Shown one piece after another: positions 1-44,314 of a stretch of 44,314 bases of DNA. Under the pieces are notes generated by a model. That model saw only the letters and a program-made list of their open reading frames with translations. It ran no database searches and was not told the origin of the DNA. The DNA is taken from assembly GCA_902777125.1 (NCBI GenBank), contig CACYSQ010000017.1:1-44314 (forward strand). Direction: 5' to 3'. The DNA comes from Ruminococcus flavefaciens. GTDB taxonomy: Bacteria; Bacillota; Clostridia; Oscillospirales; Ruminococcaceae. Both the position numbers and the translations under genes were made by a program. The number at the start of each line of letters is the position of its first letter. Within the stretch, counting starts at the first letter, position 1.

Positions 1-1293
<1,293 letters not shown>

Positions 1294-1320
1294 TTATCCG
1301 TTATTCGTGTGTTCAGCCGT

Positions 1321-4300
1321 TCAGTCCTCGTCGGAGCTGTCGTCGATATCCATTGAATCGAAGAAGGGATCATCGTCATCGTCGATATCGAGCACCTCAT
1401 CGTCGTCGCCGTCGAAGGCAAAGTCGTCATCGGCTTCTTCGCCCTCCTCACCCTCGAAGAGGTAGCCGGCGTCGCTTATATCGCCGTCGGAATAGCTTGT
1501 GAGGTCCTCAGTCTCCTCGTCAGCGTAGGCATCAGCTGTCGGGAGCTGATCGTCTTCATCGAAGGTCTGCTTGAGGTCGATCTCCTTCTGGTTGATGTCG
1601 AGGACCTTGACGTCGAGGCAGAGCGACTGCATTTCCTTGATGAGTACCTTGAAGGACTCGGGAATGCCCGGAGTAGGAACGTTCTGACCCTTTACGATAG
1701 CCTCGTAGGTATTGACTCTTCCGATAGTATCATCGGACTTGACAGTGAGTATCTCCTGGAGGGTGTAGGCAGCGCCGTAAGCCTCGAGAGCCCAAACTTC
1801 CATTTCTCCGAAACGCTGACCGCCGAACTGAGCCTTACCGCCGAGCGGCTGCTGAGTTACGAGAGCGTAAGGACCAACGGAACGTGCATGGATCTTATCG
1901 TCAACGAGGTGGTGGAGCTTGAGGTAGTACATATAGCCCACCGTTACGCGGTTATCGAACTTTTCACCGGTACGTCCGTCATAGAGAGTGAACTTACAGT
2001 CCTCGGTGAATTCGAGAGCATTGGGGTTGATGACCTTATCCATAGCCTTGAGCTCGAACATATCGTCCCTGTGCTCCTTGGCGTGTTCGTTAGCCATCTT
2101 GAAGCATTCACGGATATCGTCCTCGTGAGCGCCGTCGAAAACAGGGGTCATGATGTGCCAGCCGAGAGCCTTGCAGGCCATACCGAGGTGGACTTCAAGC
2201 ACCTGTCCGATGTTCATTCGTGAAGGAACGCCGAGGGGGTTGAGCACGATATCGAGCGGAGTACCGTCCGGAAGGAACGGCATATCCTCCTCGGGAAGGA
2301 TACGGGAAACAACGCCCTTGTTACCGTGACGGCCGGCCATCTTATCGCCGACTGTTATCTTTCTCTTCTGCGCGATGTAGCAGATAACGCGCTTGTTTAC
2401 GCCTGCGCTGAGTTCATCGCAGTTTTCTCTTGTGAATACCTTTACGTCAACGATAACGCCGGATTCGCCGTGCGGAACCTTGAGGGAGTTATCGCGGACC
2501 TCTCTTGCCTTCTCACCGAAGATAGCGCGGAGAAGTCTCTCCTCTGCGGTAAGCTCGGTCTCGCCCTTGGGGGTTACCTTGCCGACGAGGATATCGCCGG
2601 AATTTACCTCAGAGCCGATGCGTATGATACCGTCAGCGTCGAGGTTTGCAAGGGCATCGTCACCGACATTCGGGATATCCCTTGTTATCTCCTCGGGTCC
2701 GAGCTTGGTATCGCGGCACTCGATCTCGTATTCTTCTATATGAACTGATGTGAATACATCTTCGCGGACAAGTCTCTCGTTAAGGAGAACAGCGTCCTCG
2801 TAGTTATAGCCTTCCCAAGTCATGAAGCCAATGAGGGCGTTCTTACCGAGGGATATCTCACCGTCTGCTGTAGCGGGACCGTCAGCAAGCACCTGACCTG
2901 CCTTGACCTCCTCGCCTGCACTGACGATAGGTCTCTGGTTCACGCAGGTACCCTGGTTCGAGCGCTTGAACTTGATGAGCTCATACTTGTGCTCGATGCC
3001 GTCGGTATCGACCATAGTGATCCTGTCGGCGTCAACGTAGGTGACCTTGCCGTCCTTTTCAGCGACGATACATACACCTGAGTCAACGGCAGCCTTGTAC
3101 TCCATACCGGTTCCGACGAACGGACGCTCGGTCTTGAGGAGCGGAACAGCCTGACGCTGCATATTCGAGCCCATGAGGGCACGGTTCGCGTCATCGTTCT
3201 CGAGGAACGGGATCATTGAAGTAGCTACGGAAACGACCATCTTAGGTGAAACGTCCATGTAGTCTACCTTTTCGCGCTCGCACTCGAGTATCTGCTCACG
3301 GTAACGTGCATTTACACGGGGTCTTGCGAACTTGCCGTCCTCAGTGAGGGGCTCGTTAGCCTGAGCAACAACGAAGTTGTCCTCAGTATCGGCAGTCATG
3401 TACACTACCTCGTTGGTAACAACGCCGGTAGCCTTATCCACCTTGCGGTAGGGAGCCTCGATGAAGCCGTACTCGTTAATTCTTGCGAAAGTAGCGAGGT
3501 AGGAAATAAGTCCGATGTTAGGACCTTCAGGAGTCTCGATCGGGCACATTCTTCCGTAGTGGCTGTAGTGAACGTCGCGGACCTCAAATCCGGCACGGTC
3601 TCTTGAAAGACCTCCGGGACCGAGGGCGGAGAGACGTCTCTTATGGGTAAGCTCAGCAAGAGGGTTGTTCTGATCCATGAACTGTGACAGAGGCGATGAA
3701 CAGAAGAACTCCTTCATTGCGGAGGAAATAGGTCTGATATTGATAAGGGTCTGCGGAGTGAGGGTATTGACGTCCTGAGTCTGGATATTCATTCTCTCAC
3801 GGATACCGCGTTCCATACGGGCATAGCCGATGCGGAACTGGTTCTGGAGGAGCTCGCCTACGCTGCGGATACGTCTGTTTCCGAGGTGGTCGATATCGTC
3901 AACAGTGCCCACGCCCTCGCAGAGGTTGAGGAAGTAGCTGATAGTAGCGAAGATATCGTCGATGATGATGTGCTTGGGAACGAGCTCATCAGCGCGCTTC
4001 TTTATGTTCTCCTCGAGCTCGTCAGCGTCAGCGGAGGTGTCCATGATCTCCTTGAGCACCTTGTAGGAGACCTTCTCGTTGATGCCGTACTTCTCGGTAT
4101 CGAAGTCAACATAGCCCTTGATATCGACCATGCCGTTGCCTATGATCTTGGCTACCTTCTCTACCATGCGGATAGAGGTCTCACCGCGTTCGTCGGTGAA
4201 GTATTCCTTAGCCTCGACCTTTACGAAAGCGTGGTCAACACCAGCCTGCTCGATCTCACAAGCCTTGTCGTAGGAAACGATCTCGCCCTCGTCAGCCATG

Positions 4301-5211
4301 ATCTCGCCTGTATTGGGGTTGATAACGGGCTCGGTGAGGAGGTGTCCGACAAGACGTGAAGCGATGCCGAGCTTCTTGTTGTACTTGTATCTTCCGAAAC
4401 GGCAGAGGTCATATCTCTTTGCGTCGAAGAAGAGGTTATTGAGGTGTGTAACGGCACTCTCTACCGTCGGAGGCTCGCCCGGACGGAGCTTCTTGTAGAC
4501 GTCGATGAGAGCGTCGGAATTATTCTTGGTCTGATCCTTCTGGAGGATAGTCTGCTTGAGTCTGTCGTCCTCACCGAAGAGCTCGTAGATCTCCTCATCG
4601 GAGCCAACGCCGAGAGCACGGATAAAGGTAGTTATCGGGATCTTCCTGTTCTTGTCGATACGGACGTAAACGACATCATTGGAGTCCATTTCGTACTCGA
4701 GCCATGCGCCGCGGTTCGGGATAACGGTAGTATTGAAAAGGTCCTTACCTGTCTTGTCCTTCTCGAAGGCATAGTAAACGCCGGGAGAACGGACGAGCTG
4801 AGATACGATAACACGCTCAGCACCGTTGATAACGAAGGTGCCGCTTGCTGTCATGAGCGGGAAATCGCCCATATAGATCTCACTTTCGCTTACCGCACCG
4901 GTCTCCTTATTATAGAGGGCAGCAGTTGCTCTCATAGCGACCTGATAGGTAGCGCCTCTTGACTTGCATTCTGCGAGGGAATACTTGGGAGTATCGTCGA
5001 AGCGGTAGTCCTTGAAATTCAGCACGAGATTGCCGTTATAGTCGGTAATAGCGGTCATATCGCGGAAAACCTCGCGGAGACCTTCCTCCCTGAACCACTT
5101 ATACGAGTTTTTCTGCACCTCGATAAGGTTAGGCATTTCAAGGGGTTCGGTAATCTTACCGAAGCTCATTCTGACATTTTTTCCCAGTTGCTTAGGCGTA
5201 ACGTTCACCAT
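1321..5211 (-). CDS. rpoB: RNA polymerase beta subunit
   Basis: Complete beta subunit of RNA polymerase, 1296 residues from the ATG at 5211. AAGGAGG stands 7 bases before that ATG. An in-frame ATG at 5289 would add 26 residues unlike the family and has no such site. Recognisable segments are the rifampicin pocket around residue 499 (MKEFF...[18 protein letters not shown]), [29 protein letters not shown], and the C-terminal [13 protein letters not shown] and [24 protein letters not shown]. The last 100 residues are an unusual, very acidic D/E-rich tail. The rifampicin loop reads CSSPLSQ where most bacteria have GSSQLSQ (C504 and P507 here). Upstream are no ribosomal protein genes but a gene on the opposite strand. 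The consensus promoter at 5383-5411 leaves a leader of about 165 bases. Confidence 0.98.
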
Positions 5212-5310
5212 AGGCGGAACCTCCTTATATTTTAGCGTATCCGCGCCGCCCGTTGTTCCGTCGGGGAGCGGCAGTGCGGTAAACTTCATGAAAAATTTTC
5301 CTGAAAACTA

Positions 5311-5339
5311 TTGACAAGAATATTTATCTGTGATATAAT
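5311..5339 (+). promoter_or_regulatory. Consensus SigA promoter reading toward the lipoprotein gene
   Basis: TTGACA at 5311-5316, a 17-base spacer and TATAAT at 5334-5339, with TGA before the -10 (extended -10). All 12 core positions match consensus. Transcription would start near 5346 and reach the lipoprotein ATG at 5595 after about 250 bases. It lies inside the rpoB leader and points at the rpoB promoter. Confidence 0.75.
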
Positions 5340-5382
5340 ATCTTGATAACAGGGACAATTTTCCATATTGATACATTATATT

Positions 5383-5411
5383 ATTATAATCCATTATTTT
5401 CGGCTTGTCAA
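5383..5411 (-). promoter_or_regulatory. Consensus SigA promoter of rpoBC
   Basis: Read on the minus strand: TTGACA at 5411-5406, 17-base spacer, TATAAT at 5388-5383. All 12 positions match consensus. Predicted start near 5376, giving rpoB a leader of about 165 bases. Confidence 0.85.
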
Positions 5412-5594
5412 GGGGATATGCCGATTTTTATTAAAACTGCTGTATTTTCAGTCCGCCTTCACCTTTTTTATAGACAAATCTATAAGTTCATAAAACGTTC
5501 CCGTCGGGATCAGCTTTATACGGCGTCTTTCACTGCTGTCCGCTTCCCTCTTCCGGAACGTTTTGTTTGTCCCAGAACAAAGGAAAACTGCATC

Positions 5595-6371
5595 ATGAAA
5601 AGGTTATCTGCTTTATTACTCGCGGCAGCTATGCTGTCGTCCATGGTACTGACCGGCTGTGCCTGCAAGCATAAGGAGTGGGAATCCGCTACCTGTTCCG
5701 AACCGGAAAAATGCAAGAAATGCGGCGAGACAGAGGGCTCCGCACTCGGTCACGATTACCGCAGCGGCATCTGCTCGCGCTGCGGCGGAAAGGAGCCGGG
5801 ATATGTTTTTCCGTCCGATATCCACTCCCTCAAGGAGCTTGAAGCCCACCTGAACAAGAATTACTCCGTAATACATACCCCGATCGGAGACATCACAGGT
5901 GTCAAGTACGAGATACAAGAAAATTCTATCGAATCGGTGCATGAGTATTTCCCGTATGACTTCATGATAACCGCCCAGCCGTCCATGTATATGCCGAAAT
6001 CAACTATTGAAAACTCCAGGGGAAACAATTCGCTCGTTCTGCCTTCTGATCTCGACAATATACACGTTCCCGCCGATGTACGCGCCGGAGTTGCAAACGC
6101 TATCAGGGATAACTGGCGCAATGTTGCTGATTTTGCTATGGCTGCCTTCCCGGGACAAAAAATTCTCGGCGGCAATTACTACTATGTAAAAACCGGCGTA
6201 CACGAGATAAACGGTGAATACACATGGCTCGACGGCGGTGCTCTCCAGTATTTCACATGGTGCAACTACACAAGCGACGGCTTCAGTGCAGGATGCGGTT
6301 CGTATTCCAGCTTCCATGCAGGCTCGTTCCAATGGGCTACCAACCGCGACACTAAATGGCCCGGCGCCTGA
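5595..6371 (+). CDS. Small secreted lipoprotein with Cys-rich motif
   Basis: 258-residue predicted lipoprotein of unknown function. The ATG at 5595 follows AAAGGAAAA and opens directly with a signal peptide ending in the lipobox LTGC (Cys about residue 21), so the longer reading frame upstream is probably not used. The mature N-terminus has a Cys/His-rich segment (residues about 21-72: paired CxxCG motifs and GHDY) of the kind found repeatedly in extracellular proteins of gut Clostridia. The rest has no motif I recognise. The ending is rich in aromatic and small residues (YFTWCNYTSDGFSAGCGSYS). It is a single-gene unit between the promoter at 5311 and the terminator at 6416. I infer export and membrane anchoring by Lgt; the role is unknown. 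Confidence 0.85.
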   Translation: MKRLSALLLAAAMLSSMVLTGCACKHKEWESATCSEPEKCKKCGETEGSALGHDYRSGICSRCGGKEPGYVFPSDIHSLKELEAHLNKNYSVIHTPIGDITGVKYEIQENSIESVHEYFPYDFMITAQPSMYMPKSTIENSRGNNSLVLPSDLDNIHVPADVRAGVANAIRDNWRNVADFAMAAFPGQKILGGNYYYVKTGVHEINGEYTWLDGGALQYFTWCNYTSDGFSAGCGSYSSFHAGSFQWATNRDTKWPGA

Positions 6372-6415
6372 AATATGCCGTAACTGCAAAGTGACCGTCA
6401 CACACCAACAAAAAT

Positions 6416-6452
6416 GCCCATAGGGAGTCTCCTCCTTATGGGCTTTGTTTTT
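6416..6452. terminator. Bidirectional terminator between convergent genes
   Basis: 12-bp stem (6416-6427 with 6432-6443, one G-T pair) and loop TCTC, followed by TTTGTTTTT on the plus strand. On the minus strand the stem is followed by ATTTTTG. It ends both the lipoprotein gene and the kinase gene, whose stop codon lies in the T-run at 6451-6453. Confidence 0.9.
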
Positions 6453-7767
6453 ATTCTACAATACCCTCTGCGCTGCCGATATTGACAACGAAGTCCTTGT
6501 GCAGGGGCATGATGCCGTCCGGCTCGACAGCCTTGACGGTGTTGTCCGGGAGACGGACGTTCCAGACGTTCTGTGTGAGGTTCCTGAGAGCGTGCTTCGT
6601 GGGATCCTTCTTGTTGCGGACTACCTCGCCCACGATCTTGTGGAAATCGCCCTCGGTCTCGCTGACCTGTCCTTCATAGAGCTTTACTCCGCCGAATGCC
6701 GGAACCTCGAACCTCTTGAACCTGATACCTCCGCGGCAGGTAAGAGGACCTCCGCAGTACATACAGCTCGTGGTGTAGCCGATGCTGATGAAGGTCTCCT
6801 TCTGACAGTGCGGACAGGAAACGGTCTCGCTTCTCAGGCGGACGAACGCATCGAGCCATGTCTTCTCGATAACGCGGTCGTAGGGCGGCTGTACGGACGC
6901 CTTGCTGAACGACTTGATGAAAAGGTCGCGGATATATTCGGGGTAGATCTTCCAGAAACGGAGAGTATTGGTGTTGAGCTGATTATTTGCGGCATTGCGG
7001 TCGTCCTCGGGGTCAAGGACGAAAACCGGGTCGCTGCCGTAGAATTTCTTTTCGAGCTCAGGGGTCATGCAGGGCGGAGTGGAATACTTGCCCTCGAGCG
7101 GGTGCTCGATAAAGAGCATACGGAAAAGTATAACTGCAAGCGAGAAGCGGTCGGAACGCTTGTCGGGATTGCCTCCGAGAACGACTTCCGGCGCCATATA
7201 GCGCTGTTTGCCGGCGATACCGAAGTTCACTCCCCTCTCGGAAACATTATCGTTGTCGCAGATGAGAACGTTTCCGGTCTTGGGGTCGATGAAGAAGTTG
7301 CCGTTATTGAGGTCCTGATAGCTGTAGCCGTCGTTGTGGAGAGCACGGAAGCCCTCGATGATATTGATAGCGGCGTTGCAGCGGGCGGTTATGCCGGAGA
7401 ACTGCGCCTTCATGCGGCGTTTTTTGGGGTCCCATATGAGGAAGCGGGTGAGCTCCTCGAAGCCCTGCGGACGAAGCTGCATGAGATAGCCGAAGCTGCC
7501 GTCTATCCATTCGGAGAGCTCCTCTGGCCAGAGGAAAGCCTTGGTCGGCGCACCCTTGCGGATATTCGCACGGAGGTTCTCATAGAACTCCTTGGGGTTC
7601 TTCATTTTTTCAACGGTGGACTTATGATACCATTTCAGAGCCATGTCCCTTCCGTTGAAGCTTACGCGGTAAACGTTGCCCTGACCGCCTCCTCCGAGGA
7701 AATCGAGCACGGTAAATTCGCCGCCGTTGACAGTTTTTGCCTTGAAGCCGTTCTTGAGTTCAGCCAT
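6451..7767 (-). CDS. Ser/Thr protein kinase-like protein with zinc ribbon and FHA-like end
   Basis: 438-residue eukaryotic-type kinase homologue without membrane segments, so probably cytoplasmic. The Gly-rich loop is GGGGQGNVY (25-33) and the ATP lysine is in ALKWY (about K45). The catalytic loop is YQDLNNGN (about 150-157) in place of HRDLKxxN, the metal site is DND in place of DFG (about 171), and MAPEV is near 191. These variants match the atypical bacterial kinases that often sit with PP2C phosphatases and VWA proteins. Here neither partner is nearby. Two CxxC pairs (CPHC about 317, CMYC about 334) form a zinc ribbon. The last 60 residues (RNLTQNVWNVRLPD...VNIG) resemble an FHA domain, which would bind phosphothreonine; that part is inference. 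The start has AAAGGAGG upstream. Phosphorylation targets cannot be told from the sequence. Confidence 0.88.
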   Translation of the reverse strand: MAELKNGFKAKTVNGGEFTVLDFLGGGGQGNVYRVSFNGRDMALKWYHKSTVEKMKNPKEFYENLRANIRKGAPTKAFLWPEELSEWIDGSFGYLMQLRPQGFEELTRFLIWDPKKRRMKAQFSGITARCNAAINIIEGFRALHNDGYSYQDLNNGNFFIDPKTGNVLICDNDNVSERGVNFGIAGKQRYMAPEVVLGGNPDKRSDRFSLAVILFRMLFIEHPLEGKYSTPPCMTPELEKKFYGSDPVFVLDPEDDRNAANNQLNTNTLRFWKIYPEYIRDLFIKSFSKASVQPPYDRVIEKTWLDAFVRLRSETVSCPHCQKETFISIGYTTSCMYCGGPLTCRGGIRFKRFEVPAFGGVKLYEGQVSETEGDFHKIVGEVVRNKKDPTKHALRNLTQNVWNVRLPDNTVKAVEPDGIMPLHKDFVVNIGSAEGIVE

Positions 7768-7789
7768 ATCAGTTCCTCCTTTTAATTAT

Positions 7790-7978
7790 GTAGAGGGCGA
7801 TGCCCACATCGCCCCTTAATATTGATAACGTATATGCGGGCTGATGCAGACATCAGTCCCTGCATAACATTTCCTGTTGTTTTGATGTTATGACATGGGC
7901 GCACAATGTGCGCCCCTACGTTGCTTGGTTATTAGTGTGTTCGTTGACCGCAGAACGCCGAGACTCGGCGTTCCCTGC
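7790..7978. repeat. Array of four palindromic GTAGGG-type modules
   Basis: Four short hairpins follow each other between the kinase and SGNH genes: 7795-7814 (arms GGGCGATG/CATCGCCC), 7838-7859 (GGGCTGATG arms, one G-T pair), 7897-7915 (GGGCGCAC/GTGCGCCC, followed by CTAC) and 7954-7972 (AACGCCGAG/CTCGGCGTT). The arms differ but each pair is complementary. The array begins GTAGAGGG and includes CCCCTAC, the module ends seen elsewhere in the window. No gene or clear promoter is seen in this 215-base gap. Confidence 0.85.
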
Positions 7979-7982
7979 AAAA

Positions 7983-8888
7983 TCACCTGCTTACGGTGTT
8001 ATTGCAGAGGAATTCGCACCATATCGGGTAATAGTTGCCGTAAACGTGAACGCCGTCGCCTGTTGCATCGGCTCTGAGGTTGCCGTCCGGGTCATCGAAA
8101 ACGGGGTTGACGTCGATGTAGAACACGCTCTGATTGTCCGCGAACTGCTGGAGTGCCGCATTCAGGTAGTTTATCCTGTCGTTCGAGATAGAGCTGGTCT
8201 CCGCAGCAGCGGTAACGTGCAGGTTCGCCATGAGAACGATTATCGCGTTCGGCTGGTACTGTCTGACCGTGCTGATCACAGAACTATAGGCACTTATAGT
8301 GTAGTCGAAGTTATTGCCGACCTCGTTGATTCCGAGCATGATGTAGACCTTGCCGTACTGCTTTGACTGGAGCTTGCCGGTGAAGTCGTAGCCGCCGTCG
8401 GATTCGGAGCTCATCTTATAGGCAGCCATGCCGACATTGCAGAAGTAATCCGCATTTTTGAGGGTACCGTAGTCCCTGATGCCGACTGTACGTGAATCGC
8501 CGATGAACAGAGCGTCGTCGAAGTAGGAGGCATCGCCCTGAACGAACGAGCCGGACTTGGGAGCTTCCGTGGGAGCCTGTGTAGGAGCCTCGGTAGCAGC
8601 CTGAGTTGTACCCTCGGGGGAAGCATCTGTGGTAACGGCGTCGTTTCCGGGGACAGTGGTCTGCTGCTGCTCATCGGGAACAGTCGTAGTGACCGCTGGC
8701 TGACCGGGAGTGCCGGTCTGAGCGGGAGTTGTGTTCTGTACCGGTATATTCGCGGTTATCGGCGGGAGCTTCTCCACCTTTTTCTTCTCGGCGCTGGAAT
8801 TCCATATCTGCTTGAATATGAACGGCGATGCGATAAAGCAGGTTATTATGAGTATCGTCGTGTAGATACATTGTCTGAATTTATTCAT
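7983..8888 (-). CDS. Membrane-anchored SGNH/GDSL hydrolase-type acyltransferase partner
   Basis: 301 residues. One N-terminal membrane segment (about 8-27) is followed by an extracellular Thr/Pro/Ala/Gln linker (about 45-110) and an SGNH domain. Catalytic features are FIGDSR (nucleophile S132), the GINEVGNN block (about 187-193) and DGVH near 278-281 (Asp and His). In this family the enzyme acts on O-acyl groups of cell-surface glycans. The gene starts 18 bases after the stop of the MBOAT gene, so the two form an operon. MBOAT proteins pass an acyl group across the membrane and an SGNH partner transfers it outside, as in alginate (AlgI/AlgJ-type) and peptidoglycan (PatA/PatB) O-acetylation. 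The target glycan here is not known. The ribosome site AGGAGA lies just after the MBOAT stop. Confidence 0.9.
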   Translation of the reverse strand: MNKFRQCIYTTILIITCFIASPFIFKQIWNSSAEKKKVEKLPPITANIPVQNTTPAQTGTPGQPAVTTTVPDEQQQTTVPGNDAVTTDASPEGTTQAATEAPTQAPTEAPKSGSFVQGDASYFDDALFIGDSRTVGIRDYGTLKNADYFCNVGMAAYKMSSESDGGYDFTGKLQSKQYGKVYIMLGINEVGNNFDYTISAYSSVISTVRQYQPNAIIVLMANLHVTAAAETSSISNDRINYLNAALQQFADNQSVFYIDVNPVFDDPDGNLRADATGDGVHVYGNYYPIWCEFLCNNTVSR

Positions 8889-8906
8889 CTTAACAGCTAT
8901 CTCCTA

Positions 8907-10298
8907 TCAGAATCTGAAATACATAAACGGATCGTTCAGTCCTCTGTACATACAGTACACGGCTCCCCAGAATGCTGCGAGGAGCGCGAGGGAAACGATT
9001 ATCGAATTCTTCATTTTCTTGTATATGAGCTCGGGTATCTTTGTCGAGAAGACCGTTCCTGCAACGAAGAACCATTTGTAGGTGCCCCAGTATTTCTTGC
9101 AGTCGCCCTTCATGACGTTGCCCTTTTCGAGGTTTGCAAAGGGGACGAGCCTCTTGAAGTAGATACCGAGCTGTTCGAGGTCGGTCACGGCGAAGATGAG
9201 CCATGTCAGCGGGATTATCAGTATCATGTAGGCGTGACCGGCGATCTTGTTGGAGTTGAAGAATTTGCCTGTCCAGAATTTCTCGGTCATCATTATGCCG
9301 AAGAGAACGAGTCCCCAGATGACGAAATTCCAGCTTGCGCCGTGCCAGAGACCTGTAAAGAGCCATACCACGAAGGTATTGAATACCATTCTGCGCGGAC
9401 CTCTGCGGTTTCCGCCGAGGGGAATGTAGATGTAATCCTTGAACCAGGTCCCGAGGGTCATGTGCCAGCGTCTCCAGAACTCGGTCATTGTGAGCGAGGT
9501 GTAGGGGTGGTCGAAGTTCTTGGGGAGCTCGAAGCCCATTATGCGTCCGAGGCCTATCGCCATGAGGGAATAGCCGCAGAAGTCAAAGTAGAGCTGGAAG
9601 GAATAGGCGACTATGCCCATCCACGCAAGACCGGTTGAGATGTTCTGGAAGCCGACCATGCCGATATCGCTCCAAAGACCGCCTATCTGATTGGCAATGA
9701 GTACCTTGTAGCCGAGACCGATAGTGAAGGTCTTGAGACCGTCCTCGACCTTGCGGATAGTGTGCTTCCTCTGCCTGAGCTGGAGTGCGACCGTTTCGTA
9801 GGTTACGATAGGACCCGCGATGAGCTGCGGGAACATACTTATATAAGCACCGTAGTTTATGAAGCTGCGCTCTGCCTTAGCCTTTCTGCGGTAAACGTCG
9901 ATGATGTAGGAGACATTCTGGAAGGTGTAGAAGCTTATTCCTATTGGAAGGATAATGTCCTTGACGGTCATGCTGGAGTGGAGTAGACTGTTGAGGTTCT
10001 CTGTGCCGAAGCCCCAGTATTTGAAGAATATGAGCCACCAGAAGTTGAAGATTATGCCAAAGGTCAGCCAGCCCTTTTTGTAATGCCGGGATTCCTCGAT
10101 GAACTGCGCCACAATGAAATTGAGCAGAACAGTCAGCAGGAAAAGGAGTATGTACACCGGCTTCTTTACGCCGAGGCTGTAGAATACGACGCTTCCGGTA
10201 AAGATAACGAGGTTTTTGTACTGCCGCGGGACTGCCGCATAGATTATCATAAACAGCGGCAGGAATATGAATATGAACTGGAGGCTGCTGAATACCAT
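8907..10298 (-). CDS. MBOAT-family membrane O-acyltransferase
   Basis: 463-residue polytopic membrane protein of the AlgI/DltB/PatA branch of membrane-bound O-acyltransferases. Typical blocks are LPIGISFYTFQNVSYIID (about 117-134), FPQLIAGPIV, YFDFCGYSLMAIGLGRIMGF (about 237-256), FDHPYTSLTMTEFWRRWHM (about 262-280) and IPLGGNRRG. The catalytic His is in GLWHGASWNF (H319). It should move acetyl or another short acyl group from the cytoplasm to a surface polymer, with the SGNH protein downstream as outer partner. The ATG at 10298 has AAGGG upstream. Its promoter (10536-10564) is divergent from that of the cellulase gene, and an inverted-repeat element (10348-10468) sits in its 5' leader. A link to cell-surface glycan or cellulosome attachment would be a guess. 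Confidence 0.94.
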   Translation of the reverse strand: MVFSSLQFIFIFLPLFMIIYAAVPRQYKNLVIFTGSVVFYSLGVKKPVYILLFLLTVLLNFIVAQFIEESRHYKKGWLTFGIIFNFWWLIFFKYWGFGTENLNSLLHSSMTVKDIILPIGISFYTFQNVSYIIDVYRRKAKAERSFINYGAYISMFPQLIAGPIVTYETVALQLRQRKHTIRKVEDGLKTFTIGLGYKVLIANQIGGLWSDIGMVGFQNISTGLAWMGIVAYSFQLYFDFCGYSLMAIGLGRIMGFELPKNFDHPYTSLTMTEFWRRWHMTLGTWFKDYIYIPLGGNRRGPRRMVFNTFVVWLFTGLWHGASWNFVIWGLVLFGIMMTEKFWTGKFFNSNKIAGHAYMILIIPLTWLIFAVTDLEQLGIYFKRLVPFANLEKGNVMKGDCKKYWGTYKWFFVAGTVFSTKIPELIYKKMKNSIIVSLALLAAFWGAVYCMYRGLNDPFMYFRF

Positions 10299-10347
10299 TT
10301 GACCACCCTTTGTTTTACATTCTTTTTCTTTCGAGGAGCTTCGATGG

Positions 10348-10468
10348 ATTGAGAATTCAGAATGGAGAATGGAGAATTATGGTATCGCCTTACAGCGAAA
10401 TATTTGAAGCTGTCTGCGCAATCAGACACATTCATTATCAATTCTGCATTCTCAATTCTCAATTCTGA
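10348..10468. repeat. MITE-like element, copy A (TTAC/loop2 family)
   Basis: Inverted ends of about 33 bases (10348-10380 and 10434-10466, made of GAGAAT/ATTCTC units) enclose two hairpins. The first is TCGC..GCGA around loop TTAC at 10385-10398 with one C-A mismatch. The second is GTCTG..CAGAC at 10412-10427. It lies in the predicted leader of the MBOAT mRNA. Copies B, C and D are at 25661, 37528 and 32167. Confidence 0.85.
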
Positions 10469-10535
10469 GACCGCTCTTTCTTTTGTTCCTGAAAATCATA
10501 CAAACCAACGTTCCTAAAAATGAACGTACATATCT

Positions 10536-10564
10536 ATTTTACACGAAATTTCCCGGAATGTCAA
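10536..10564 (-). promoter_or_regulatory. Promoter of the MBOAT-SGNH operon
   Basis: Minus strand: TTGACA at 10564-10559, 17-base spacer, TAAAAT at 10541-10536. Predicted start near 10529, giving a leader of about 230 bases that contains repeat copy A. The spacer begins with TTCCGGGAAAT, which recurs in the cellulase promoter. The rest of the 10299-10776 gap holds a weak hairpin (ACGTTC/GAACGT, about 10509-10527) and a palindrome CTTCCGGAAG at 10648-10657. Confidence 0.75.
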
Positions 10565-10688
10565 CAATTTTGCGGTTTTCAGCAAATTTGTACCAATAAG
10601 TGCAATAGCAGCCTTCCCACAGGCAAAAAACTGTACAAAAGCGCTATCTTCCGGAAGGAACTATGCTCCGTTTTCCTATAAAAAGGTC

Positions 10689-10717
10689 TTGACAATCCGG
10701 GAAATAGATGATACAAT
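10689..10717 (+). promoter_or_regulatory. Promoter of the cellulase gene
   Basis: TTGACA at 10689-10694, 17-base spacer, TACAAT at 10712-10717. Predicted start near 10724, leader about 50 bases. The spacer begins ATCCGGGAAAT, sharing TCCGGGAAAT with the divergent promoter at 10564. Confidence 0.8.
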
Positions 10718-10776
10718 AAGTATAACTATAGGTGTGCAGAAATAATAACGCGCACCGATGAGAGGGGAAAATTATT

Positions 10777-12690
10777 ATGAAAAATTTTATGAGAAAGGCT
10801 GCGGCTTTCGTCTCCGCCGGCGCTATGGCGCTCACCGGAGTTCCGTCTGTCGTATGCACTGACCCGAACATCACAGCTTTCGCTGTCGATGACTGCAACG
10901 ACGACTGGCTCCACTGCGAGGGCAGCCGTATCTACGACATGAACGGCAATGAGGTATGGCTCACAGGCGCTAACTGGTTCGGCTTCAACTGCTCCGAGCG
11001 CTGCGCACATTATCTGTGGAGCGGAGACTGCGACGATATGCTGCGCGAGGTAGCGGACAGAGGTATAAACGTCATTCGCCTGCCCATATCCACTGAGCTG
11101 CTGTATGAATGGCAGAACGGTCTCGATAAGCCTGTTTCCGGCGGCGGACTTCAGGCTTCTTACAATCCTCCGACGGATCAGGTCGGTGAGGACGGCAAGG
11201 TCACAAAGGCTGGTACCTACGGCAGCATCAACAAGGACTTCGTTGAGGCTGACGGCAAGACTAACGTTACTTCACAGAAGGCTTTCGAGATAATCCTTGC
11301 AAAGTGCAAGCATTACGGTATCAAGGTGTTTGTAGACGTTCACAGTCCTCATGCTGACAACTCGGGACATATCTACAACTTGTGGTACGGCAAGGAAATG
11401 AACAACAACCCTGTAATGGTCACTACAGATATATGGATGGACACTCTTGTATGGATGGCTGATCAGTACAAGAATGATGACACTCTTCTCGGCTTCGACC
11501 TTCAGAACGAGCCCCACGGCAAGGGACCTGAGGGAAAGCTTGCGGCAAAGTGGGACGGTTCCACCGACGAGAACAACTGGGCATATGCCGCTACAAAGTG
11601 CGCTGATGCTATCCTCGACGTGAACCCCAATGCACTCATATTCATCGAGGGCGTTGAGCAGTCGCTCAGCGGTGCTCAGCCAGGCGACTACTGGGGCATT
11701 GCTGACCGCCGTGACGACTCTCCGTACATCGGTGCATGGTGGGGCGGAAACTTCCGCGGTGCGAGAGAGTATCCCATCACTCCCAAGCACGGCACAAGCC
11801 AGATAGTTTACTCACCGCATGACTACGGTCCGTCTGTTTATGCACAGACATGGTTCGAAAAGGATTTCAATGAGCAGACACTTCTTGATGACTACTGGTA
11901 TGATACATGGGCTTATATCAACGCTGAGGACATCGCTCCCGAGCTCATCGGTGAGTGGGGCGGTTACATGGACGGCGCCGAGAACCAGAAGTGGATGGAG
12001 CTCCTTAGCCAGTATATGATAAAGCATCACATCAACCACACCTTCTGGTGTCTTAACACCAATTCCGGTGATACACGCGGACTCTGGGCACAGTTCTCCT
12101 ACAACCTGAATGACGTTACCGATAAATCAAATGGTACTACTATCACTTGGGAAGAAGATAAGTACGCGCTCTTCGAGACAACGCTCTGGCAGACTGCAAC
12201 TACCGGAAAGTACATCGGTCTTGACCATCAGACACCGCTCGGCATCAACGGTACGGGTCTCTCACTCAACGAGTTCTACACAAGCTATGCCAATACCGAG
12301 GGAAGCAACCTCGACGGCGGCAAGAAGGGCAACGGTCAGCCTGTTATCATCGACGGCAGCACTACTACCACTACCAAGGCCACTACAGTTACTACTACCA
12401 CAACTACCGTTACAACTTCGACTACCGACAAGCCCACAGGCGATGACGATATCAAATGGGGCGATGCAAACTGCGACGACGATGTAAATATGGCTGACGC
12501 TGTACTCATCATGCAGTCCATAAACAATCCCGACAAGTACGGTGAGGGCAAGCCGGACGGCATTTCATCTACCGGCGTAAAGAATGCTGACGTTTTCAAT
12601 ACAGGCGACGGCATCACCAACAAGGACGCTCTTGCTATACAGAAATACAAGCTCGGTATCATAGGCGAGCTCCCGGAGAAACAATCATAA
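10777..12690 (+). CDS. GH5 cellulase (subfamily 1-like) with type I dockerin
   Basis: 637-residue secreted endoglucanase. A signal peptide (about 1-37, with a Lys/Arg start and hydrophobic core) leads to a GH5 catalytic domain of about 480 residues. The acid/base is E245 in QNEPHG and the nucleophile E393 in IGEWGG. Blocks GANWFGFNC, WWGGNFRGAREYP, VYSPHDYGPSVYAQTWF and NSGDTRGLW resemble GH5 subfamily 1 cellulases such as Acidothermus E1. A Thr-rich linker (about 525-550) joins a C-terminal dockerin (about 562-630) with two calcium-loop segments (GDANCDDDVNMADAVLIMQ and the NTGDGITNKDALAIQKYKLG repeat). The dockerin means the enzyme is meant to bind a cohesin in a cellulosome. It acts outside the cell on cellulose or related beta-glucans. 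No cohesin or scaffoldin gene is in the window. The gene is a single unit between its own promoter and terminator. Confidence 0.96.
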   Translation: MKNFMRKAAAFVSAGAMALTGVPSVVCTDPNITAFAVDDCNDDWLHCEGSRIYDMNGNEVWLTGANWFGFNCSERCAHYLWSGDCDDMLREVADRGINVIRLPISTELLYEWQNGLDKPVSGGGLQASYNPPTDQVGEDGKVTKAGTYGSINKDFVEADGKTNVTSQKAFEIILAKCKHYGIKVFVDVHSPHADNSGHIYNLWYGKEMNNNPVMVTTDIWMDTLVWMADQYKNDDTLLGFDLQNEPHGKGPEGKLAAKWDGSTDENNWAYAATKCADAILDVNPNALIFIEGVEQSLSGAQPGDYWGIADRRDDSPYIGAWWGGNFRGAREYPITPKHGTSQIVYSPHDYGPSVYAQTWFEKDFNEQTLLDDYWYDTWAYINAEDIAPELIGEWGGYMDGAENQKWMELLSQYMIKHHINHTFWCLNTNSGDTRGLWAQFSYNLNDVTDKSNGTTITWEEDKYALFETTLWQTATTGKYIGLDHQTPLGINGTGLSLNEFYTSYANTEGSNLDGGKKGNGQPVIIDGSTTTTTKATTVTTTTTTVTTSTTDKPTGDDDIKWGDANCDDDVNMADAVLIMQSINNPDKYGEGKPDGISSTGVKNADVFNTGDGITNKDALAIQKYKLGIIGELPEKQS

Positions 12691-12695
12691 CACCT

Positions 12696-12721
12696 AAGGC
12701 GGACTTCGTGTCCGCCTTTTT
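12696..12721 (+). terminator. Terminator of the cellulase gene
   Basis: 9-bp stem AAGGCGGAC (12696-12704) with GTCCGCCTT (12710-12718), loop TTCGT, ending in TTTTT. Confidence 0.92.
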
Positions 12722-12797
12722 GGTTGTCAGCTCATGCGTCCGGACCGTCCTCCCCGGACACGGCAATGAAAAAGTGCTGGTAATTTTAATGTGTATG

Positions 12798-12806
12798 TGG
12801 TATAAT
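12798..12806 (+). promoter_or_regulatory. Extended -10 promoter for uvrA
   Basis: TGGTATAAT at 12798-12806 is a full extended -10. No good -35 is seen 16-18 bases upstream. No LexA box of the Bacillus type (CGAAC-N4-GTTCG) was found between it and uvrA. Confidence 0.55.
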
Positions 12807-12875
12807 AATAATGTTATGGTGAACGTCGATTTTTTCATTCACTATCAGCAAATTATAAAAGTGCAGGTATGAATT

Positions 12876-15698
12876 ATGACTGATAAAATAATTATAAAGG
12901 GCGCAAGAGCCAACAACCTCAAAAATATCGACCTCGAACTCCCGCGTGACAAGCTCATCGTCATGACAGGTCTCTCCGGCTCGGGAAAATCCTCCCTTGC
13001 CTTTGATACCATTTACGCTGACGGTCAGAGACGCTATGTCGAGAGCCTTTCCTCCTATGCGAGAATGTTCCTCGGACAAATGGAAAAGCCCGATGTTGAC
13101 AGCATCGAGGGGCTCTCCCCTGCCATATCCATTGACCAGAAGACCACCTCCAAGAACCCGCGTTCGACCGTCGGAACTGTCACCGAGATATACGATTACC
13201 TCCGACTTCTCTACGCGAGGATAGGTGTTCCGCACTGTCCGGTCTGCGGAAGGGTCATCTCCCAGCAGAGCATCGACCAGATAGTCGATACGATAATGGC
13301 TCTCCCGGAAGGCACAAGAGTACAGCTCCTTGCACCTATCGTCCGCAACAGGAAGGGGCAGTACACAAAGGAGCTCGAAAGCGCTGCGAGGTCAGGCTTT
13401 GTCCGCGTCCGCATCGACGGCATAATGTATGAGCTTGCCGAGGAGATAAAGCTCGACAAGAACAAAAAGCACAACATCGAGATAGTAGTAGACCGCATCA
13501 TCATCAAGCCCGGTATCGAGTCCCGCGTTACCGACAGTCTCGAGACCATTTTCCGGCTCACGGAGGGACTTGCCCTCGTCAACGTCATTGACGGCGAGGA
13601 TATGCTCTTTTCGCAGAATTACGCCTGTCCCGAGCACAACATCAGCATCGGCGAGCTCGAACCGGTAATGTTCTCCTTCAACAACCCTGTCGGTGCCTGT
13701 CCGAAGTGTACGGGTCTGGGCGTTTTCCGCCACATCGACCCCGATATGGTCGTCCCGAACAAGGACCTCTCCGTTATCGAGGGAGCAATCAGCGCTCCCG
13801 GCTGGAACAGCCTCGATGATACCTCCATAGCGATGATGTACTACAGGGCTATATCGGAAAAGTACGGCATACCGCTCGATGTTCCGGTGAAAAAGCTGAA
13901 AAAGGAGCAGCTTGACATCTTCCTCTACGGCACCGGCACTGAGGCGCTTGAACTGAGACGTCCCCTCACTCTCGGCGGAGGCACCTACCGTTCCCCCTTC
14001 GAGGGCGTTATCAACAACCTCGAACGCCGCTACAAGGAGACCAACAGTGACTGGTCGAGGAACGACATCGAGGAGCTCATGAGCGAGGTGGAGTGTCCCT
14101 CCTGCCACGGGAAAAGGCTGCGCGACGAGTATCTCGCGGTAACGGTCGGCGATAAGAACATCAGCGACCTCACGGACTTCTCCGTCCGGGACGCCCTCAC
14201 CTTTTTCAGGGAGATAAAGCTCTCAAAGCAGGAGAGCTTCATCGGTGAACGCATAATCAAGGAGATACGCGAACGTTTAGGCTTCCTAAGCAGCGTGGGA
14301 CTGGAGTACCTCACCCTCTCGCGTTCCTCCGGTACTCTCTCAGGCGGCGAGAGCCAGCGCATTCGCCTTGCCACACAGATAGGCTCATCGCTCGTGGGAG
14401 TTCTCTATATCCTCGATGAGCCGAGCATAGGTCTCCACCAGCGGGACAACGACAAGCTCATCGCTACCCTGAAACGTCTCCGCGACCTCGGAAATACCCT
14501 CATTGTGGTCGAGCACGATGACGACACCATGCTTGCGGCTGATTACATCGTGGACATTGGTCCCGGGGCAGGCATACACGGCGGAGAGGTAGTTTTTGCC
14601 GGCACCGTTGACAAGCTGCTCAAGTGCAAGGCCTCCATAACCGGTCAGTACCTCAGCGGACGGAAAAAGATCCCCCTCCCGGACAAGCACCGCGACGGGA
14701 ACGGCAGGCTCCTCACTGTCAGGGGGGCTTCCGAGCACAACCTCAAAAATATCGACGTTGATATACCTCTCGGAAAGTTCATCTGCGTCACAGGCGTTTC
14801 CGGTTCGGGAAAATCCAGCCTCGTGAACGAGATAATCTACAAGAACCTCGCCGCAAAGCTCAACCGTGCAAAGACCCGTCCCGGAAAATTCGCGGACATG
14901 GAGGGCATCGAAGCTCTCGACAAGGTCATCTGCATAGACCAGTCCCCTATCGGCAGAACGCCGCGCTCAAATCCCGCGACCTATACCGGCGTTTTCAGCG
15001 ATATACGCGAGCTTTTCGCAAAAACTCCCGATGCTAAGGCAAGGGGATATTCCGCCGGAAGATTTTCCTTCAACGTGAGAGGCGGACGCTGTGAGGCCTG
15101 CGAGGGCGACGGCATCATCAAGATAGAAATGCACTTCCTCCCGGATATCTACGTTCCCTGCGAGGTCTGCAAGGGCAAGCGCTACAACCGCGAAACGCTC
15201 GAGGTACACTACAAGGGCAAGTCCATTTACGACGTACTCGAAATGACCGTTGACGAGGGCGTGGAGTTCTTCGCGCATATCCCGAGGATAGCAAAGAAGC
15301 TGAAGACATTGCAGGACGTAGGTCTTGGCTATATCAGGATAGGTCAGCCTGCGACTACCCTCTCGGGCGGCGAGGCTCAGCGTGTCAAGCTCTCGACCGA
15401 GCTCTCCAAACGCGCTACCGGCAGGACTATCTATATCCTCGATGAGCCGACCACGGGTCTCCACACAGCCGATGTCCACAGGCTCATACAGGTTTTGCAG
15501 GAGCTCACCGATCAGGGCAATACGGTCCTCGTCATCGAGCACAACCTCAACGTGATAAAGGTCGCCGACCATATCATCGACCTCGGTCCCGAGGGCGGAG
15601 ACGGCGGCGGTACTGTCGTTGCCGAGGGAACTCCCGAGGAGGTCGCGGAGTGTCCGCAGTCCTACACCGGAAAGTACCTCAAGCCATACCTGAAATAA
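12876..15698 (+). CDS. uvrA: Excinuclease ABC subunit A
   Basis: 940-residue UvrA, the damage-recognition ATPase of nucleotide excision repair. Two ABC ATPase halves are visible: Walker [15 protein letters not shown] (about 32-45) and [14 protein letters not shown], and signatures [14 protein letters not shown] and [18 protein letters not shown]. Each is followed by [12 protein letters not shown] or [12 protein letters not shown]. Zinc-binding Cys pairs occur in the insertion domains ([15 protein letters not shown], and CEACEGDG with CEVCKGKRY). Length is normal. The ATG at 12876 has only a weak ribosome site (GCAGG). In many Firmicutes uvrA and uvrB are adjacent. Here uvrB follows only after a 1.5-kb block holding a restriction-modification pair. 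No terminator is obvious after the stop at 15698. Confidence 0.98.
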
Positions 15699-15747
15699 TG
15701 CTGTTATCCATGAACCGCTATCACCAGCTCAGAAGCTTATTAGCTGA

Positions 15748-15777
15748 TTGACAAATACAGCTGAAATGTGCTATAAT
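15748..15777 (+). promoter_or_regulatory. Promoter of the restriction-modification pair
   Basis: TTGACA at 15748-15753, 18-base spacer, TATAAT at 15772-15777 preceded by TGC (extended -10). AGCTGA occurs at 15742, 15759 and 15816 and CGCTGA at 15793, flanking and overlapping the promoter, which could be operator half-sites. Confidence 0.8.
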
Positions 15778-15846
15778 TACTCATAGCTTCTTCGCTGATT
15801 ACTTAATTGGAAATTAGCTGAAAAGTATGAGATTGAGGTGTTTATA

Positions 15847-16494
15847 ATGTTACCTATACCCGAGGACTTAAATTGTAAATATGAATTTCATAATTATGGT
15901 CATGCTCTGGAAATCCTCTCTGATGCTTTTACAACAGAATGGGAGGAAGTACAGGATTGCCTCAGAAAACTGACGATCTCAGTTGATGATCTCAAAAAAG
16001 CAGGCGGAAACGAGAGCCCCATACCCAAAAAATTTGATGACGTACTGTATCCGTATGGTTGGCGCGAAATTCGTATAACAGGCGATCTTCTCATCAAGAT
16101 GTATCCACGGCAAAACGCCCAGCGAAGAGGTCGGTTTTCCAATGAGGCTTTTGAGGAGAAATTGATCGGAGGCTACATTGACGGTCATAATATTGATTTT
16201 TTGAAAAATAAAGTCGCATTTGACCTTGAATGGAATAGTAAAGATCAGACGTTTGACCGTGATTTGCTGGCGATGCGGACATATTTTGACTGCGGTATTA
16301 TTGATGTCGGTATAATTGTTACAAGATCAGAGGAACTGAACGAAATATTCAAGAAGATTGATATTATTTCAAAATATGGCGCTTCAACCACATGGATGGG
16401 GAAGCTGACATATAGACTGGATTCAAGAAGAAACGGCGGCTGCCCTATATTGGCTGTCGGGATAAAGAAATCTTGTATAGAGGGTTACGAATAA
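15847..16494 (+). CDS. BglII-like type II restriction endonuclease
   Basis: 215-residue protein resembling the BglII family of type II restriction enzymes. The recognised region is YIDGHNIDFLKNKVAFDLEWNSKDQTFDRDLLAMR (about 112-146), where D and E residues around the beta strand (FDLEWNSKDQ) would bind metal, followed by GIIDVGIIVTRSEELNEIF and YGASTTWMGKL. The ATG at 15847 follows GAGGTG by 7 bases; a GTG at 15838 is too close to that site. The stop overlaps the methylase start (TAATG), so the two are translationally coupled. Visible codon use is AT-rich compared with uvrA and uvrB, suggesting recent arrival. The target sequence cannot be read from the protein. AGATCT and GGATCC both occur several times in the window, so neither site is avoided. 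Confidence 0.85.
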   Translation: MLPIPEDLNCKYEFHNYGHALEILSDAFTTEWEEVQDCLRKLTISVDDLKKAGGNESPIPKKFDDVLYPYGWREIRITGDLLIKMYPRQNAQRRGRFSNEAFEEKLIGGYIDGHNIDFLKNKVAFDLEWNSKDQTFDRDLLAMRTYFDCGIIDVGIIVTRSEELNEIFKKIDIISKYGASTTWMGKLTYRLDSRRNGGCPILAVGIKKSCIEGYE

Positions 16495-17135
16495 TGAATA
16501 TATTAGATGAGACCATTTCAGATTTTATCTCGTTTACAAACGGTAAGAAGTATAAGACGATATATGCTGATCCTCCGTGGCAGTTTCAAAACAGGACGGG
16601 AAAAGTAGCTCCTGAACACAAGAGGCTTAACAGATATTCTACCATGACGCTTGATGAAATCAAGTCGCTTCCCGTTTCAGAAGTTGCTGATGAAAAGAGC
16701 CACCTTTATCTTTGGGTGCCGAATGCTCTTTTACCTGAAGGACTTGAAGTGATGAAAGCATGGGGATTTGAATACAAAACCAACCTGATATGGGAAAAAG
16801 TGCGCAAAGACGGTCAGCCAGACGGAAGAGGAGTTGGATTCTATTTCCGTAATGTTACTGAAATCCTGTTATTCGGAATAAAAGGTGATAAGAACAGGAC
16901 ATTGCAGCCGGGAAGATCACAGGTAAACCTGTTAAGAACTATTAAGCGCGAACATAGCCGCAAACCAGATGAATTTGTTAAGCTTATTGAAGCGTGTTCA
17001 TCTGAGCCAAGACTCGAGTTATTCGCTCGCGGAAATCGTCAGGGCTGGGATATGTGGGGCAATCAGGCAGATTACAACTATGAGCCTGATTGGAATACAT
17101 ACGCTAACCATACTGTTGCCGCCGTAAATGAATAA
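16494..17135 (+). CDS. MT-A70 family DNA adenine methyltransferase
   Basis: 213-residue N6-adenine methyltransferase of the MT-A70 group. The catalytic motif is DPPW (YKTIYADPPWQFQN, about 21-34), with HLYLWVPNALLPEGLEVMKAWGFEY and the SAM-binding end RLELFARGNRQGWDMWGNQ. In type II systems this group protects host DNA, as in M.MunI-like enzymes. The gene begins in the stop codon of the BglII-like nuclease (ATG at 16494), so the pair is a complete restriction-modification module. The nuclease comes first, which needs some control to avoid self-cleavage. No controller-protein gene is present. Its stop is followed by a clear terminator at 17167. Base composition is AT-rich like the nuclease. 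Solitary epigenetic methylation is a less likely alternative. Confidence 0.92.
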   Translation: MNILDETISDFISFTNGKKYKTIYADPPWQFQNRTGKVAPEHKRLNRYSTMTLDEIKSLPVSEVADEKSHLYLWVPNALLPEGLEVMKAWGFEYKTNLIWEKVRKDGQPDGRGVGFYFRNVTEILLFGIKGDKNRTLQPGRSQVNLLRTIKREHSRKPDEFVKLIEACSSEPRLELFARGNRQGWDMWGNQADYNYEPDWNTYANHTVAAVNE

Positions 17136-17166
17136 CTCTTATTCAAGCAAGTATGTTCACTGAATG

Positions 17167-17198
17167 AATAGCACGGAATAGCAGCTCCGTGCTATTTT
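17167..17198 (+). terminator. Terminator of the restriction-modification operon
   Basis: 11-bp stem (17167-17176 region AATAGCACGGA with TCCGTGCTATT at 17186-17196), loop of about 8 bases, ending in TTTT. Confidence 0.85.
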
Positions 17199-17227
17199 CC
17201 ATATTTGAAATCTGCCTCTTTTTTCCA

Positions 17228-17256
17228 TTGAAACATCCATAAATATATGCTAAGAT
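17228..17256 (+). promoter_or_regulatory. Possible uvrB promoter
   Basis: TTGAAA at 17228-17233, 17-base spacer, TGC then TAAGAT at 17251-17256. The start site would fall on the AAGGAGG ribosome site at 17257, leaving almost no leader, so this is uncertain. Confidence 0.35.
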
Positions 17257-17267
17257 AAGGAGGAACT

Positions 17268-19229
17268 ATGGACCATTTCGTGCTGCATTCGCAGTATGCG
17301 CCTGCCGGCGACCAGCCGAAGGCTATAGAACAGCTCGTTCAGGGACTCAACAGCGGCAAAAAGGAGCAGATACTCCTCGGAGTTACCGGCTCGGGCAAGA
17401 CATTTACCATGGCGAATGTCATCGCAAGGGTCAACAAGCCAACGCTCGTCCTCGCACACAACAAGATACTCGCCGCACAGCTCTGCTCTGAGCTGAGAGA
17501 GTTCTTCCCCGAAAACGCCGTGGAGTACTTCGTCTCCTATTACGACTACTACCAGCCGGAGGCTTACGTCCCCAGCACCGACAGCTACATCGAGAAGGAC
17601 TCCTCCATAAACGATGAGATAGACAAGCTGCGCCATTCCGCCACGACTGCCCTCGCCGAACGCCGGGACGTCATCATTGTTGCGAGCGTTTCCTGCATCT
17701 ACTCCCTCGGAAGCCCGGACGAATACCGTTCCATGTGCGTTTCGATACGTCAGGGCGCTGAGAAGCCACGCGACCAGCTCATCAGCGAGCTCGTCCGCAT
17801 CAGGTACGAACGCAATGACATAGCCTTTGAGCGAAACAAATTCAGGGTACGCGGCGATGTTGTTGAGATATTCCCGGCGATGTCGAGCGATACCGCGGTC
17901 AGGGTCGAATACTTCGGGGACGAGATAGACCGCATCTCCGAGATAAACGTTGTTACCGGCGAGGTGAAGGCTACTGTCTCCCACGCGGCTATATTCCCGG
18001 CTTCGCACTATGTTGTCGGCGACGAGAAAATGGAGACCGCACTTGCCGAGATAGACCGTGAGCTTGCCGAGAGGATAGACTACTTCCAGAAGAACAACAA
18101 GCTCATCGAGGCTCAGCGCATCGAACAGCGCACTCACTACGACATGGAAATGCTCCGCGAGGTCGGCTATTGCAGCGGCGTCGAGAACTATTCGCGCATA
18201 CTCGCCGGACGTCCTGCCGGAAGCACTCCCATGACCCTGCTCGACCATTTCCCGGAGGACTTCCTCCTCATCGTGGACGAGAGCCACGTTACCCTCCCGC
18301 AGGTCAGGGCTATGTACGCAGGCGACCGTGCGAGAAAAACCACCCTTGTGGAGTACGGCTTCCGTCTGCCGAGCGCTATGGACAACCGTCCGCTGAATTT
18401 CGACGAGTTCAACGCGCATATACATCAGGCGATATACGTCAGCGCGACTCCCGGTCAGATAGAGCGCGAAAAGACCGATACTATCGTCGAACAGGTCATT
18501 CGTCCGACCGGACTTGTTGACCCGGAGATAATCGTCAAGCCCACTCAGGGACAGATAGACGACCTGCTTTCCGAGATAAATATCCGTGCCGCAAGGAACG
18601 AGCGTGTGCTTGTGACTACCCTCACCAAGAAAATGGCGGAGGACCTTACCGCCTACTACGAAAAGCTCGGCGTAAAGGTGCGCTACCTCCACCACGACAT
18701 CGACACTATCGAACGTATGGAGATAATCAAGGACCTGCGAAGCGGAGTTTTCGATGTTCTCGTGGGAATAAACCTCCTCCGCGAGGGTCTCGATATCCCG
18801 GAGGTAAGCCTTATCGCCATACTCGATGCGGACAAGGAGGGCTTCCTCAGAAGCGAGACCTCGCTCATACAGACTATCGGACGTGCTGCCCGGAATGCGG
18901 GCGGACAGGTCATAATGTATGCCGACAGCGTTACCGGTTCAATGGAACGCGCTATCACCGAGACCGAACGCCGCAGGGCACTCCAGACCGCATATAACGC
19001 GGAGCACGGCATCGTTCCCAAGACCATAATCAAGGACGTCCGGGACGTTCTCGAGATAACCTCGAAGCCGAAGGTCGAGGCGAAGCTGAAGCAGAAGAAG
19101 CTTTCAGCCTCCGAACGTCAGAAGCTCATAGACAAGCTCACGGCAGAGATGAAAAATGCCGCAAAGCTGCTTGAATTTGAACACGCAGCCTATCTCCGCG
19201 ACCGTATACGCGAGCTGCAAAATAATTAG
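17268..19229 (+). CDS. uvrB: Excinuclease ABC subunit B
   Basis: 653-residue UvrB helicase-like subunit, which receives damaged DNA from UvrA and recruits UvrC. Walker A is [15 protein letters not shown] (about 39-53). The damage-clamping hairpin region is [20 protein letters not shown], followed by the helicase DESHVTLPQ box, the ATP-binding [10 protein letters not shown] and [14 protein letters not shown] segments, and the QTIGRAARN motif. The C-terminal UVR domain (about 610-650, [19 protein letters not shown]) binds UvrC. AAGGAGG lies 5 bases before the ATG. The TAG stop at 19227 merges with the start of a palindromic repeat. Together with uvrA upstream this supplies two of the three excinuclease subunits; uvrC is not in the window. 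Confidence 0.98.
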
Positions 19230-19311
19230 TTGGGAACGCCGGGTCTTGGCGTTCCTAAAGTTGAGAATTGAGAATTGAGAGTTGAGAGTAGGGGCGGATA
19301 TTATCCGCCCG
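19227..19311. repeat. Composite of palindromic modules and GAGAATT half-end
   Basis: A hairpin GGAACGCC (19233-19240) with GGCGTTCC (19248-19255) is followed by GAGAATTGAGAATTGAGA-like sequence (19261-19287). A GTAGGGG module at 19288-19311 follows (stem 19292-19300 with 19302-19310). That module is identical over 24 bases to the one at 22386-22409. Sequence CTATGCACTAATAACTATGA at 19318-19337 resembles the ends of the element at 39379. Confidence 0.85.
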
Positions 19312-19366
19312 GGGTTACTATGCACTAATAACTATGAACTAAAAACTTTAAATGGAAGGTGATGAC

Positions 19367-20473
19367 ATGATAAAACGAATACGTCTGCGGTATCTGATAC
19401 CGCTGGGGATAATACTTCTCATGGTACTGCTCAACGTCGCCGCAAGGCTCAGCACAGGCTTTTCCGACTTCTACGTCATGCACATCTTCCCAATTCTCAG
19501 CACACCCTTCGCCTTTATCAGCGGGATATTCCCGTTCTCGGCAGGCGAGGTCATGATAGTCCTGATGCTGCTCATCATCGCCCTCGGCATACCGGCGCTG
19601 ATCGTCCTGCTCATAATAAAGAAGGGCAGGCGCCGCTTCATCGGAGGCATCGCCGCTCTCACGGCACTCTGGATATTCACCTACATCTGCGTCACCGAGA
19701 CCCTCAACTGCTTCATAATGTACCAGTGTACGCCTTTTTCCGGACGCTACCTCAGCCACAGGGAACACACCCGGAGTGAGCTTGTCGAGCTTTACGGCAT
19801 ACTTATCGAGAAGTCCAACGAGCTCGCGGTACAAGTCCCCCGCGACGAAAAGGGACGGTTCTACATCACCTGCGATGTTGACAAGGAGGCACGTTCCGCT
19901 ATGAAACGCGCCGCGAAGGACTATCCGCAGCTCGCCGGCTACTACCCCAAGCCCAAGAAAATAGGCTTCTCCTACTTCATGAGCCAGATGGGACTCACGG
20001 GGATATACTTCCCGTTCTCAATGGAGGCTAACTACAACGGCGACATGATGCGGACGAACCTCCCGGACACGCTTTGCCACGAATACGCCCACCTCAAGGG
20101 CGTTATGCAGGAGGACGAGGCGAACTTCATCGGCTTCATCGCGTCCATTGGAAGCGATAACGCCGAGTTCCGGTATTCGGGCTATCTCTCGGCGCTGGAG
20201 TACGTCCATAACACGATATACCGGCGTGATATCAGCGAGGGCTATTCCCTCACGGACGATATCTCGGACGAGGTCCGTGCGGACTGGTTCCGCTTTCTCC
20301 CGGACGACTACTGGGAGAAAAACAAGAAAAAGAAGATCATTTCGACCGAAACGGTAAGCACTGTGACCGAGACCGCTCTTGACACCAACATTAAAATGAA
20401 CGGCAGGGAGGAAGGTACGGAGTCCTATTCCCATGTAGTGAACCTCCTGCTCGACTATTACTTCCCGGCATAA
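19367..20473 (+). CDS. DUF3810-family membrane zinc metalloprotease-like protein
   Basis: 368 residues. Three membrane segments lie in the first 117 residues (about 9-27, 62-84, 94-115), followed by an outside domain with HEYAHLKG (238-245). This is a zincin-type HExxH site with nearby E251. The family (DUF3810) has no established substrate. The ATG at 19367 is preferred over ATG 19352 because GGAAGGTG lies properly before it. After uvrB it is separated only by repeats. The C-terminus carries Ser/Thr-rich and charged sequence (KKKKIISTETVSTVTE). Proteolytic activity is inferred from the motif only. A weak AAGC/GCTT hairpin with TTTTT follows the stop at about 20471-20486. Confidence 0.85.
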   Translation: MIKRIRLRYLIPLGIILLMVLLNVAARLSTGFSDFYVMHIFPILSTPFAFISGIFPFSAGEVMIVLMLLIIALGIPALIVLLIIKKGRRRFIGGIAALTALWIFTYICVTETLNCFIMYQCTPFSGRYLSHREHTRSELVELYGILIEKSNELAVQVPRDEKGRFYITCDVDKEARSAMKRAAKDYPQLAGYYPKPKKIGFSYFMSQMGLTGIYFPFSMEANYNGDMMRTNLPDTLCHEYAHLKGVMQEDEANFIGFIASIGSDNAEFRYSGYLSALEYVHNTIYRRDISEGYSLTDDISDEVRADWFRFLPDDYWEKNKKKKIISTETVSTVTETALDTNIKMNGREEGTESYSHVVNLLLDYYFPA

Positions 20474-20569
20474 GCGGACGCTTTTTGTGCAGTATATATG
20501 TATAACGCTGTGAGATTTTGATATATCGTACAAATTTAGCTTTATACACTTTATTTATTGCTTAAACTA

Positions 20570-20578
20570 TGGTATAAT
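20570..20578 (+). promoter_or_regulatory. Extended -10 promoter upstream of the LacI-type regulator
   Basis: TGGTATAAT at 20570-20578; the -35 region is poor. A transcript from here would carry the paired palindromes at 20625-20698 in a leader of about 150 bases. Confidence 0.45.
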
Positions 20579-20624
20579 TTATAGTGATTTTTTATCAGTA
20601 CATTTTAGCTTCTTTGCCCACAAT

Positions 20625-20698
20625 GTAGGGGCGGCGTTCCGCCGCCCGTGTGCTTTGTACTATTCTTGTATAAGCGGGCGCCGGAACGGCGCCCCTAC
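20625..20698. repeat. Two palindromic modules in inverted orientation
   Basis: Module one at 20625-20648 starts GTAGGGG (stem GGGCGGCG with CGCCGCCC, loop TTC). Module two at 20675-20698 ends CCCCTAC (stem GGGCGCCG with CGGCGCCC, loop GAA). The two are near mirror images, so the 74 bases can also fold as one long stem. Confidence 0.88.
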
Positions 20699-20730
20699 AC
20701 TAATTCTCAATCTCTAACCGGAGCGTGAAC

Positions 20731-21771
20731 ATGAAAAACGGTATAAAAATGCAGGACATCGCTGATAAGCTCGGCGTTAGTGTGGTAACGGTATCCAACG
20801 CTCTCGCCGGACGCGACGGAGTCAGCGACCAGATGCGGCAGAAGATCTGCGAGACCGCCGCTAAAATGGGCTATAAGCCCTCCAACACCAAGACCGCAAG
20901 AAAACAGAATGCCCTCACAAGGATAGGCAAAAATGTCGGTATCCTCACCTCCGAACGCTTTGTCGGTCCGCGCGGCACCTTCTACTGGGAGCTCACCGTA
21001 AGCATATCCAACCTGCTCTCACAAAGCGGAGTTTTCACGGTATATGAGTGCGTCACAGGCGAAAACGAAACAAAGGCTGTCCCACCGAACATGATGACCG
21101 AGAAAAAGGTGGACGGTCTTATCGTCATCGGTCAGCTCCACCGCAATTATATAAGTATGCTCAGCAAGGCGGATATGCCTGTGGTGCTGGTCGATTTCTA
21201 CGACTGCCGCTACAATATTGACAGCGTCAATTCCGACAGCTACAACGGCGCTTACCTCCTCACAGACCACCTCATCAGCAACGGTCACACGAGGATAGGC
21301 TTCATCGGCAACCTCAACGCTACCAGCAGCATTAACGACCGCTTCCTCGGCTATATGAAGGCTCTCATCGAGAACGGCATCGAGTACCGCAGGGAATGGA
21401 CCCTCAACGACCGCAATGAGAGAGGTATCCTCTTTACACAGCTCGACTTCCCGGAGGATATGCCGACTGCCTTCGTCTGCAACTGCGATGAAACTGCCCT
21501 GCGTGTTATAGGCGCTCTCAGGAACAAGGGCGTCCGCGTTCCGGAGGACGTTTCCGTTGTCGGCTTCGATAACTATATAACCTCGGGGATAAGCATTCCG
21601 GCGATAACCACCATTGAGGTGGACATCGCAAAAATGGCGGAGACCTCCGTTGAGCTCATGGTGAAGAAGCTCTCCGACCCCACTTTCTCAGGCGGAAGGA
21701 TAGTTCTCAGCGGAAAGCTCGCCGTAAAGGACAGCGTTCTCGATATCAGCGGAGGTAATAAAAATGCTTGA
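20731..21771 (+). CDS. LacI-family transcriptional regulator
   Basis: 346 residues. The N-terminal helix-turn-helix (about 5-25, KMQDIADKLGVSVVTVSNAL) and hinge are followed by a periplasmic-binding-type sugar domain (GKNVGILTSERF..., KKVDGLIVIGQ, HTRIGFIGN, DRFLGYMKAL, DVSVVGFDNY). The ATG at 20731 is chosen because GGAG at 20720 is 7 bases away; GTG 20725 is too close. It overlaps the next gene by 8 bases. In cellulolytic Ruminococcus such proteins usually sense sugars and control glycan-use genes. No sugar-use gene adjoins, so its targets are unknown. The shared TCCGGGAAAT site near the cellulase does not look like a LacI operator. Confidence 0.95.
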   Translation: MKNGIKMQDIADKLGVSVVTVSNALAGRDGVSDQMRQKICETAAKMGYKPSNTKTARKQNALTRIGKNVGILTSERFVGPRGTFYWELTVSISNLLSQSGVFTVYECVTGENETKAVPPNMMTEKKVDGLIVIGQLHRNYISMLSKADMPVVLVDFYDCRYNIDSVNSDSYNGAYLLTDHLISNGHTRIGFIGNLNATSSINDRFLGYMKALIENGIEYRREWTLNDRNERGILFTQLDFPEDMPTAFVCNCDETALRVIGALRNKGVRVPEDVSVVGFDNYITSGISIPAITTIEVDIAKMAETSVELMVKKLSDPTFSGGRIVLSGKLAVKDSVLDISGGNKNA

Positions 21772-22333
21772 TAACCTCAAGGGACATTTTCTCACTGTTG
21801 TAAGACACCGCCGCAAGGTCAGGGAGCACTGCTTCCGGGCTGGCATCTACTGGCGCGGTCTTATGCACGATCTCTCGAAATTCTCCCCGACCGAGTTCAT
21901 TCCCGGCGTTCTCTACTTTCAGGGCGACCGAAGTCCTAACGAGAAAGAGCGTGAGATGACCGGCTGCTCAAAGGCCTGGATGCACCACAAGGGCAGGAAT
22001 CGTCACCACTTTGAATACTGGACCGATTACAGTCCCGCTACTAAAAAGCTCGAGCCTGTGAAAATGCCCGACGTCTTTATCTTTGAGATGTTCTGCGACA
22101 GAGTTGCGGCATCGAAGATATACAACAAGGAAAAATATACGGACGATATGCCGCTTGCCTATTTCATGAGGGCAAAGCACCGCCGCATCATCGAGGAGGA
22201 AACTGCCGCGAAGCTCGAATTCCTCCTGACCATGCTCGCCAAACACGGCGAGGACGCAACCTTCCGCTACATACGCCGTCAGGTACGCCGTTCCAGATTC
22301 GGAAAGACCGATTGGCCAGGGCTGAATATGTAG
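21764..22333 (+). CDS. DUF5662-family conserved protein
   Basis: 189-residue conserved protein of the DUF5662 type. His and Asp residues are arranged in MHDLSKFSPTEF (about 34-45) and AWMHHKGRNRHHFEYW (about 71-86), suggesting a metal site of HD-like arrangement; activity is unknown. GGAGGTAATAAAA precedes the ATG, which lies inside the end of the LacI-type gene (8-base overlap), so the two are coupled. The C-terminus is basic (RRQVRRSRFGK). Its stop codon TAG (22331-22333) is part of GTAGGG at the start of the following repeat cluster, so the original end may have been altered by repeat insertion. Confidence 0.85.
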   Translation: MLDNLKGHFLTVVRHRRKVREHCFRAGIYWRGLMHDLSKFSPTEFIPGVLYFQGDRSPNEKEREMTGCSKAWMHHKGRNRHHFEYWTDYSPATKKLEPVKMPDVFIFEMFCDRVAASKIYNKEKYTDDMPLAYFMRAKHRRIIEEETAAKLEFLLTMLAKHGEDATFRYIRRQVRRSRFGKTDWPGLNM

Positions 22334-22486
22334 GGAACGGCGTCCCCGACGTCCCGCACCTTACGTTGCAACGTTACCCCAAACCGTAGGGGCGGATATT
22401 ATCCGCCCGGGCAATACAATATAACAGACCCGATACGTTCCGCACCGGTGGTTCGTTATCCGCGGGCGAACGATGTTCGCCCCTAC
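22330..22486. repeat. Palindromic module cluster between DUF5662 gene and polA
   Basis: Degenerate module at 22330-22354 (GTAGGGAACGGCG...GACGTCCC). Perfect module at 22386-22409 (GTAGGGGCGGATA...). Module at 22463-22486 (stem GGGCGAAC with GTTCGCCC, loop GAT) ending CCCCTAC. The cluster starts with GTAGGG and ends with CCCTAC. The rest of the gap shows only the polA ribosome site. Confidence 0.85.
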
Positions 22487-22521
22487 ACTCTAAACTCATA
22501 GAACGGCTAAAGGAGTAAAAG

Positions 22522-25059
22522 ATGAAGCTTCTCGCAATAGACGGAAACAGTATCATAAACCGTGCATTCTACGGTATAAAGCTGCTTTCCAACAAAAACG
22601 GTGAGTTCACCAACGCCATTTTCGGCTTCATGAACATCTACCTCAAAAATTACGGCGACGTAAAGCCCGATGCCGTGGCAGTCGCCTTTGACCTGCACTC
22701 CCCTACCTTCCGCCACAAGGCTGCGGACTACTACAAGGCTAACCGCAAGGGTATGCCGCCTGAGCTCGCTCAGCAGCTTCCCCGCGTTAAGGAACTGCTC
22801 CGTCTTATGGGCATAAAGGTCGTGGAATGCGAGGGCTTCGAGGCTGACGATATCCTCGGCACTCTCTCCAAAGCCTGCTCCGACCGCGGCGACAAGTGCT
22901 TCGTCCTCACCGGCGACAGGGACAGCCTCCAGCTCATCGACGATAATGTCACCGTTCTCCTCGCAACCAACAAGGAGACCGTTTACTGTACTCCCGAATG
23001 GTTCGCGGAAAACTACGGCTTCGAGCCCGCAAAGCTCATTGACCTCAAGGGTCTCATGGGCGACAGCTCCGACAATATCCCCGGCGTTCCCGGTATCGGC
23101 GAAAAGACCGCCTCCGCCCTCATCAAGGAGTACGGCTCGATAGAGAGCCTTTACGAGAGCTATGAGAACTCCGGTCTGACAAAGGGCGTCAAGGCAAAGC
23201 TCGCTGCCGGTCATGATTCCGCAAAGGAGAGCAAGTGGCTCGCGACCATAGTACGGAATGCGCCCATAGATACGGCAATTGAGAGCTATGTCCCCTCCCC
23301 TGCCGACAACGCCGGCATAAGCTCGATGCTCTCCGGTCTGGAGATGTTCAAGCTCCTCGACAAGCTGGATATATGCGCGACTGAGGGTACAAACGCCTCT
23401 GCCGCCGAGGAAGCTCCGGAGGAAGTCCGCGTCATAAATGTGACCGGAAGTCCTCTCACAGGCGAGGTCATCGCTTCCCTCGGCAAGTGCGATTATCTTC
23501 TCAGGGACGGCAAGCTCACCGTCCGCCGCGGGGACTGCGTTTACTCCACGGACGATGAGAATCTTATACTCGGATTTCTCGCCTCGGACTGCGAAAAATC
23601 CACCGATGATGCAAAGGCTCACTACCGTTTCGCTATGGCGCACGGCTCCGAGCTCAAAAACCTTCGCAATGACGCGGCTATCTGCGGCTACCTGCTCAAC
23701 AGCTCCGCCTCGGATTACGCTGTCGACAAGCTCTGTGCCGAGTACGGCGTCCACTACTACTCTGAGAACGGTGAATTTGCGGATATACTGTCGCTTGAAG
23801 GCATCATCAGCAAGATCCGCGGTGAGATAGACCGCGAGGGTATGACTGACCTCCTCGAAAACATCGAGCTGCCCCTCACAGAGGTGCTTGCCTCCATGGA
23901 GGACACCGGCATCTGCGTTGACCGCAAGGGCGTTGAGGAATTCGGCGTTTACCTCTCCGAAATGACCGAGGAAACGCAGAAAATGATATACGACGAAGCC
24001 GGTCACGAATTCAATATATCCTCCCCCAAGCAGCTCGGAACGGTACTCTTTGAGGAACTGGGTCTGCCTGCGAAAAAGAAGACCAAGAGCGGCTATTCCA
24101 CCAATGCCGAGGTGCTGGAGGAGCTCCGCAGCCAGTCCCCTATCGTTGACAATGTCCTGAAATACCGCCAGTACACCAAGCTCAACTCCACCTATGTGGT
24201 AGGACTTCTCGATAAAATCGCTCCCGACGGCCGCATTCACACTTGGTTCCGTCAGACCGAGACCCGAACTGGCCGTATCAGCTCCACTGAGCCGAATATG
24301 CAGAATATCCCCGTCCGTACCGAACTCGGCTCGCGCATGAGGAAGTTCTTCACCGCTCCCGAGGGCAAGGTCCTTGTGGACGCCGACTACAGTCAGATCG
24401 AGCTGCGCGTCATGGCTCACCTCTGCGGCGACGAGAATATGTGCGAGGCTTTCACCTCCGGCGAGGATATCCACACCTCAACTGCCGCACAGGTATTCGA
24501 TATGCCGGTATTTATGGTAACTCCCGAGATGCGAAGTGCCGCAAAAGCGGTAAACTTTGGCATAATCTACGGCATCGGCGCATTCTCGCTCTCAAAGGAT
24601 ATCGGGACCTCCGTTGCTCAGGCGAAGAAGTACATCGCGGACTACCTTGCGCGTTTCCCGAAGGTCAAGCAGTTCATGGACAGGACTGTTGAAGATGCGG
24701 AACAGACCGGCATCGTCTCCACGATGTTCGGCAGAAAAAGACGCATTCCCGAGCTTCTCTCCTCCAATAAGATGCTGCAGGCTGCCGGCAGACGCATTGC
24801 AATGAACACCCCCGTTCAGGGTACTGCCGCAGACCTCATAAAAATGGCGATGATAAACGTCTACCGCCGTCTCAAAGCCGAGAATATCGCCGCAAAACTG
24901 ATATTGCAGGTACACGATGAGCTTATCCTCGAGGCGGACAAGGACTGTGCCGACCGTGCCGCTGAGATACTCCGTGAGGAGATGCAGGGCGTTCACGAAA
25001 TGCGCGTACCGCTCGCAGTGGACGTCCACACGGGACATAGCTGGTACGACGCACATTAA
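22522..25059 (+). CDS. polA: DNA polymerase I
   Basis: 845 residues. The N-terminal 5'-nuclease domain (about 1-290) has IDGNSIINRAFYG, FEADDILGTL, TGDRDSLQL and GDSSDNIPGVPGIGEKTA. A middle domain of the 3'-5' exonuclease fold is degenerate: no DxE or YxxxD metal residues are visible, so proofreading is probably lost, as in B. subtilis PolA. The polymerase domain has motif A DADYSQIELRVMAHL, the O helix RSAAKAVNFGIIYG (Phe at the dNTP-selecting site) and motif C LQVHDELILE. It fills gaps in repair and removes Okazaki primers, and so fits functionally with uvrA and uvrB upstream. AAGGAG is 7 bases before the ATG. Repeat clusters lie on both sides. Confidence 0.98.
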   Translation: MKLLAIDGNSIINRAFYGIKLLSNKNGEFTNAIFGFMNIYLKNYGDVKPDAVAVAFDLHSPTFRHKAADYYKANRKGMPPELAQQLPRVKELLRLMGIKVVECEGFEADDILGTLSKACSDRGDKCFVLTGDRDSLQLIDDNVTVLLATNKETVYCTPEWFAENYGFEPAKLIDLKGLMGDSSDNIPGVPGIGEKTASALIKEYGSIESLYESYENSGLTKGVKAKLAAGHDSAKESKWLATIVRNAPIDTAIESYVPSPADNAGISSMLSGLEMFKLLDKLDICATEGTNASAAEEAPEEVRVINVTGSPLTGEVIASLGKCDYLLRDGKLTVRRGDCVYSTDDENLILGFLASDCEKSTDDAKAHYRFAMAHGSELKNLRNDAAICGYLLNSSASDYAVDKLCAEYGVHYYSENGEFADILSLEGIISKIRGEIDREGMTDLLENIELPLTEVLASMEDTGICVDRKGVEEFGVYLSEMTEETQKMIYDEAGHEFNISSPKQLGTVLFEELGLPAKKKTKSGYSTNAEVLEELRSQSPIVDNVLKYRQYTKLNSTYVVGLLDKIAPDGRIHTWFRQTETRTGRISSTEPNMQNIPVRTELGSRMRKFFTAPEGKVLVDADYSQIELRVMAHLCGDENMCEAFTSGEDIHTSTAAQVFDMPVFMVTPEMRSAAKAVNFGIIYGIGAFSLSKDIGTSVAQAKKYIADYLARFPKVKQFMDRTVEDAEQTGIVSTMFGRKRRIPELLSSNKMLQAAGRRIAMNTPVQGTAADLIKMAMINVYRRLKAENIAAKLILQVHDELILEADKDCADRAAEILREEMQGVHEMRVPLAVDVHTGHSWYDAH

Positions 25060-25063
25060 GACC

Positions 25064-25224
25064 GTAGGGAACGCCGCCCTCGGCGTTCCTATGCAGCTGT
25101 AATATACGACCGAGGTGACAGCCGAGACCCGCCGTTCCCTACAGTCGAATATGCGGGCGGATGATATCCGCCCCTACACTATCAACTATCAACTCTCAAC
25201 TCATAGGGGCGCCGTTCCCTACAG
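25064..25224. repeat. Palindromic module cluster between polA and rimI
   Basis: Module at 25064-25092 (GTAGGG start, stem GGAACGCCG with CGGCGTTCC, loop CCCT). Degenerate copy ending CCCTAC at about 25112-25143. Module at 25153-25177 (stem GGGCGGAT with ATCCGCCC, loop GAT) ending CCCCTAC. Partial copy at 25203-25224 ending CCCTAC six bases before the rimI ATG. Confidence 0.82.
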
Positions 25225-25229
25225 AAAGT

Positions 25230-25673
25230 ATGAAAATCATATCAGAATTCACAAACGAAATATTCGAGAAAATGTCCGCGCTCGACAAGGAGTGCGTCGG
25301 GACTGAGGGCTGGTCTGCTGCAAGCTTCCGCGAACAGTCGCAGTCCACAGGAGGCATCGTGCTTGCCGCTTACTGCGGAGACGAGCTTGCCGGACTTATC
25401 GCAGGCTTTACCGCCTCCGACACCGGCGAGATACTGACGCTTTCAGTTGCCCCTCAGTACCGCAGGCAGGGCATTGCCCGGAAGCTCATGGAGGCTTTCC
25501 TTGCTGAAGTCCCCGGAGATACCGAGAACATCGCACTCGAGGTCAGGCAGTCCAACACGGCTGCGATAAGCCTCTACGAAAGCTTCGGCTTTGAGAAAGC
25601 AGGCGTCCGCAAACGCTTTTACTCCGACCCCGAGGAGGACGCGGCAGTCATGATCAAAAAATTGAGAATGTAG
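25230..25673 (+). CDS. rimI: RimI-like GNAT N-acetyltransferase
   Basis: 147 residues with the GNAT fold. The acetyl-CoA loop is YRRQGIARKLM (about 77-87), preceded by LTLSVAPQYR, with late motif NTAAISLYESFGFEKAGVRKRFY typical of RimI, which acetylates the N-terminus of ribosomal protein S18. Length fits the family. The ATG at 25230 starts where the family starts. It has no good ribosome site because a palindromic repeat ends only a few bases upstream. The last codons (KLRM and TAG) come from the GAGAATG end of repeat copy B. It does not neighbour tsaB/tsaD here, so the rimI symbol is by similarity only; another GNAT substrate is possible. Confidence 0.85.
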   Translation: MKIISEFTNEIFEKMSALDKECVGTEGWSAASFREQSQSTGGIVLAAYCGDELAGLIAGFTASDTGEILTLSVAPQYRRQGIARKLMEAFLAEVPGDTENIALEVRQSNTAAISLYESFGFEKAGVRKRFYSDPEEDAAVMIKKLRM

Positions 25674-25763
25674 AATGGAGAATTGAGAATTATGGTATTG
25701 CTTACGCGATACTATTAAGATCCGTCTGCGTCAGCAGACACATTCATTCTCAATTCTCAATTC
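25661..25763. repeat. MITE-like element, copy B
   Basis: Ends GAGAATG.../...CATTCTCAATTCTCAATTC enclose hairpin 1 (GTATTGC 25695-25701, loop TTAC, GCGATAC 25706-25712) and hairpin 2 (GTCTGC 25724-25729, loop GTCA, GCAGAC 25734-25739). The left end overlaps the last codons of rimI. Confidence 0.9.
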
Positions 25764-25792
25764 AAAAAAGTATGGTGTTTTTTAACAAAATG

Positions 25793-25801
25793 TGCTATAA
25801 T
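25793..25801 (+). promoter_or_regulatory. Extended -10 promoter of the ymfF operon
   Basis: TGCTATAAT at 25793-25801, poor -35. The start would be near 25808, just upstream of AGGAG at 25826. Confidence 0.55.
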
Positions 25802-25839
25802 GATAATGTATGAAAAAATATGAACAGGAGTGTAGTCCA

Positions 25840-27105
25840 ATGAGATACAACAGGACAGAAATTGCCCCGAATATCGGCTTTTCCTCGGTCATAGACGAAA
25901 AGTTCAAGACAGGCTCGCTTGTCGTGCGCTTCATTACCGGTCTCTCCGGTGAGTATGCCGCGGCTAACGCCCTCGGTACAGGTGCGCTCTCGTCTTCGAG
26001 CGCAAGGTACAGAACTCTTGCCGAGCTCAACGAAAAGCTCTCGTCGCTCTACGGTGCCGCTCTCAGCACCTTCGCAAGAAAACGCGGCGATATACAGATA
26101 CTCGGTCTCACAGCCTCTTGGCTGAATAAAAAATACGCTTTCGACGGCGAGGACGTTGACGCTGAGATGCGCGAGCTTATCCGCGGCTGCATTTTCGAGC
26201 CGAACGTTCAGGACGGCTGCTTCGATGCCGATTCCTACAGCATTACACGCAAGGACCTCCTCGACCACATCGACGCTGAGCTCAACAACAAGCGCGGCTA
26301 TGCGATATCCCGTGCCGGTGAGATTGCCTTTGCAGGCGAGCCCGCTGAGTTTTCCTGCTACGGCACCAAGACTGCGGCTGCGGCTGTCACCTCCGCTGAG
26401 GCTTATCAGGCTTACCGGAAGCTCCTGAGAACTTCCCAGATAGAGATATTCTACGTTGCCCCGGAGGAAGACCCCGGATTCATCGAGATGTTCCGCGAGA
26501 GCTTTGCGGCTATAGACCGTGCTCCTGCCGAGGTCGCTTTCAGGAGCATCAGCCCCCTTAAAACCGAGGTCGCTGAGGGCTCGGACGAATTCGACGTCCG
26601 CCAGTGCAAAATGGTCATGACCTTCAAGTCAGCCTCCGAGGACTTCTTCGCTTTGAAGCTCCTCAGCACGATATTCGGCGAAACACCGGTCTCCAAGCTG
26701 TTCATGAACGTCCGCGAGAAGATGAGCCTCTGCTACTACTGCGCGAGCCGTCTCGTTTCACCGAAGGGCGCCGTCATGGTGGACAGCGGCGTTGAACGCG
26801 GCAACATCGAAAAGGCAAGGGCTGAGATAATCAACCAGCTCGATGAGATAAAGAACGGCAATATCTCCGACAGTGAGCTCGAAAGCGCTATGCTGAGCCT
26901 TGAAAACGCCCTCAACCAGATCGGCGATACCCCCTCGTCCTATTCCTCGTGGTACTTCGAGCGATTCTGCGACGGACAGATAAAGACTCCCGCCGAGCAG
27001 CTCGCTGATTACAGGAACGTCACTAAGGAACGTATCATTGAGGCTGCAAAGTCGCTCAGCCTCGACAGCGTTTATCTCATGCTCGACAAGGAGGCTGCGG
27101 AATAA
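25840..27105 (+). CDS. ymfF: M16 peptidase homologue, YmfF type (no catalytic site)
   Basis: 421-residue M16-family protein of the YmfF type. It has the two-lobe fold (for example VREKMSLCYYCASRLVSPKGAVMVDSGV near 290-317) but no HxxEH zinc site, so it should be the non-catalytic partner of the YmfH-type protein encoded next. The ATG at 25840 is preferred because AGGAG lies 9 bases before it. The ATG at 25810 has no ribosome site and sits at the likely transcription start. The gene ends TAATG, giving a one-base overlap with ymfH. In Firmicutes this pair is conserved; the substrate is not settled, with pheromone or small-peptide processing proposed. Confidence 0.92.
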   Translation: MRYNRTEIAPNIGFSSVIDEKFKTGSLVVRFITGLSGEYAAANALGTGALSSSSARYRTLAELNEKLSSLYGAALSTFARKRGDIQILGLTASWLNKKYAFDGEDVDAEMRELIRGCIFEPNVQDGCFDADSYSITRKDLLDHIDAELNNKRGYAISRAGEIAFAGEPAEFSCYGTKTAAAAVTSAEAYQAYRKLLRTSQIEIFYVAPEEDPGFIEMFRESFAAIDRAPAEVAFRSISPLKTEVAEGSDEFDVRQCKMVMTFKSASEDFFALKLLSTIFGETPVSKLFMNVREKMSLCYYCASRLVSPKGAVMVDSGVERGNIEKARAEIINQLDEIKNGNISDSELESAMLSLENALNQIGDTPSSYSSWYFERFCDGQIKTPAEQLADYRNVTKERIIEAAKSLSLDSVYLMLDKEAAE

Positions 27106-28385
27106 TGGAAAAAAATATCATAACAAGCCAGCGCACCGGCGATAGCTGCATTCATGTCAAGCACAGCAGCGGTCTGGACATCTACATCTGCGAAATGCCC
27201 GGATTCAGCAGCGTTGAGGCGCTTTTCGGCACGAAATACGGCTCCGTGAACACTATGTTCCGTCAGAAGGGCGATGCGGACTTCACCGTTGTCCCCGAGG
27301 GCATAGCCCACTTCCTCGAGCACAAGCTCTTCGAGAACGAGGACTGCGACGTTTTCGAGCTCTACGCAAAGACAGGCGCTTCCGGAAACGCCTTCACCTC
27401 CTTCGACAAGACAGCCTACCTTTTCAGCTGCTCGAAGAATTATCAGGAGTCCCTGCGTATACTCCTCGACTTCGTGCAGAAGCCCTACTTCACGCAGGCG
27501 ACGGTTGACAAGGAACAGGGCATAATCGGTCAGGAGATACAGATGACCAACGATAACCCCGAATGGCGCGTTTTCTTCAATATGCTGCGGTGTATGTTCC
27601 ATAACCACCCCGTGAAGATAGACATTGCCGGAACCGTCGAGAGCATCGCTCGGATAGACGCAGACCTGCTCTACAAGTGCTACTACACCTTCTACAACCT
27701 CAACAACATGGTGCTCTCCATTGCCGGAAACATCAAGGCGGACGAGGTCCTCGCGATATGCGACGAGTGCCTCAAGGGCTGTGAGGACAAGGGTCTCGAG
27801 ACCGTTTTCCCCGATGAACCGGCAGAGATAGTTCAGACCGAGATATACGAGACCGCTCCCGTAGGAGCTTCGATATTCAACATCGGCTTCAAGTGCTCGC
27901 CCTGCTCAGGCGAGGAAAGGCTGAAACGTTCCGCTGCGGCTTCCGTGGTGTCCTCCATGCTGACGGACGCCTCCTCCGATATGTACCAGCGGCTCCTGAA
28001 GGAGGAGGTAATCAACTCCACCTTCGATGCGGAGATATTCGCAGGCGACGGCTTCTTCACCGTAATATTCAGCGGCGAATCACCCAAGCCCGAAAGGGTA
28101 AGGGACGCCATTGCCGATGAGCTCGAAAAATGGCTCGCGGAGGGCATCTGCGAAAAGGACTTCCAGAGGATAAAGAAATCCGCCTACGGTATGCTCGTAA
28201 GAATGCTCAATAACGTTGAATCCGTGGCTAACCTCATGATGAACGCCCACATGGACGGAACAGGTCCCTACGATACGATAAGCGTTCTCTCCGGACTCAC
28301 CGCCGGGGACGCTATGGACTTCATCAGGAACGAACTGAAGCGCGAAAAACTTGTAATGTCTGTGATAAAAGGAGATGAACAGTAA
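27105..28385 (+). CDS. ymfH: M16 zinc metallopeptidase, YmfH type
   Basis: 426-residue M16 peptidase. The inverted zinc site HFLEH is at about residues 69-73 (EGIAHFLEHKLFENE), and TSFDKTAYLFSCSKNY follows as in active M16 peptidases. The next lobe holds YYTFYNLNNMVLSIAGNI, and the C-terminal lobe has LLKEEVINSTFDAEIFAGDGFF. It is expected to pair with the YmfF-type protein to form one processing chamber in the cytoplasm. It starts in the stop codon of ymfF (TAATG), with AAGGAGG at the end of ymfF serving as ribosome site, and ends in the same way on lgt. The coupling suggests equal amounts of both peptidase subunits. Confidence 0.95.
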   Translation: MEKNIITSQRTGDSCIHVKHSSGLDIYICEMPGFSSVEALFGTKYGSVNTMFRQKGDADFTVVPEGIAHFLEHKLFENEDCDVFELYAKTGASGNAFTSFDKTAYLFSCSKNYQESLRILLDFVQKPYFTQATVDKEQGIIGQEIQMTNDNPEWRVFFNMLRCMFHNHPVKIDIAGTVESIARIDADLLYKCYYTFYNLNNMVLSIAGNIKADEVLAICDECLKGCEDKGLETVFPDEPAEIVQTEIYETAPVGASIFNIGFKCSPCSGEERLKRSAAASVVSSMLTDASSDMYQRLLKEEVINSTFDAEIFAGDGFFTVIFSGESPKPERVRDAIADELEKWLAEGICEKDFQRIKKSAYGMLVRMLNNVESVANLMMNAHMDGTGPYDTISVLSGLTAGDAMDFIRNELKREKLVMSVIKGDEQ

Positions 28386-29827
28386 TGGAAGTCGAAAGAA
28401 TACATGACGCAAACGAAATATACTTCCCGAAGCTGGGCTGGAGGTTCAGCATTGACCCTACCGCATTCACTATCGGCAATTTCTCGGTCGCATGGTACGG
28501 CGTTCTCATTACCGTGGGACTGCTCCTCGCACTGGTCTACTGCTTCCCTAAGATGAAGCGCTTCGGTCTCGATTCCGACCGCACTATCGACGCCGTTATC
28601 GGCGGAGTTCTCGGCGGTATCGTCGGCGCAAGGCTCTACTACGTTGCATTCAACTGGTCCGAATACAAGGCGGATAGCTTCGGTGCGACCATGAAGAACA
28701 TCGTCAAGACCCGTAACGGCGGTCTCGCGATATACGGCGGCATCATCGGTGCACTGCTCGTCGGACTGCTCATATGCAAAATACGCAAGGTAAGAAAGCT
28801 CCCCATGCTCGATATCACCGTGCTGGGCTTCCTTATCGGTCAGGGCATCGGACGCTGGGGCAACTTCGTAAATCAGGAGGCATTCGGCACAAACACAAAC
28901 AGCTTCCTCGGAATGACCGGCGGTACGATACAGAGCCGCATCATCAATGAGGCAAGCTATACTGACGGCATCATGCACGTTCACGGCATGGAAGTCTCCC
29001 CGCTCGAAGCAGTTCACCCCTGCTTCCTCTACGAATCCATATGGTGCCTGCTCGGCTTCGTTATCCTTGCTTGGTACTCCAAACGCAGAAAGTACGACGG
29101 TCAGATTCTCCTCATGTACCTCGCTTGGTACGGCGCCGAGAGATCGGTCGTTGAGAGTATCCGTACTGACAGCCTCTACATCGGAAACAGTGACCTCAGA
29201 GTTTCACAGATCGTTTCCATTGTCATATGCGTGGCATCTATCATACTCCAGATAATCCTCTACTCCAAGTACAAGCGTGACCCCGAAGCTTTCGAGCTCT
29301 ATGTGAACACTGAGGAGTCCCACCGCCTTATCGAGGAATCCCGCAGAAAGCGCATGGGTATGCCTGCCGAGGACATCTACGCCGCTATGGGCGATGATGA
29401 CGATGATGAGGAATTCGACGACGATGACGAGCTCGCCTCCTCCTCAATACTCGGCGATGACGAGGAATTCGACGATGAGGACGATGAGGACGTACCGTCC
29501 GCTCCCGATATCTCGGACGGCGATGACAGCGATGACGTCCCGGAAGCTCCCGCTGCTGAGGAAGTAAGCGAAGCTGCCGCAGACATTGAAGAAGAGGCTG
29601 CCGGAATCGTTGAGGCGGCTGCCGAGACTGTGGAAGATGCAGCGGAGGAAGCTGCTGAAGCCGCTGAGGATACCGCTGAGACGGCTGTTGAAGCCGCTGA
29701 GGATATCGCGGAAGACGCTGCCGATGAGGCAGAGGATAAATATGAAAAACTTGCAGAGGAAGTTGACGGTAAGCTCAGAGGTGCTTCCGGAAAGAATTCC
29801 CACAACAAGAAAAAACGCAGCAGATAA
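28385..29827 (+). CDS. lgt: Prolipoprotein diacylglyceryl transferase with long acidic tail
   Basis: 480 residues, against about 270-300 usual for Lgt. The membrane part (about 1-295) adds diacylglycerol to the lipobox Cys of lipoproteins such as the two in this window. Its signatures are RNGGLAIYGGIIGA (about 110-123), GQGIGRWGNFVNQEAFG (about 152-168), HPCFLYESIW and ERSVVESIRTD. After the last membrane helix comes a cytoplasmic tail of about 145 residues. It has a D/E block (about 335-400), an Ala/Glu-rich segment with AAETVEDAAEEAAEAAED-type repeats (about 400-460) and a basic end (NKKKRSR). The start overlaps ymfH by one base. FolD follows 16 bases after the stop. The tail is helix-forming and may bind partners; that is inference. 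Confidence 0.96.
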   Translation: MEVERIHDANEIYFPKLGWRFSIDPTAFTIGNFSVAWYGVLITVGLLLALVYCFPKMKRFGLDSDRTIDAVIGGVLGGIVGARLYYVAFNWSEYKADSFGATMKNIVKTRNGGLAIYGGIIGALLVGLLICKIRKVRKLPMLDITVLGFLIGQGIGRWGNFVNQEAFGTNTNSFLGMTGGTIQSRIINEASYTDGIMHVHGMEVSPLEAVHPCFLYESIWCLLGFVILAWYSKRRKYDGQILLMYLAWYGAERSVVESIRTDSLYIGNSDLRVSQIVSIVICVASIILQIILYSKYKRDPEAFELYVNTEESHRLIEESRRKRMGMPAEDIYAAMGDDDDDEEFDDDDELASSSILGDDEEFDDEDDEDVPSAPDISDGDDSDDVPEAPAAEEVSEAAADIEEEAAGIVEAAAETVEDAAEEAAEAAEDTAETAVEAAEDIAEDAADEAEDKYEKLAEEVDGKLRGASGKNSHNKKKRSR

Positions 29828-29843
29828 CAGGAGGTTTTTTGAA

Positions 29844-30701
29844 ATGGCAAATATTATCGACGGAAAGGCAGTTTCAGCCAGCGTTAAACAGGAGGTAGCC
29901 GAGGAGGCTGCAAAGCTCCGCGAGGAAAAAGGCATCAAGGTAGGTCTTGCGGTCGTTATCGTTGGAAATGATCCCGCTTCAAGAGTTTACGTCAACAACA
30001 AGAAAAAGGCTTGCGAGGCTGTCGGCTTCCAGTCCTTCGAGTACGCCCTCGACGAGAACACTACTCAGGAACAGCTCCTAGACCTTGTGAACGTCCTCAA
30101 CCGCGACGACAGAGTAAACGGTATCCTCGTTCAGCTCCCGCTTCCCAAGCAAATCGACGAGAAAACCGTCATCAACGCTATCTCCCCTGACAAGGACGTT
30201 GACGCTTTCCACCCCTCGAACGTCGGCAGGATCATGATAGGCGACTATGCCTTCCTCCCCTGCACTCCCGCAGGCGTTATGCGCCTCATCGAGAGCACCG
30301 GCACTGAGGTGAGCGGTAAGCAGTGCGTTGTCATCGGCAGAAGCAATATCGTCGGCAAGCCTATGGCAATGCTCCTCCTCCACCAGAGCGGCACTGTCAC
30401 TATCTGCCACTCCCGCACCAAGAACCTCAAGGAGATCTGCCTCGGCGCTGATATCCTCGTGGTTTCCGTCGGAAAAGCTAACTTCGTTACCGGCGATATG
30501 ATAAAGGAGGGCGCTGTCGTTATCGACGTCGGCATCAACCGCCTCGACAACGGTAAACTCTGCGGCGACGTCGAGTTCGAGTCCGCTGAGAAGAAAGCAT
30601 CGTACATCACACCTGTTCCCGGCGGCGTAGGTCCCATGACCATCGCCATGCTCATGAAAAACACGCTCACCGCTGCTAAACAGCAGAACGGGCTGATGTA
30701 A
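29844..30701 (+). CDS. folD: Methylenetetrahydrofolate dehydrogenase/cyclohydrolase
   Basis: 285 residues, normal FolD length. It interconverts 5,10-methylene-THF, methenyl-THF and 10-formyl-THF for one-carbon supply, in the cytoplasm. Motifs are GNDPASRVYVNNKKKAC (about 37-53, with the catalytic Lys), NGILVQLPLPKQID, SPDKDVDAFHP and the dinucleotide site VVIGRSNIVGKPMAMLLL. It ends with ITPVPGGVGPMTIAMLMKNT. The ATG at 29844 follows AGGAGG by 9 bases; the longer open frame upstream overlaps the lgt tail and is not family-like. It is last in the ymfF-ymfH-lgt-folD operon, followed by a terminator at 30836. Confidence 0.98.
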   Translation: MANIIDGKAVSASVKQEVAEEAAKLREEKGIKVGLAVVIVGNDPASRVYVNNKKKACEAVGFQSFEYALDENTTQEQLLDLVNVLNRDDRVNGILVQLPLPKQIDEKTVINAISPDKDVDAFHPSNVGRIMIGDYAFLPCTPAGVMRLIESTGTEVSGKQCVVIGRSNIVGKPMAMLLLHQSGTVTICHSRTKNLKEICLGADILVVSVGKANFVTGDMIKEGAVVIDVGINRLDNGKLCGDVEFESAEKKASYITPVPGGVGPMTIAMLMKNTLTAAKQQNGLM

Positions 30702-30732
30702 CAAAAAGGAACACCTTAACTGAGGTGTTCCT
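30700..30732 (-). terminator. Hairpin with T-run on the minus strand
   Basis: Stem AGGAACACCT (30707-30716) with AGGTGTTCCT (30723-30732), 6-base loop. Only the minus strand has the T-run (TTTTTGT), so it would stop transcription coming from the aldolase side before it enters folD. Confidence 0.7.
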
Positions 30733-30810
30733 ATAAGTATTTATCAGAACTATTGAGACAAGCCCTTTTGATGAAGTTGTTTTTCAGCTCTATTCAGAGC
30801 CTTACTTTAG

Positions 30811-30899
30811 TTTTTTCCACAATGGTATAAAAATGTCCGGAAGCATAGCTGCTTCCGGATTTTTTTGTGTGCGTGAGCATTATACCATTGTGGGAAAAA
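30811..30899. repeat. 89-bp element with inverted ends around a terminator hairpin
   Basis: Ends at 30811-30830 and 30880-30899 are inverted copies of CCACAATGGTATAA with flanking T/A runs (one small difference). Each end contains an inward-facing TGGTATAA, like an extended -10. The centre is the terminator at 30836-30866. The remainder of the 352-base gap 30702-31053 holds the hairpins listed here and nothing that looks coding. Confidence 0.8.
30836..30866 (+). terminator. Terminator of the ymfF-folD operon
   Basis: 10-bp stem TCCGGAAGCA (30836-30845) with TGCTTCCGGA (30850-30859), loop TAGC, then seven T. On the minus strand it is followed by CATTTTT and may also serve the aldolase gene. 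Confidence 0.9.
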
Positions 30900-30924
30900 C
30901 CATAATAAAGTCTTTGGAAAGGGG

Positions 30925-30960
30925 CTGGGGAAAATCTTTCCTCAGAAAAGTTTTCCCCAG
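30925..30960. other. Long hairpin of unknown role
   Basis: CTGGGGAAAA (30925-30934) pairs exactly with TTTTCCCCAG (30951-30960); the loop can extend the stem with CTTT/AAAG. There is no T-run on either strand directly after it. It lies downstream of the aldolase stop and may protect the 3' end of that mRNA. Confidence 0.6.
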
Positions 30961-31053
30961 TAAGTTCTCATAAAACTGCCATATATGTATCGCAGTAAAA
31001 GCGTCCCTATTATGTAAAATCGGTATATTTAACGAGCCAATCCGGCTCATAGG

Positions 31054-32028
31054 TCAGTCCTGGGCGAGTATCTCCTTATAGAACTCAGCATAGTCCTTTC
31101 TGCCGTCCTTAGTGAACTGGATAGCAGTTCTGGGGTGCTGATTGAGGAGACCGGTCATGAGGTACTGGAGGTCATAGCCCCAAACAACGCCTTCCTCGCG
31201 GAGCTTGGTCATGTGCTCCTCGATGAACTGGAGAACGGGGTAAACGTTATACTTAGGATTCTTCAGGAAGCCGAGGAGGAGCTCCATTGCACAGTTTCCG
31301 GCACCGCGTCCCATTGAGGAATAAGTAGCATCGAGCCAGTCAACGCCGTCGCCGACAGCCTCGATAGTGTTAGCGAATGCGAGCTTCTGATTATCGTGAG
31401 CGTGAATACCGACCTTCTTGCCGTACTTGTCAGCCATTTCGCAGTAGAGGTTAGCGATACGCGCCATCTGCTCGGGGTAGATCGAGCCGAAGCTGTCAAC
31501 GATATAGAAAACGTCAACGGGCGATTTACCGAGGATATCGAGTGCGACCTTGAGATCGCTCTCCTGAGCTGTTGAGATAGCCATGATATTGCAGCTTACC
31601 TCGTAGCCCTTCTTCTTGGCGTCCACGATCATGTCAACGGCAGTGGGTATCTGGTGGAGGTATGTAGCAACTCTTACGAGGTCGACCGGGCTCTCTGCGC
31701 GGTCATGGATATCCCTCTTGTAGTTGCAGCGTCCGACGTCAGCCATAACAGCGATCTTGAGATCGGTATTGTTCTCGCCGACAACGGAACGGATATAGTC
31801 ATCATCGCAGAACTTGCAAGGACCGAACTTGTTCTCATCGAAGAGCTCGCGGTCGCCCTTGTAGCCGAATTCCATGTAGTCAACGCCTGCACGGAGGTTT
31901 GCATTATAGAGGTGCTTTACGAATTCATCGGTGAAGAAGAAGTCATTGACGAGGCCTCCGTCGCGGAGAGTAGCGTCAACGACCTTGATATCAGGTCTGT
32001 AATCGAGAAGCTTTGAAATTTCTTTCAT
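31054..32028 (-). CDS. DRE-TIM (HMGL-like) aldolase-family protein
   Basis: 324-residue TIM-barrel protein of the DRE-TIM metallolyase family, which includes HMG-CoA lyase, isopropylmalate synthase and 4-hydroxy-2-oxovalerate aldolase. The metal-binding DATLRDGG is at about 19-26 and HAHDN at about 205-209, with the barrel strands MEFGYKGDRELF, IVDSFGSIYPEQM and DATYSSMGRGAGN between and after. Similar single-domain proteins are often called aldolase catalytic-domain proteins in gut Clostridia and Bacteroidetes; the substrate is not known. No synthase allosteric domain is present. The ATG at 32028 has AAAGGAT upstream. A consensus promoter lies at 32108-32136 and an inverted repeat in the leader (32056-32084) may be a regulatory site. 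It stands alone, downstream of but separate from the phe operon. Confidence 0.88.
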   Translation of the reverse strand: MKEISKLLDYRPDIKVVDATLRDGGLVNDFFFTDEFVKHLYNANLRAGVDYMEFGYKGDRELFDENKFGPCKFCDDDYIRSVVGENNTDLKIAVMADVGRCNYKRDIHDRAESPVDLVRVATYLHQIPTAVDMIVDAKKKGYEVSCNIMAISTAQESDLKVALDILGKSPVDVFYIVDSFGSIYPEQMARIANLYCEMADKYGKKVGIHAHDNQKLAFANTIEAVGDGVDWLDATYSSMGRGAGNCAMELLLGFLKNPKYNVYPVLQFIEEHMTKLREEGVVWGYDLQYLMTGLLNQHPRTAIQFTKDGRKDYAEFYKEILAQD

Positions 32029-32055
32029 ATTATCTATCCTTTCAGGCTTTATAGT

Positions 32056-32084
32056 TTTAAAGCTTTATACTGTAACGCTTTAAA
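32056..32084 (-). promoter_or_regulatory. Inverted repeat in the aldolase leader
   Basis: TTTAAAGC (32056-32063) and GCTTTAAA (32077-32084) are exact inverted copies 13 bases apart, between the promoter and the ribosome site. They may be an operator or an mRNA hairpin. Confidence 0.55.
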
Positions 32085-32107
32085 GTGGTTTTCTGTCAAC
32101 GTATAAT

Positions 32108-32136
32108 ATTATATCACCGGCTGTCGGGTTTGTCAA
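32108..32136 (-). promoter_or_regulatory. Promoter of the aldolase gene
   Basis: Minus strand: TTGACA at 32136-32131, 17-base spacer, TATAAT at 32113-32108 preceded by TGA. All 12 core positions match consensus. Predicted start near 32101. Confidence 0.88.
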
Positions 32137-32166
32137 TACCTTTTTTTAAAAAAATAGGAATTAGTT

Positions 32167-32284
32167 TGAGTTGAGAGTTGAGGTGTCCGCTTACGCGGAC
32201 GGATTTAAAATATATCGCCGTCAGGCGATACATTAACTCTCCACTCTCAACTTGTTTGACAATGCGGATAATATCCGTCCCTAC
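32167..32284. repeat. MITE-like element, copy D, plus a GTAGGG module
   Basis: Ends GAGTTGAGAGTTGAG (from 32168) and CTCTCCACTCTCAAC (to 32252) enclose hairpin 1 (GTCCGC 32185-32190, loop TTAC, GCGGAC) and hairpin 2 (TATCGCC 32213-32219, loop GTCA, GGCGATA), both perfectly paired. A short palindromic module follows at 32264-32284, ending CCCTAC. That end supplies the stop codon of the small membrane protein gene. Confidence 0.9.
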
Positions 32285-32454
32285 TTCGATGCCGCTATCC
32301 TGTAGAGCACATAGATGCCAGCGGCGGTGAGAAGGAACAGCGCTCCCCAGATGAGAGCGCGTTTCCTGTCCTTTTTACCGATACCGGCAGTGCAGTTGTA
32401 AATACAAATCAGCATGAACAGAACTATCAGCTTGCTGATTATCTGCGAGAGCAC
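32281..32454 (-). CDS. 57-residue two-helix membrane protein
   Basis: Small predicted membrane protein not resembling a family I know. It starts with GTG at 32454, four bases after the pheT stop, with GAGAGG about 8 bases upstream inside the end of pheT. The protein has one hydrophobic segment near residues 5-21 (IISKLIVLFMLICIYNC), a basic loop (GKKDRKRA), a second hydrophobic segment (LIWGALFLLTAAGIYVLY) and a short end. The loop charge suggests both ends face outward. The stop TAG is part of GTAGGG of the adjoining repeat, so the C-terminus may have been reset by repeat insertion. It would be the last gene of the T-box-controlled phe operon. Short length makes chance possible, but the hairpin-membrane layout and ribosome site support it. 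Confidence 0.65.
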   Translation of the reverse strand: MLSQIISKLIVLFMLICIYNCTAGIGKKDRKRALIWGALFLLTAAGIYVLYRIAASK

Positions 32455-32458
32455 GGGC

Positions 32459-34915
32459 TCAGCCTCTCAGCTCCGCACCGATAGCGTTCAGCGCCTTGAT
32501 AACGCGCTTCATAGCGCCGTCAGCCTGTTCGTCAGTGAGAGTACCCTCATGCGAGCGCATGGAGATAGAGTAAGCGATGCTCTTTTTGCCGTTCTTCTTC
32601 ATGTCGTCGCTGCGGTAAACGTCAAAGAGGGTGACCTTTTCGAGTATCTTTCCGACAGCGCCCTTGATAGCCTTTTCGAGAGCTGCGGCAGGAGTCTCCT
32701 CGTCGCACACAAGGCTGATATCACGGGTAGTTGCCGGGAATTTCGGGAGCGGCTGGTAGGTTATCTCGCCGGAGGCTGCTGCCATGAGCTCAGGGATATT
32801 GAGCTTGAGGACGTATGTCTTCACGCCGATGCCGTAGGTCTCCTGAACCTCCGGGTGAACCTCGCCGAGGATACCGAGAGGAGTGCCGTCCCTGAGAATA
32901 ACAGCGCTTCTGCCGGGGTGGAGAGCGCACTTCTCATCGAAAGCGTCGCTGTCGGCAGCGCGTACATAGTCAACATCGTCGATCTTGAGCTCGGCAAGGA
33001 GCTGCTCGGCAATGCCCTTGATAGTGTAGAAATCGGCATCTCCGCCGTACATACCGACAGTAAGTCTCTGCGGCTCGTCCGGGAGAGAATACTCATACCT
33101 GTGCTTCTTATTGCCGCTGTTTGCGAGGGTATCGCCGTTGATGAAGGGCTTCTCCTCCTTAGCGGGGAGGTACTCCTTTGCTATCTCGAACAGGCAGGCT
33201 TTCTCGTTGCGGTTGTTGTAGTTGAACGCGAGCACATCGAGCATCGAAGGTATCGTGGAGGTACGCATAACGCTGGTGTCCTCGCCGAGAGGATTAACGA
33301 TGCGGACTACCTTGCGGAGAGCGCTGTCCTCGGGGAGACGTATCCTGTCGAAATACTTGGGTGAAACGAACGAATATGTGGCTATCTCGTAGCCTCCGAG
33401 GGAAACGGCAGCGTTCCTGAGAGTGCGGACGAACTTCTGCTCCTCTGTAAACTCAGCTCTTGCAACTCCGCGGAAATCGGTGGAGGGGATATTGTTGTAG
33501 CCGTAGATACGGGCGACCTCCTCCGCGATATCAGCCTTGCAGCCGATGTCGATACGGAATGACGGAGCAACGACCTTGTCGCCTGAGAACGTGAATTCAA
33601 GACGGCTGAGGTACTCCTTCATGTCAGCCTCGGAGATGTCCGTACCGAGGAAACTGTTTATCCACTTGGGATCGAAAACGACCTCGGAGGGCTTGAAGCC
33701 GGACTTGTTGCAGTCGATGACGGTGTTTACGACCTCGCCTGCTCCCAGAAGCTCAACGAGCTCGAATGCCCTTTTCAGACAGGTCATGGAGATAGTCGGG
33801 TCAACGCCCTTTTCGTAACGTGCGGAGGCGTCGGACTTCAGACCGAGCTTCTTGGAGGTCTGACGTACCTGCGAGGGCTCGAAGTAAGCGGACTCGAACA
33901 CAACAGTAGTGGTATCGTCCATGATACCGCTGTACTCGCCGCCCATAACGCCTGCAACGGCAACGGGCTTCTTCTCGTCAGCGATAACGAGCATATCGGA
34001 AGTGAGCTCACGCTCAACGCCGTCGAGGGTCATTATCTTCTCGCCGTTCTGAGCATTGCGGACGTTTATGTGAGCGCCCTCAACGTAGCGGAGGTCGAAA
34101 GCGTGCATGGGCTGACCGTATTCGAGCATGACGTAGTTTGTGATATCAACGAAATTGTTTATCGGACGGACGCCGCTTGCACGGAGCCTCTCCCTCATCC
34201 AGCGGGGTGAGGGACCTATCTTGACGTTCTTAACGATACCGGCACAGTAGCGCGGACACTTCTCCGCATTGTGGATATCGACCTTGAGATAGCTGTTGAC
34301 ATCGCCGTCAACGCCCTTGAACTCCGGAGCTTTAACTTTCAGCTCAGTGCCGTAGGTAGCGGCAGTCTCCCTTGCGAGACCGATAACGCTGAGACAGTCG
34401 GGACGGTTCGAGGTTATCTCGAACTCAACGGAGGTGTCGTCCAGACCGATAGCCTTGTGGATATCGTCACCGGGCTTGCAGTCCTCCTCGATAACGAAAA
34501 CGCCCTCGGGATCGGCATAGGGGAAATCGTGAGCGGTAAGGCCGAGAGTGTCTATGCCGCAGAACATACCGAAACTCTCAACGCCGCGCATCTTGCACTT
34601 CTTGATCTTGCCCTCGGGGAGAACAGCGCCGTCGAGTGCAACGGGAACGAGGTCGCCCTCCTTGACGTTCTTGGCGTTGGTGACGATCTGAATGGGAGCC
34701 TCAGCGCCGACGTCGACCTGACAAACGAACAGTGCATCGGCATTTTCGTGGGGACCCTTTGAGAGTATCCTTCCCACAACAACATTTGAAACATTGCTGC
34801 CCTCAGCCTCGTAGCATTCCACCTTGGAACCGCTCATCGTAAGAGCGTGGCAGTAATCCTTTATCGGCATATCGGCTTTAACATAGTCGCCGAGCCATTT
34901 CATAGATAAATTCAT
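32459..34915 (-). CDS. pheT: Phenylalanyl-tRNA synthetase beta subunit
   Basis: 818 residues, usual for PheT. In order: N-terminal part and tRNA-binding EMAP domain (about 40-150, VGRILSKGPHENADALFVCQVDVG), B3/B4 editing domain region (EITSNRPDCLSVIGLARE and following), B5 domain, class II-like core, and the C-terminal FDX-ACB anticodon-binding domain (about 725-818, PLPKFPATTRDISLVCDEE). It works as alpha2-beta2 tetramer with PheS to charge tRNA-Phe and edits mischarged Tyr. AAAGGAAAA precedes the ATG at 34915. It is separated from pheS by a membrane-protein gene, and all are controlled by the T-box at 36599. Confidence 0.98.
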   Translation of the reverse strand: MNLSMKWLGDYVKADMPIKDYCHALTMSGSKVECYEAEGSNVSNVVVGRILSKGPHENADALFVCQVDVGAEAPIQIVTNAKNVKEGDLVPVALDGAVLPEGKIKKCKMRGVESFGMFCGIDTLGLTAHDFPYADPEGVFVIEEDCKPGDDIHKAIGLDDTSVEFEITSNRPDCLSVIGLARETAATYGTELKVKAPEFKGVDGDVNSYLKVDIHNAEKCPRYCAGIVKNVKIGPSPRWMRERLRASGVRPINNFVDITNYVMLEYGQPMHAFDLRYVEGAHINVRNAQNGEKIMTLDGVERELTSDMLVIADEKKPVAVAGVMGGEYSGIMDDTTTVVFESAYFEPSQVRQTSKKLGLKSDASARYEKGVDPTISMTCLKRAFELVELLGAGEVVNTVIDCNKSGFKPSEVVFDPKWINSFLGTDISEADMKEYLSRLEFTFSGDKVVAPSFRIDIGCKADIAEEVARIYGYNNIPSTDFRGVARAEFTEEQKFVRTLRNAAVSLGGYEIATYSFVSPKYFDRIRLPEDSALRKVVRIVNPLGEDTSVMRTSTIPSMLDVLAFNYNNRNEKACLFEIAKEYLPAKEEKPFINGDTLANSGNKKHRYEYSLPDEPQRLTVGMYGGDADFYTIKGIAEQLLAELKIDDVDYVRAADSDAFDEKCALHPGRSAVILRDGTPLGILGEVHPEVQETYGIGVKTYVLKLNIPELMAAASGEITYQPLPKFPATTRDISLVCDEETPAAALEKAIKGAVGKILEKVTLFDVYRSDDMKKNGKKSIAYSISMRSHEGTLTDEQADGAMKRVIKALNAIGAELRG

Positions 34916-34946
34916 ATCATTTTTCCTTTCGTATATTGTAATATCC

Positions 34947-35438
34947 TCAATATATCCTGTTGAACGGATCCCTTTTCACATTGTTTTTCAGGAATTCATT
35001 GATCTCCGCTGCCGTTTTATCCCTTTCAAAACTGCTGTTCACGAAAAGCTTATCAGAGCCTCCCGAGTACCTTATAAGTATCCCTCGCTTTGTAAGGCTG
35101 TTGTCACCGGAGTTTCCCGGCAGCATCGGAGAAACATCAAATATCTCCGAAGTACGGTAGTATTTCAGTGAGCTTTCATTCACCGTCCACTCCTCGGACA
35201 TATAGTATGATCCGTATTTGAACGGGCAGCTCTCCTTGAATATCCTGTAGTCAGTCTCGTCATCGAAGCCGAGACCTTTCATGATCCCGTTTTTCTTTGA
35301 ACGGTAGCAGAAATACGCTATCACACCGCATACAGCCAGAAACACGAACATTATCAATGCGGCTCTGGGCGAAAGACCTCCGCCGCGGCTGCGGTGACGG
35401 CGCATCAGTGACGCTGCTATTATAAAATAATCACTCAT
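34947..35438 (-). CDS. Small membrane protein inserted between pheS and pheT
   Basis: 163-residue protein of unknown function. A basic N-terminus (RRHRSRGGG) and one membrane helix (about 26-46, ALIMFVFLAVCGVIAYFCY) are followed by about 115 residues, probably cytoplasmic by the positive-inside rule being ambiguous here. That region (RSKKNGIMKGLGFDD, then WTVNESSLKYYRTSEIF, RGILIRYSGGSDKLFVNSS and TAAEINEFLKNN) reads like a small PH-like or YcxB-like domain, which is weak inference. It starts in the pheS stop codon (TGATG) and ends 31 bases before pheT, so it is clearly inside the operon. pheS and pheT are normally adjacent, so this is an insertion into a conserved pair. Confidence 0.82.
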   Translation of the reverse strand: MSDYFIIAASLMRRHRSRGGGLSPRAALIMFVFLAVCGVIAYFCYRSKKNGIMKGLGFDDETDYRIFKESCPFKYGSYYMSEEWTVNESSLKYYRTSEIFDVSPMLPGNSGDNSLTKRGILIRYSGGSDKLFVNSSFERDKTAAEINEFLKNNVKRDPFNRIY

Positions 35439-36466
35439 CAGAACTGCTCTAAGAAGCGCACATCGTTCTCATAGAGAAGACGGAGGTCATTGATGTCGTA
35501 GCGGCCCATTACCATACGCTCAAGACCGAGACCAAATGCAAATCCGGAGTATTCCTCGGGGTCGATACCGCAGTTTTCGAGCACCTTCGGGTGTACCATG
35601 CCGGCACCGAGAAGCTCGATGTAGCCCTCGTCCTTGCACATTGAGCAGCCCTTTCCGCCGCAGTTGAAGCAGCTTATATCCACCTCACAGCTCGGCTCAG
35701 TGAACGGGAAGTGATGAGGACGGAAACGGAGCTTGCAGTCATTGCCGTAGAGCTTCTTCATGAGCATTTCGAGAGTGCCCTTGAGGTCGGACATTGTGAT
35801 GCCCTTGTCGATAACGAGACCCTCTATCTGGTGGAAAAGAGGCGAATGAGTAGCGTCAACGGCGTCCGAACGGAAAACTCTGCCGGGAGAGATTATGCGT
35901 ATCGGAGGCTTCTGATTTTCCATAACGTGAACCTGTACGGACGAGGTCTGTGTACGGAGGAGGATAGTCTCCTTTGTATTCTCGATGTAGAAGGTATCCT
36001 GCGTATCTCTTGCAGGGTGGTCGGGCGGGAGGTTGAGAGCCTCGAAAACGTGGTAATCGTCGTCTATCTCGGGACCGTCCGCGATATTGAAGCCCATGCC
36101 GATGAATATCTCGCGTATCTCGTTCTCGACCCTTGTGAGGGGGTGAAGCTTGCCGAAGGGAGCGTGCTTGCCGGGGAGGGTAACGTCAATGGTCTCCTCC
36201 CTGAGCTTAGCGGACTGAGCCTCGGATTTGAGTGCATTGAGCTTGGAGGCGATAGCCTCCTCGATATCGGAGCGCACCTTGTTTGCGAGCTGACCGATAA
36301 CTGGTCTTTCCTCTGCGGAGAGGCCTCCCATCTGCTTCAGGATAGCGGTGAGTTCACCTTTTTTTCCGAGGAATTTTATCCTCAGATCGTCCAGTGCCTT
36401 GATCTCAGTGCAGGCAGCGAGCTCCTGCTTGGCGAGGACTTCGATTTTTTCAAGCTGTTCTTTCAT
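35438..36466 (-). CDS. pheS: Phenylalanyl-tRNA synthetase alpha subunit
   Basis: 342 residues, normal for PheS, the catalytic subunit. Class II motifs are visible: motif 1 region HPLTRVENEIREIFIGMGF (about 115-133), motif 2 LRTQTSSVQVHVME (about 177-190) with VFRSDAVDATHSPLFHQIEG, and motif 3 GFAFGLGLERMVM (about 310-322). The N-terminal coiled coil (about 1-90) binds tRNA. GAGGTG stands 7 bases before the ATG at 36466. The long leader contains a Phe T-box (36599-36900) and, between it and the start codon, a palindromic repeat. Expression should therefore rise when uncharged tRNA-Phe accumulates. Confidence 0.98.
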   Translation of the reverse strand: MKEQLEKIEVLAKQELAACTEIKALDDLRIKFLGKKGELTAILKQMGGLSAEERPVIGQLANKVRSDIEEAIASKLNALKSEAQSAKLREETIDVTLPGKHAPFGKLHPLTRVENEIREIFIGMGFNIADGPEIDDDYHVFEALNLPPDHPARDTQDTFYIENTKETILLRTQTSSVQVHVMENQKPPIRIISPGRVFRSDAVDATHSPLFHQIEGLVIDKGITMSDLKGTLEMLMKKLYGNDCKLRFRPHHFPFTEPSCEVDISCFNCGGKGCSMCKDEGYIELLGAGMVHPKVLENCGIDPEEYSGFAFGLGLERMVMGRYDINDLRLLYENDVRFLEQF

Positions 36467-36494
36467 TTTTTCACCTCATAGATTAGATGCGTTT

Positions 36495-36578
36495 GTAGGG
36501 GACGGCGTCCTCGACGTCCCACAATTCATATATTCGCTGCCTTGCGGCAGCCGGGCTGTCGAGGACGCCAGCCCCTAC
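36495..36578. repeat. Large palindromic module in the pheS leader
   Basis: The outer arms GTAGGGG (36495-36501) and GGCGTCCTCGAC (36504-36515) pair with GTCGAGGACGCC (36558-36569) and CCCCTAC (36572-36578). Inside is a hairpin GCTGCC/GGCAGC (36536-36551, loop TTGC). It sits between the T-box terminator and the pheS ribosome site. Confidence 0.88.
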
Positions 36579-36598
36579 AATAAAGTGTGTTGTGACGA

Positions 36599-36900
36599 CA
36601 AAAAAGTCCTGCCCTAAAGGACAAGACTTAAAAACCTTGCTATACCACCTTTGGTCAGGAGAGCCGACACTCTCTTGTCTTTAACGCAGACCTACGTCAG
36701 AGCCTACAATACCATACCGCACACTCTTCAAATCAGTCCGCATGAACGCATCATGCCTTCCGTCCGAAGGTGCCGCACCGGTACTTCCGTTCCACCCCTC
36801 GTGAGTGAACTTCGGAACGCTTTCAGACAGGACGTTCGCACCAAGCCGCCCCTCTCTGCAAGACCTAATCACATTCCTACTCTCTCAGTCAACGGGTTAT
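36599..36900 (-). ncRNA. T-box riboswitch of the pheS operon
   Basis: On the minus strand: a Stem I-like region from about 36900 with GAGAGGGG and GGTGCGAAC blocks (about 36862-36832). Then the T-box bulge region AAGGTGGTATAGCAAGG (36650-36634) that pairs with the tRNA end. Then a terminator, stem 36628-36619 with 36614-36605 (two G-T pairs), loop TTTA, six T. A TTC triplet (Phe codon) at 36809-36807 is placed where the specifier is expected. Charged tRNA-Phe gives termination; uncharged tRNA gives read-through. The T-box sequence departs from the usual GGTGGTACCGCG at the ACCGCG part. Confidence 0.88.
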
Positions 36901-36906
36901 AGGTCT

Positions 36907-36935
36907 ATTATAAACCACAGCTCAAAAAAAATCAA
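36907..36935 (-). promoter_or_regulatory. Promoter of the pheS operon
   Basis: Minus strand: TTGATT at 36935-36930, 17-base spacer, TATAAT at 36912-36907. Predicted start near 36900, at the beginning of the T-box. Confidence 0.82.
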
Positions 36936-36944
36936 GCCTTTTTC

Positions 36945-36973
36945 TTGAAATTCTTCAAAATTTGTGGTATTAT
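36945..36973 (+). promoter_or_regulatory. Promoter of the small membrane protein gene
   Basis: TTGAAA at 36945-36950, 17-base spacer, TATTAT at 36968-36973 preceded by TGG (extended -10). It is back to back with the phe promoter, only 9 bases apart. Confidence 0.72.
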
Positions 36974-37012
36974 ATATATTAGTGCATATCAAAACAGAAC
37001 GGAGTTATGAAA

Positions 37013-37534
37013 ATGGATAATTTTGCTGAACAGCTCGTCAAGAAAAATGAGACCTCTTCCGACAGGAACAAGCGTATCGTCATAGCTGTCTGCGGCATAC
37101 TCATCACTGTCGCTATGGTATTTGTATCGTTCATACAGCTCGATAAGCCCGTGATCGCATTTCTCGGCATGATACTCGCCGCCGCAACCGGATACGGTAC
37201 ATTTTTTCTCATTCAGGGCTCATATGTCGAGTACGAGTACACCTTCACAAACGGCGAGCTCGATATCGCAAAGATAATCGCAAAGAAAAAACGCATCGAG
37301 ATGCTCAGCACCGAGGTCAGGAGCTTCACTGATTTCGGAAAGTACAATGAGGACATGGAGGAGAGCGAGGACATGACCGTCGTTATCACTTCGGACAATA
37401 TCGCCTCCCACGAATACTATGCGGATTTCCAGCACGAGGAATACGGCAGGACACGGCTCGTTTTCGTGCCGAACGAGAAGATGCTCGAATTCATCGGAAG
37501 GTATCTTCCGGCAAAGCTCAGGGCTAAGAATTGA
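37013..37534 (+). CDS. DUF6106-like small membrane protein
   Basis: 173 residues. Two membrane helices (about 22-42, IVIAVCGILITVAMVFVSFI, and about 47-68) are followed by a cytoplasmic domain of about 105 residues (YVEYEYTFTNGELDIAKIIAKKKRIEML...). It resembles the DUF6106 family of Clostridia, a PH-like domain protein with no known job. The ATG at 37013 is chosen because GGAG (37001) is 8 bases away; the ATG at 37007 is too close. Its stop TGA (37532-37534) is formed by GAATTGAGAATG of repeat copy C, so the last residues may be repeat-derived. It is the first plus-strand gene after the divergent phe promoter, followed after the repeat by nnrD. Confidence 0.8.
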   Translation: MDNFAEQLVKKNETSSDRNKRIVIAVCGILITVAMVFVSFIQLDKPVIAFLGMILAAATGYGTFFLIQGSYVEYEYTFTNGELDIAKIIAKKKRIEMLSTEVRSFTDFGKYNEDMEESEDMTVVITSDNIASHEYYADFQHEEYGRTRLVFVPNEKMLEFIGRYLPAKLRAKN

Positions 37535-37639
37535 GAATGCAGAATGGAGAATGGAGAATTATTGTGTCGGCTTACGCCGATAAATTTAAAGATCATACCC
37601 GAAGGGCATACCTTCATTCTCAATTCTCAATTCTCAATT
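37528..37639. repeat. MITE-like element, copy C
   Basis: Ends GAATTGAGAATGCAGAATGG (37528 on) and TTCATTCTCAATTCTCAATT (to 37639) enclose hairpin 1 (TGTCGGC 37565-37571, loop TTAC, GCCGATA 37576-37582, one G-T pair) and hairpin 2 (ATACCC..GGGCAT, about 37595-37609, loop GAA). Hairpin 2 has diverged most from the other copies. The left end supplies the stop codon of the gene before it. Confidence 0.88.
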
Positions 37640-37687
37640 AACCAACAGTTTCTATATACAAATAAATACAAGTGGGGTGTAAATAAT

Positions 37688-39379
37688 ATGCAGATCGTTT
37701 CACCAAAGCAAATGGCTAAGATCGAAGACCGTTCCGAGGAGCTCGGCGTTTCAAAGCGTCAGCTCATGGAAAACGCCGGAAAGGCACTCGCAGGCGTCAT
37801 AGACGACTACTGCCGCAGAGAGCCCGATATCTCCCCCGAGGAAAAGCTCATCGTCTTTCTCACAGGCAAGGGCAATAACGGCGGTGACTGCTTCGCGGCT
37901 GCCAATAACCTCATCTACCGCGGCTACAGGATAACCATTATCTGCGTCGGCGGAAAGCCCGTTTCCGAGCTCGCCGCAGAGATGTACGACAAGCTCCCGC
38001 GCGACAGGGTCGAATTTCTCGACGGCTACAGAAGCGAGAACGTTGAGGCTGCCCTCGAAGCTGCCGAGCTCGATTACATGACCGTTCCCACAAGCCGTGA
38101 GGACGGCGCGGACAGTCCGATAAACGATATCATGAAAAAGGAACAGCAGCGCATGAGACTCGTGAAAAGCGCTATGCTCCGTGCATATGTAATCGTTGAC
38201 GGCGTTTTCGGAACAGGCTTCCACGGTCAGCTCAGCACCGATGCCGCCTCCGTCTTTGCGATAGGCTCGGGCGCTTACCGCATTGCCGTTGACGTTCCGA
38301 GCGGCGGAAACTGCACCACAGGTACTATCTCAAACGGCATCTTCAAGGCTGACGAGACCGTTACCTTCGGCTTCCTCAAGACCGGCATGACACAGTTCCC
38401 CCTCAAGAAATACTGCGGAAAGATAACCATTGCCGATATCGGTATCCCCTGCAAGGCTGTCGAGGCTATCGAGGAGGACCGCAAGTATTACCGCATCGAA
38501 CGCAATCACCTCGCCGCTTTTCCGCCGAACCGCGAAAGAGACGCACACAAGGGTACATTCGGGAATGTCCTCATCATCGCCGGAAGCTCGTCCATGCGGG
38601 GTGCGGCTGCATTTGCGGCTCTCGGTGCTCTCAGGAGCGGTGCAGGAACGGTCCGTCTCGCCTCGGTGGAAAAGTGCATCGACACGGTCTCAGCGCTCGT
38701 CCCGGAGGCTACCTACGTCGAGCTCGAATGCGACGATTACGGCTTCATGCTCTACGACAGCAGCAAAAAGCCACTCATCGATGCTATCGGAAAAGCGGAC
38801 GCTGTTGTCATAGGCTGCGGCATGGGCGTTACCCCTGATACCATTGAGATAACCAAGCTCGTAACGGAAAATGCAAAATGTCCCGTAATTATCGACGCGG
38901 ACGGAATAAACTGCATAGCCTCGGACATAGATATTTTAGTAAAGAAGCAGTCGGATATCATCATCACGCCCCATGTCGGCGAAATGGCAAGGCTCCTTAA
39001 CTGCGAAAAGTCAATGGTCGAGGATAACCGTATCGTGGTCGCGGAAAAATATGCCGAGCAGTACGGCGTGACCGTTGTCCTGAAGGGCGCCGGCACTATC
39101 GTTGCCGACAGCCGTATAACTGCCGCTAACCATACCGGCAATCCCGGAATGAGCGTAGGCGGCAGCGGAGATATCCTCGCCGGTATGATAGGTGCTATCG
39201 CCGCACAGGGCTGCTTCCCTATGGACAGCGCGTGTGCAGGCGTTTATATGCACGGTCTTGCAGGCGATGCGGCTGCCGAAAAATTCGGACAGGAGGCGAT
39301 GCTGCCAAGAGATATCATAGGCTGCATTCCCGACGCATTCAGGATATTCAAGGAAAAAAAGAAGAACAAGGATCAGTGA
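37688..39379 (+). CDS. nnrD: Bifunctional NAD(P)HX epimerase/dehydratase
   Basis: 563 residues with two domains. The N-terminal YjeF/NnrE epimerase (about 1-250) contains TGKGNNGGDCFAAANNL (about 59-75). The C-terminal NnrD dehydratase (about 280-555) has HKGTFGNVLIIAGSSSMRGAA, PVIIDADGINCIA, ITPHVGEMARL and GNPGMSVGGSGDILAGMIGA. Together they repair hydrated NADH and NADPH, using ADP or ATP in the second step. The ATG at 37688 follows GGGGTG by about 9 bases; the longer open frame upstream is repeat copy C. The epimerase domain carries an insertion of about 30-40 residues (near 135-165, SREDGADSPINDIMKKEQQR) making the protein longer than usual. The stop codon's last base is also the first base of the repeat at 39379. 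Confidence 0.95.
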   Translation: MQIVSPKQMAKIEDRSEELGVSKRQLMENAGKALAGVIDDYCRREPDISPEEKLIVFLTGKGNNGGDCFAAANNLIYRGYRITIICVGGKPVSELAAEMYDKLPRDRVEFLDGYRSENVEAALEAAELDYMTVPTSREDGADSPINDIMKKEQQRMRLVKSAMLRAYVIVDGVFGTGFHGQLSTDAASVFAIGSGAYRIAVDVPSGGNCTTGTISNGIFKADETVTFGFLKTGMTQFPLKKYCGKITIADIGIPCKAVEAIEEDRKYYRIERNHLAAFPPNRERDAHKGTFGNVLIIAGSSSMRGAAAFAALGALRSGAGTVRLASVEKCIDTVSALVPEATYVELECDDYGFMLYDSSKKPLIDAIGKADAVVIGCGMGVTPDTIEITKLVTENAKCPVIIDADGINCIASDIDILVKKQSDIIITPHVGEMARLLNCEKSMVEDNRIVVAEKYAEQYGVTVVLKGAGTIVADSRITAANHTGNPGMSVGGSGDILAGMIGAIAAQGCFPMDSACAGVYMHGLAGDAAAEKFGQEAMLPRDIIGCIPDAFRIFKEKKKNKDQ

Positions 39380-39480
39380 GTTCTCAGTTACAAGTTCATA
39401 GTGCATAGCTGTAACGTCTGCCAGACTGCAAACGGGTCCGAGAGCACCTGACTATGCCCTGAAACTCTTAACCGCGAACT
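39379..39480. repeat. 102-bp inverted-end element, third type
   Basis: AGTTCTCAGTTACAAGTTC...GCATAG at 39379-39408 is an imperfect inverted copy of CTATGCCCTG...GCGAACT at 39452-39480. A small hairpin GTCT/AGAC (39416-39426) is inside. A half-copy of this end type is at 19318-19337. Nothing else is recognised in 39380-39535 apart from the next ribosome site. Confidence 0.55.
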
Positions 39481-39535
39481 AAAATACACGGAAGTTTAAA
39501 GTCATACTTATATCTATCAGAAACGGAGAATAGCT

Positions 39536-40123
39536 ATGAAAAGACTTATAACTTCCGCTGCTGCGGTATTTACTGCGGCTGTATGCCTCGTTTCCTGCTC
39601 CTCGCCACTCAAAAGCGAGACCAAACGCAGAAACGGTCTCAGGAACTCGTTTACCGCCGATGCCTCTGTCACTATCGACAAGATGCAGGCTGAGGGTAAG
39701 CTCTGCCGTTCCGGAGACGCCTGGGATATCGAATTCACCTCGCCAAACACACTCAGCGGCGTTAAGCTGATGTTCGCGGACGGCAGCGTTTCCGCCTCCT
39801 ACAAGGGACTGAGCTTCTCTGTTCCGCAGTCCGCCGTGCCTGTCAAGGCTATGATGACCGAGCTTATCAGCGCTGTTGAGGAGAACGCCTCAAAGGAGGA
39901 GCTTTCCGGCGAGGAAAAGGACGATACCCTCCGCATAAGCGGCAGCCTCGATGCCGGAAGCTACACCCTCATCGTCGATACGGACGGCAACCTCTGCGGC
40001 TTCGAGATGCCCAACAACAAGCTCACCATGAGCTTCACGAACTTCACCCTAACGGGCTCACAGCCGGAAGCCCAGACCTCCGCGGAGACAACTACCTCCG
40101 CACCGGCGGAAACGACTGCATAA
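39536..40123 (+). CDS. Predicted lipoprotein, unknown function
   Basis: 195 residues. The signal peptide ends in the lipobox LVSC (Cys about residue 21), so it should be anchored by Lgt. The mature part (SSPLKSETKRRNGLRNSFTADASVTIDKMQAEGKL...) alternates short strands (GVKLMFADGSVSASYKGLSFSVPQ, TLRISGSLDAGSYTLIVDTDGN), a layout seen in LolA-like and other sheet-rich lipoproteins; I do not recognise a family. The C-terminus is Ser/Thr/Ala/Pro-rich (TSAETTTSAPAETTA). CGGAGAA stands before the ATG. It is ended by a good terminator at 40132, so it is separate from the sigma-factor operon that follows. Confidence 0.88.
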   Translation: MKRLITSAAAVFTAAVCLVSCSSPLKSETKRRNGLRNSFTADASVTIDKMQAEGKLCRSGDAWDIEFTSPNTLSGVKLMFADGSVSASYKGLSFSVPQSAVPVKAMMTELISAVEENASKEELSGEEKDDTLRISGSLDAGSYTLIVDTDGNLCGFEMPNNKLTMSFTNFTLTGSQPEAQTSAETTTSAPAETTA

Positions 40124-40131
40124 GAGCTGAG

Positions 40132-40154
40132 AAGGGACGCTGTGCGTCCCTTTT
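40132..40154 (+). terminator. Terminator of the lipoprotein gene
   Basis: Stem AAGGGACGC (40132-40140) with GCGTCCCTT (40144-40152), loop TGT, then TTTTATT. Confidence 0.88.
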
Positions 40155-40262
40155 ATTATGTCTCATGCACTTAGTTCAAAAAAATGATACACTTTCCATG
40201 CGGAGTGCGTATGTATATAGTGAAAGCAGATCTGCCTGAGATAAAAGAAAAGGAGGGAGCAG

Positions 40263-40817
40263 ATGACAGACAGCGATATTCTGAGGCTGCTGCGGGAAAC
40301 ACCGCCAAAGGGTCACCGTGCCCTGTTCGATGCCTATTACAATTACGTCTGCGCTATCGTTACCCGGGTGCTGCGCGGCACCGGTTCTCCCGAGGACGTT
40401 GACGAGTGCATTATCGACGTTTTCAGCGACGTTATCCGTCAGCTCGACCCGGACAGACCCGGGAGCCTTAAAGCCTACATCGGCTCTGCTGCCAAAAACA
40501 AGGCGATAAGCTGCCGGAGGTCCCTGCTCTCCCGGAACGGCAAAAGACTCGATATGGACGAGCAGAGCTACATCTCGATACCCTCCGGCGAAAATGTTGC
40601 CGGAAATGCCGAGAATGCGGCTGTGAATGCTCTCCTGATAAAGGAGATCGCTGCTCTGGGCGAGCCGGACTCCACTATAATCATACAAAGATACTTCTAT
40701 GACCGCAAATCACGCGAGATAGCCGATATCGTCGGCATATCCCCTGCTGCGGTACGTCTCAGGTGTTCGAGAGCCCTCAAAAAGCTCCGGAACGCTCTGA
40801 AAGGAGAGATATTATGA
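40263..40817 (+). CDS. ECF-type RNA polymerase sigma factor
   Basis: 184 residues. Sigma region 2 (about 18-85, LFDAYYNYVCAIVTRVLRGTGSPEDVDECIIDVF...LKAYIGSAAKNKAI) and region 4 (about 128-178, LGEPDSTIIIQRYFYDRKSREIADIVGISPAAVRLRCSRALKKL) are clear, without region 3 or 1.1, as in extracytoplasmic-function sigma factors. It redirects RNA polymerase in response to an outside or envelope signal. AAGGAGG lies before the ATG. Its stop overlaps the start of the membrane partner (ATGA), implying 1:1 synthesis with its likely anti-sigma. No confident ECF-type promoter could be picked out in 40155-40262. Confidence 0.94.
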   Translation: MTDSDILRLLRETPPKGHRALFDAYYNYVCAIVTRVLRGTGSPEDVDECIIDVFSDVIRQLDPDRPGSLKAYIGSAAKNKAISCRRSLLSRNGKRLDMDEQSYISIPSGENVAGNAENAAVNALLIKEIAALGEPDSTIIIQRYFYDRKSREIADIVGISPAAVRLRCSRALKKLRNALKGEIL

Positions 40818-42820
40818 AGAACAGGAAAGATATCATAGACCTCATCAGAAATACCGATGAGGAAACAATGGAAAAGCTCGTCAAGGACTATCCCCAGTCC
40901 GACAAGAAAAAAGCAGACAAGCTCTTCCGCCGCATCGAACGCCGCGTTGAGGGAACGGACGCTGCCGGCAGAGATGAGCTCATCGAGGTCAGCGGCGTTG
41001 AACGCTACCGTCCGCAGAAGTTACGCAGGGTAGTTTCCGCTGCCGCCTGCATAGCACTTGTAGGTGCAGGCATCGGTACGGCTTATGCGGTAAAGGCGAA
41101 TGCTCCCTCCGGCAAGTCACCTGCCTTTGAGGTCACGGAGGAAGTACCCTCCGACATGGCGGCTGCCGCAAGCAGGAGCGTCCCCGAGAATATCGACAAG
41201 GACTATATCATAGAGCTTTGCAGCAATGCCCGCTCGAACTATTCCGCACTAAGCATCAGCTATACCAACACCAACTCAAACGATCACCCCAGCGACCATA
41301 TCTATACCGGCACTATGCAGATAGATAACACCGCCGATACCTTCTGGGCGCAAGAAGATGTCGATATACTCTGGAAAGGCTCGTCGACCAAGAAGTATAG
41401 CGGTTTCTTTTTCGCCTGCGGCAACAACAAGGTATTCCGCATCGCTGAGGACGAGGAAAAGTACAGGGTCGATAATAATAATCCCGGTCCGGATTCAATG
41501 TTCTATCGCCCGGAAAAGTGGGTCTCGGACTGGCTCAGTCCCGTTGAAAACTGGGATATAGGCGATAAGCTCACCTACATCGGCAGGGATTGCATATCTA
41601 TCCACGGAAACCGCCGCATTGATAACTATGATATCAGTTTCACTGCGTTTATTGACACTGAGACCGGCATTCCGCTGCATTTCAAACAAAAGGGTCAGTA
41701 TCAAAATGTTTTTGATGTGAACAGCATAACCTACAACGACAATACCGGCTTCATGACAAAGGACGGTTTCAGGGAGTTCCTCAAGGACTATGAGCCTGCC
41801 GAGGAGGACTATGACCTGAGCTTCCTCGATGAAGAGCCCGGCACGAACAGCTCCGAGGAGCTTCCCACCAAAGATGAGCTCTATCAGCTCGTTGTAAGCT
41901 CCAATGCCCACTACGACAAGGTGCTCGCCTGCTATGAAACACGCGGTCTGAACAGCGATGATACGGGTGAGATCATCTTCTACGACAAGAAAGCCGGAAC
42001 GGTTTACACCAATATCCAGTACACCGACTCCAAAACAGGCTCTTTCCTCAGAAAGCAGCTTGATTTCAGGCGTGGAAACAGAATCGTCCACTACTTCCCC
42101 GAGGATAATGATATAAGCGTCGGAGAATTTGAAAATGCTGACGCTAAGGAGCCTGAATTCACCCTCCCGGATAAGGGTAATTTCGCTCAGCTGCTCAAAG
42201 AGCAGGACGAATGGGAAATTATTGGAAAGAAGAATTTCTGCGGCAGAGATTGTGCTGTTGTAAGCCTCCGCACAGATATCTCCTCTATCACCATGTATAT
42301 CGACCTCGAAACAGGTCTGTTCCTATACTACGACCAGAAGGACGAAAACGGAAAAAGCACCTGCTTCTATCAGATAACAAGTCTCCACTTCAACGAAGAT
42401 GCCGAGGGTTCAGCCTGCCCGACAGCCGAGGAATTCAAGGAACTCGTCAAGGATTGTCCCTATGCAAAGAATGCTGACCTCTCCTTCCTCGACGGCACTG
42501 CGGTCAAGACCACGACCGAGCCGCCCACTGAGGGTACTACTGAAAAGCCTGCTCAGCAGTCCGACGTTTTCGCAGTCCTCGATGCCCTCGACTACCACGC
42601 GATAAGCTGCGACGGTCTCCCCACCCACAAGCTCACAGCTCCAGACGGCACTGTCTACCTCCTCCACCTCGACGAGAACTCCTCTTACCAGTACGTTTGG
42701 AGACGTCCGAGCCTTATTGCAGATGCCGACAACGAAGCTCCCCTCACGGACGAAGCTCTCGCACTCCTCCGTGCAAACTGGAACTCCCTCGATATAACCG
42801 AGGCCGATCATTCCTTCTGA
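40814..42820 (+). CDS. Putative anti-sigma factor with duplicated outer sensor domain
   Basis: 668 residues. A charged cytoplasmic part (1-70) is followed by one membrane helix (about 72-93). Outside are two related segments: repeat 1 about 129-340 and repeat 2 about 352-560. Each begins with a KDxxxxL helix followed by SNARSNYSALSISY or SNAHYDKVLACYE, contains a GRDC element (IGRDCISIHG and CGRDCAVVSL) and an IDxETGxxL strand, and ends with a KDxxxxDLSFLD motif. This resembles the LolA/RseB-like fold of sigma-E regulators, by inference. A Thr/Pro/Glu linker and a small C-terminal domain (about 585-668) follow. No HxxxCxxC zinc motif is visible, so the sigma-binding part is of another type. 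The ATG at 40814 overlaps the sigma stop and is preceded by AAAGGAGAG. Confidence 0.85.
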   Translation: MKNRKDIIDLIRNTDEETMEKLVKDYPQSDKKKADKLFRRIERRVEGTDAAGRDELIEVSGVERYRPQKLRRVVSAAACIALVGAGIGTAYAVKANAPSGKSPAFEVTEEVPSDMAAAASRSVPENIDKDYIIELCSNARSNYSALSISYTNTNSNDHPSDHIYTGTMQIDNTADTFWAQEDVDILWKGSSTKKYSGFFFACGNNKVFRIAEDEEKYRVDNNNPGPDSMFYRPEKWVSDWLSPVENWDIGDKLTYIGRDCISIHGNRRIDNYDISFTAFIDTETGIPLHFKQKGQYQNVFDVNSITYNDNTGFMTKDGFREFLKDYEPAEEDYDLSFLDEEPGTNSSEELPTKDELYQLVVSSNAHYDKVLACYETRGLNSDDTGEIIFYDKKAGTVYTNIQYTDSKTGSFLRKQLDFRRGNRIVHYFPEDNDISVGEFENADAKEPEFTLPDKGNFAQLLKEQDEWEIIGKKNFCGRDCAVVSLRTDISSITMYIDLETGLFLYYDQKDENGKSTCFYQITSLHFNEDAEGSACPTAEEFKELVKDCPYAKNADLSFLDGTAVKTTTEPPTEGTTEKPAQQSDVFAVLDALDYHAISCDGLPTHKLTAPDGTVYLLHLDENSSYQYVWRRPSLIADADNEAPLTDEALALLRANWNSLDITEADHSF

Positions 42821-42835
42821 TGCTCATATACAACG

Positions 42836-42862
42836 AAAGCTCCCCATATCGGGGAGCTTTTT
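42836..42862 (+). terminator. Terminator of the sigma/anti-sigma operon
   Basis: 10-bp stem AAAGCTCCCC (42836-42845) with GGGGAGCTTT (42851-42860), loop ATATC, ending in TTTTT. Confidence 0.93.
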
Positions 42863-42872
42863 GTTTGCCACT

Positions 42873-43053
42873 TATGGGGGCACCGTCCTCAACACCCCAC
42901 CCAAAATTCATTATTGCTCCGTGGGCTGATGTAGGCATCAGCCCCTACAGAACGTGATTTGATGGTTGCAACGTGCTGCACGGGCGCACGGAATGCGCCC
43001 CTACAAGCAAAATCGCTACGGTCAGACAAGGGGCGCACAATGTGCGCCCCTAC
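42873..43053. repeat. Cluster of palindromic modules
   Basis: Degenerate copy at 42873-42900. Module at 42923-42948 (stem GGGCTGATG with CATCAGCCC, loop TAGG). Module at 42981-43004 (GGGCGCA with TGCGCCC). Module at 43030-43053 (GGGGCGCAC with GTGCGCCCC). The last three end CCCCTAC. The final module shares its core and CCCCTAC end with the one at 7897. No gene is seen in 42863-43068. Confidence 0.88.
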
Positions 43054-43068
43054 TAATAACTATTCAAA

Positions 43069-44314
43069 TCACACGCCGCTGCTCTTGACGTAGTTTATCT
43101 TCATGGAGTCGATAGTGTATGTACCGTCCTCACGTTCGGTGAGCTTGAACTCGACCGACTTTGAAACACTCTTTTCCATCCACTCCGGCAGCTCGTCAAC
43201 ATAGTCCACGCTGACAGTATAGCTGCTGCCGCTCTTGACTATGGACTTTATCTCCGGCGAATAGGTGTAGGAAATGGTCTTGGGCTTGACATTGTAAGCG
43301 CCGTCCGAGTAGAAGAACCGCGAATCCACGGGACCTACCGTGCAGTGTACGAACTCGGGGTGGTTTTTGCCGAACATCTCTACCGCCCTTGCCTCAACGT
43401 CCATATAGGGTATGGATATCGTATCGGTACCGGGGTCAACGTTGTACTTCGACACACGGCTGCTGTCCATGATTATCGACCATATCGCGGCAGTCATCAT
43501 CTGCTCCGAGCTCAGCTCCGAAGGGTCGCTGAACTGGTCAATATCCATTATTACCGCCGGGTAGAGAACTTCCGTGAAGCCGTCCTTCTTGACCTCGCCG
43601 GAGGTGAACGCTTTTATGCTGCTGACCAGCTTCATGCCGACGGTTATCATGCCGATGACCGCAAATATCGCAAATACAGCACCGAGAACAGTGTAGAGCG
43701 TCCTCTTGAAGCTGCGGCTCTTGCTGACGGTCTCATCGTCGCCGTCCTCGGAGTTTTCGCTGCGCTCATTGAGGAGCTCGTCCGGGTCTTCATCGAGAAT
43801 GCGTTCGAGAAGGTTCTTCTCCGCCTTGACCTCCTTGAGCGGCTTCTGAGGATCCTCTGCGGGAGCCTCGTCCTCAGCCTGCTCCTGAGCAACGTCCCCT
43901 TCTTCGGGGACCTCCTCCGCTTCCTCAGCGGGCTTGTCGAGGTCCGCGATAGCGTTTGCCGCGTCCTCACGCATACCCTCAATCATGCTTGTGACAGGGT
44001 CCTCGTCCTCGCTGTAGAGCGGCTCTGAGCCGTTATCGTCAGCCGCGACCGTGTTTTCCTCTATTTCCTCTGCAAGTGCAGTTGTATTGCGAATTGCCGC
44101 AAGTGCCGCATCGAGAAGCTCGTCCGCGCTCGGCTCTTCCTCATCGGCGGGAACTTCCTCCTGTCCGGGAGCCTCGGCAGCTTCACGCGCAAGGCGTTCC
44201 TGTTCCTCACGCTCCGCCCTCTCGGCAGCTTCACGCGCAAGGCGTTCCTGTTCCTCACGCTCTGCCCTCTCGGCAGCTTCACGCGCAAGGCGTTCCTGTT
44301 CCTCACGCTCTGCC
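43069..44314 (-). CDS. Single-pass membrane protein with acidic and coiled repeats (N-terminus beyond window)
   Basis: At least 415 residues; the frame stays open to the window edge, so the start is missing. The visible N-terminal part is a tandem repeat of 16 residues (AEREEQERLAREAAER) that should form a long charged helix or coiled coil. It is followed by a Glu/Ala/Pro-rich region (EEVPADEEEPSADELLDAAL, DKPAEEAEEVPEEGDVAQ), presumably cytoplasmic. Then comes one membrane helix (TLYTVLGAVFAIFAVIGMITVGM) and an outside domain of about 170 residues ending KINYVKSSGV. That last domain (YPAVIMDIDQFSDPSELSSEQMMTAAIWSIIM, ARAVEMFGKNHPEFVHCTVG) is not a family I can name. Its stop at 43069 lies beside the palindromic module cluster. 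Function is unknown; topology is inferred from charges. Confidence 0.85.
   Translation of the reverse strand, partial: AEREEQERLAREAAERAEREEQERLAREAAERAEREEQERLAREAAEAPGQEEVPADEEEPSADELLDAALAAIRNTTALAEEIEENTVAADDNGSEPLYSEDEDPVTSMIEGMREDAANAIADLDKPAEEAEEVPEEGDVAQEQAEDEAPAEDPQKPLKEVKAEKNLLERILDEDPDELLNERSENSEDGDDETVSKSRSFKRTLYTVLGAVFAIFAVIGMITVGMKLVSSIKAFTSGEVKKDGFTEVLYPAVIMDIDQFSDPSELSSEQMMTAAIWSIIMDSSRVSKYNVDPGTDTISIPYMDVEARAVEMFGKNHPEFVHCTVGPVDSRFFYSDGAYNVKPKTISYTYSPEIKSIVKSGSSYTVSVDYVDELPEWMEKSVSKSVEFKLTEREDGTYTIDSMKINYVKSSGV
44173..44314. repeat. 48-bp tandem repeat inside the coding region
   Basis: Units begin CTCGGCAGCTTCACGC at 44173, 44221 and 44269, with a period of 48 bases (16 codons). 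The visible units differ at one base (C or T in GCTCYGCC). The array runs past the window edge. Confidence 0.95.

Follow-up and report, generated by a model that had tools for sequence, protein, structure and literature searches.

A tagless REPIN-like repeat, probably mobile, with copy-specific heptamer arms in Ruminococcus flavefaciens

Four short inverted repeats, each enclosing two small hairpins, are scattered over the window, a stretch of 44,314 nt of Ruminococcus flavefaciens DNA, and the question they raise is whether such hairpins act as a structured RNA, as parts of an ordinary MITE, or as single-stranded DNA recognised by a protein. The sequence-only reading had described loops that stay constant while the stems change freely, in hairpins of the same order in all copies.

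The four copies and the direction in which they are read

The copies are found where that reading had placed them, and their elements follow the order heptamer array, A-hairpin, spacer, B-hairpin and inverted heptamer array, with the core on the plus strand in copies A and B and on the minus strand in copies C and D. Copy A (10348..10468, plus strand; R1 match at 10372-10437 on the plus strand, 68.8 bits) is located between divergent genes and has a heptamer arm, the A-hairpin TATCGC / CTTACA / GCGA at 10383..10399, a spacer, the B-hairpin GTCTG / CGCAAT / CAGAC at 10412..10427 and an inverted heptamer arm. Copy B (25661..25763, plus strand; R1 match at 25685-25749, plus, 78.1 bits) likewise contains the A-hairpin GTATTGC / TTAC / GCGATAC at 25695..25712 and the B-hairpin GTCTGC / GTCA / GCAGAC at 25724..25739, and the open frame 25161-25673 has its stop codon inside the element. 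Copy D (32167..32252, minus strand; R1 match at 32175-32241, minus, 85.6 bits, plus strand 51.2) lies between two minus-strand frames and carries, on the minus strand, the B-hairpin GTCCGC / GTAA / GCGGAC at 32185..32200 and the A-hairpin TATCGCC / TGAC / GGCGATA at 32213..32230. Finally, copy C (37528..37639, minus strand; R1 match at 37556-37621, minus, 67.6 bits, plus strand 47.4), within which the open frame 37007-37534 stops, has a minus-strand B-hairpin with the loop GTAA at 37565..37582 and a minus-strand A-hairpin with the loop TTC and one mismatched pair at 37595..37609. The hairpins of copies A and B and the B-hairpin of copy C were traced in sequence and fold, those of copy D and the A-hairpin of copy C in the sequence.

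The GAGAATT-type inverted arms are real, as AGAATTGAGAATT is matched 22 times with at most two mismatches against 1.3 expected, and two inner hairpins are present in every copy, with folds that beat shuffled sequences on both strands (z of -4.9 to -9.4). The common hairpin order, in contrast, does not hold: because copies C and D are reverse-oriented, A- and B-hairpins had been mixed up, so that the former "hairpin 1" is the A-hairpin in plus-strand copies A and B, and the B-hairpin read backwards in minus-strand copies C and D, where its TTAC is a GTAA loop seen from the other strand. With all copies taken in a single direction, the A-hairpin loops of copies A, B, C and D are CTTACA, TTAC, TTC and TGAC, and those of the B-hairpins are CGCAAT (or GCAA), GTCA, GTAA and GTAA, respectively. 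The contrast between a constant loop and a free stem was therefore for the most part a product of setting copies of opposite orientation side by side; the loops differ among copies, the stems are not free within a single genome, and the constancy of TTAC and GTCA, rejected here, amounts to this orientation effect together with a loose G-N(1-2)-A rule. That frame, read in one direction, is present in 51 of 62 B-hairpins and 45 of 62 A-hairpins, and is equally compatible with DNA and RNA. Over 134 places, a parser that lets in some chance hairpins gave TGAC (22), TTAC (13), TGC (12), TTC (12), TGTC (6) and others as loops of 95 A-hairpins, and GTCA (26), GTAA (20), GAA (17), GCAA (6) and others for 112 B-hairpins.

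Compensatory change, distribution and the case for DNA

The claim that changes in one hairpin arm are matched in the other is strongly upheld by a covariation check on 62 distinct sequences, in which 122 double-changed cells were observed against 31.1 (sd 4.8) in shuffles, a value reached by 0 of 500, and 11 to 25 in slid controls. Double changes occur in 14 of 17 pairs and compensatory change is seen in all three stems; 91.3% of the cells are paired, a share biased upward, the rows being structure-model hits that are related to each other. Such strong covariation, along with stable folds and places that are mostly intergenic and near genes, would also fit a structured RNA, either acting in trans or carried on an mRNA (as a small RNA, attenuator or mRNA stabiliser), whose repetition is incidental, and the wobble pairs of the A stem favour one strand (38 GT to 6 AC). 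Against it, the B stem has no such preference (14:15) and both strands fold well; with arm pairs at 6:18, the wobble signal is mixed and was rejected as an indicator of strand, the output of the loop parser, whose scoring favoured GT, having been left out of the count. At tandem gene places in three genomes (G000, G008 and G142), with genes called by codon score instead of annotation, the core runs in the same direction as the genes in 31 cases and opposite in 35, and this absence of orientation bias argues against a strand-specific RNA. Rfam covariance models gave no match at the gathering score in the whole window.

The distribution of the repeat also bears on this choice. The repeat is dispersed across Ruminococcus genomes from the rumen. 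In the window's own genome, which belongs to the R. flavefaciens group, 54 distinct places were kept (E <= 1e-3), 28 of which have two intact hairpins under a strict criterion, and the same architecture is found in congeners and in other genera. Counting the own genome, 11 of 30 genomes are carriers (E <= 1e-4), as are 5 of 148 genomes of the family under stricter filters (E <= 1e-5). Copy number is patchy: with 150 candidates scored per genome, congeners have from none to dozens of matches, and dozens in one species with none in several congeners, as well as near-identical dispersed copies in G142, speak against a structured RNA. Between the structured RNA and the single-stranded DNA hairpins that had both been proposed, the data thus lean to DNA and away from RNA, given the lack of orientation bias and of Rfam matches, the patchy copy number and the dispersed near-identical copies in genus g125, and a repeated RNA is judged unlikely. 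Viral contigs contained no match to three exact element patterns.

Resemblance to REPINs and the candidate enzymes

The explanation we favour, with reasonable though incomplete confidence, is that the element is a REPIN-like, non-autonomous piece of nested palindromic mobile DNA. Its core consists of the A- and B-hairpins, which are related and inverted relative to each other, and would therefore work in the manner of a REPIN, in which two REP hairpins form a doublet. By eye, the A-hairpin and the reverse complement of the B-hairpin share GTRTC..GC and a TKAC/TTC loop set, so that two homologous inverted hairpins with a spacer are present, as in REPINs. Further likenesses to REPINs and BIMEs, as they appear in parts of PMC3116915, are a spacer that is conserved less well than the REPs themselves, compensatory changes and intergenic location, and movement as single-stranded DNA has been proposed there for these repeats. 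Unlike them as so portrayed, the element has no GTAG tag and no RAYT common to all carriers, and its doublet lies inside inverted heptamer arrays whose two sides agree in any one copy and change from one copy to the next. A GTAG foot precedes the A stem in 0 of 62 rows (ATGG 16, AAGG 11, AATG 8, GTGG 7, GCGG 5), and GTAG or CTAC occurs anywhere in the element in 5 of 62. The GTAG- and CGTC-tagged REPs, in the portions of PMC3733652 that treat them, are similar 20-40-bp palindromes with variable complementary stems and dimers, some families lacking a dedicated transposase, whereas the present element has neither tag as an unpaired foot. The CGTC REP is defined there by an unpaired CGTC at one end, an 8-9-bp stem starting with AT and a CCA tail; the GTC of the B-hairpin lies inside the stem and pairs with GAC. 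The main text of PMC3733652 contains neither "Firmicutes" nor "Clostridi-".

A survey of open-licence literature, mostly at listing level, on small repeats that target terminators, on REPs located in RAYT genes, and on repeats of Ruminococcus or of heptamer type gave no account of this element. In 2008 Elhai et al. reportedly described cyanobacterial small dispersed repeats (SDR), very small and structured, which show compensatory mutations and lie within tandem heptamers, those of Nostoc reportedly being single units of 21-27 nt. SDR would resemble the element in structure, compensatory changes and heptamer surroundings, and are not known to have matched inverted heptamer arms or terminator nesting.

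A stricter version, in which a REP/REPIN is mobilised by the RAYT (TnpA-REP) of the same genomes, would account for the inverted hairpin doublet. Among the 30 genomes, a protein query found a RAYT of this clade, fragments included, in 8 of the 11 that carry the element and in 2 of the 19 that do not, and element matches lie near a RAYT in G000 (about 0.9 kb away), in G017 (1.6 kb) and in G064 (no more than 1.5 kb). The PF01797 model, which misses the G008 RAYT that the protein query finds, alone suggested no link. In the 148 family genomes the association is not borne out (2 of 5 carriers); G142, G165 and G044 have elements and no RAYT of this clade, the latter two lacking Y1_Tnp as well, and most RAYT loci scanned are without the element, matches being confined to L240, L222 and L251. 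These RAYTs carry GTAGGGG-type REPs and not A/B hairpins, which, with the missing GTAG tag, makes a RAYT-driven REPIN improbable, and RAYT as an obligate partner was rejected. Among the enzymes tested (RAYT, Y1 and RT) none tracks the element, and an IS200-type Y1 transposase and a reverse transcriptase, the latter absent from carriers G008 and G044, were likewise rejected as partners. G182 has both Y1 and RT, yet a scan of it with the g125 unit gave no match (E <= 1e-8, 40 of 55 candidates scored).

Heptamer arms and nesting in terminator-like hairpins

The flanking heptamers vary between copies, yet within a copy one arm tends to resemble the other. Around the same core, arrays of GAGAATT, AGCCNTT, GGAATTC, AATAGTG, AACAATT and ACAGTGT are found, in varying length. 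When arms were re-paired, the observed within-copy matching was reached by 234 of 20000 permutations in G000, 14 in G008, 1 in G017 and 110 in G007, which supports it in four of five genomes tested; in G004 (n=4) it is not significant (4199 of 20000). A classical MITE whose GAGAATT terminal inverted repeats are bound by a mobilising DDE transposase would agree with the inverted ends, the size of about 100 bp, the absence of coding capacity and the dispersed copies, and is nevertheless very improbable, since the ends are precisely the variable part, with six heptamer types around the same core and arrays of changing length. No autonomous relative was noticed, the enzyme searches having covered RAYT, Y1 and RT. 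The element is therefore indeed unlike an ordinary MITE, though for a reason other than the one first given, namely that its conserved part is internal and its termini vary.

In the related genus g125 the units are larger (~210-330 bp), several being near-identical, and lie between unique flanks that tend to be complementary and to look like terminators. Four copies in G142 are 95-99% identical over 245-252 bp, with sharp ends and unrelated surroundings. For the outer flanks of seven G142 units, own pairs scored 22.3 against 14.9 (4 of 5040 exact permutations), and the own pair was the best of its row in five of the seven, the exceptions being L269 and L271. The latter is the unit that has the empty-site comparison: in five congeners (L289-L293) the gene that precedes L271 is followed by a plain hairpin without the element, and a T-run is present in four of them. 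In 13 parsed g125 units, five of them shared with the seven-unit test, one false and twelve accepted, the flank complementarity was reached by 0 of 20000 permutations. A five-T run after or a five-A run before the unit is found in 10 of the 12 accepted units, as against 5147 of 24000 random placements in those same loci. The g125 elements appear mostly to sit inside terminator-type hairpins.

Nesting in terminators did not show up in the window's own genome: a cruder outer-flank test gave nothing in G000, G008, G017, G007 and G165, and nothing in G142 either, where outer hairpins common to the units drown the signal. Against relatives more distant than a close strain pair, neither a target-site duplication nor an empty site at strain level was seen. 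The few relatives with both flanks of window copies (L033 for copies B and D; for copy C, L068 and L104) are without the element and too diverged to show its ends.

The core of the REPIN-like element occupies the loop of a longer stem, which is built from the inverted 7-bp repeats. A route of movement can be proposed in which the hairpins would be recognised as folded single-stranded DNA by a trans-acting enzyme of the HUH or RNP type. Insertion may be aimed at hairpin loops, terminator loops in g125, and the arms could stay alike because one is copied from the other by fold-back synthesis or conversion. Group IIC introns, in the sections of PMC10190682 on their integration, similarly integrate at a folded DNA stem-loop; they differ in coding for a ribozyme and a maturase and in inserting next to the stem-loop, whereas the element is small, does not code for protein or ribozyme, and seems to be placed within the stem. 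A broader and distinctly speculative idea is that of a mobile DNA class that targets the loops of existing hairpins, palindromes into palindromes, with arms written by fold-back copying. The nesting would then form a series of core hairpins in heptamer stems and these in terminator stems, continued in g125 by further hairpins observed within the A- or B-hairpin, in its loop. Effects on the host, such as stop codons, mRNA 3′ ends and read-through, are likely by-products.

If this interpretation is right, rumen Clostridia would have REPIN-like elements without the GTAG tag and with a separate, copy-specific arm system, hairpin loops, transcription terminators included, could be tested directly as insertion targets, and intergenic hairpins of these genomes may resemble conserved RNAs by their compensatory change while the constraint may act on DNA. 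The window also contains, at 19257..19287 on the plus strand, a one-sided GAGAATT heptamer array recognised in the sequence, which adjoins the GTAGGGGCG palindrome and, having no A-B core, is regarded as context and not as a copy.

Structure and direction of the element

The four copies of the sequence-only reading (A, 10348-10468; B, 25661-25763; C, 37528-37639; D, 32167-32252) are present as it described them and its observation is real. In each, inverted arrays of a 7-bp unit, GAGAATT or a variant of it, enclose two inner hairpins; a 13-base double heptamer unit has 22 matches with at most two mismatches in the window versus 1.3 expected, and on either strand the folds of all four are more stable than those of shuffles (z -4.9 to -9.4). 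The window falls in the Ruminococcus flavefaciens group; the closest named relative of one of its proteins is from Ruminococcus sp. RGIG6695 (88%). On balance, we favor a REPIN-like, non-autonomous DNA element of nested palindromes, in which the matched arms are specific to each copy and terminator-like stems represent its residence in one genus. Since the element fails both the GTAG and the CGTC tag tests, it is not classed as a REP.

In 19 cores from the window's own genome (G000), read by eye in one direction, an A-hairpin GTATCGC(C)-loop-(G)GCGATA is followed by a spacer near TATTTnnGATCC and a B-hairpin GTCYGC-loop-GCRGACAC. Automatic alignment misplaced two long-spacer cores, while the 15 short cores align well and were used to build the search model. 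With this model the core lies on the plus strand in copies A and B and on the minus strand in copies C (67.6 bits versus 47.4 on plus) and D (85.6 versus 51.2). Copies C and D are thus reversed relative to A and B, so that A-hairpins had originally been set against B-hairpins. The supposed constant loop on a free stem is mostly an effect of orientation, as TTAC comes from the A-loop in copies A and B, but in C and D it is the B-loop GTAA read as its complement.

A long-spacer form with cores of about 91 nt (L002, L014, L019 and other long cores), some with a GCTGCCGG-like inner stretch, is perhaps ancestral. Certain B-hairpins (loci L017, L183, L191, L195, L198 and L187, L190, L196, L199) have a left partner other than the A-hairpin, either a shared CATAGTTAACATTGCGGCGGCTTTCTTTGATCC-like stretch or a GTAGGGGCG palindrome, which suggests that the halves may be exchangeable.

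Distribution, stem covariation and loops

Scoring 150 of the 1531 candidates in G000 with the 15-core model gives at least 86 matches at E <= 1, with overlaps and hits on both strands counted. The retrieved stretches contain 78 matches at E <= 1e-3; 54 distinct places were kept from these, and 80 from other genomes bring the total to 134. Under a strict stem rule both hairpins are found at 28 of the 54 G000 places (A only 11, B only 13, neither 2) and at 38 of the 80 others. The structure-model search beyond G000, which the sequence-only reading had proposed, finds the element in at least 11 of 30 genomes at E <= 1e-4 (own included), with 0 to 60 matches per genome, both-strand duplicates counted and 150 candidates scored in each. 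In this set G022 and G027, which represent two further families of the order, have single matches. Under stricter filters 5 of 148 family genomes, own again included, match (G000, G044, G064, G142, G165).

The covariation is strong. From the 134 places and later loci, 63 short-spacer cores (62 distinct) of five genera, mostly higher-scoring ones, were aligned by sequence alone. A three-stem structure pairs 91.3% of the cells in the distinct cores, a share biased upward because every row had been found with a structure model. The matched stem changes noticed in the window are borne out, with both sides changed in 122 cells versus 31.1 (sd 4.8) in shuffles and 0 of 500 shuffles reaching this value, although such counts are not independent events because the rows are related; slid partners give 11 to 25 such cells. 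The innermost heptamer pairs covary as well (GC, AU, UA and CG at columns 4/76). In the 15 G000 cores alone the signal is smaller (9 double-changed cells versus 3.0, 0 of 500 shuffles; 4 pairs versus 1.9, 34 of 500).

Read in one direction, the loops are not constant but each take several forms. The parser accepted 95 A-hairpins in the 134 places (TGAC 22, TTAC 13, TGC 12, TTC 12, TGTC 6, others) and 112 B-hairpins (GTCA 26, GTAA 20, GAA 17, GCAA 6, others). The B-loop has the form C-G-N(1-2)-A-G in 51 of 62 rows, and in 45 of 62 the opposite strand of the A-loop reads G-N(1-2)-A, with no requirement on the closing pair. In RNA, GNRA loops are stable. In DNA, loops of the GNA type give stable mini-hairpins that contain a sheared G-A pair (PMC6479982). 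Because of stability in both nucleic acids, the loop rule does not separate DNA from RNA.

Arms, flanks and gene context

The core is alike between copies and genomes, while the heptamer arrays vary, with units GAGAATT, GAGAGTT, AATAGTG, AGCCNTT, GGAATTC and CATAATG within the genus and AAAGAAT, AACAATT, ACAGTGT and AAATAAG outside. By eye, in several genomes, five positions of a unit often seem to be kept while two neighbouring ones vary (AGAATnn, TTAGCnn, GGAATnn, GAATAnn). Within a genome, the two arms of a copy are more alike than a left arm is to the right arms of other copies, the observed score being reached in 234 of 20000 permutations in G000 (n=46), 14 in G008 (n=24), 1 in G017 (n=20), 110 in G007 (n=6) and 4199 in G004 (n=4). 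The arm set comprised 113 of the 134 copies (those with short flanks or a core length not within 60-100 were excluded), 13 of the 113 in genomes outside this five-genome test; in some copies, such as L011 and L209, the arms are clearly unlike.

Nesting extends further in the related genus g125. In its genome G142 (3.6 Mb, 2 contigs), identity among copies L272, L273, L274 and L284 is 95-99% over 245-252 bp, and L270 and L271 match these at 87-97% over 199-214 bp, in each case with abrupt divergence beyond. In this unit heptamers flank A and B on both sides and an outer hairpin lies at either end, and the unique flanks of seven bounded units (212-278 bp) tend toward complementarity; own pairs score 22.3 and other pairs 14.9, a result reached in 4 of 5040 exact permutations. 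In five of the seven units the own pair outscores every other in its row, the exceptions being L269 and L271; because these two lack a clear match between their flanks, and about half of the places kept are incomplete, the nested-palindrome account is put forward slightly less firmly. Parsing 64 locus names of the genus, some overlapping, yielded 13 units, five of which are also in the seven-unit test; one, L347, was judged false, and the other 12 are from G142 and four congeners. With L347 included, the own-flank mean is 23.6 versus 16.9, reached by 0 of 20000 permutations. A cruder flank test gave no signal over six genomes including G142, where it is blank because the outer hairpins are shared between copies; the demonstration of nesting is therefore confined to genus g125.

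Without L347, 10 of 12 g125 units are followed by a T5 run or preceded by an A5 run, a feature of intrinsic terminators, versus 5147 of 24000 random placements. The gene preceding L271 presumably encodes a D-3-phosphoglycerate dehydrogenase; five of six other species of the genus are comparable 3' of it, all five with a plain hairpin and no element, and in four the hairpin has a T-run. In some g125 copies (L328-L331, L335) the A- or B-hairpin loop contains a further long hairpin.

Genes were chosen by a codon score, for which 21 long ORFs of the window served as training set. On this basis 44 of the 54 G000 places are tandem, 4 convergent, 3 divergent and 3 at a locus edge. In tandem places the core runs with and against the genes 20:24 in G000, 6:10 in G008 and 5:1 in G142, whose gene calls are less sure because the training set is the window; the total of 31:35 replaces 27:25 from a cruder gene choice. 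TGA is present within the heptamers, and the open frames preceding copies B and C terminate within the element.

Candidate enzymes and neighbouring repeats

G000 has two genes resembling RAYT (the TnpA-REP transposase), one on contig C6 and one at L031 on contig C15, the latter below cut-off in Pfam and in NCBIfam REP_Tyr_transpos (45.7 bits, cut-off 80). With fragments counted, a RAYT protein query matches 10 of the 30 near genomes, and 8 of these are among the 11 carriers. Among the 148 family genomes RAYT occurs in 12, overlapping with the five carriers only in G000 and G064. The IS200-type transposase Y1_Tnp (PF01797) has no match in G008, G165, G044, G178 (72% complete) and G179 (76%), yet RAYT is present in G008 by protein query; reverse transcriptase has no match in G008 and G044. 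The sequence-only reading had proposed a search for co-occurring proteins; none of these three enzymes tracks the element, with RAYT in two of the five carriers among the 148 genomes and the other two enzymes unmatched in some carriers.

RAYT genes of Ruminococcus, and one of G022 from another family of the order, contain an inverted GTAGGGG-type REP hairpin pair (L031:1258-1881; L241, L174, L176, L178/L242, L179/L246, L245 and L248, the last a broken gene), of which no description was found in a limited literature search. The pair lies at conserved places around the HUH motif, at the protein motifs VGAxxxRP and GRxxxAPTIS, and both REPs have the same variable stem in 7 of the 8 genes in which a pair is visible (with one base different in L031), L241 being the exception. 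In the window itself, palindromes of the GTAGGGGCG type occur at six places (7897-7919, 20676-20698, 22464-22486, 25155-25177, 42982-43004 and 43031-43053); these are GTAG-type REPs whose variable stems are matched, some adjoining heptamer arrays. The window also has at its right end a tandem repeat of period 48 (44173-44314) with copies 98% identical.
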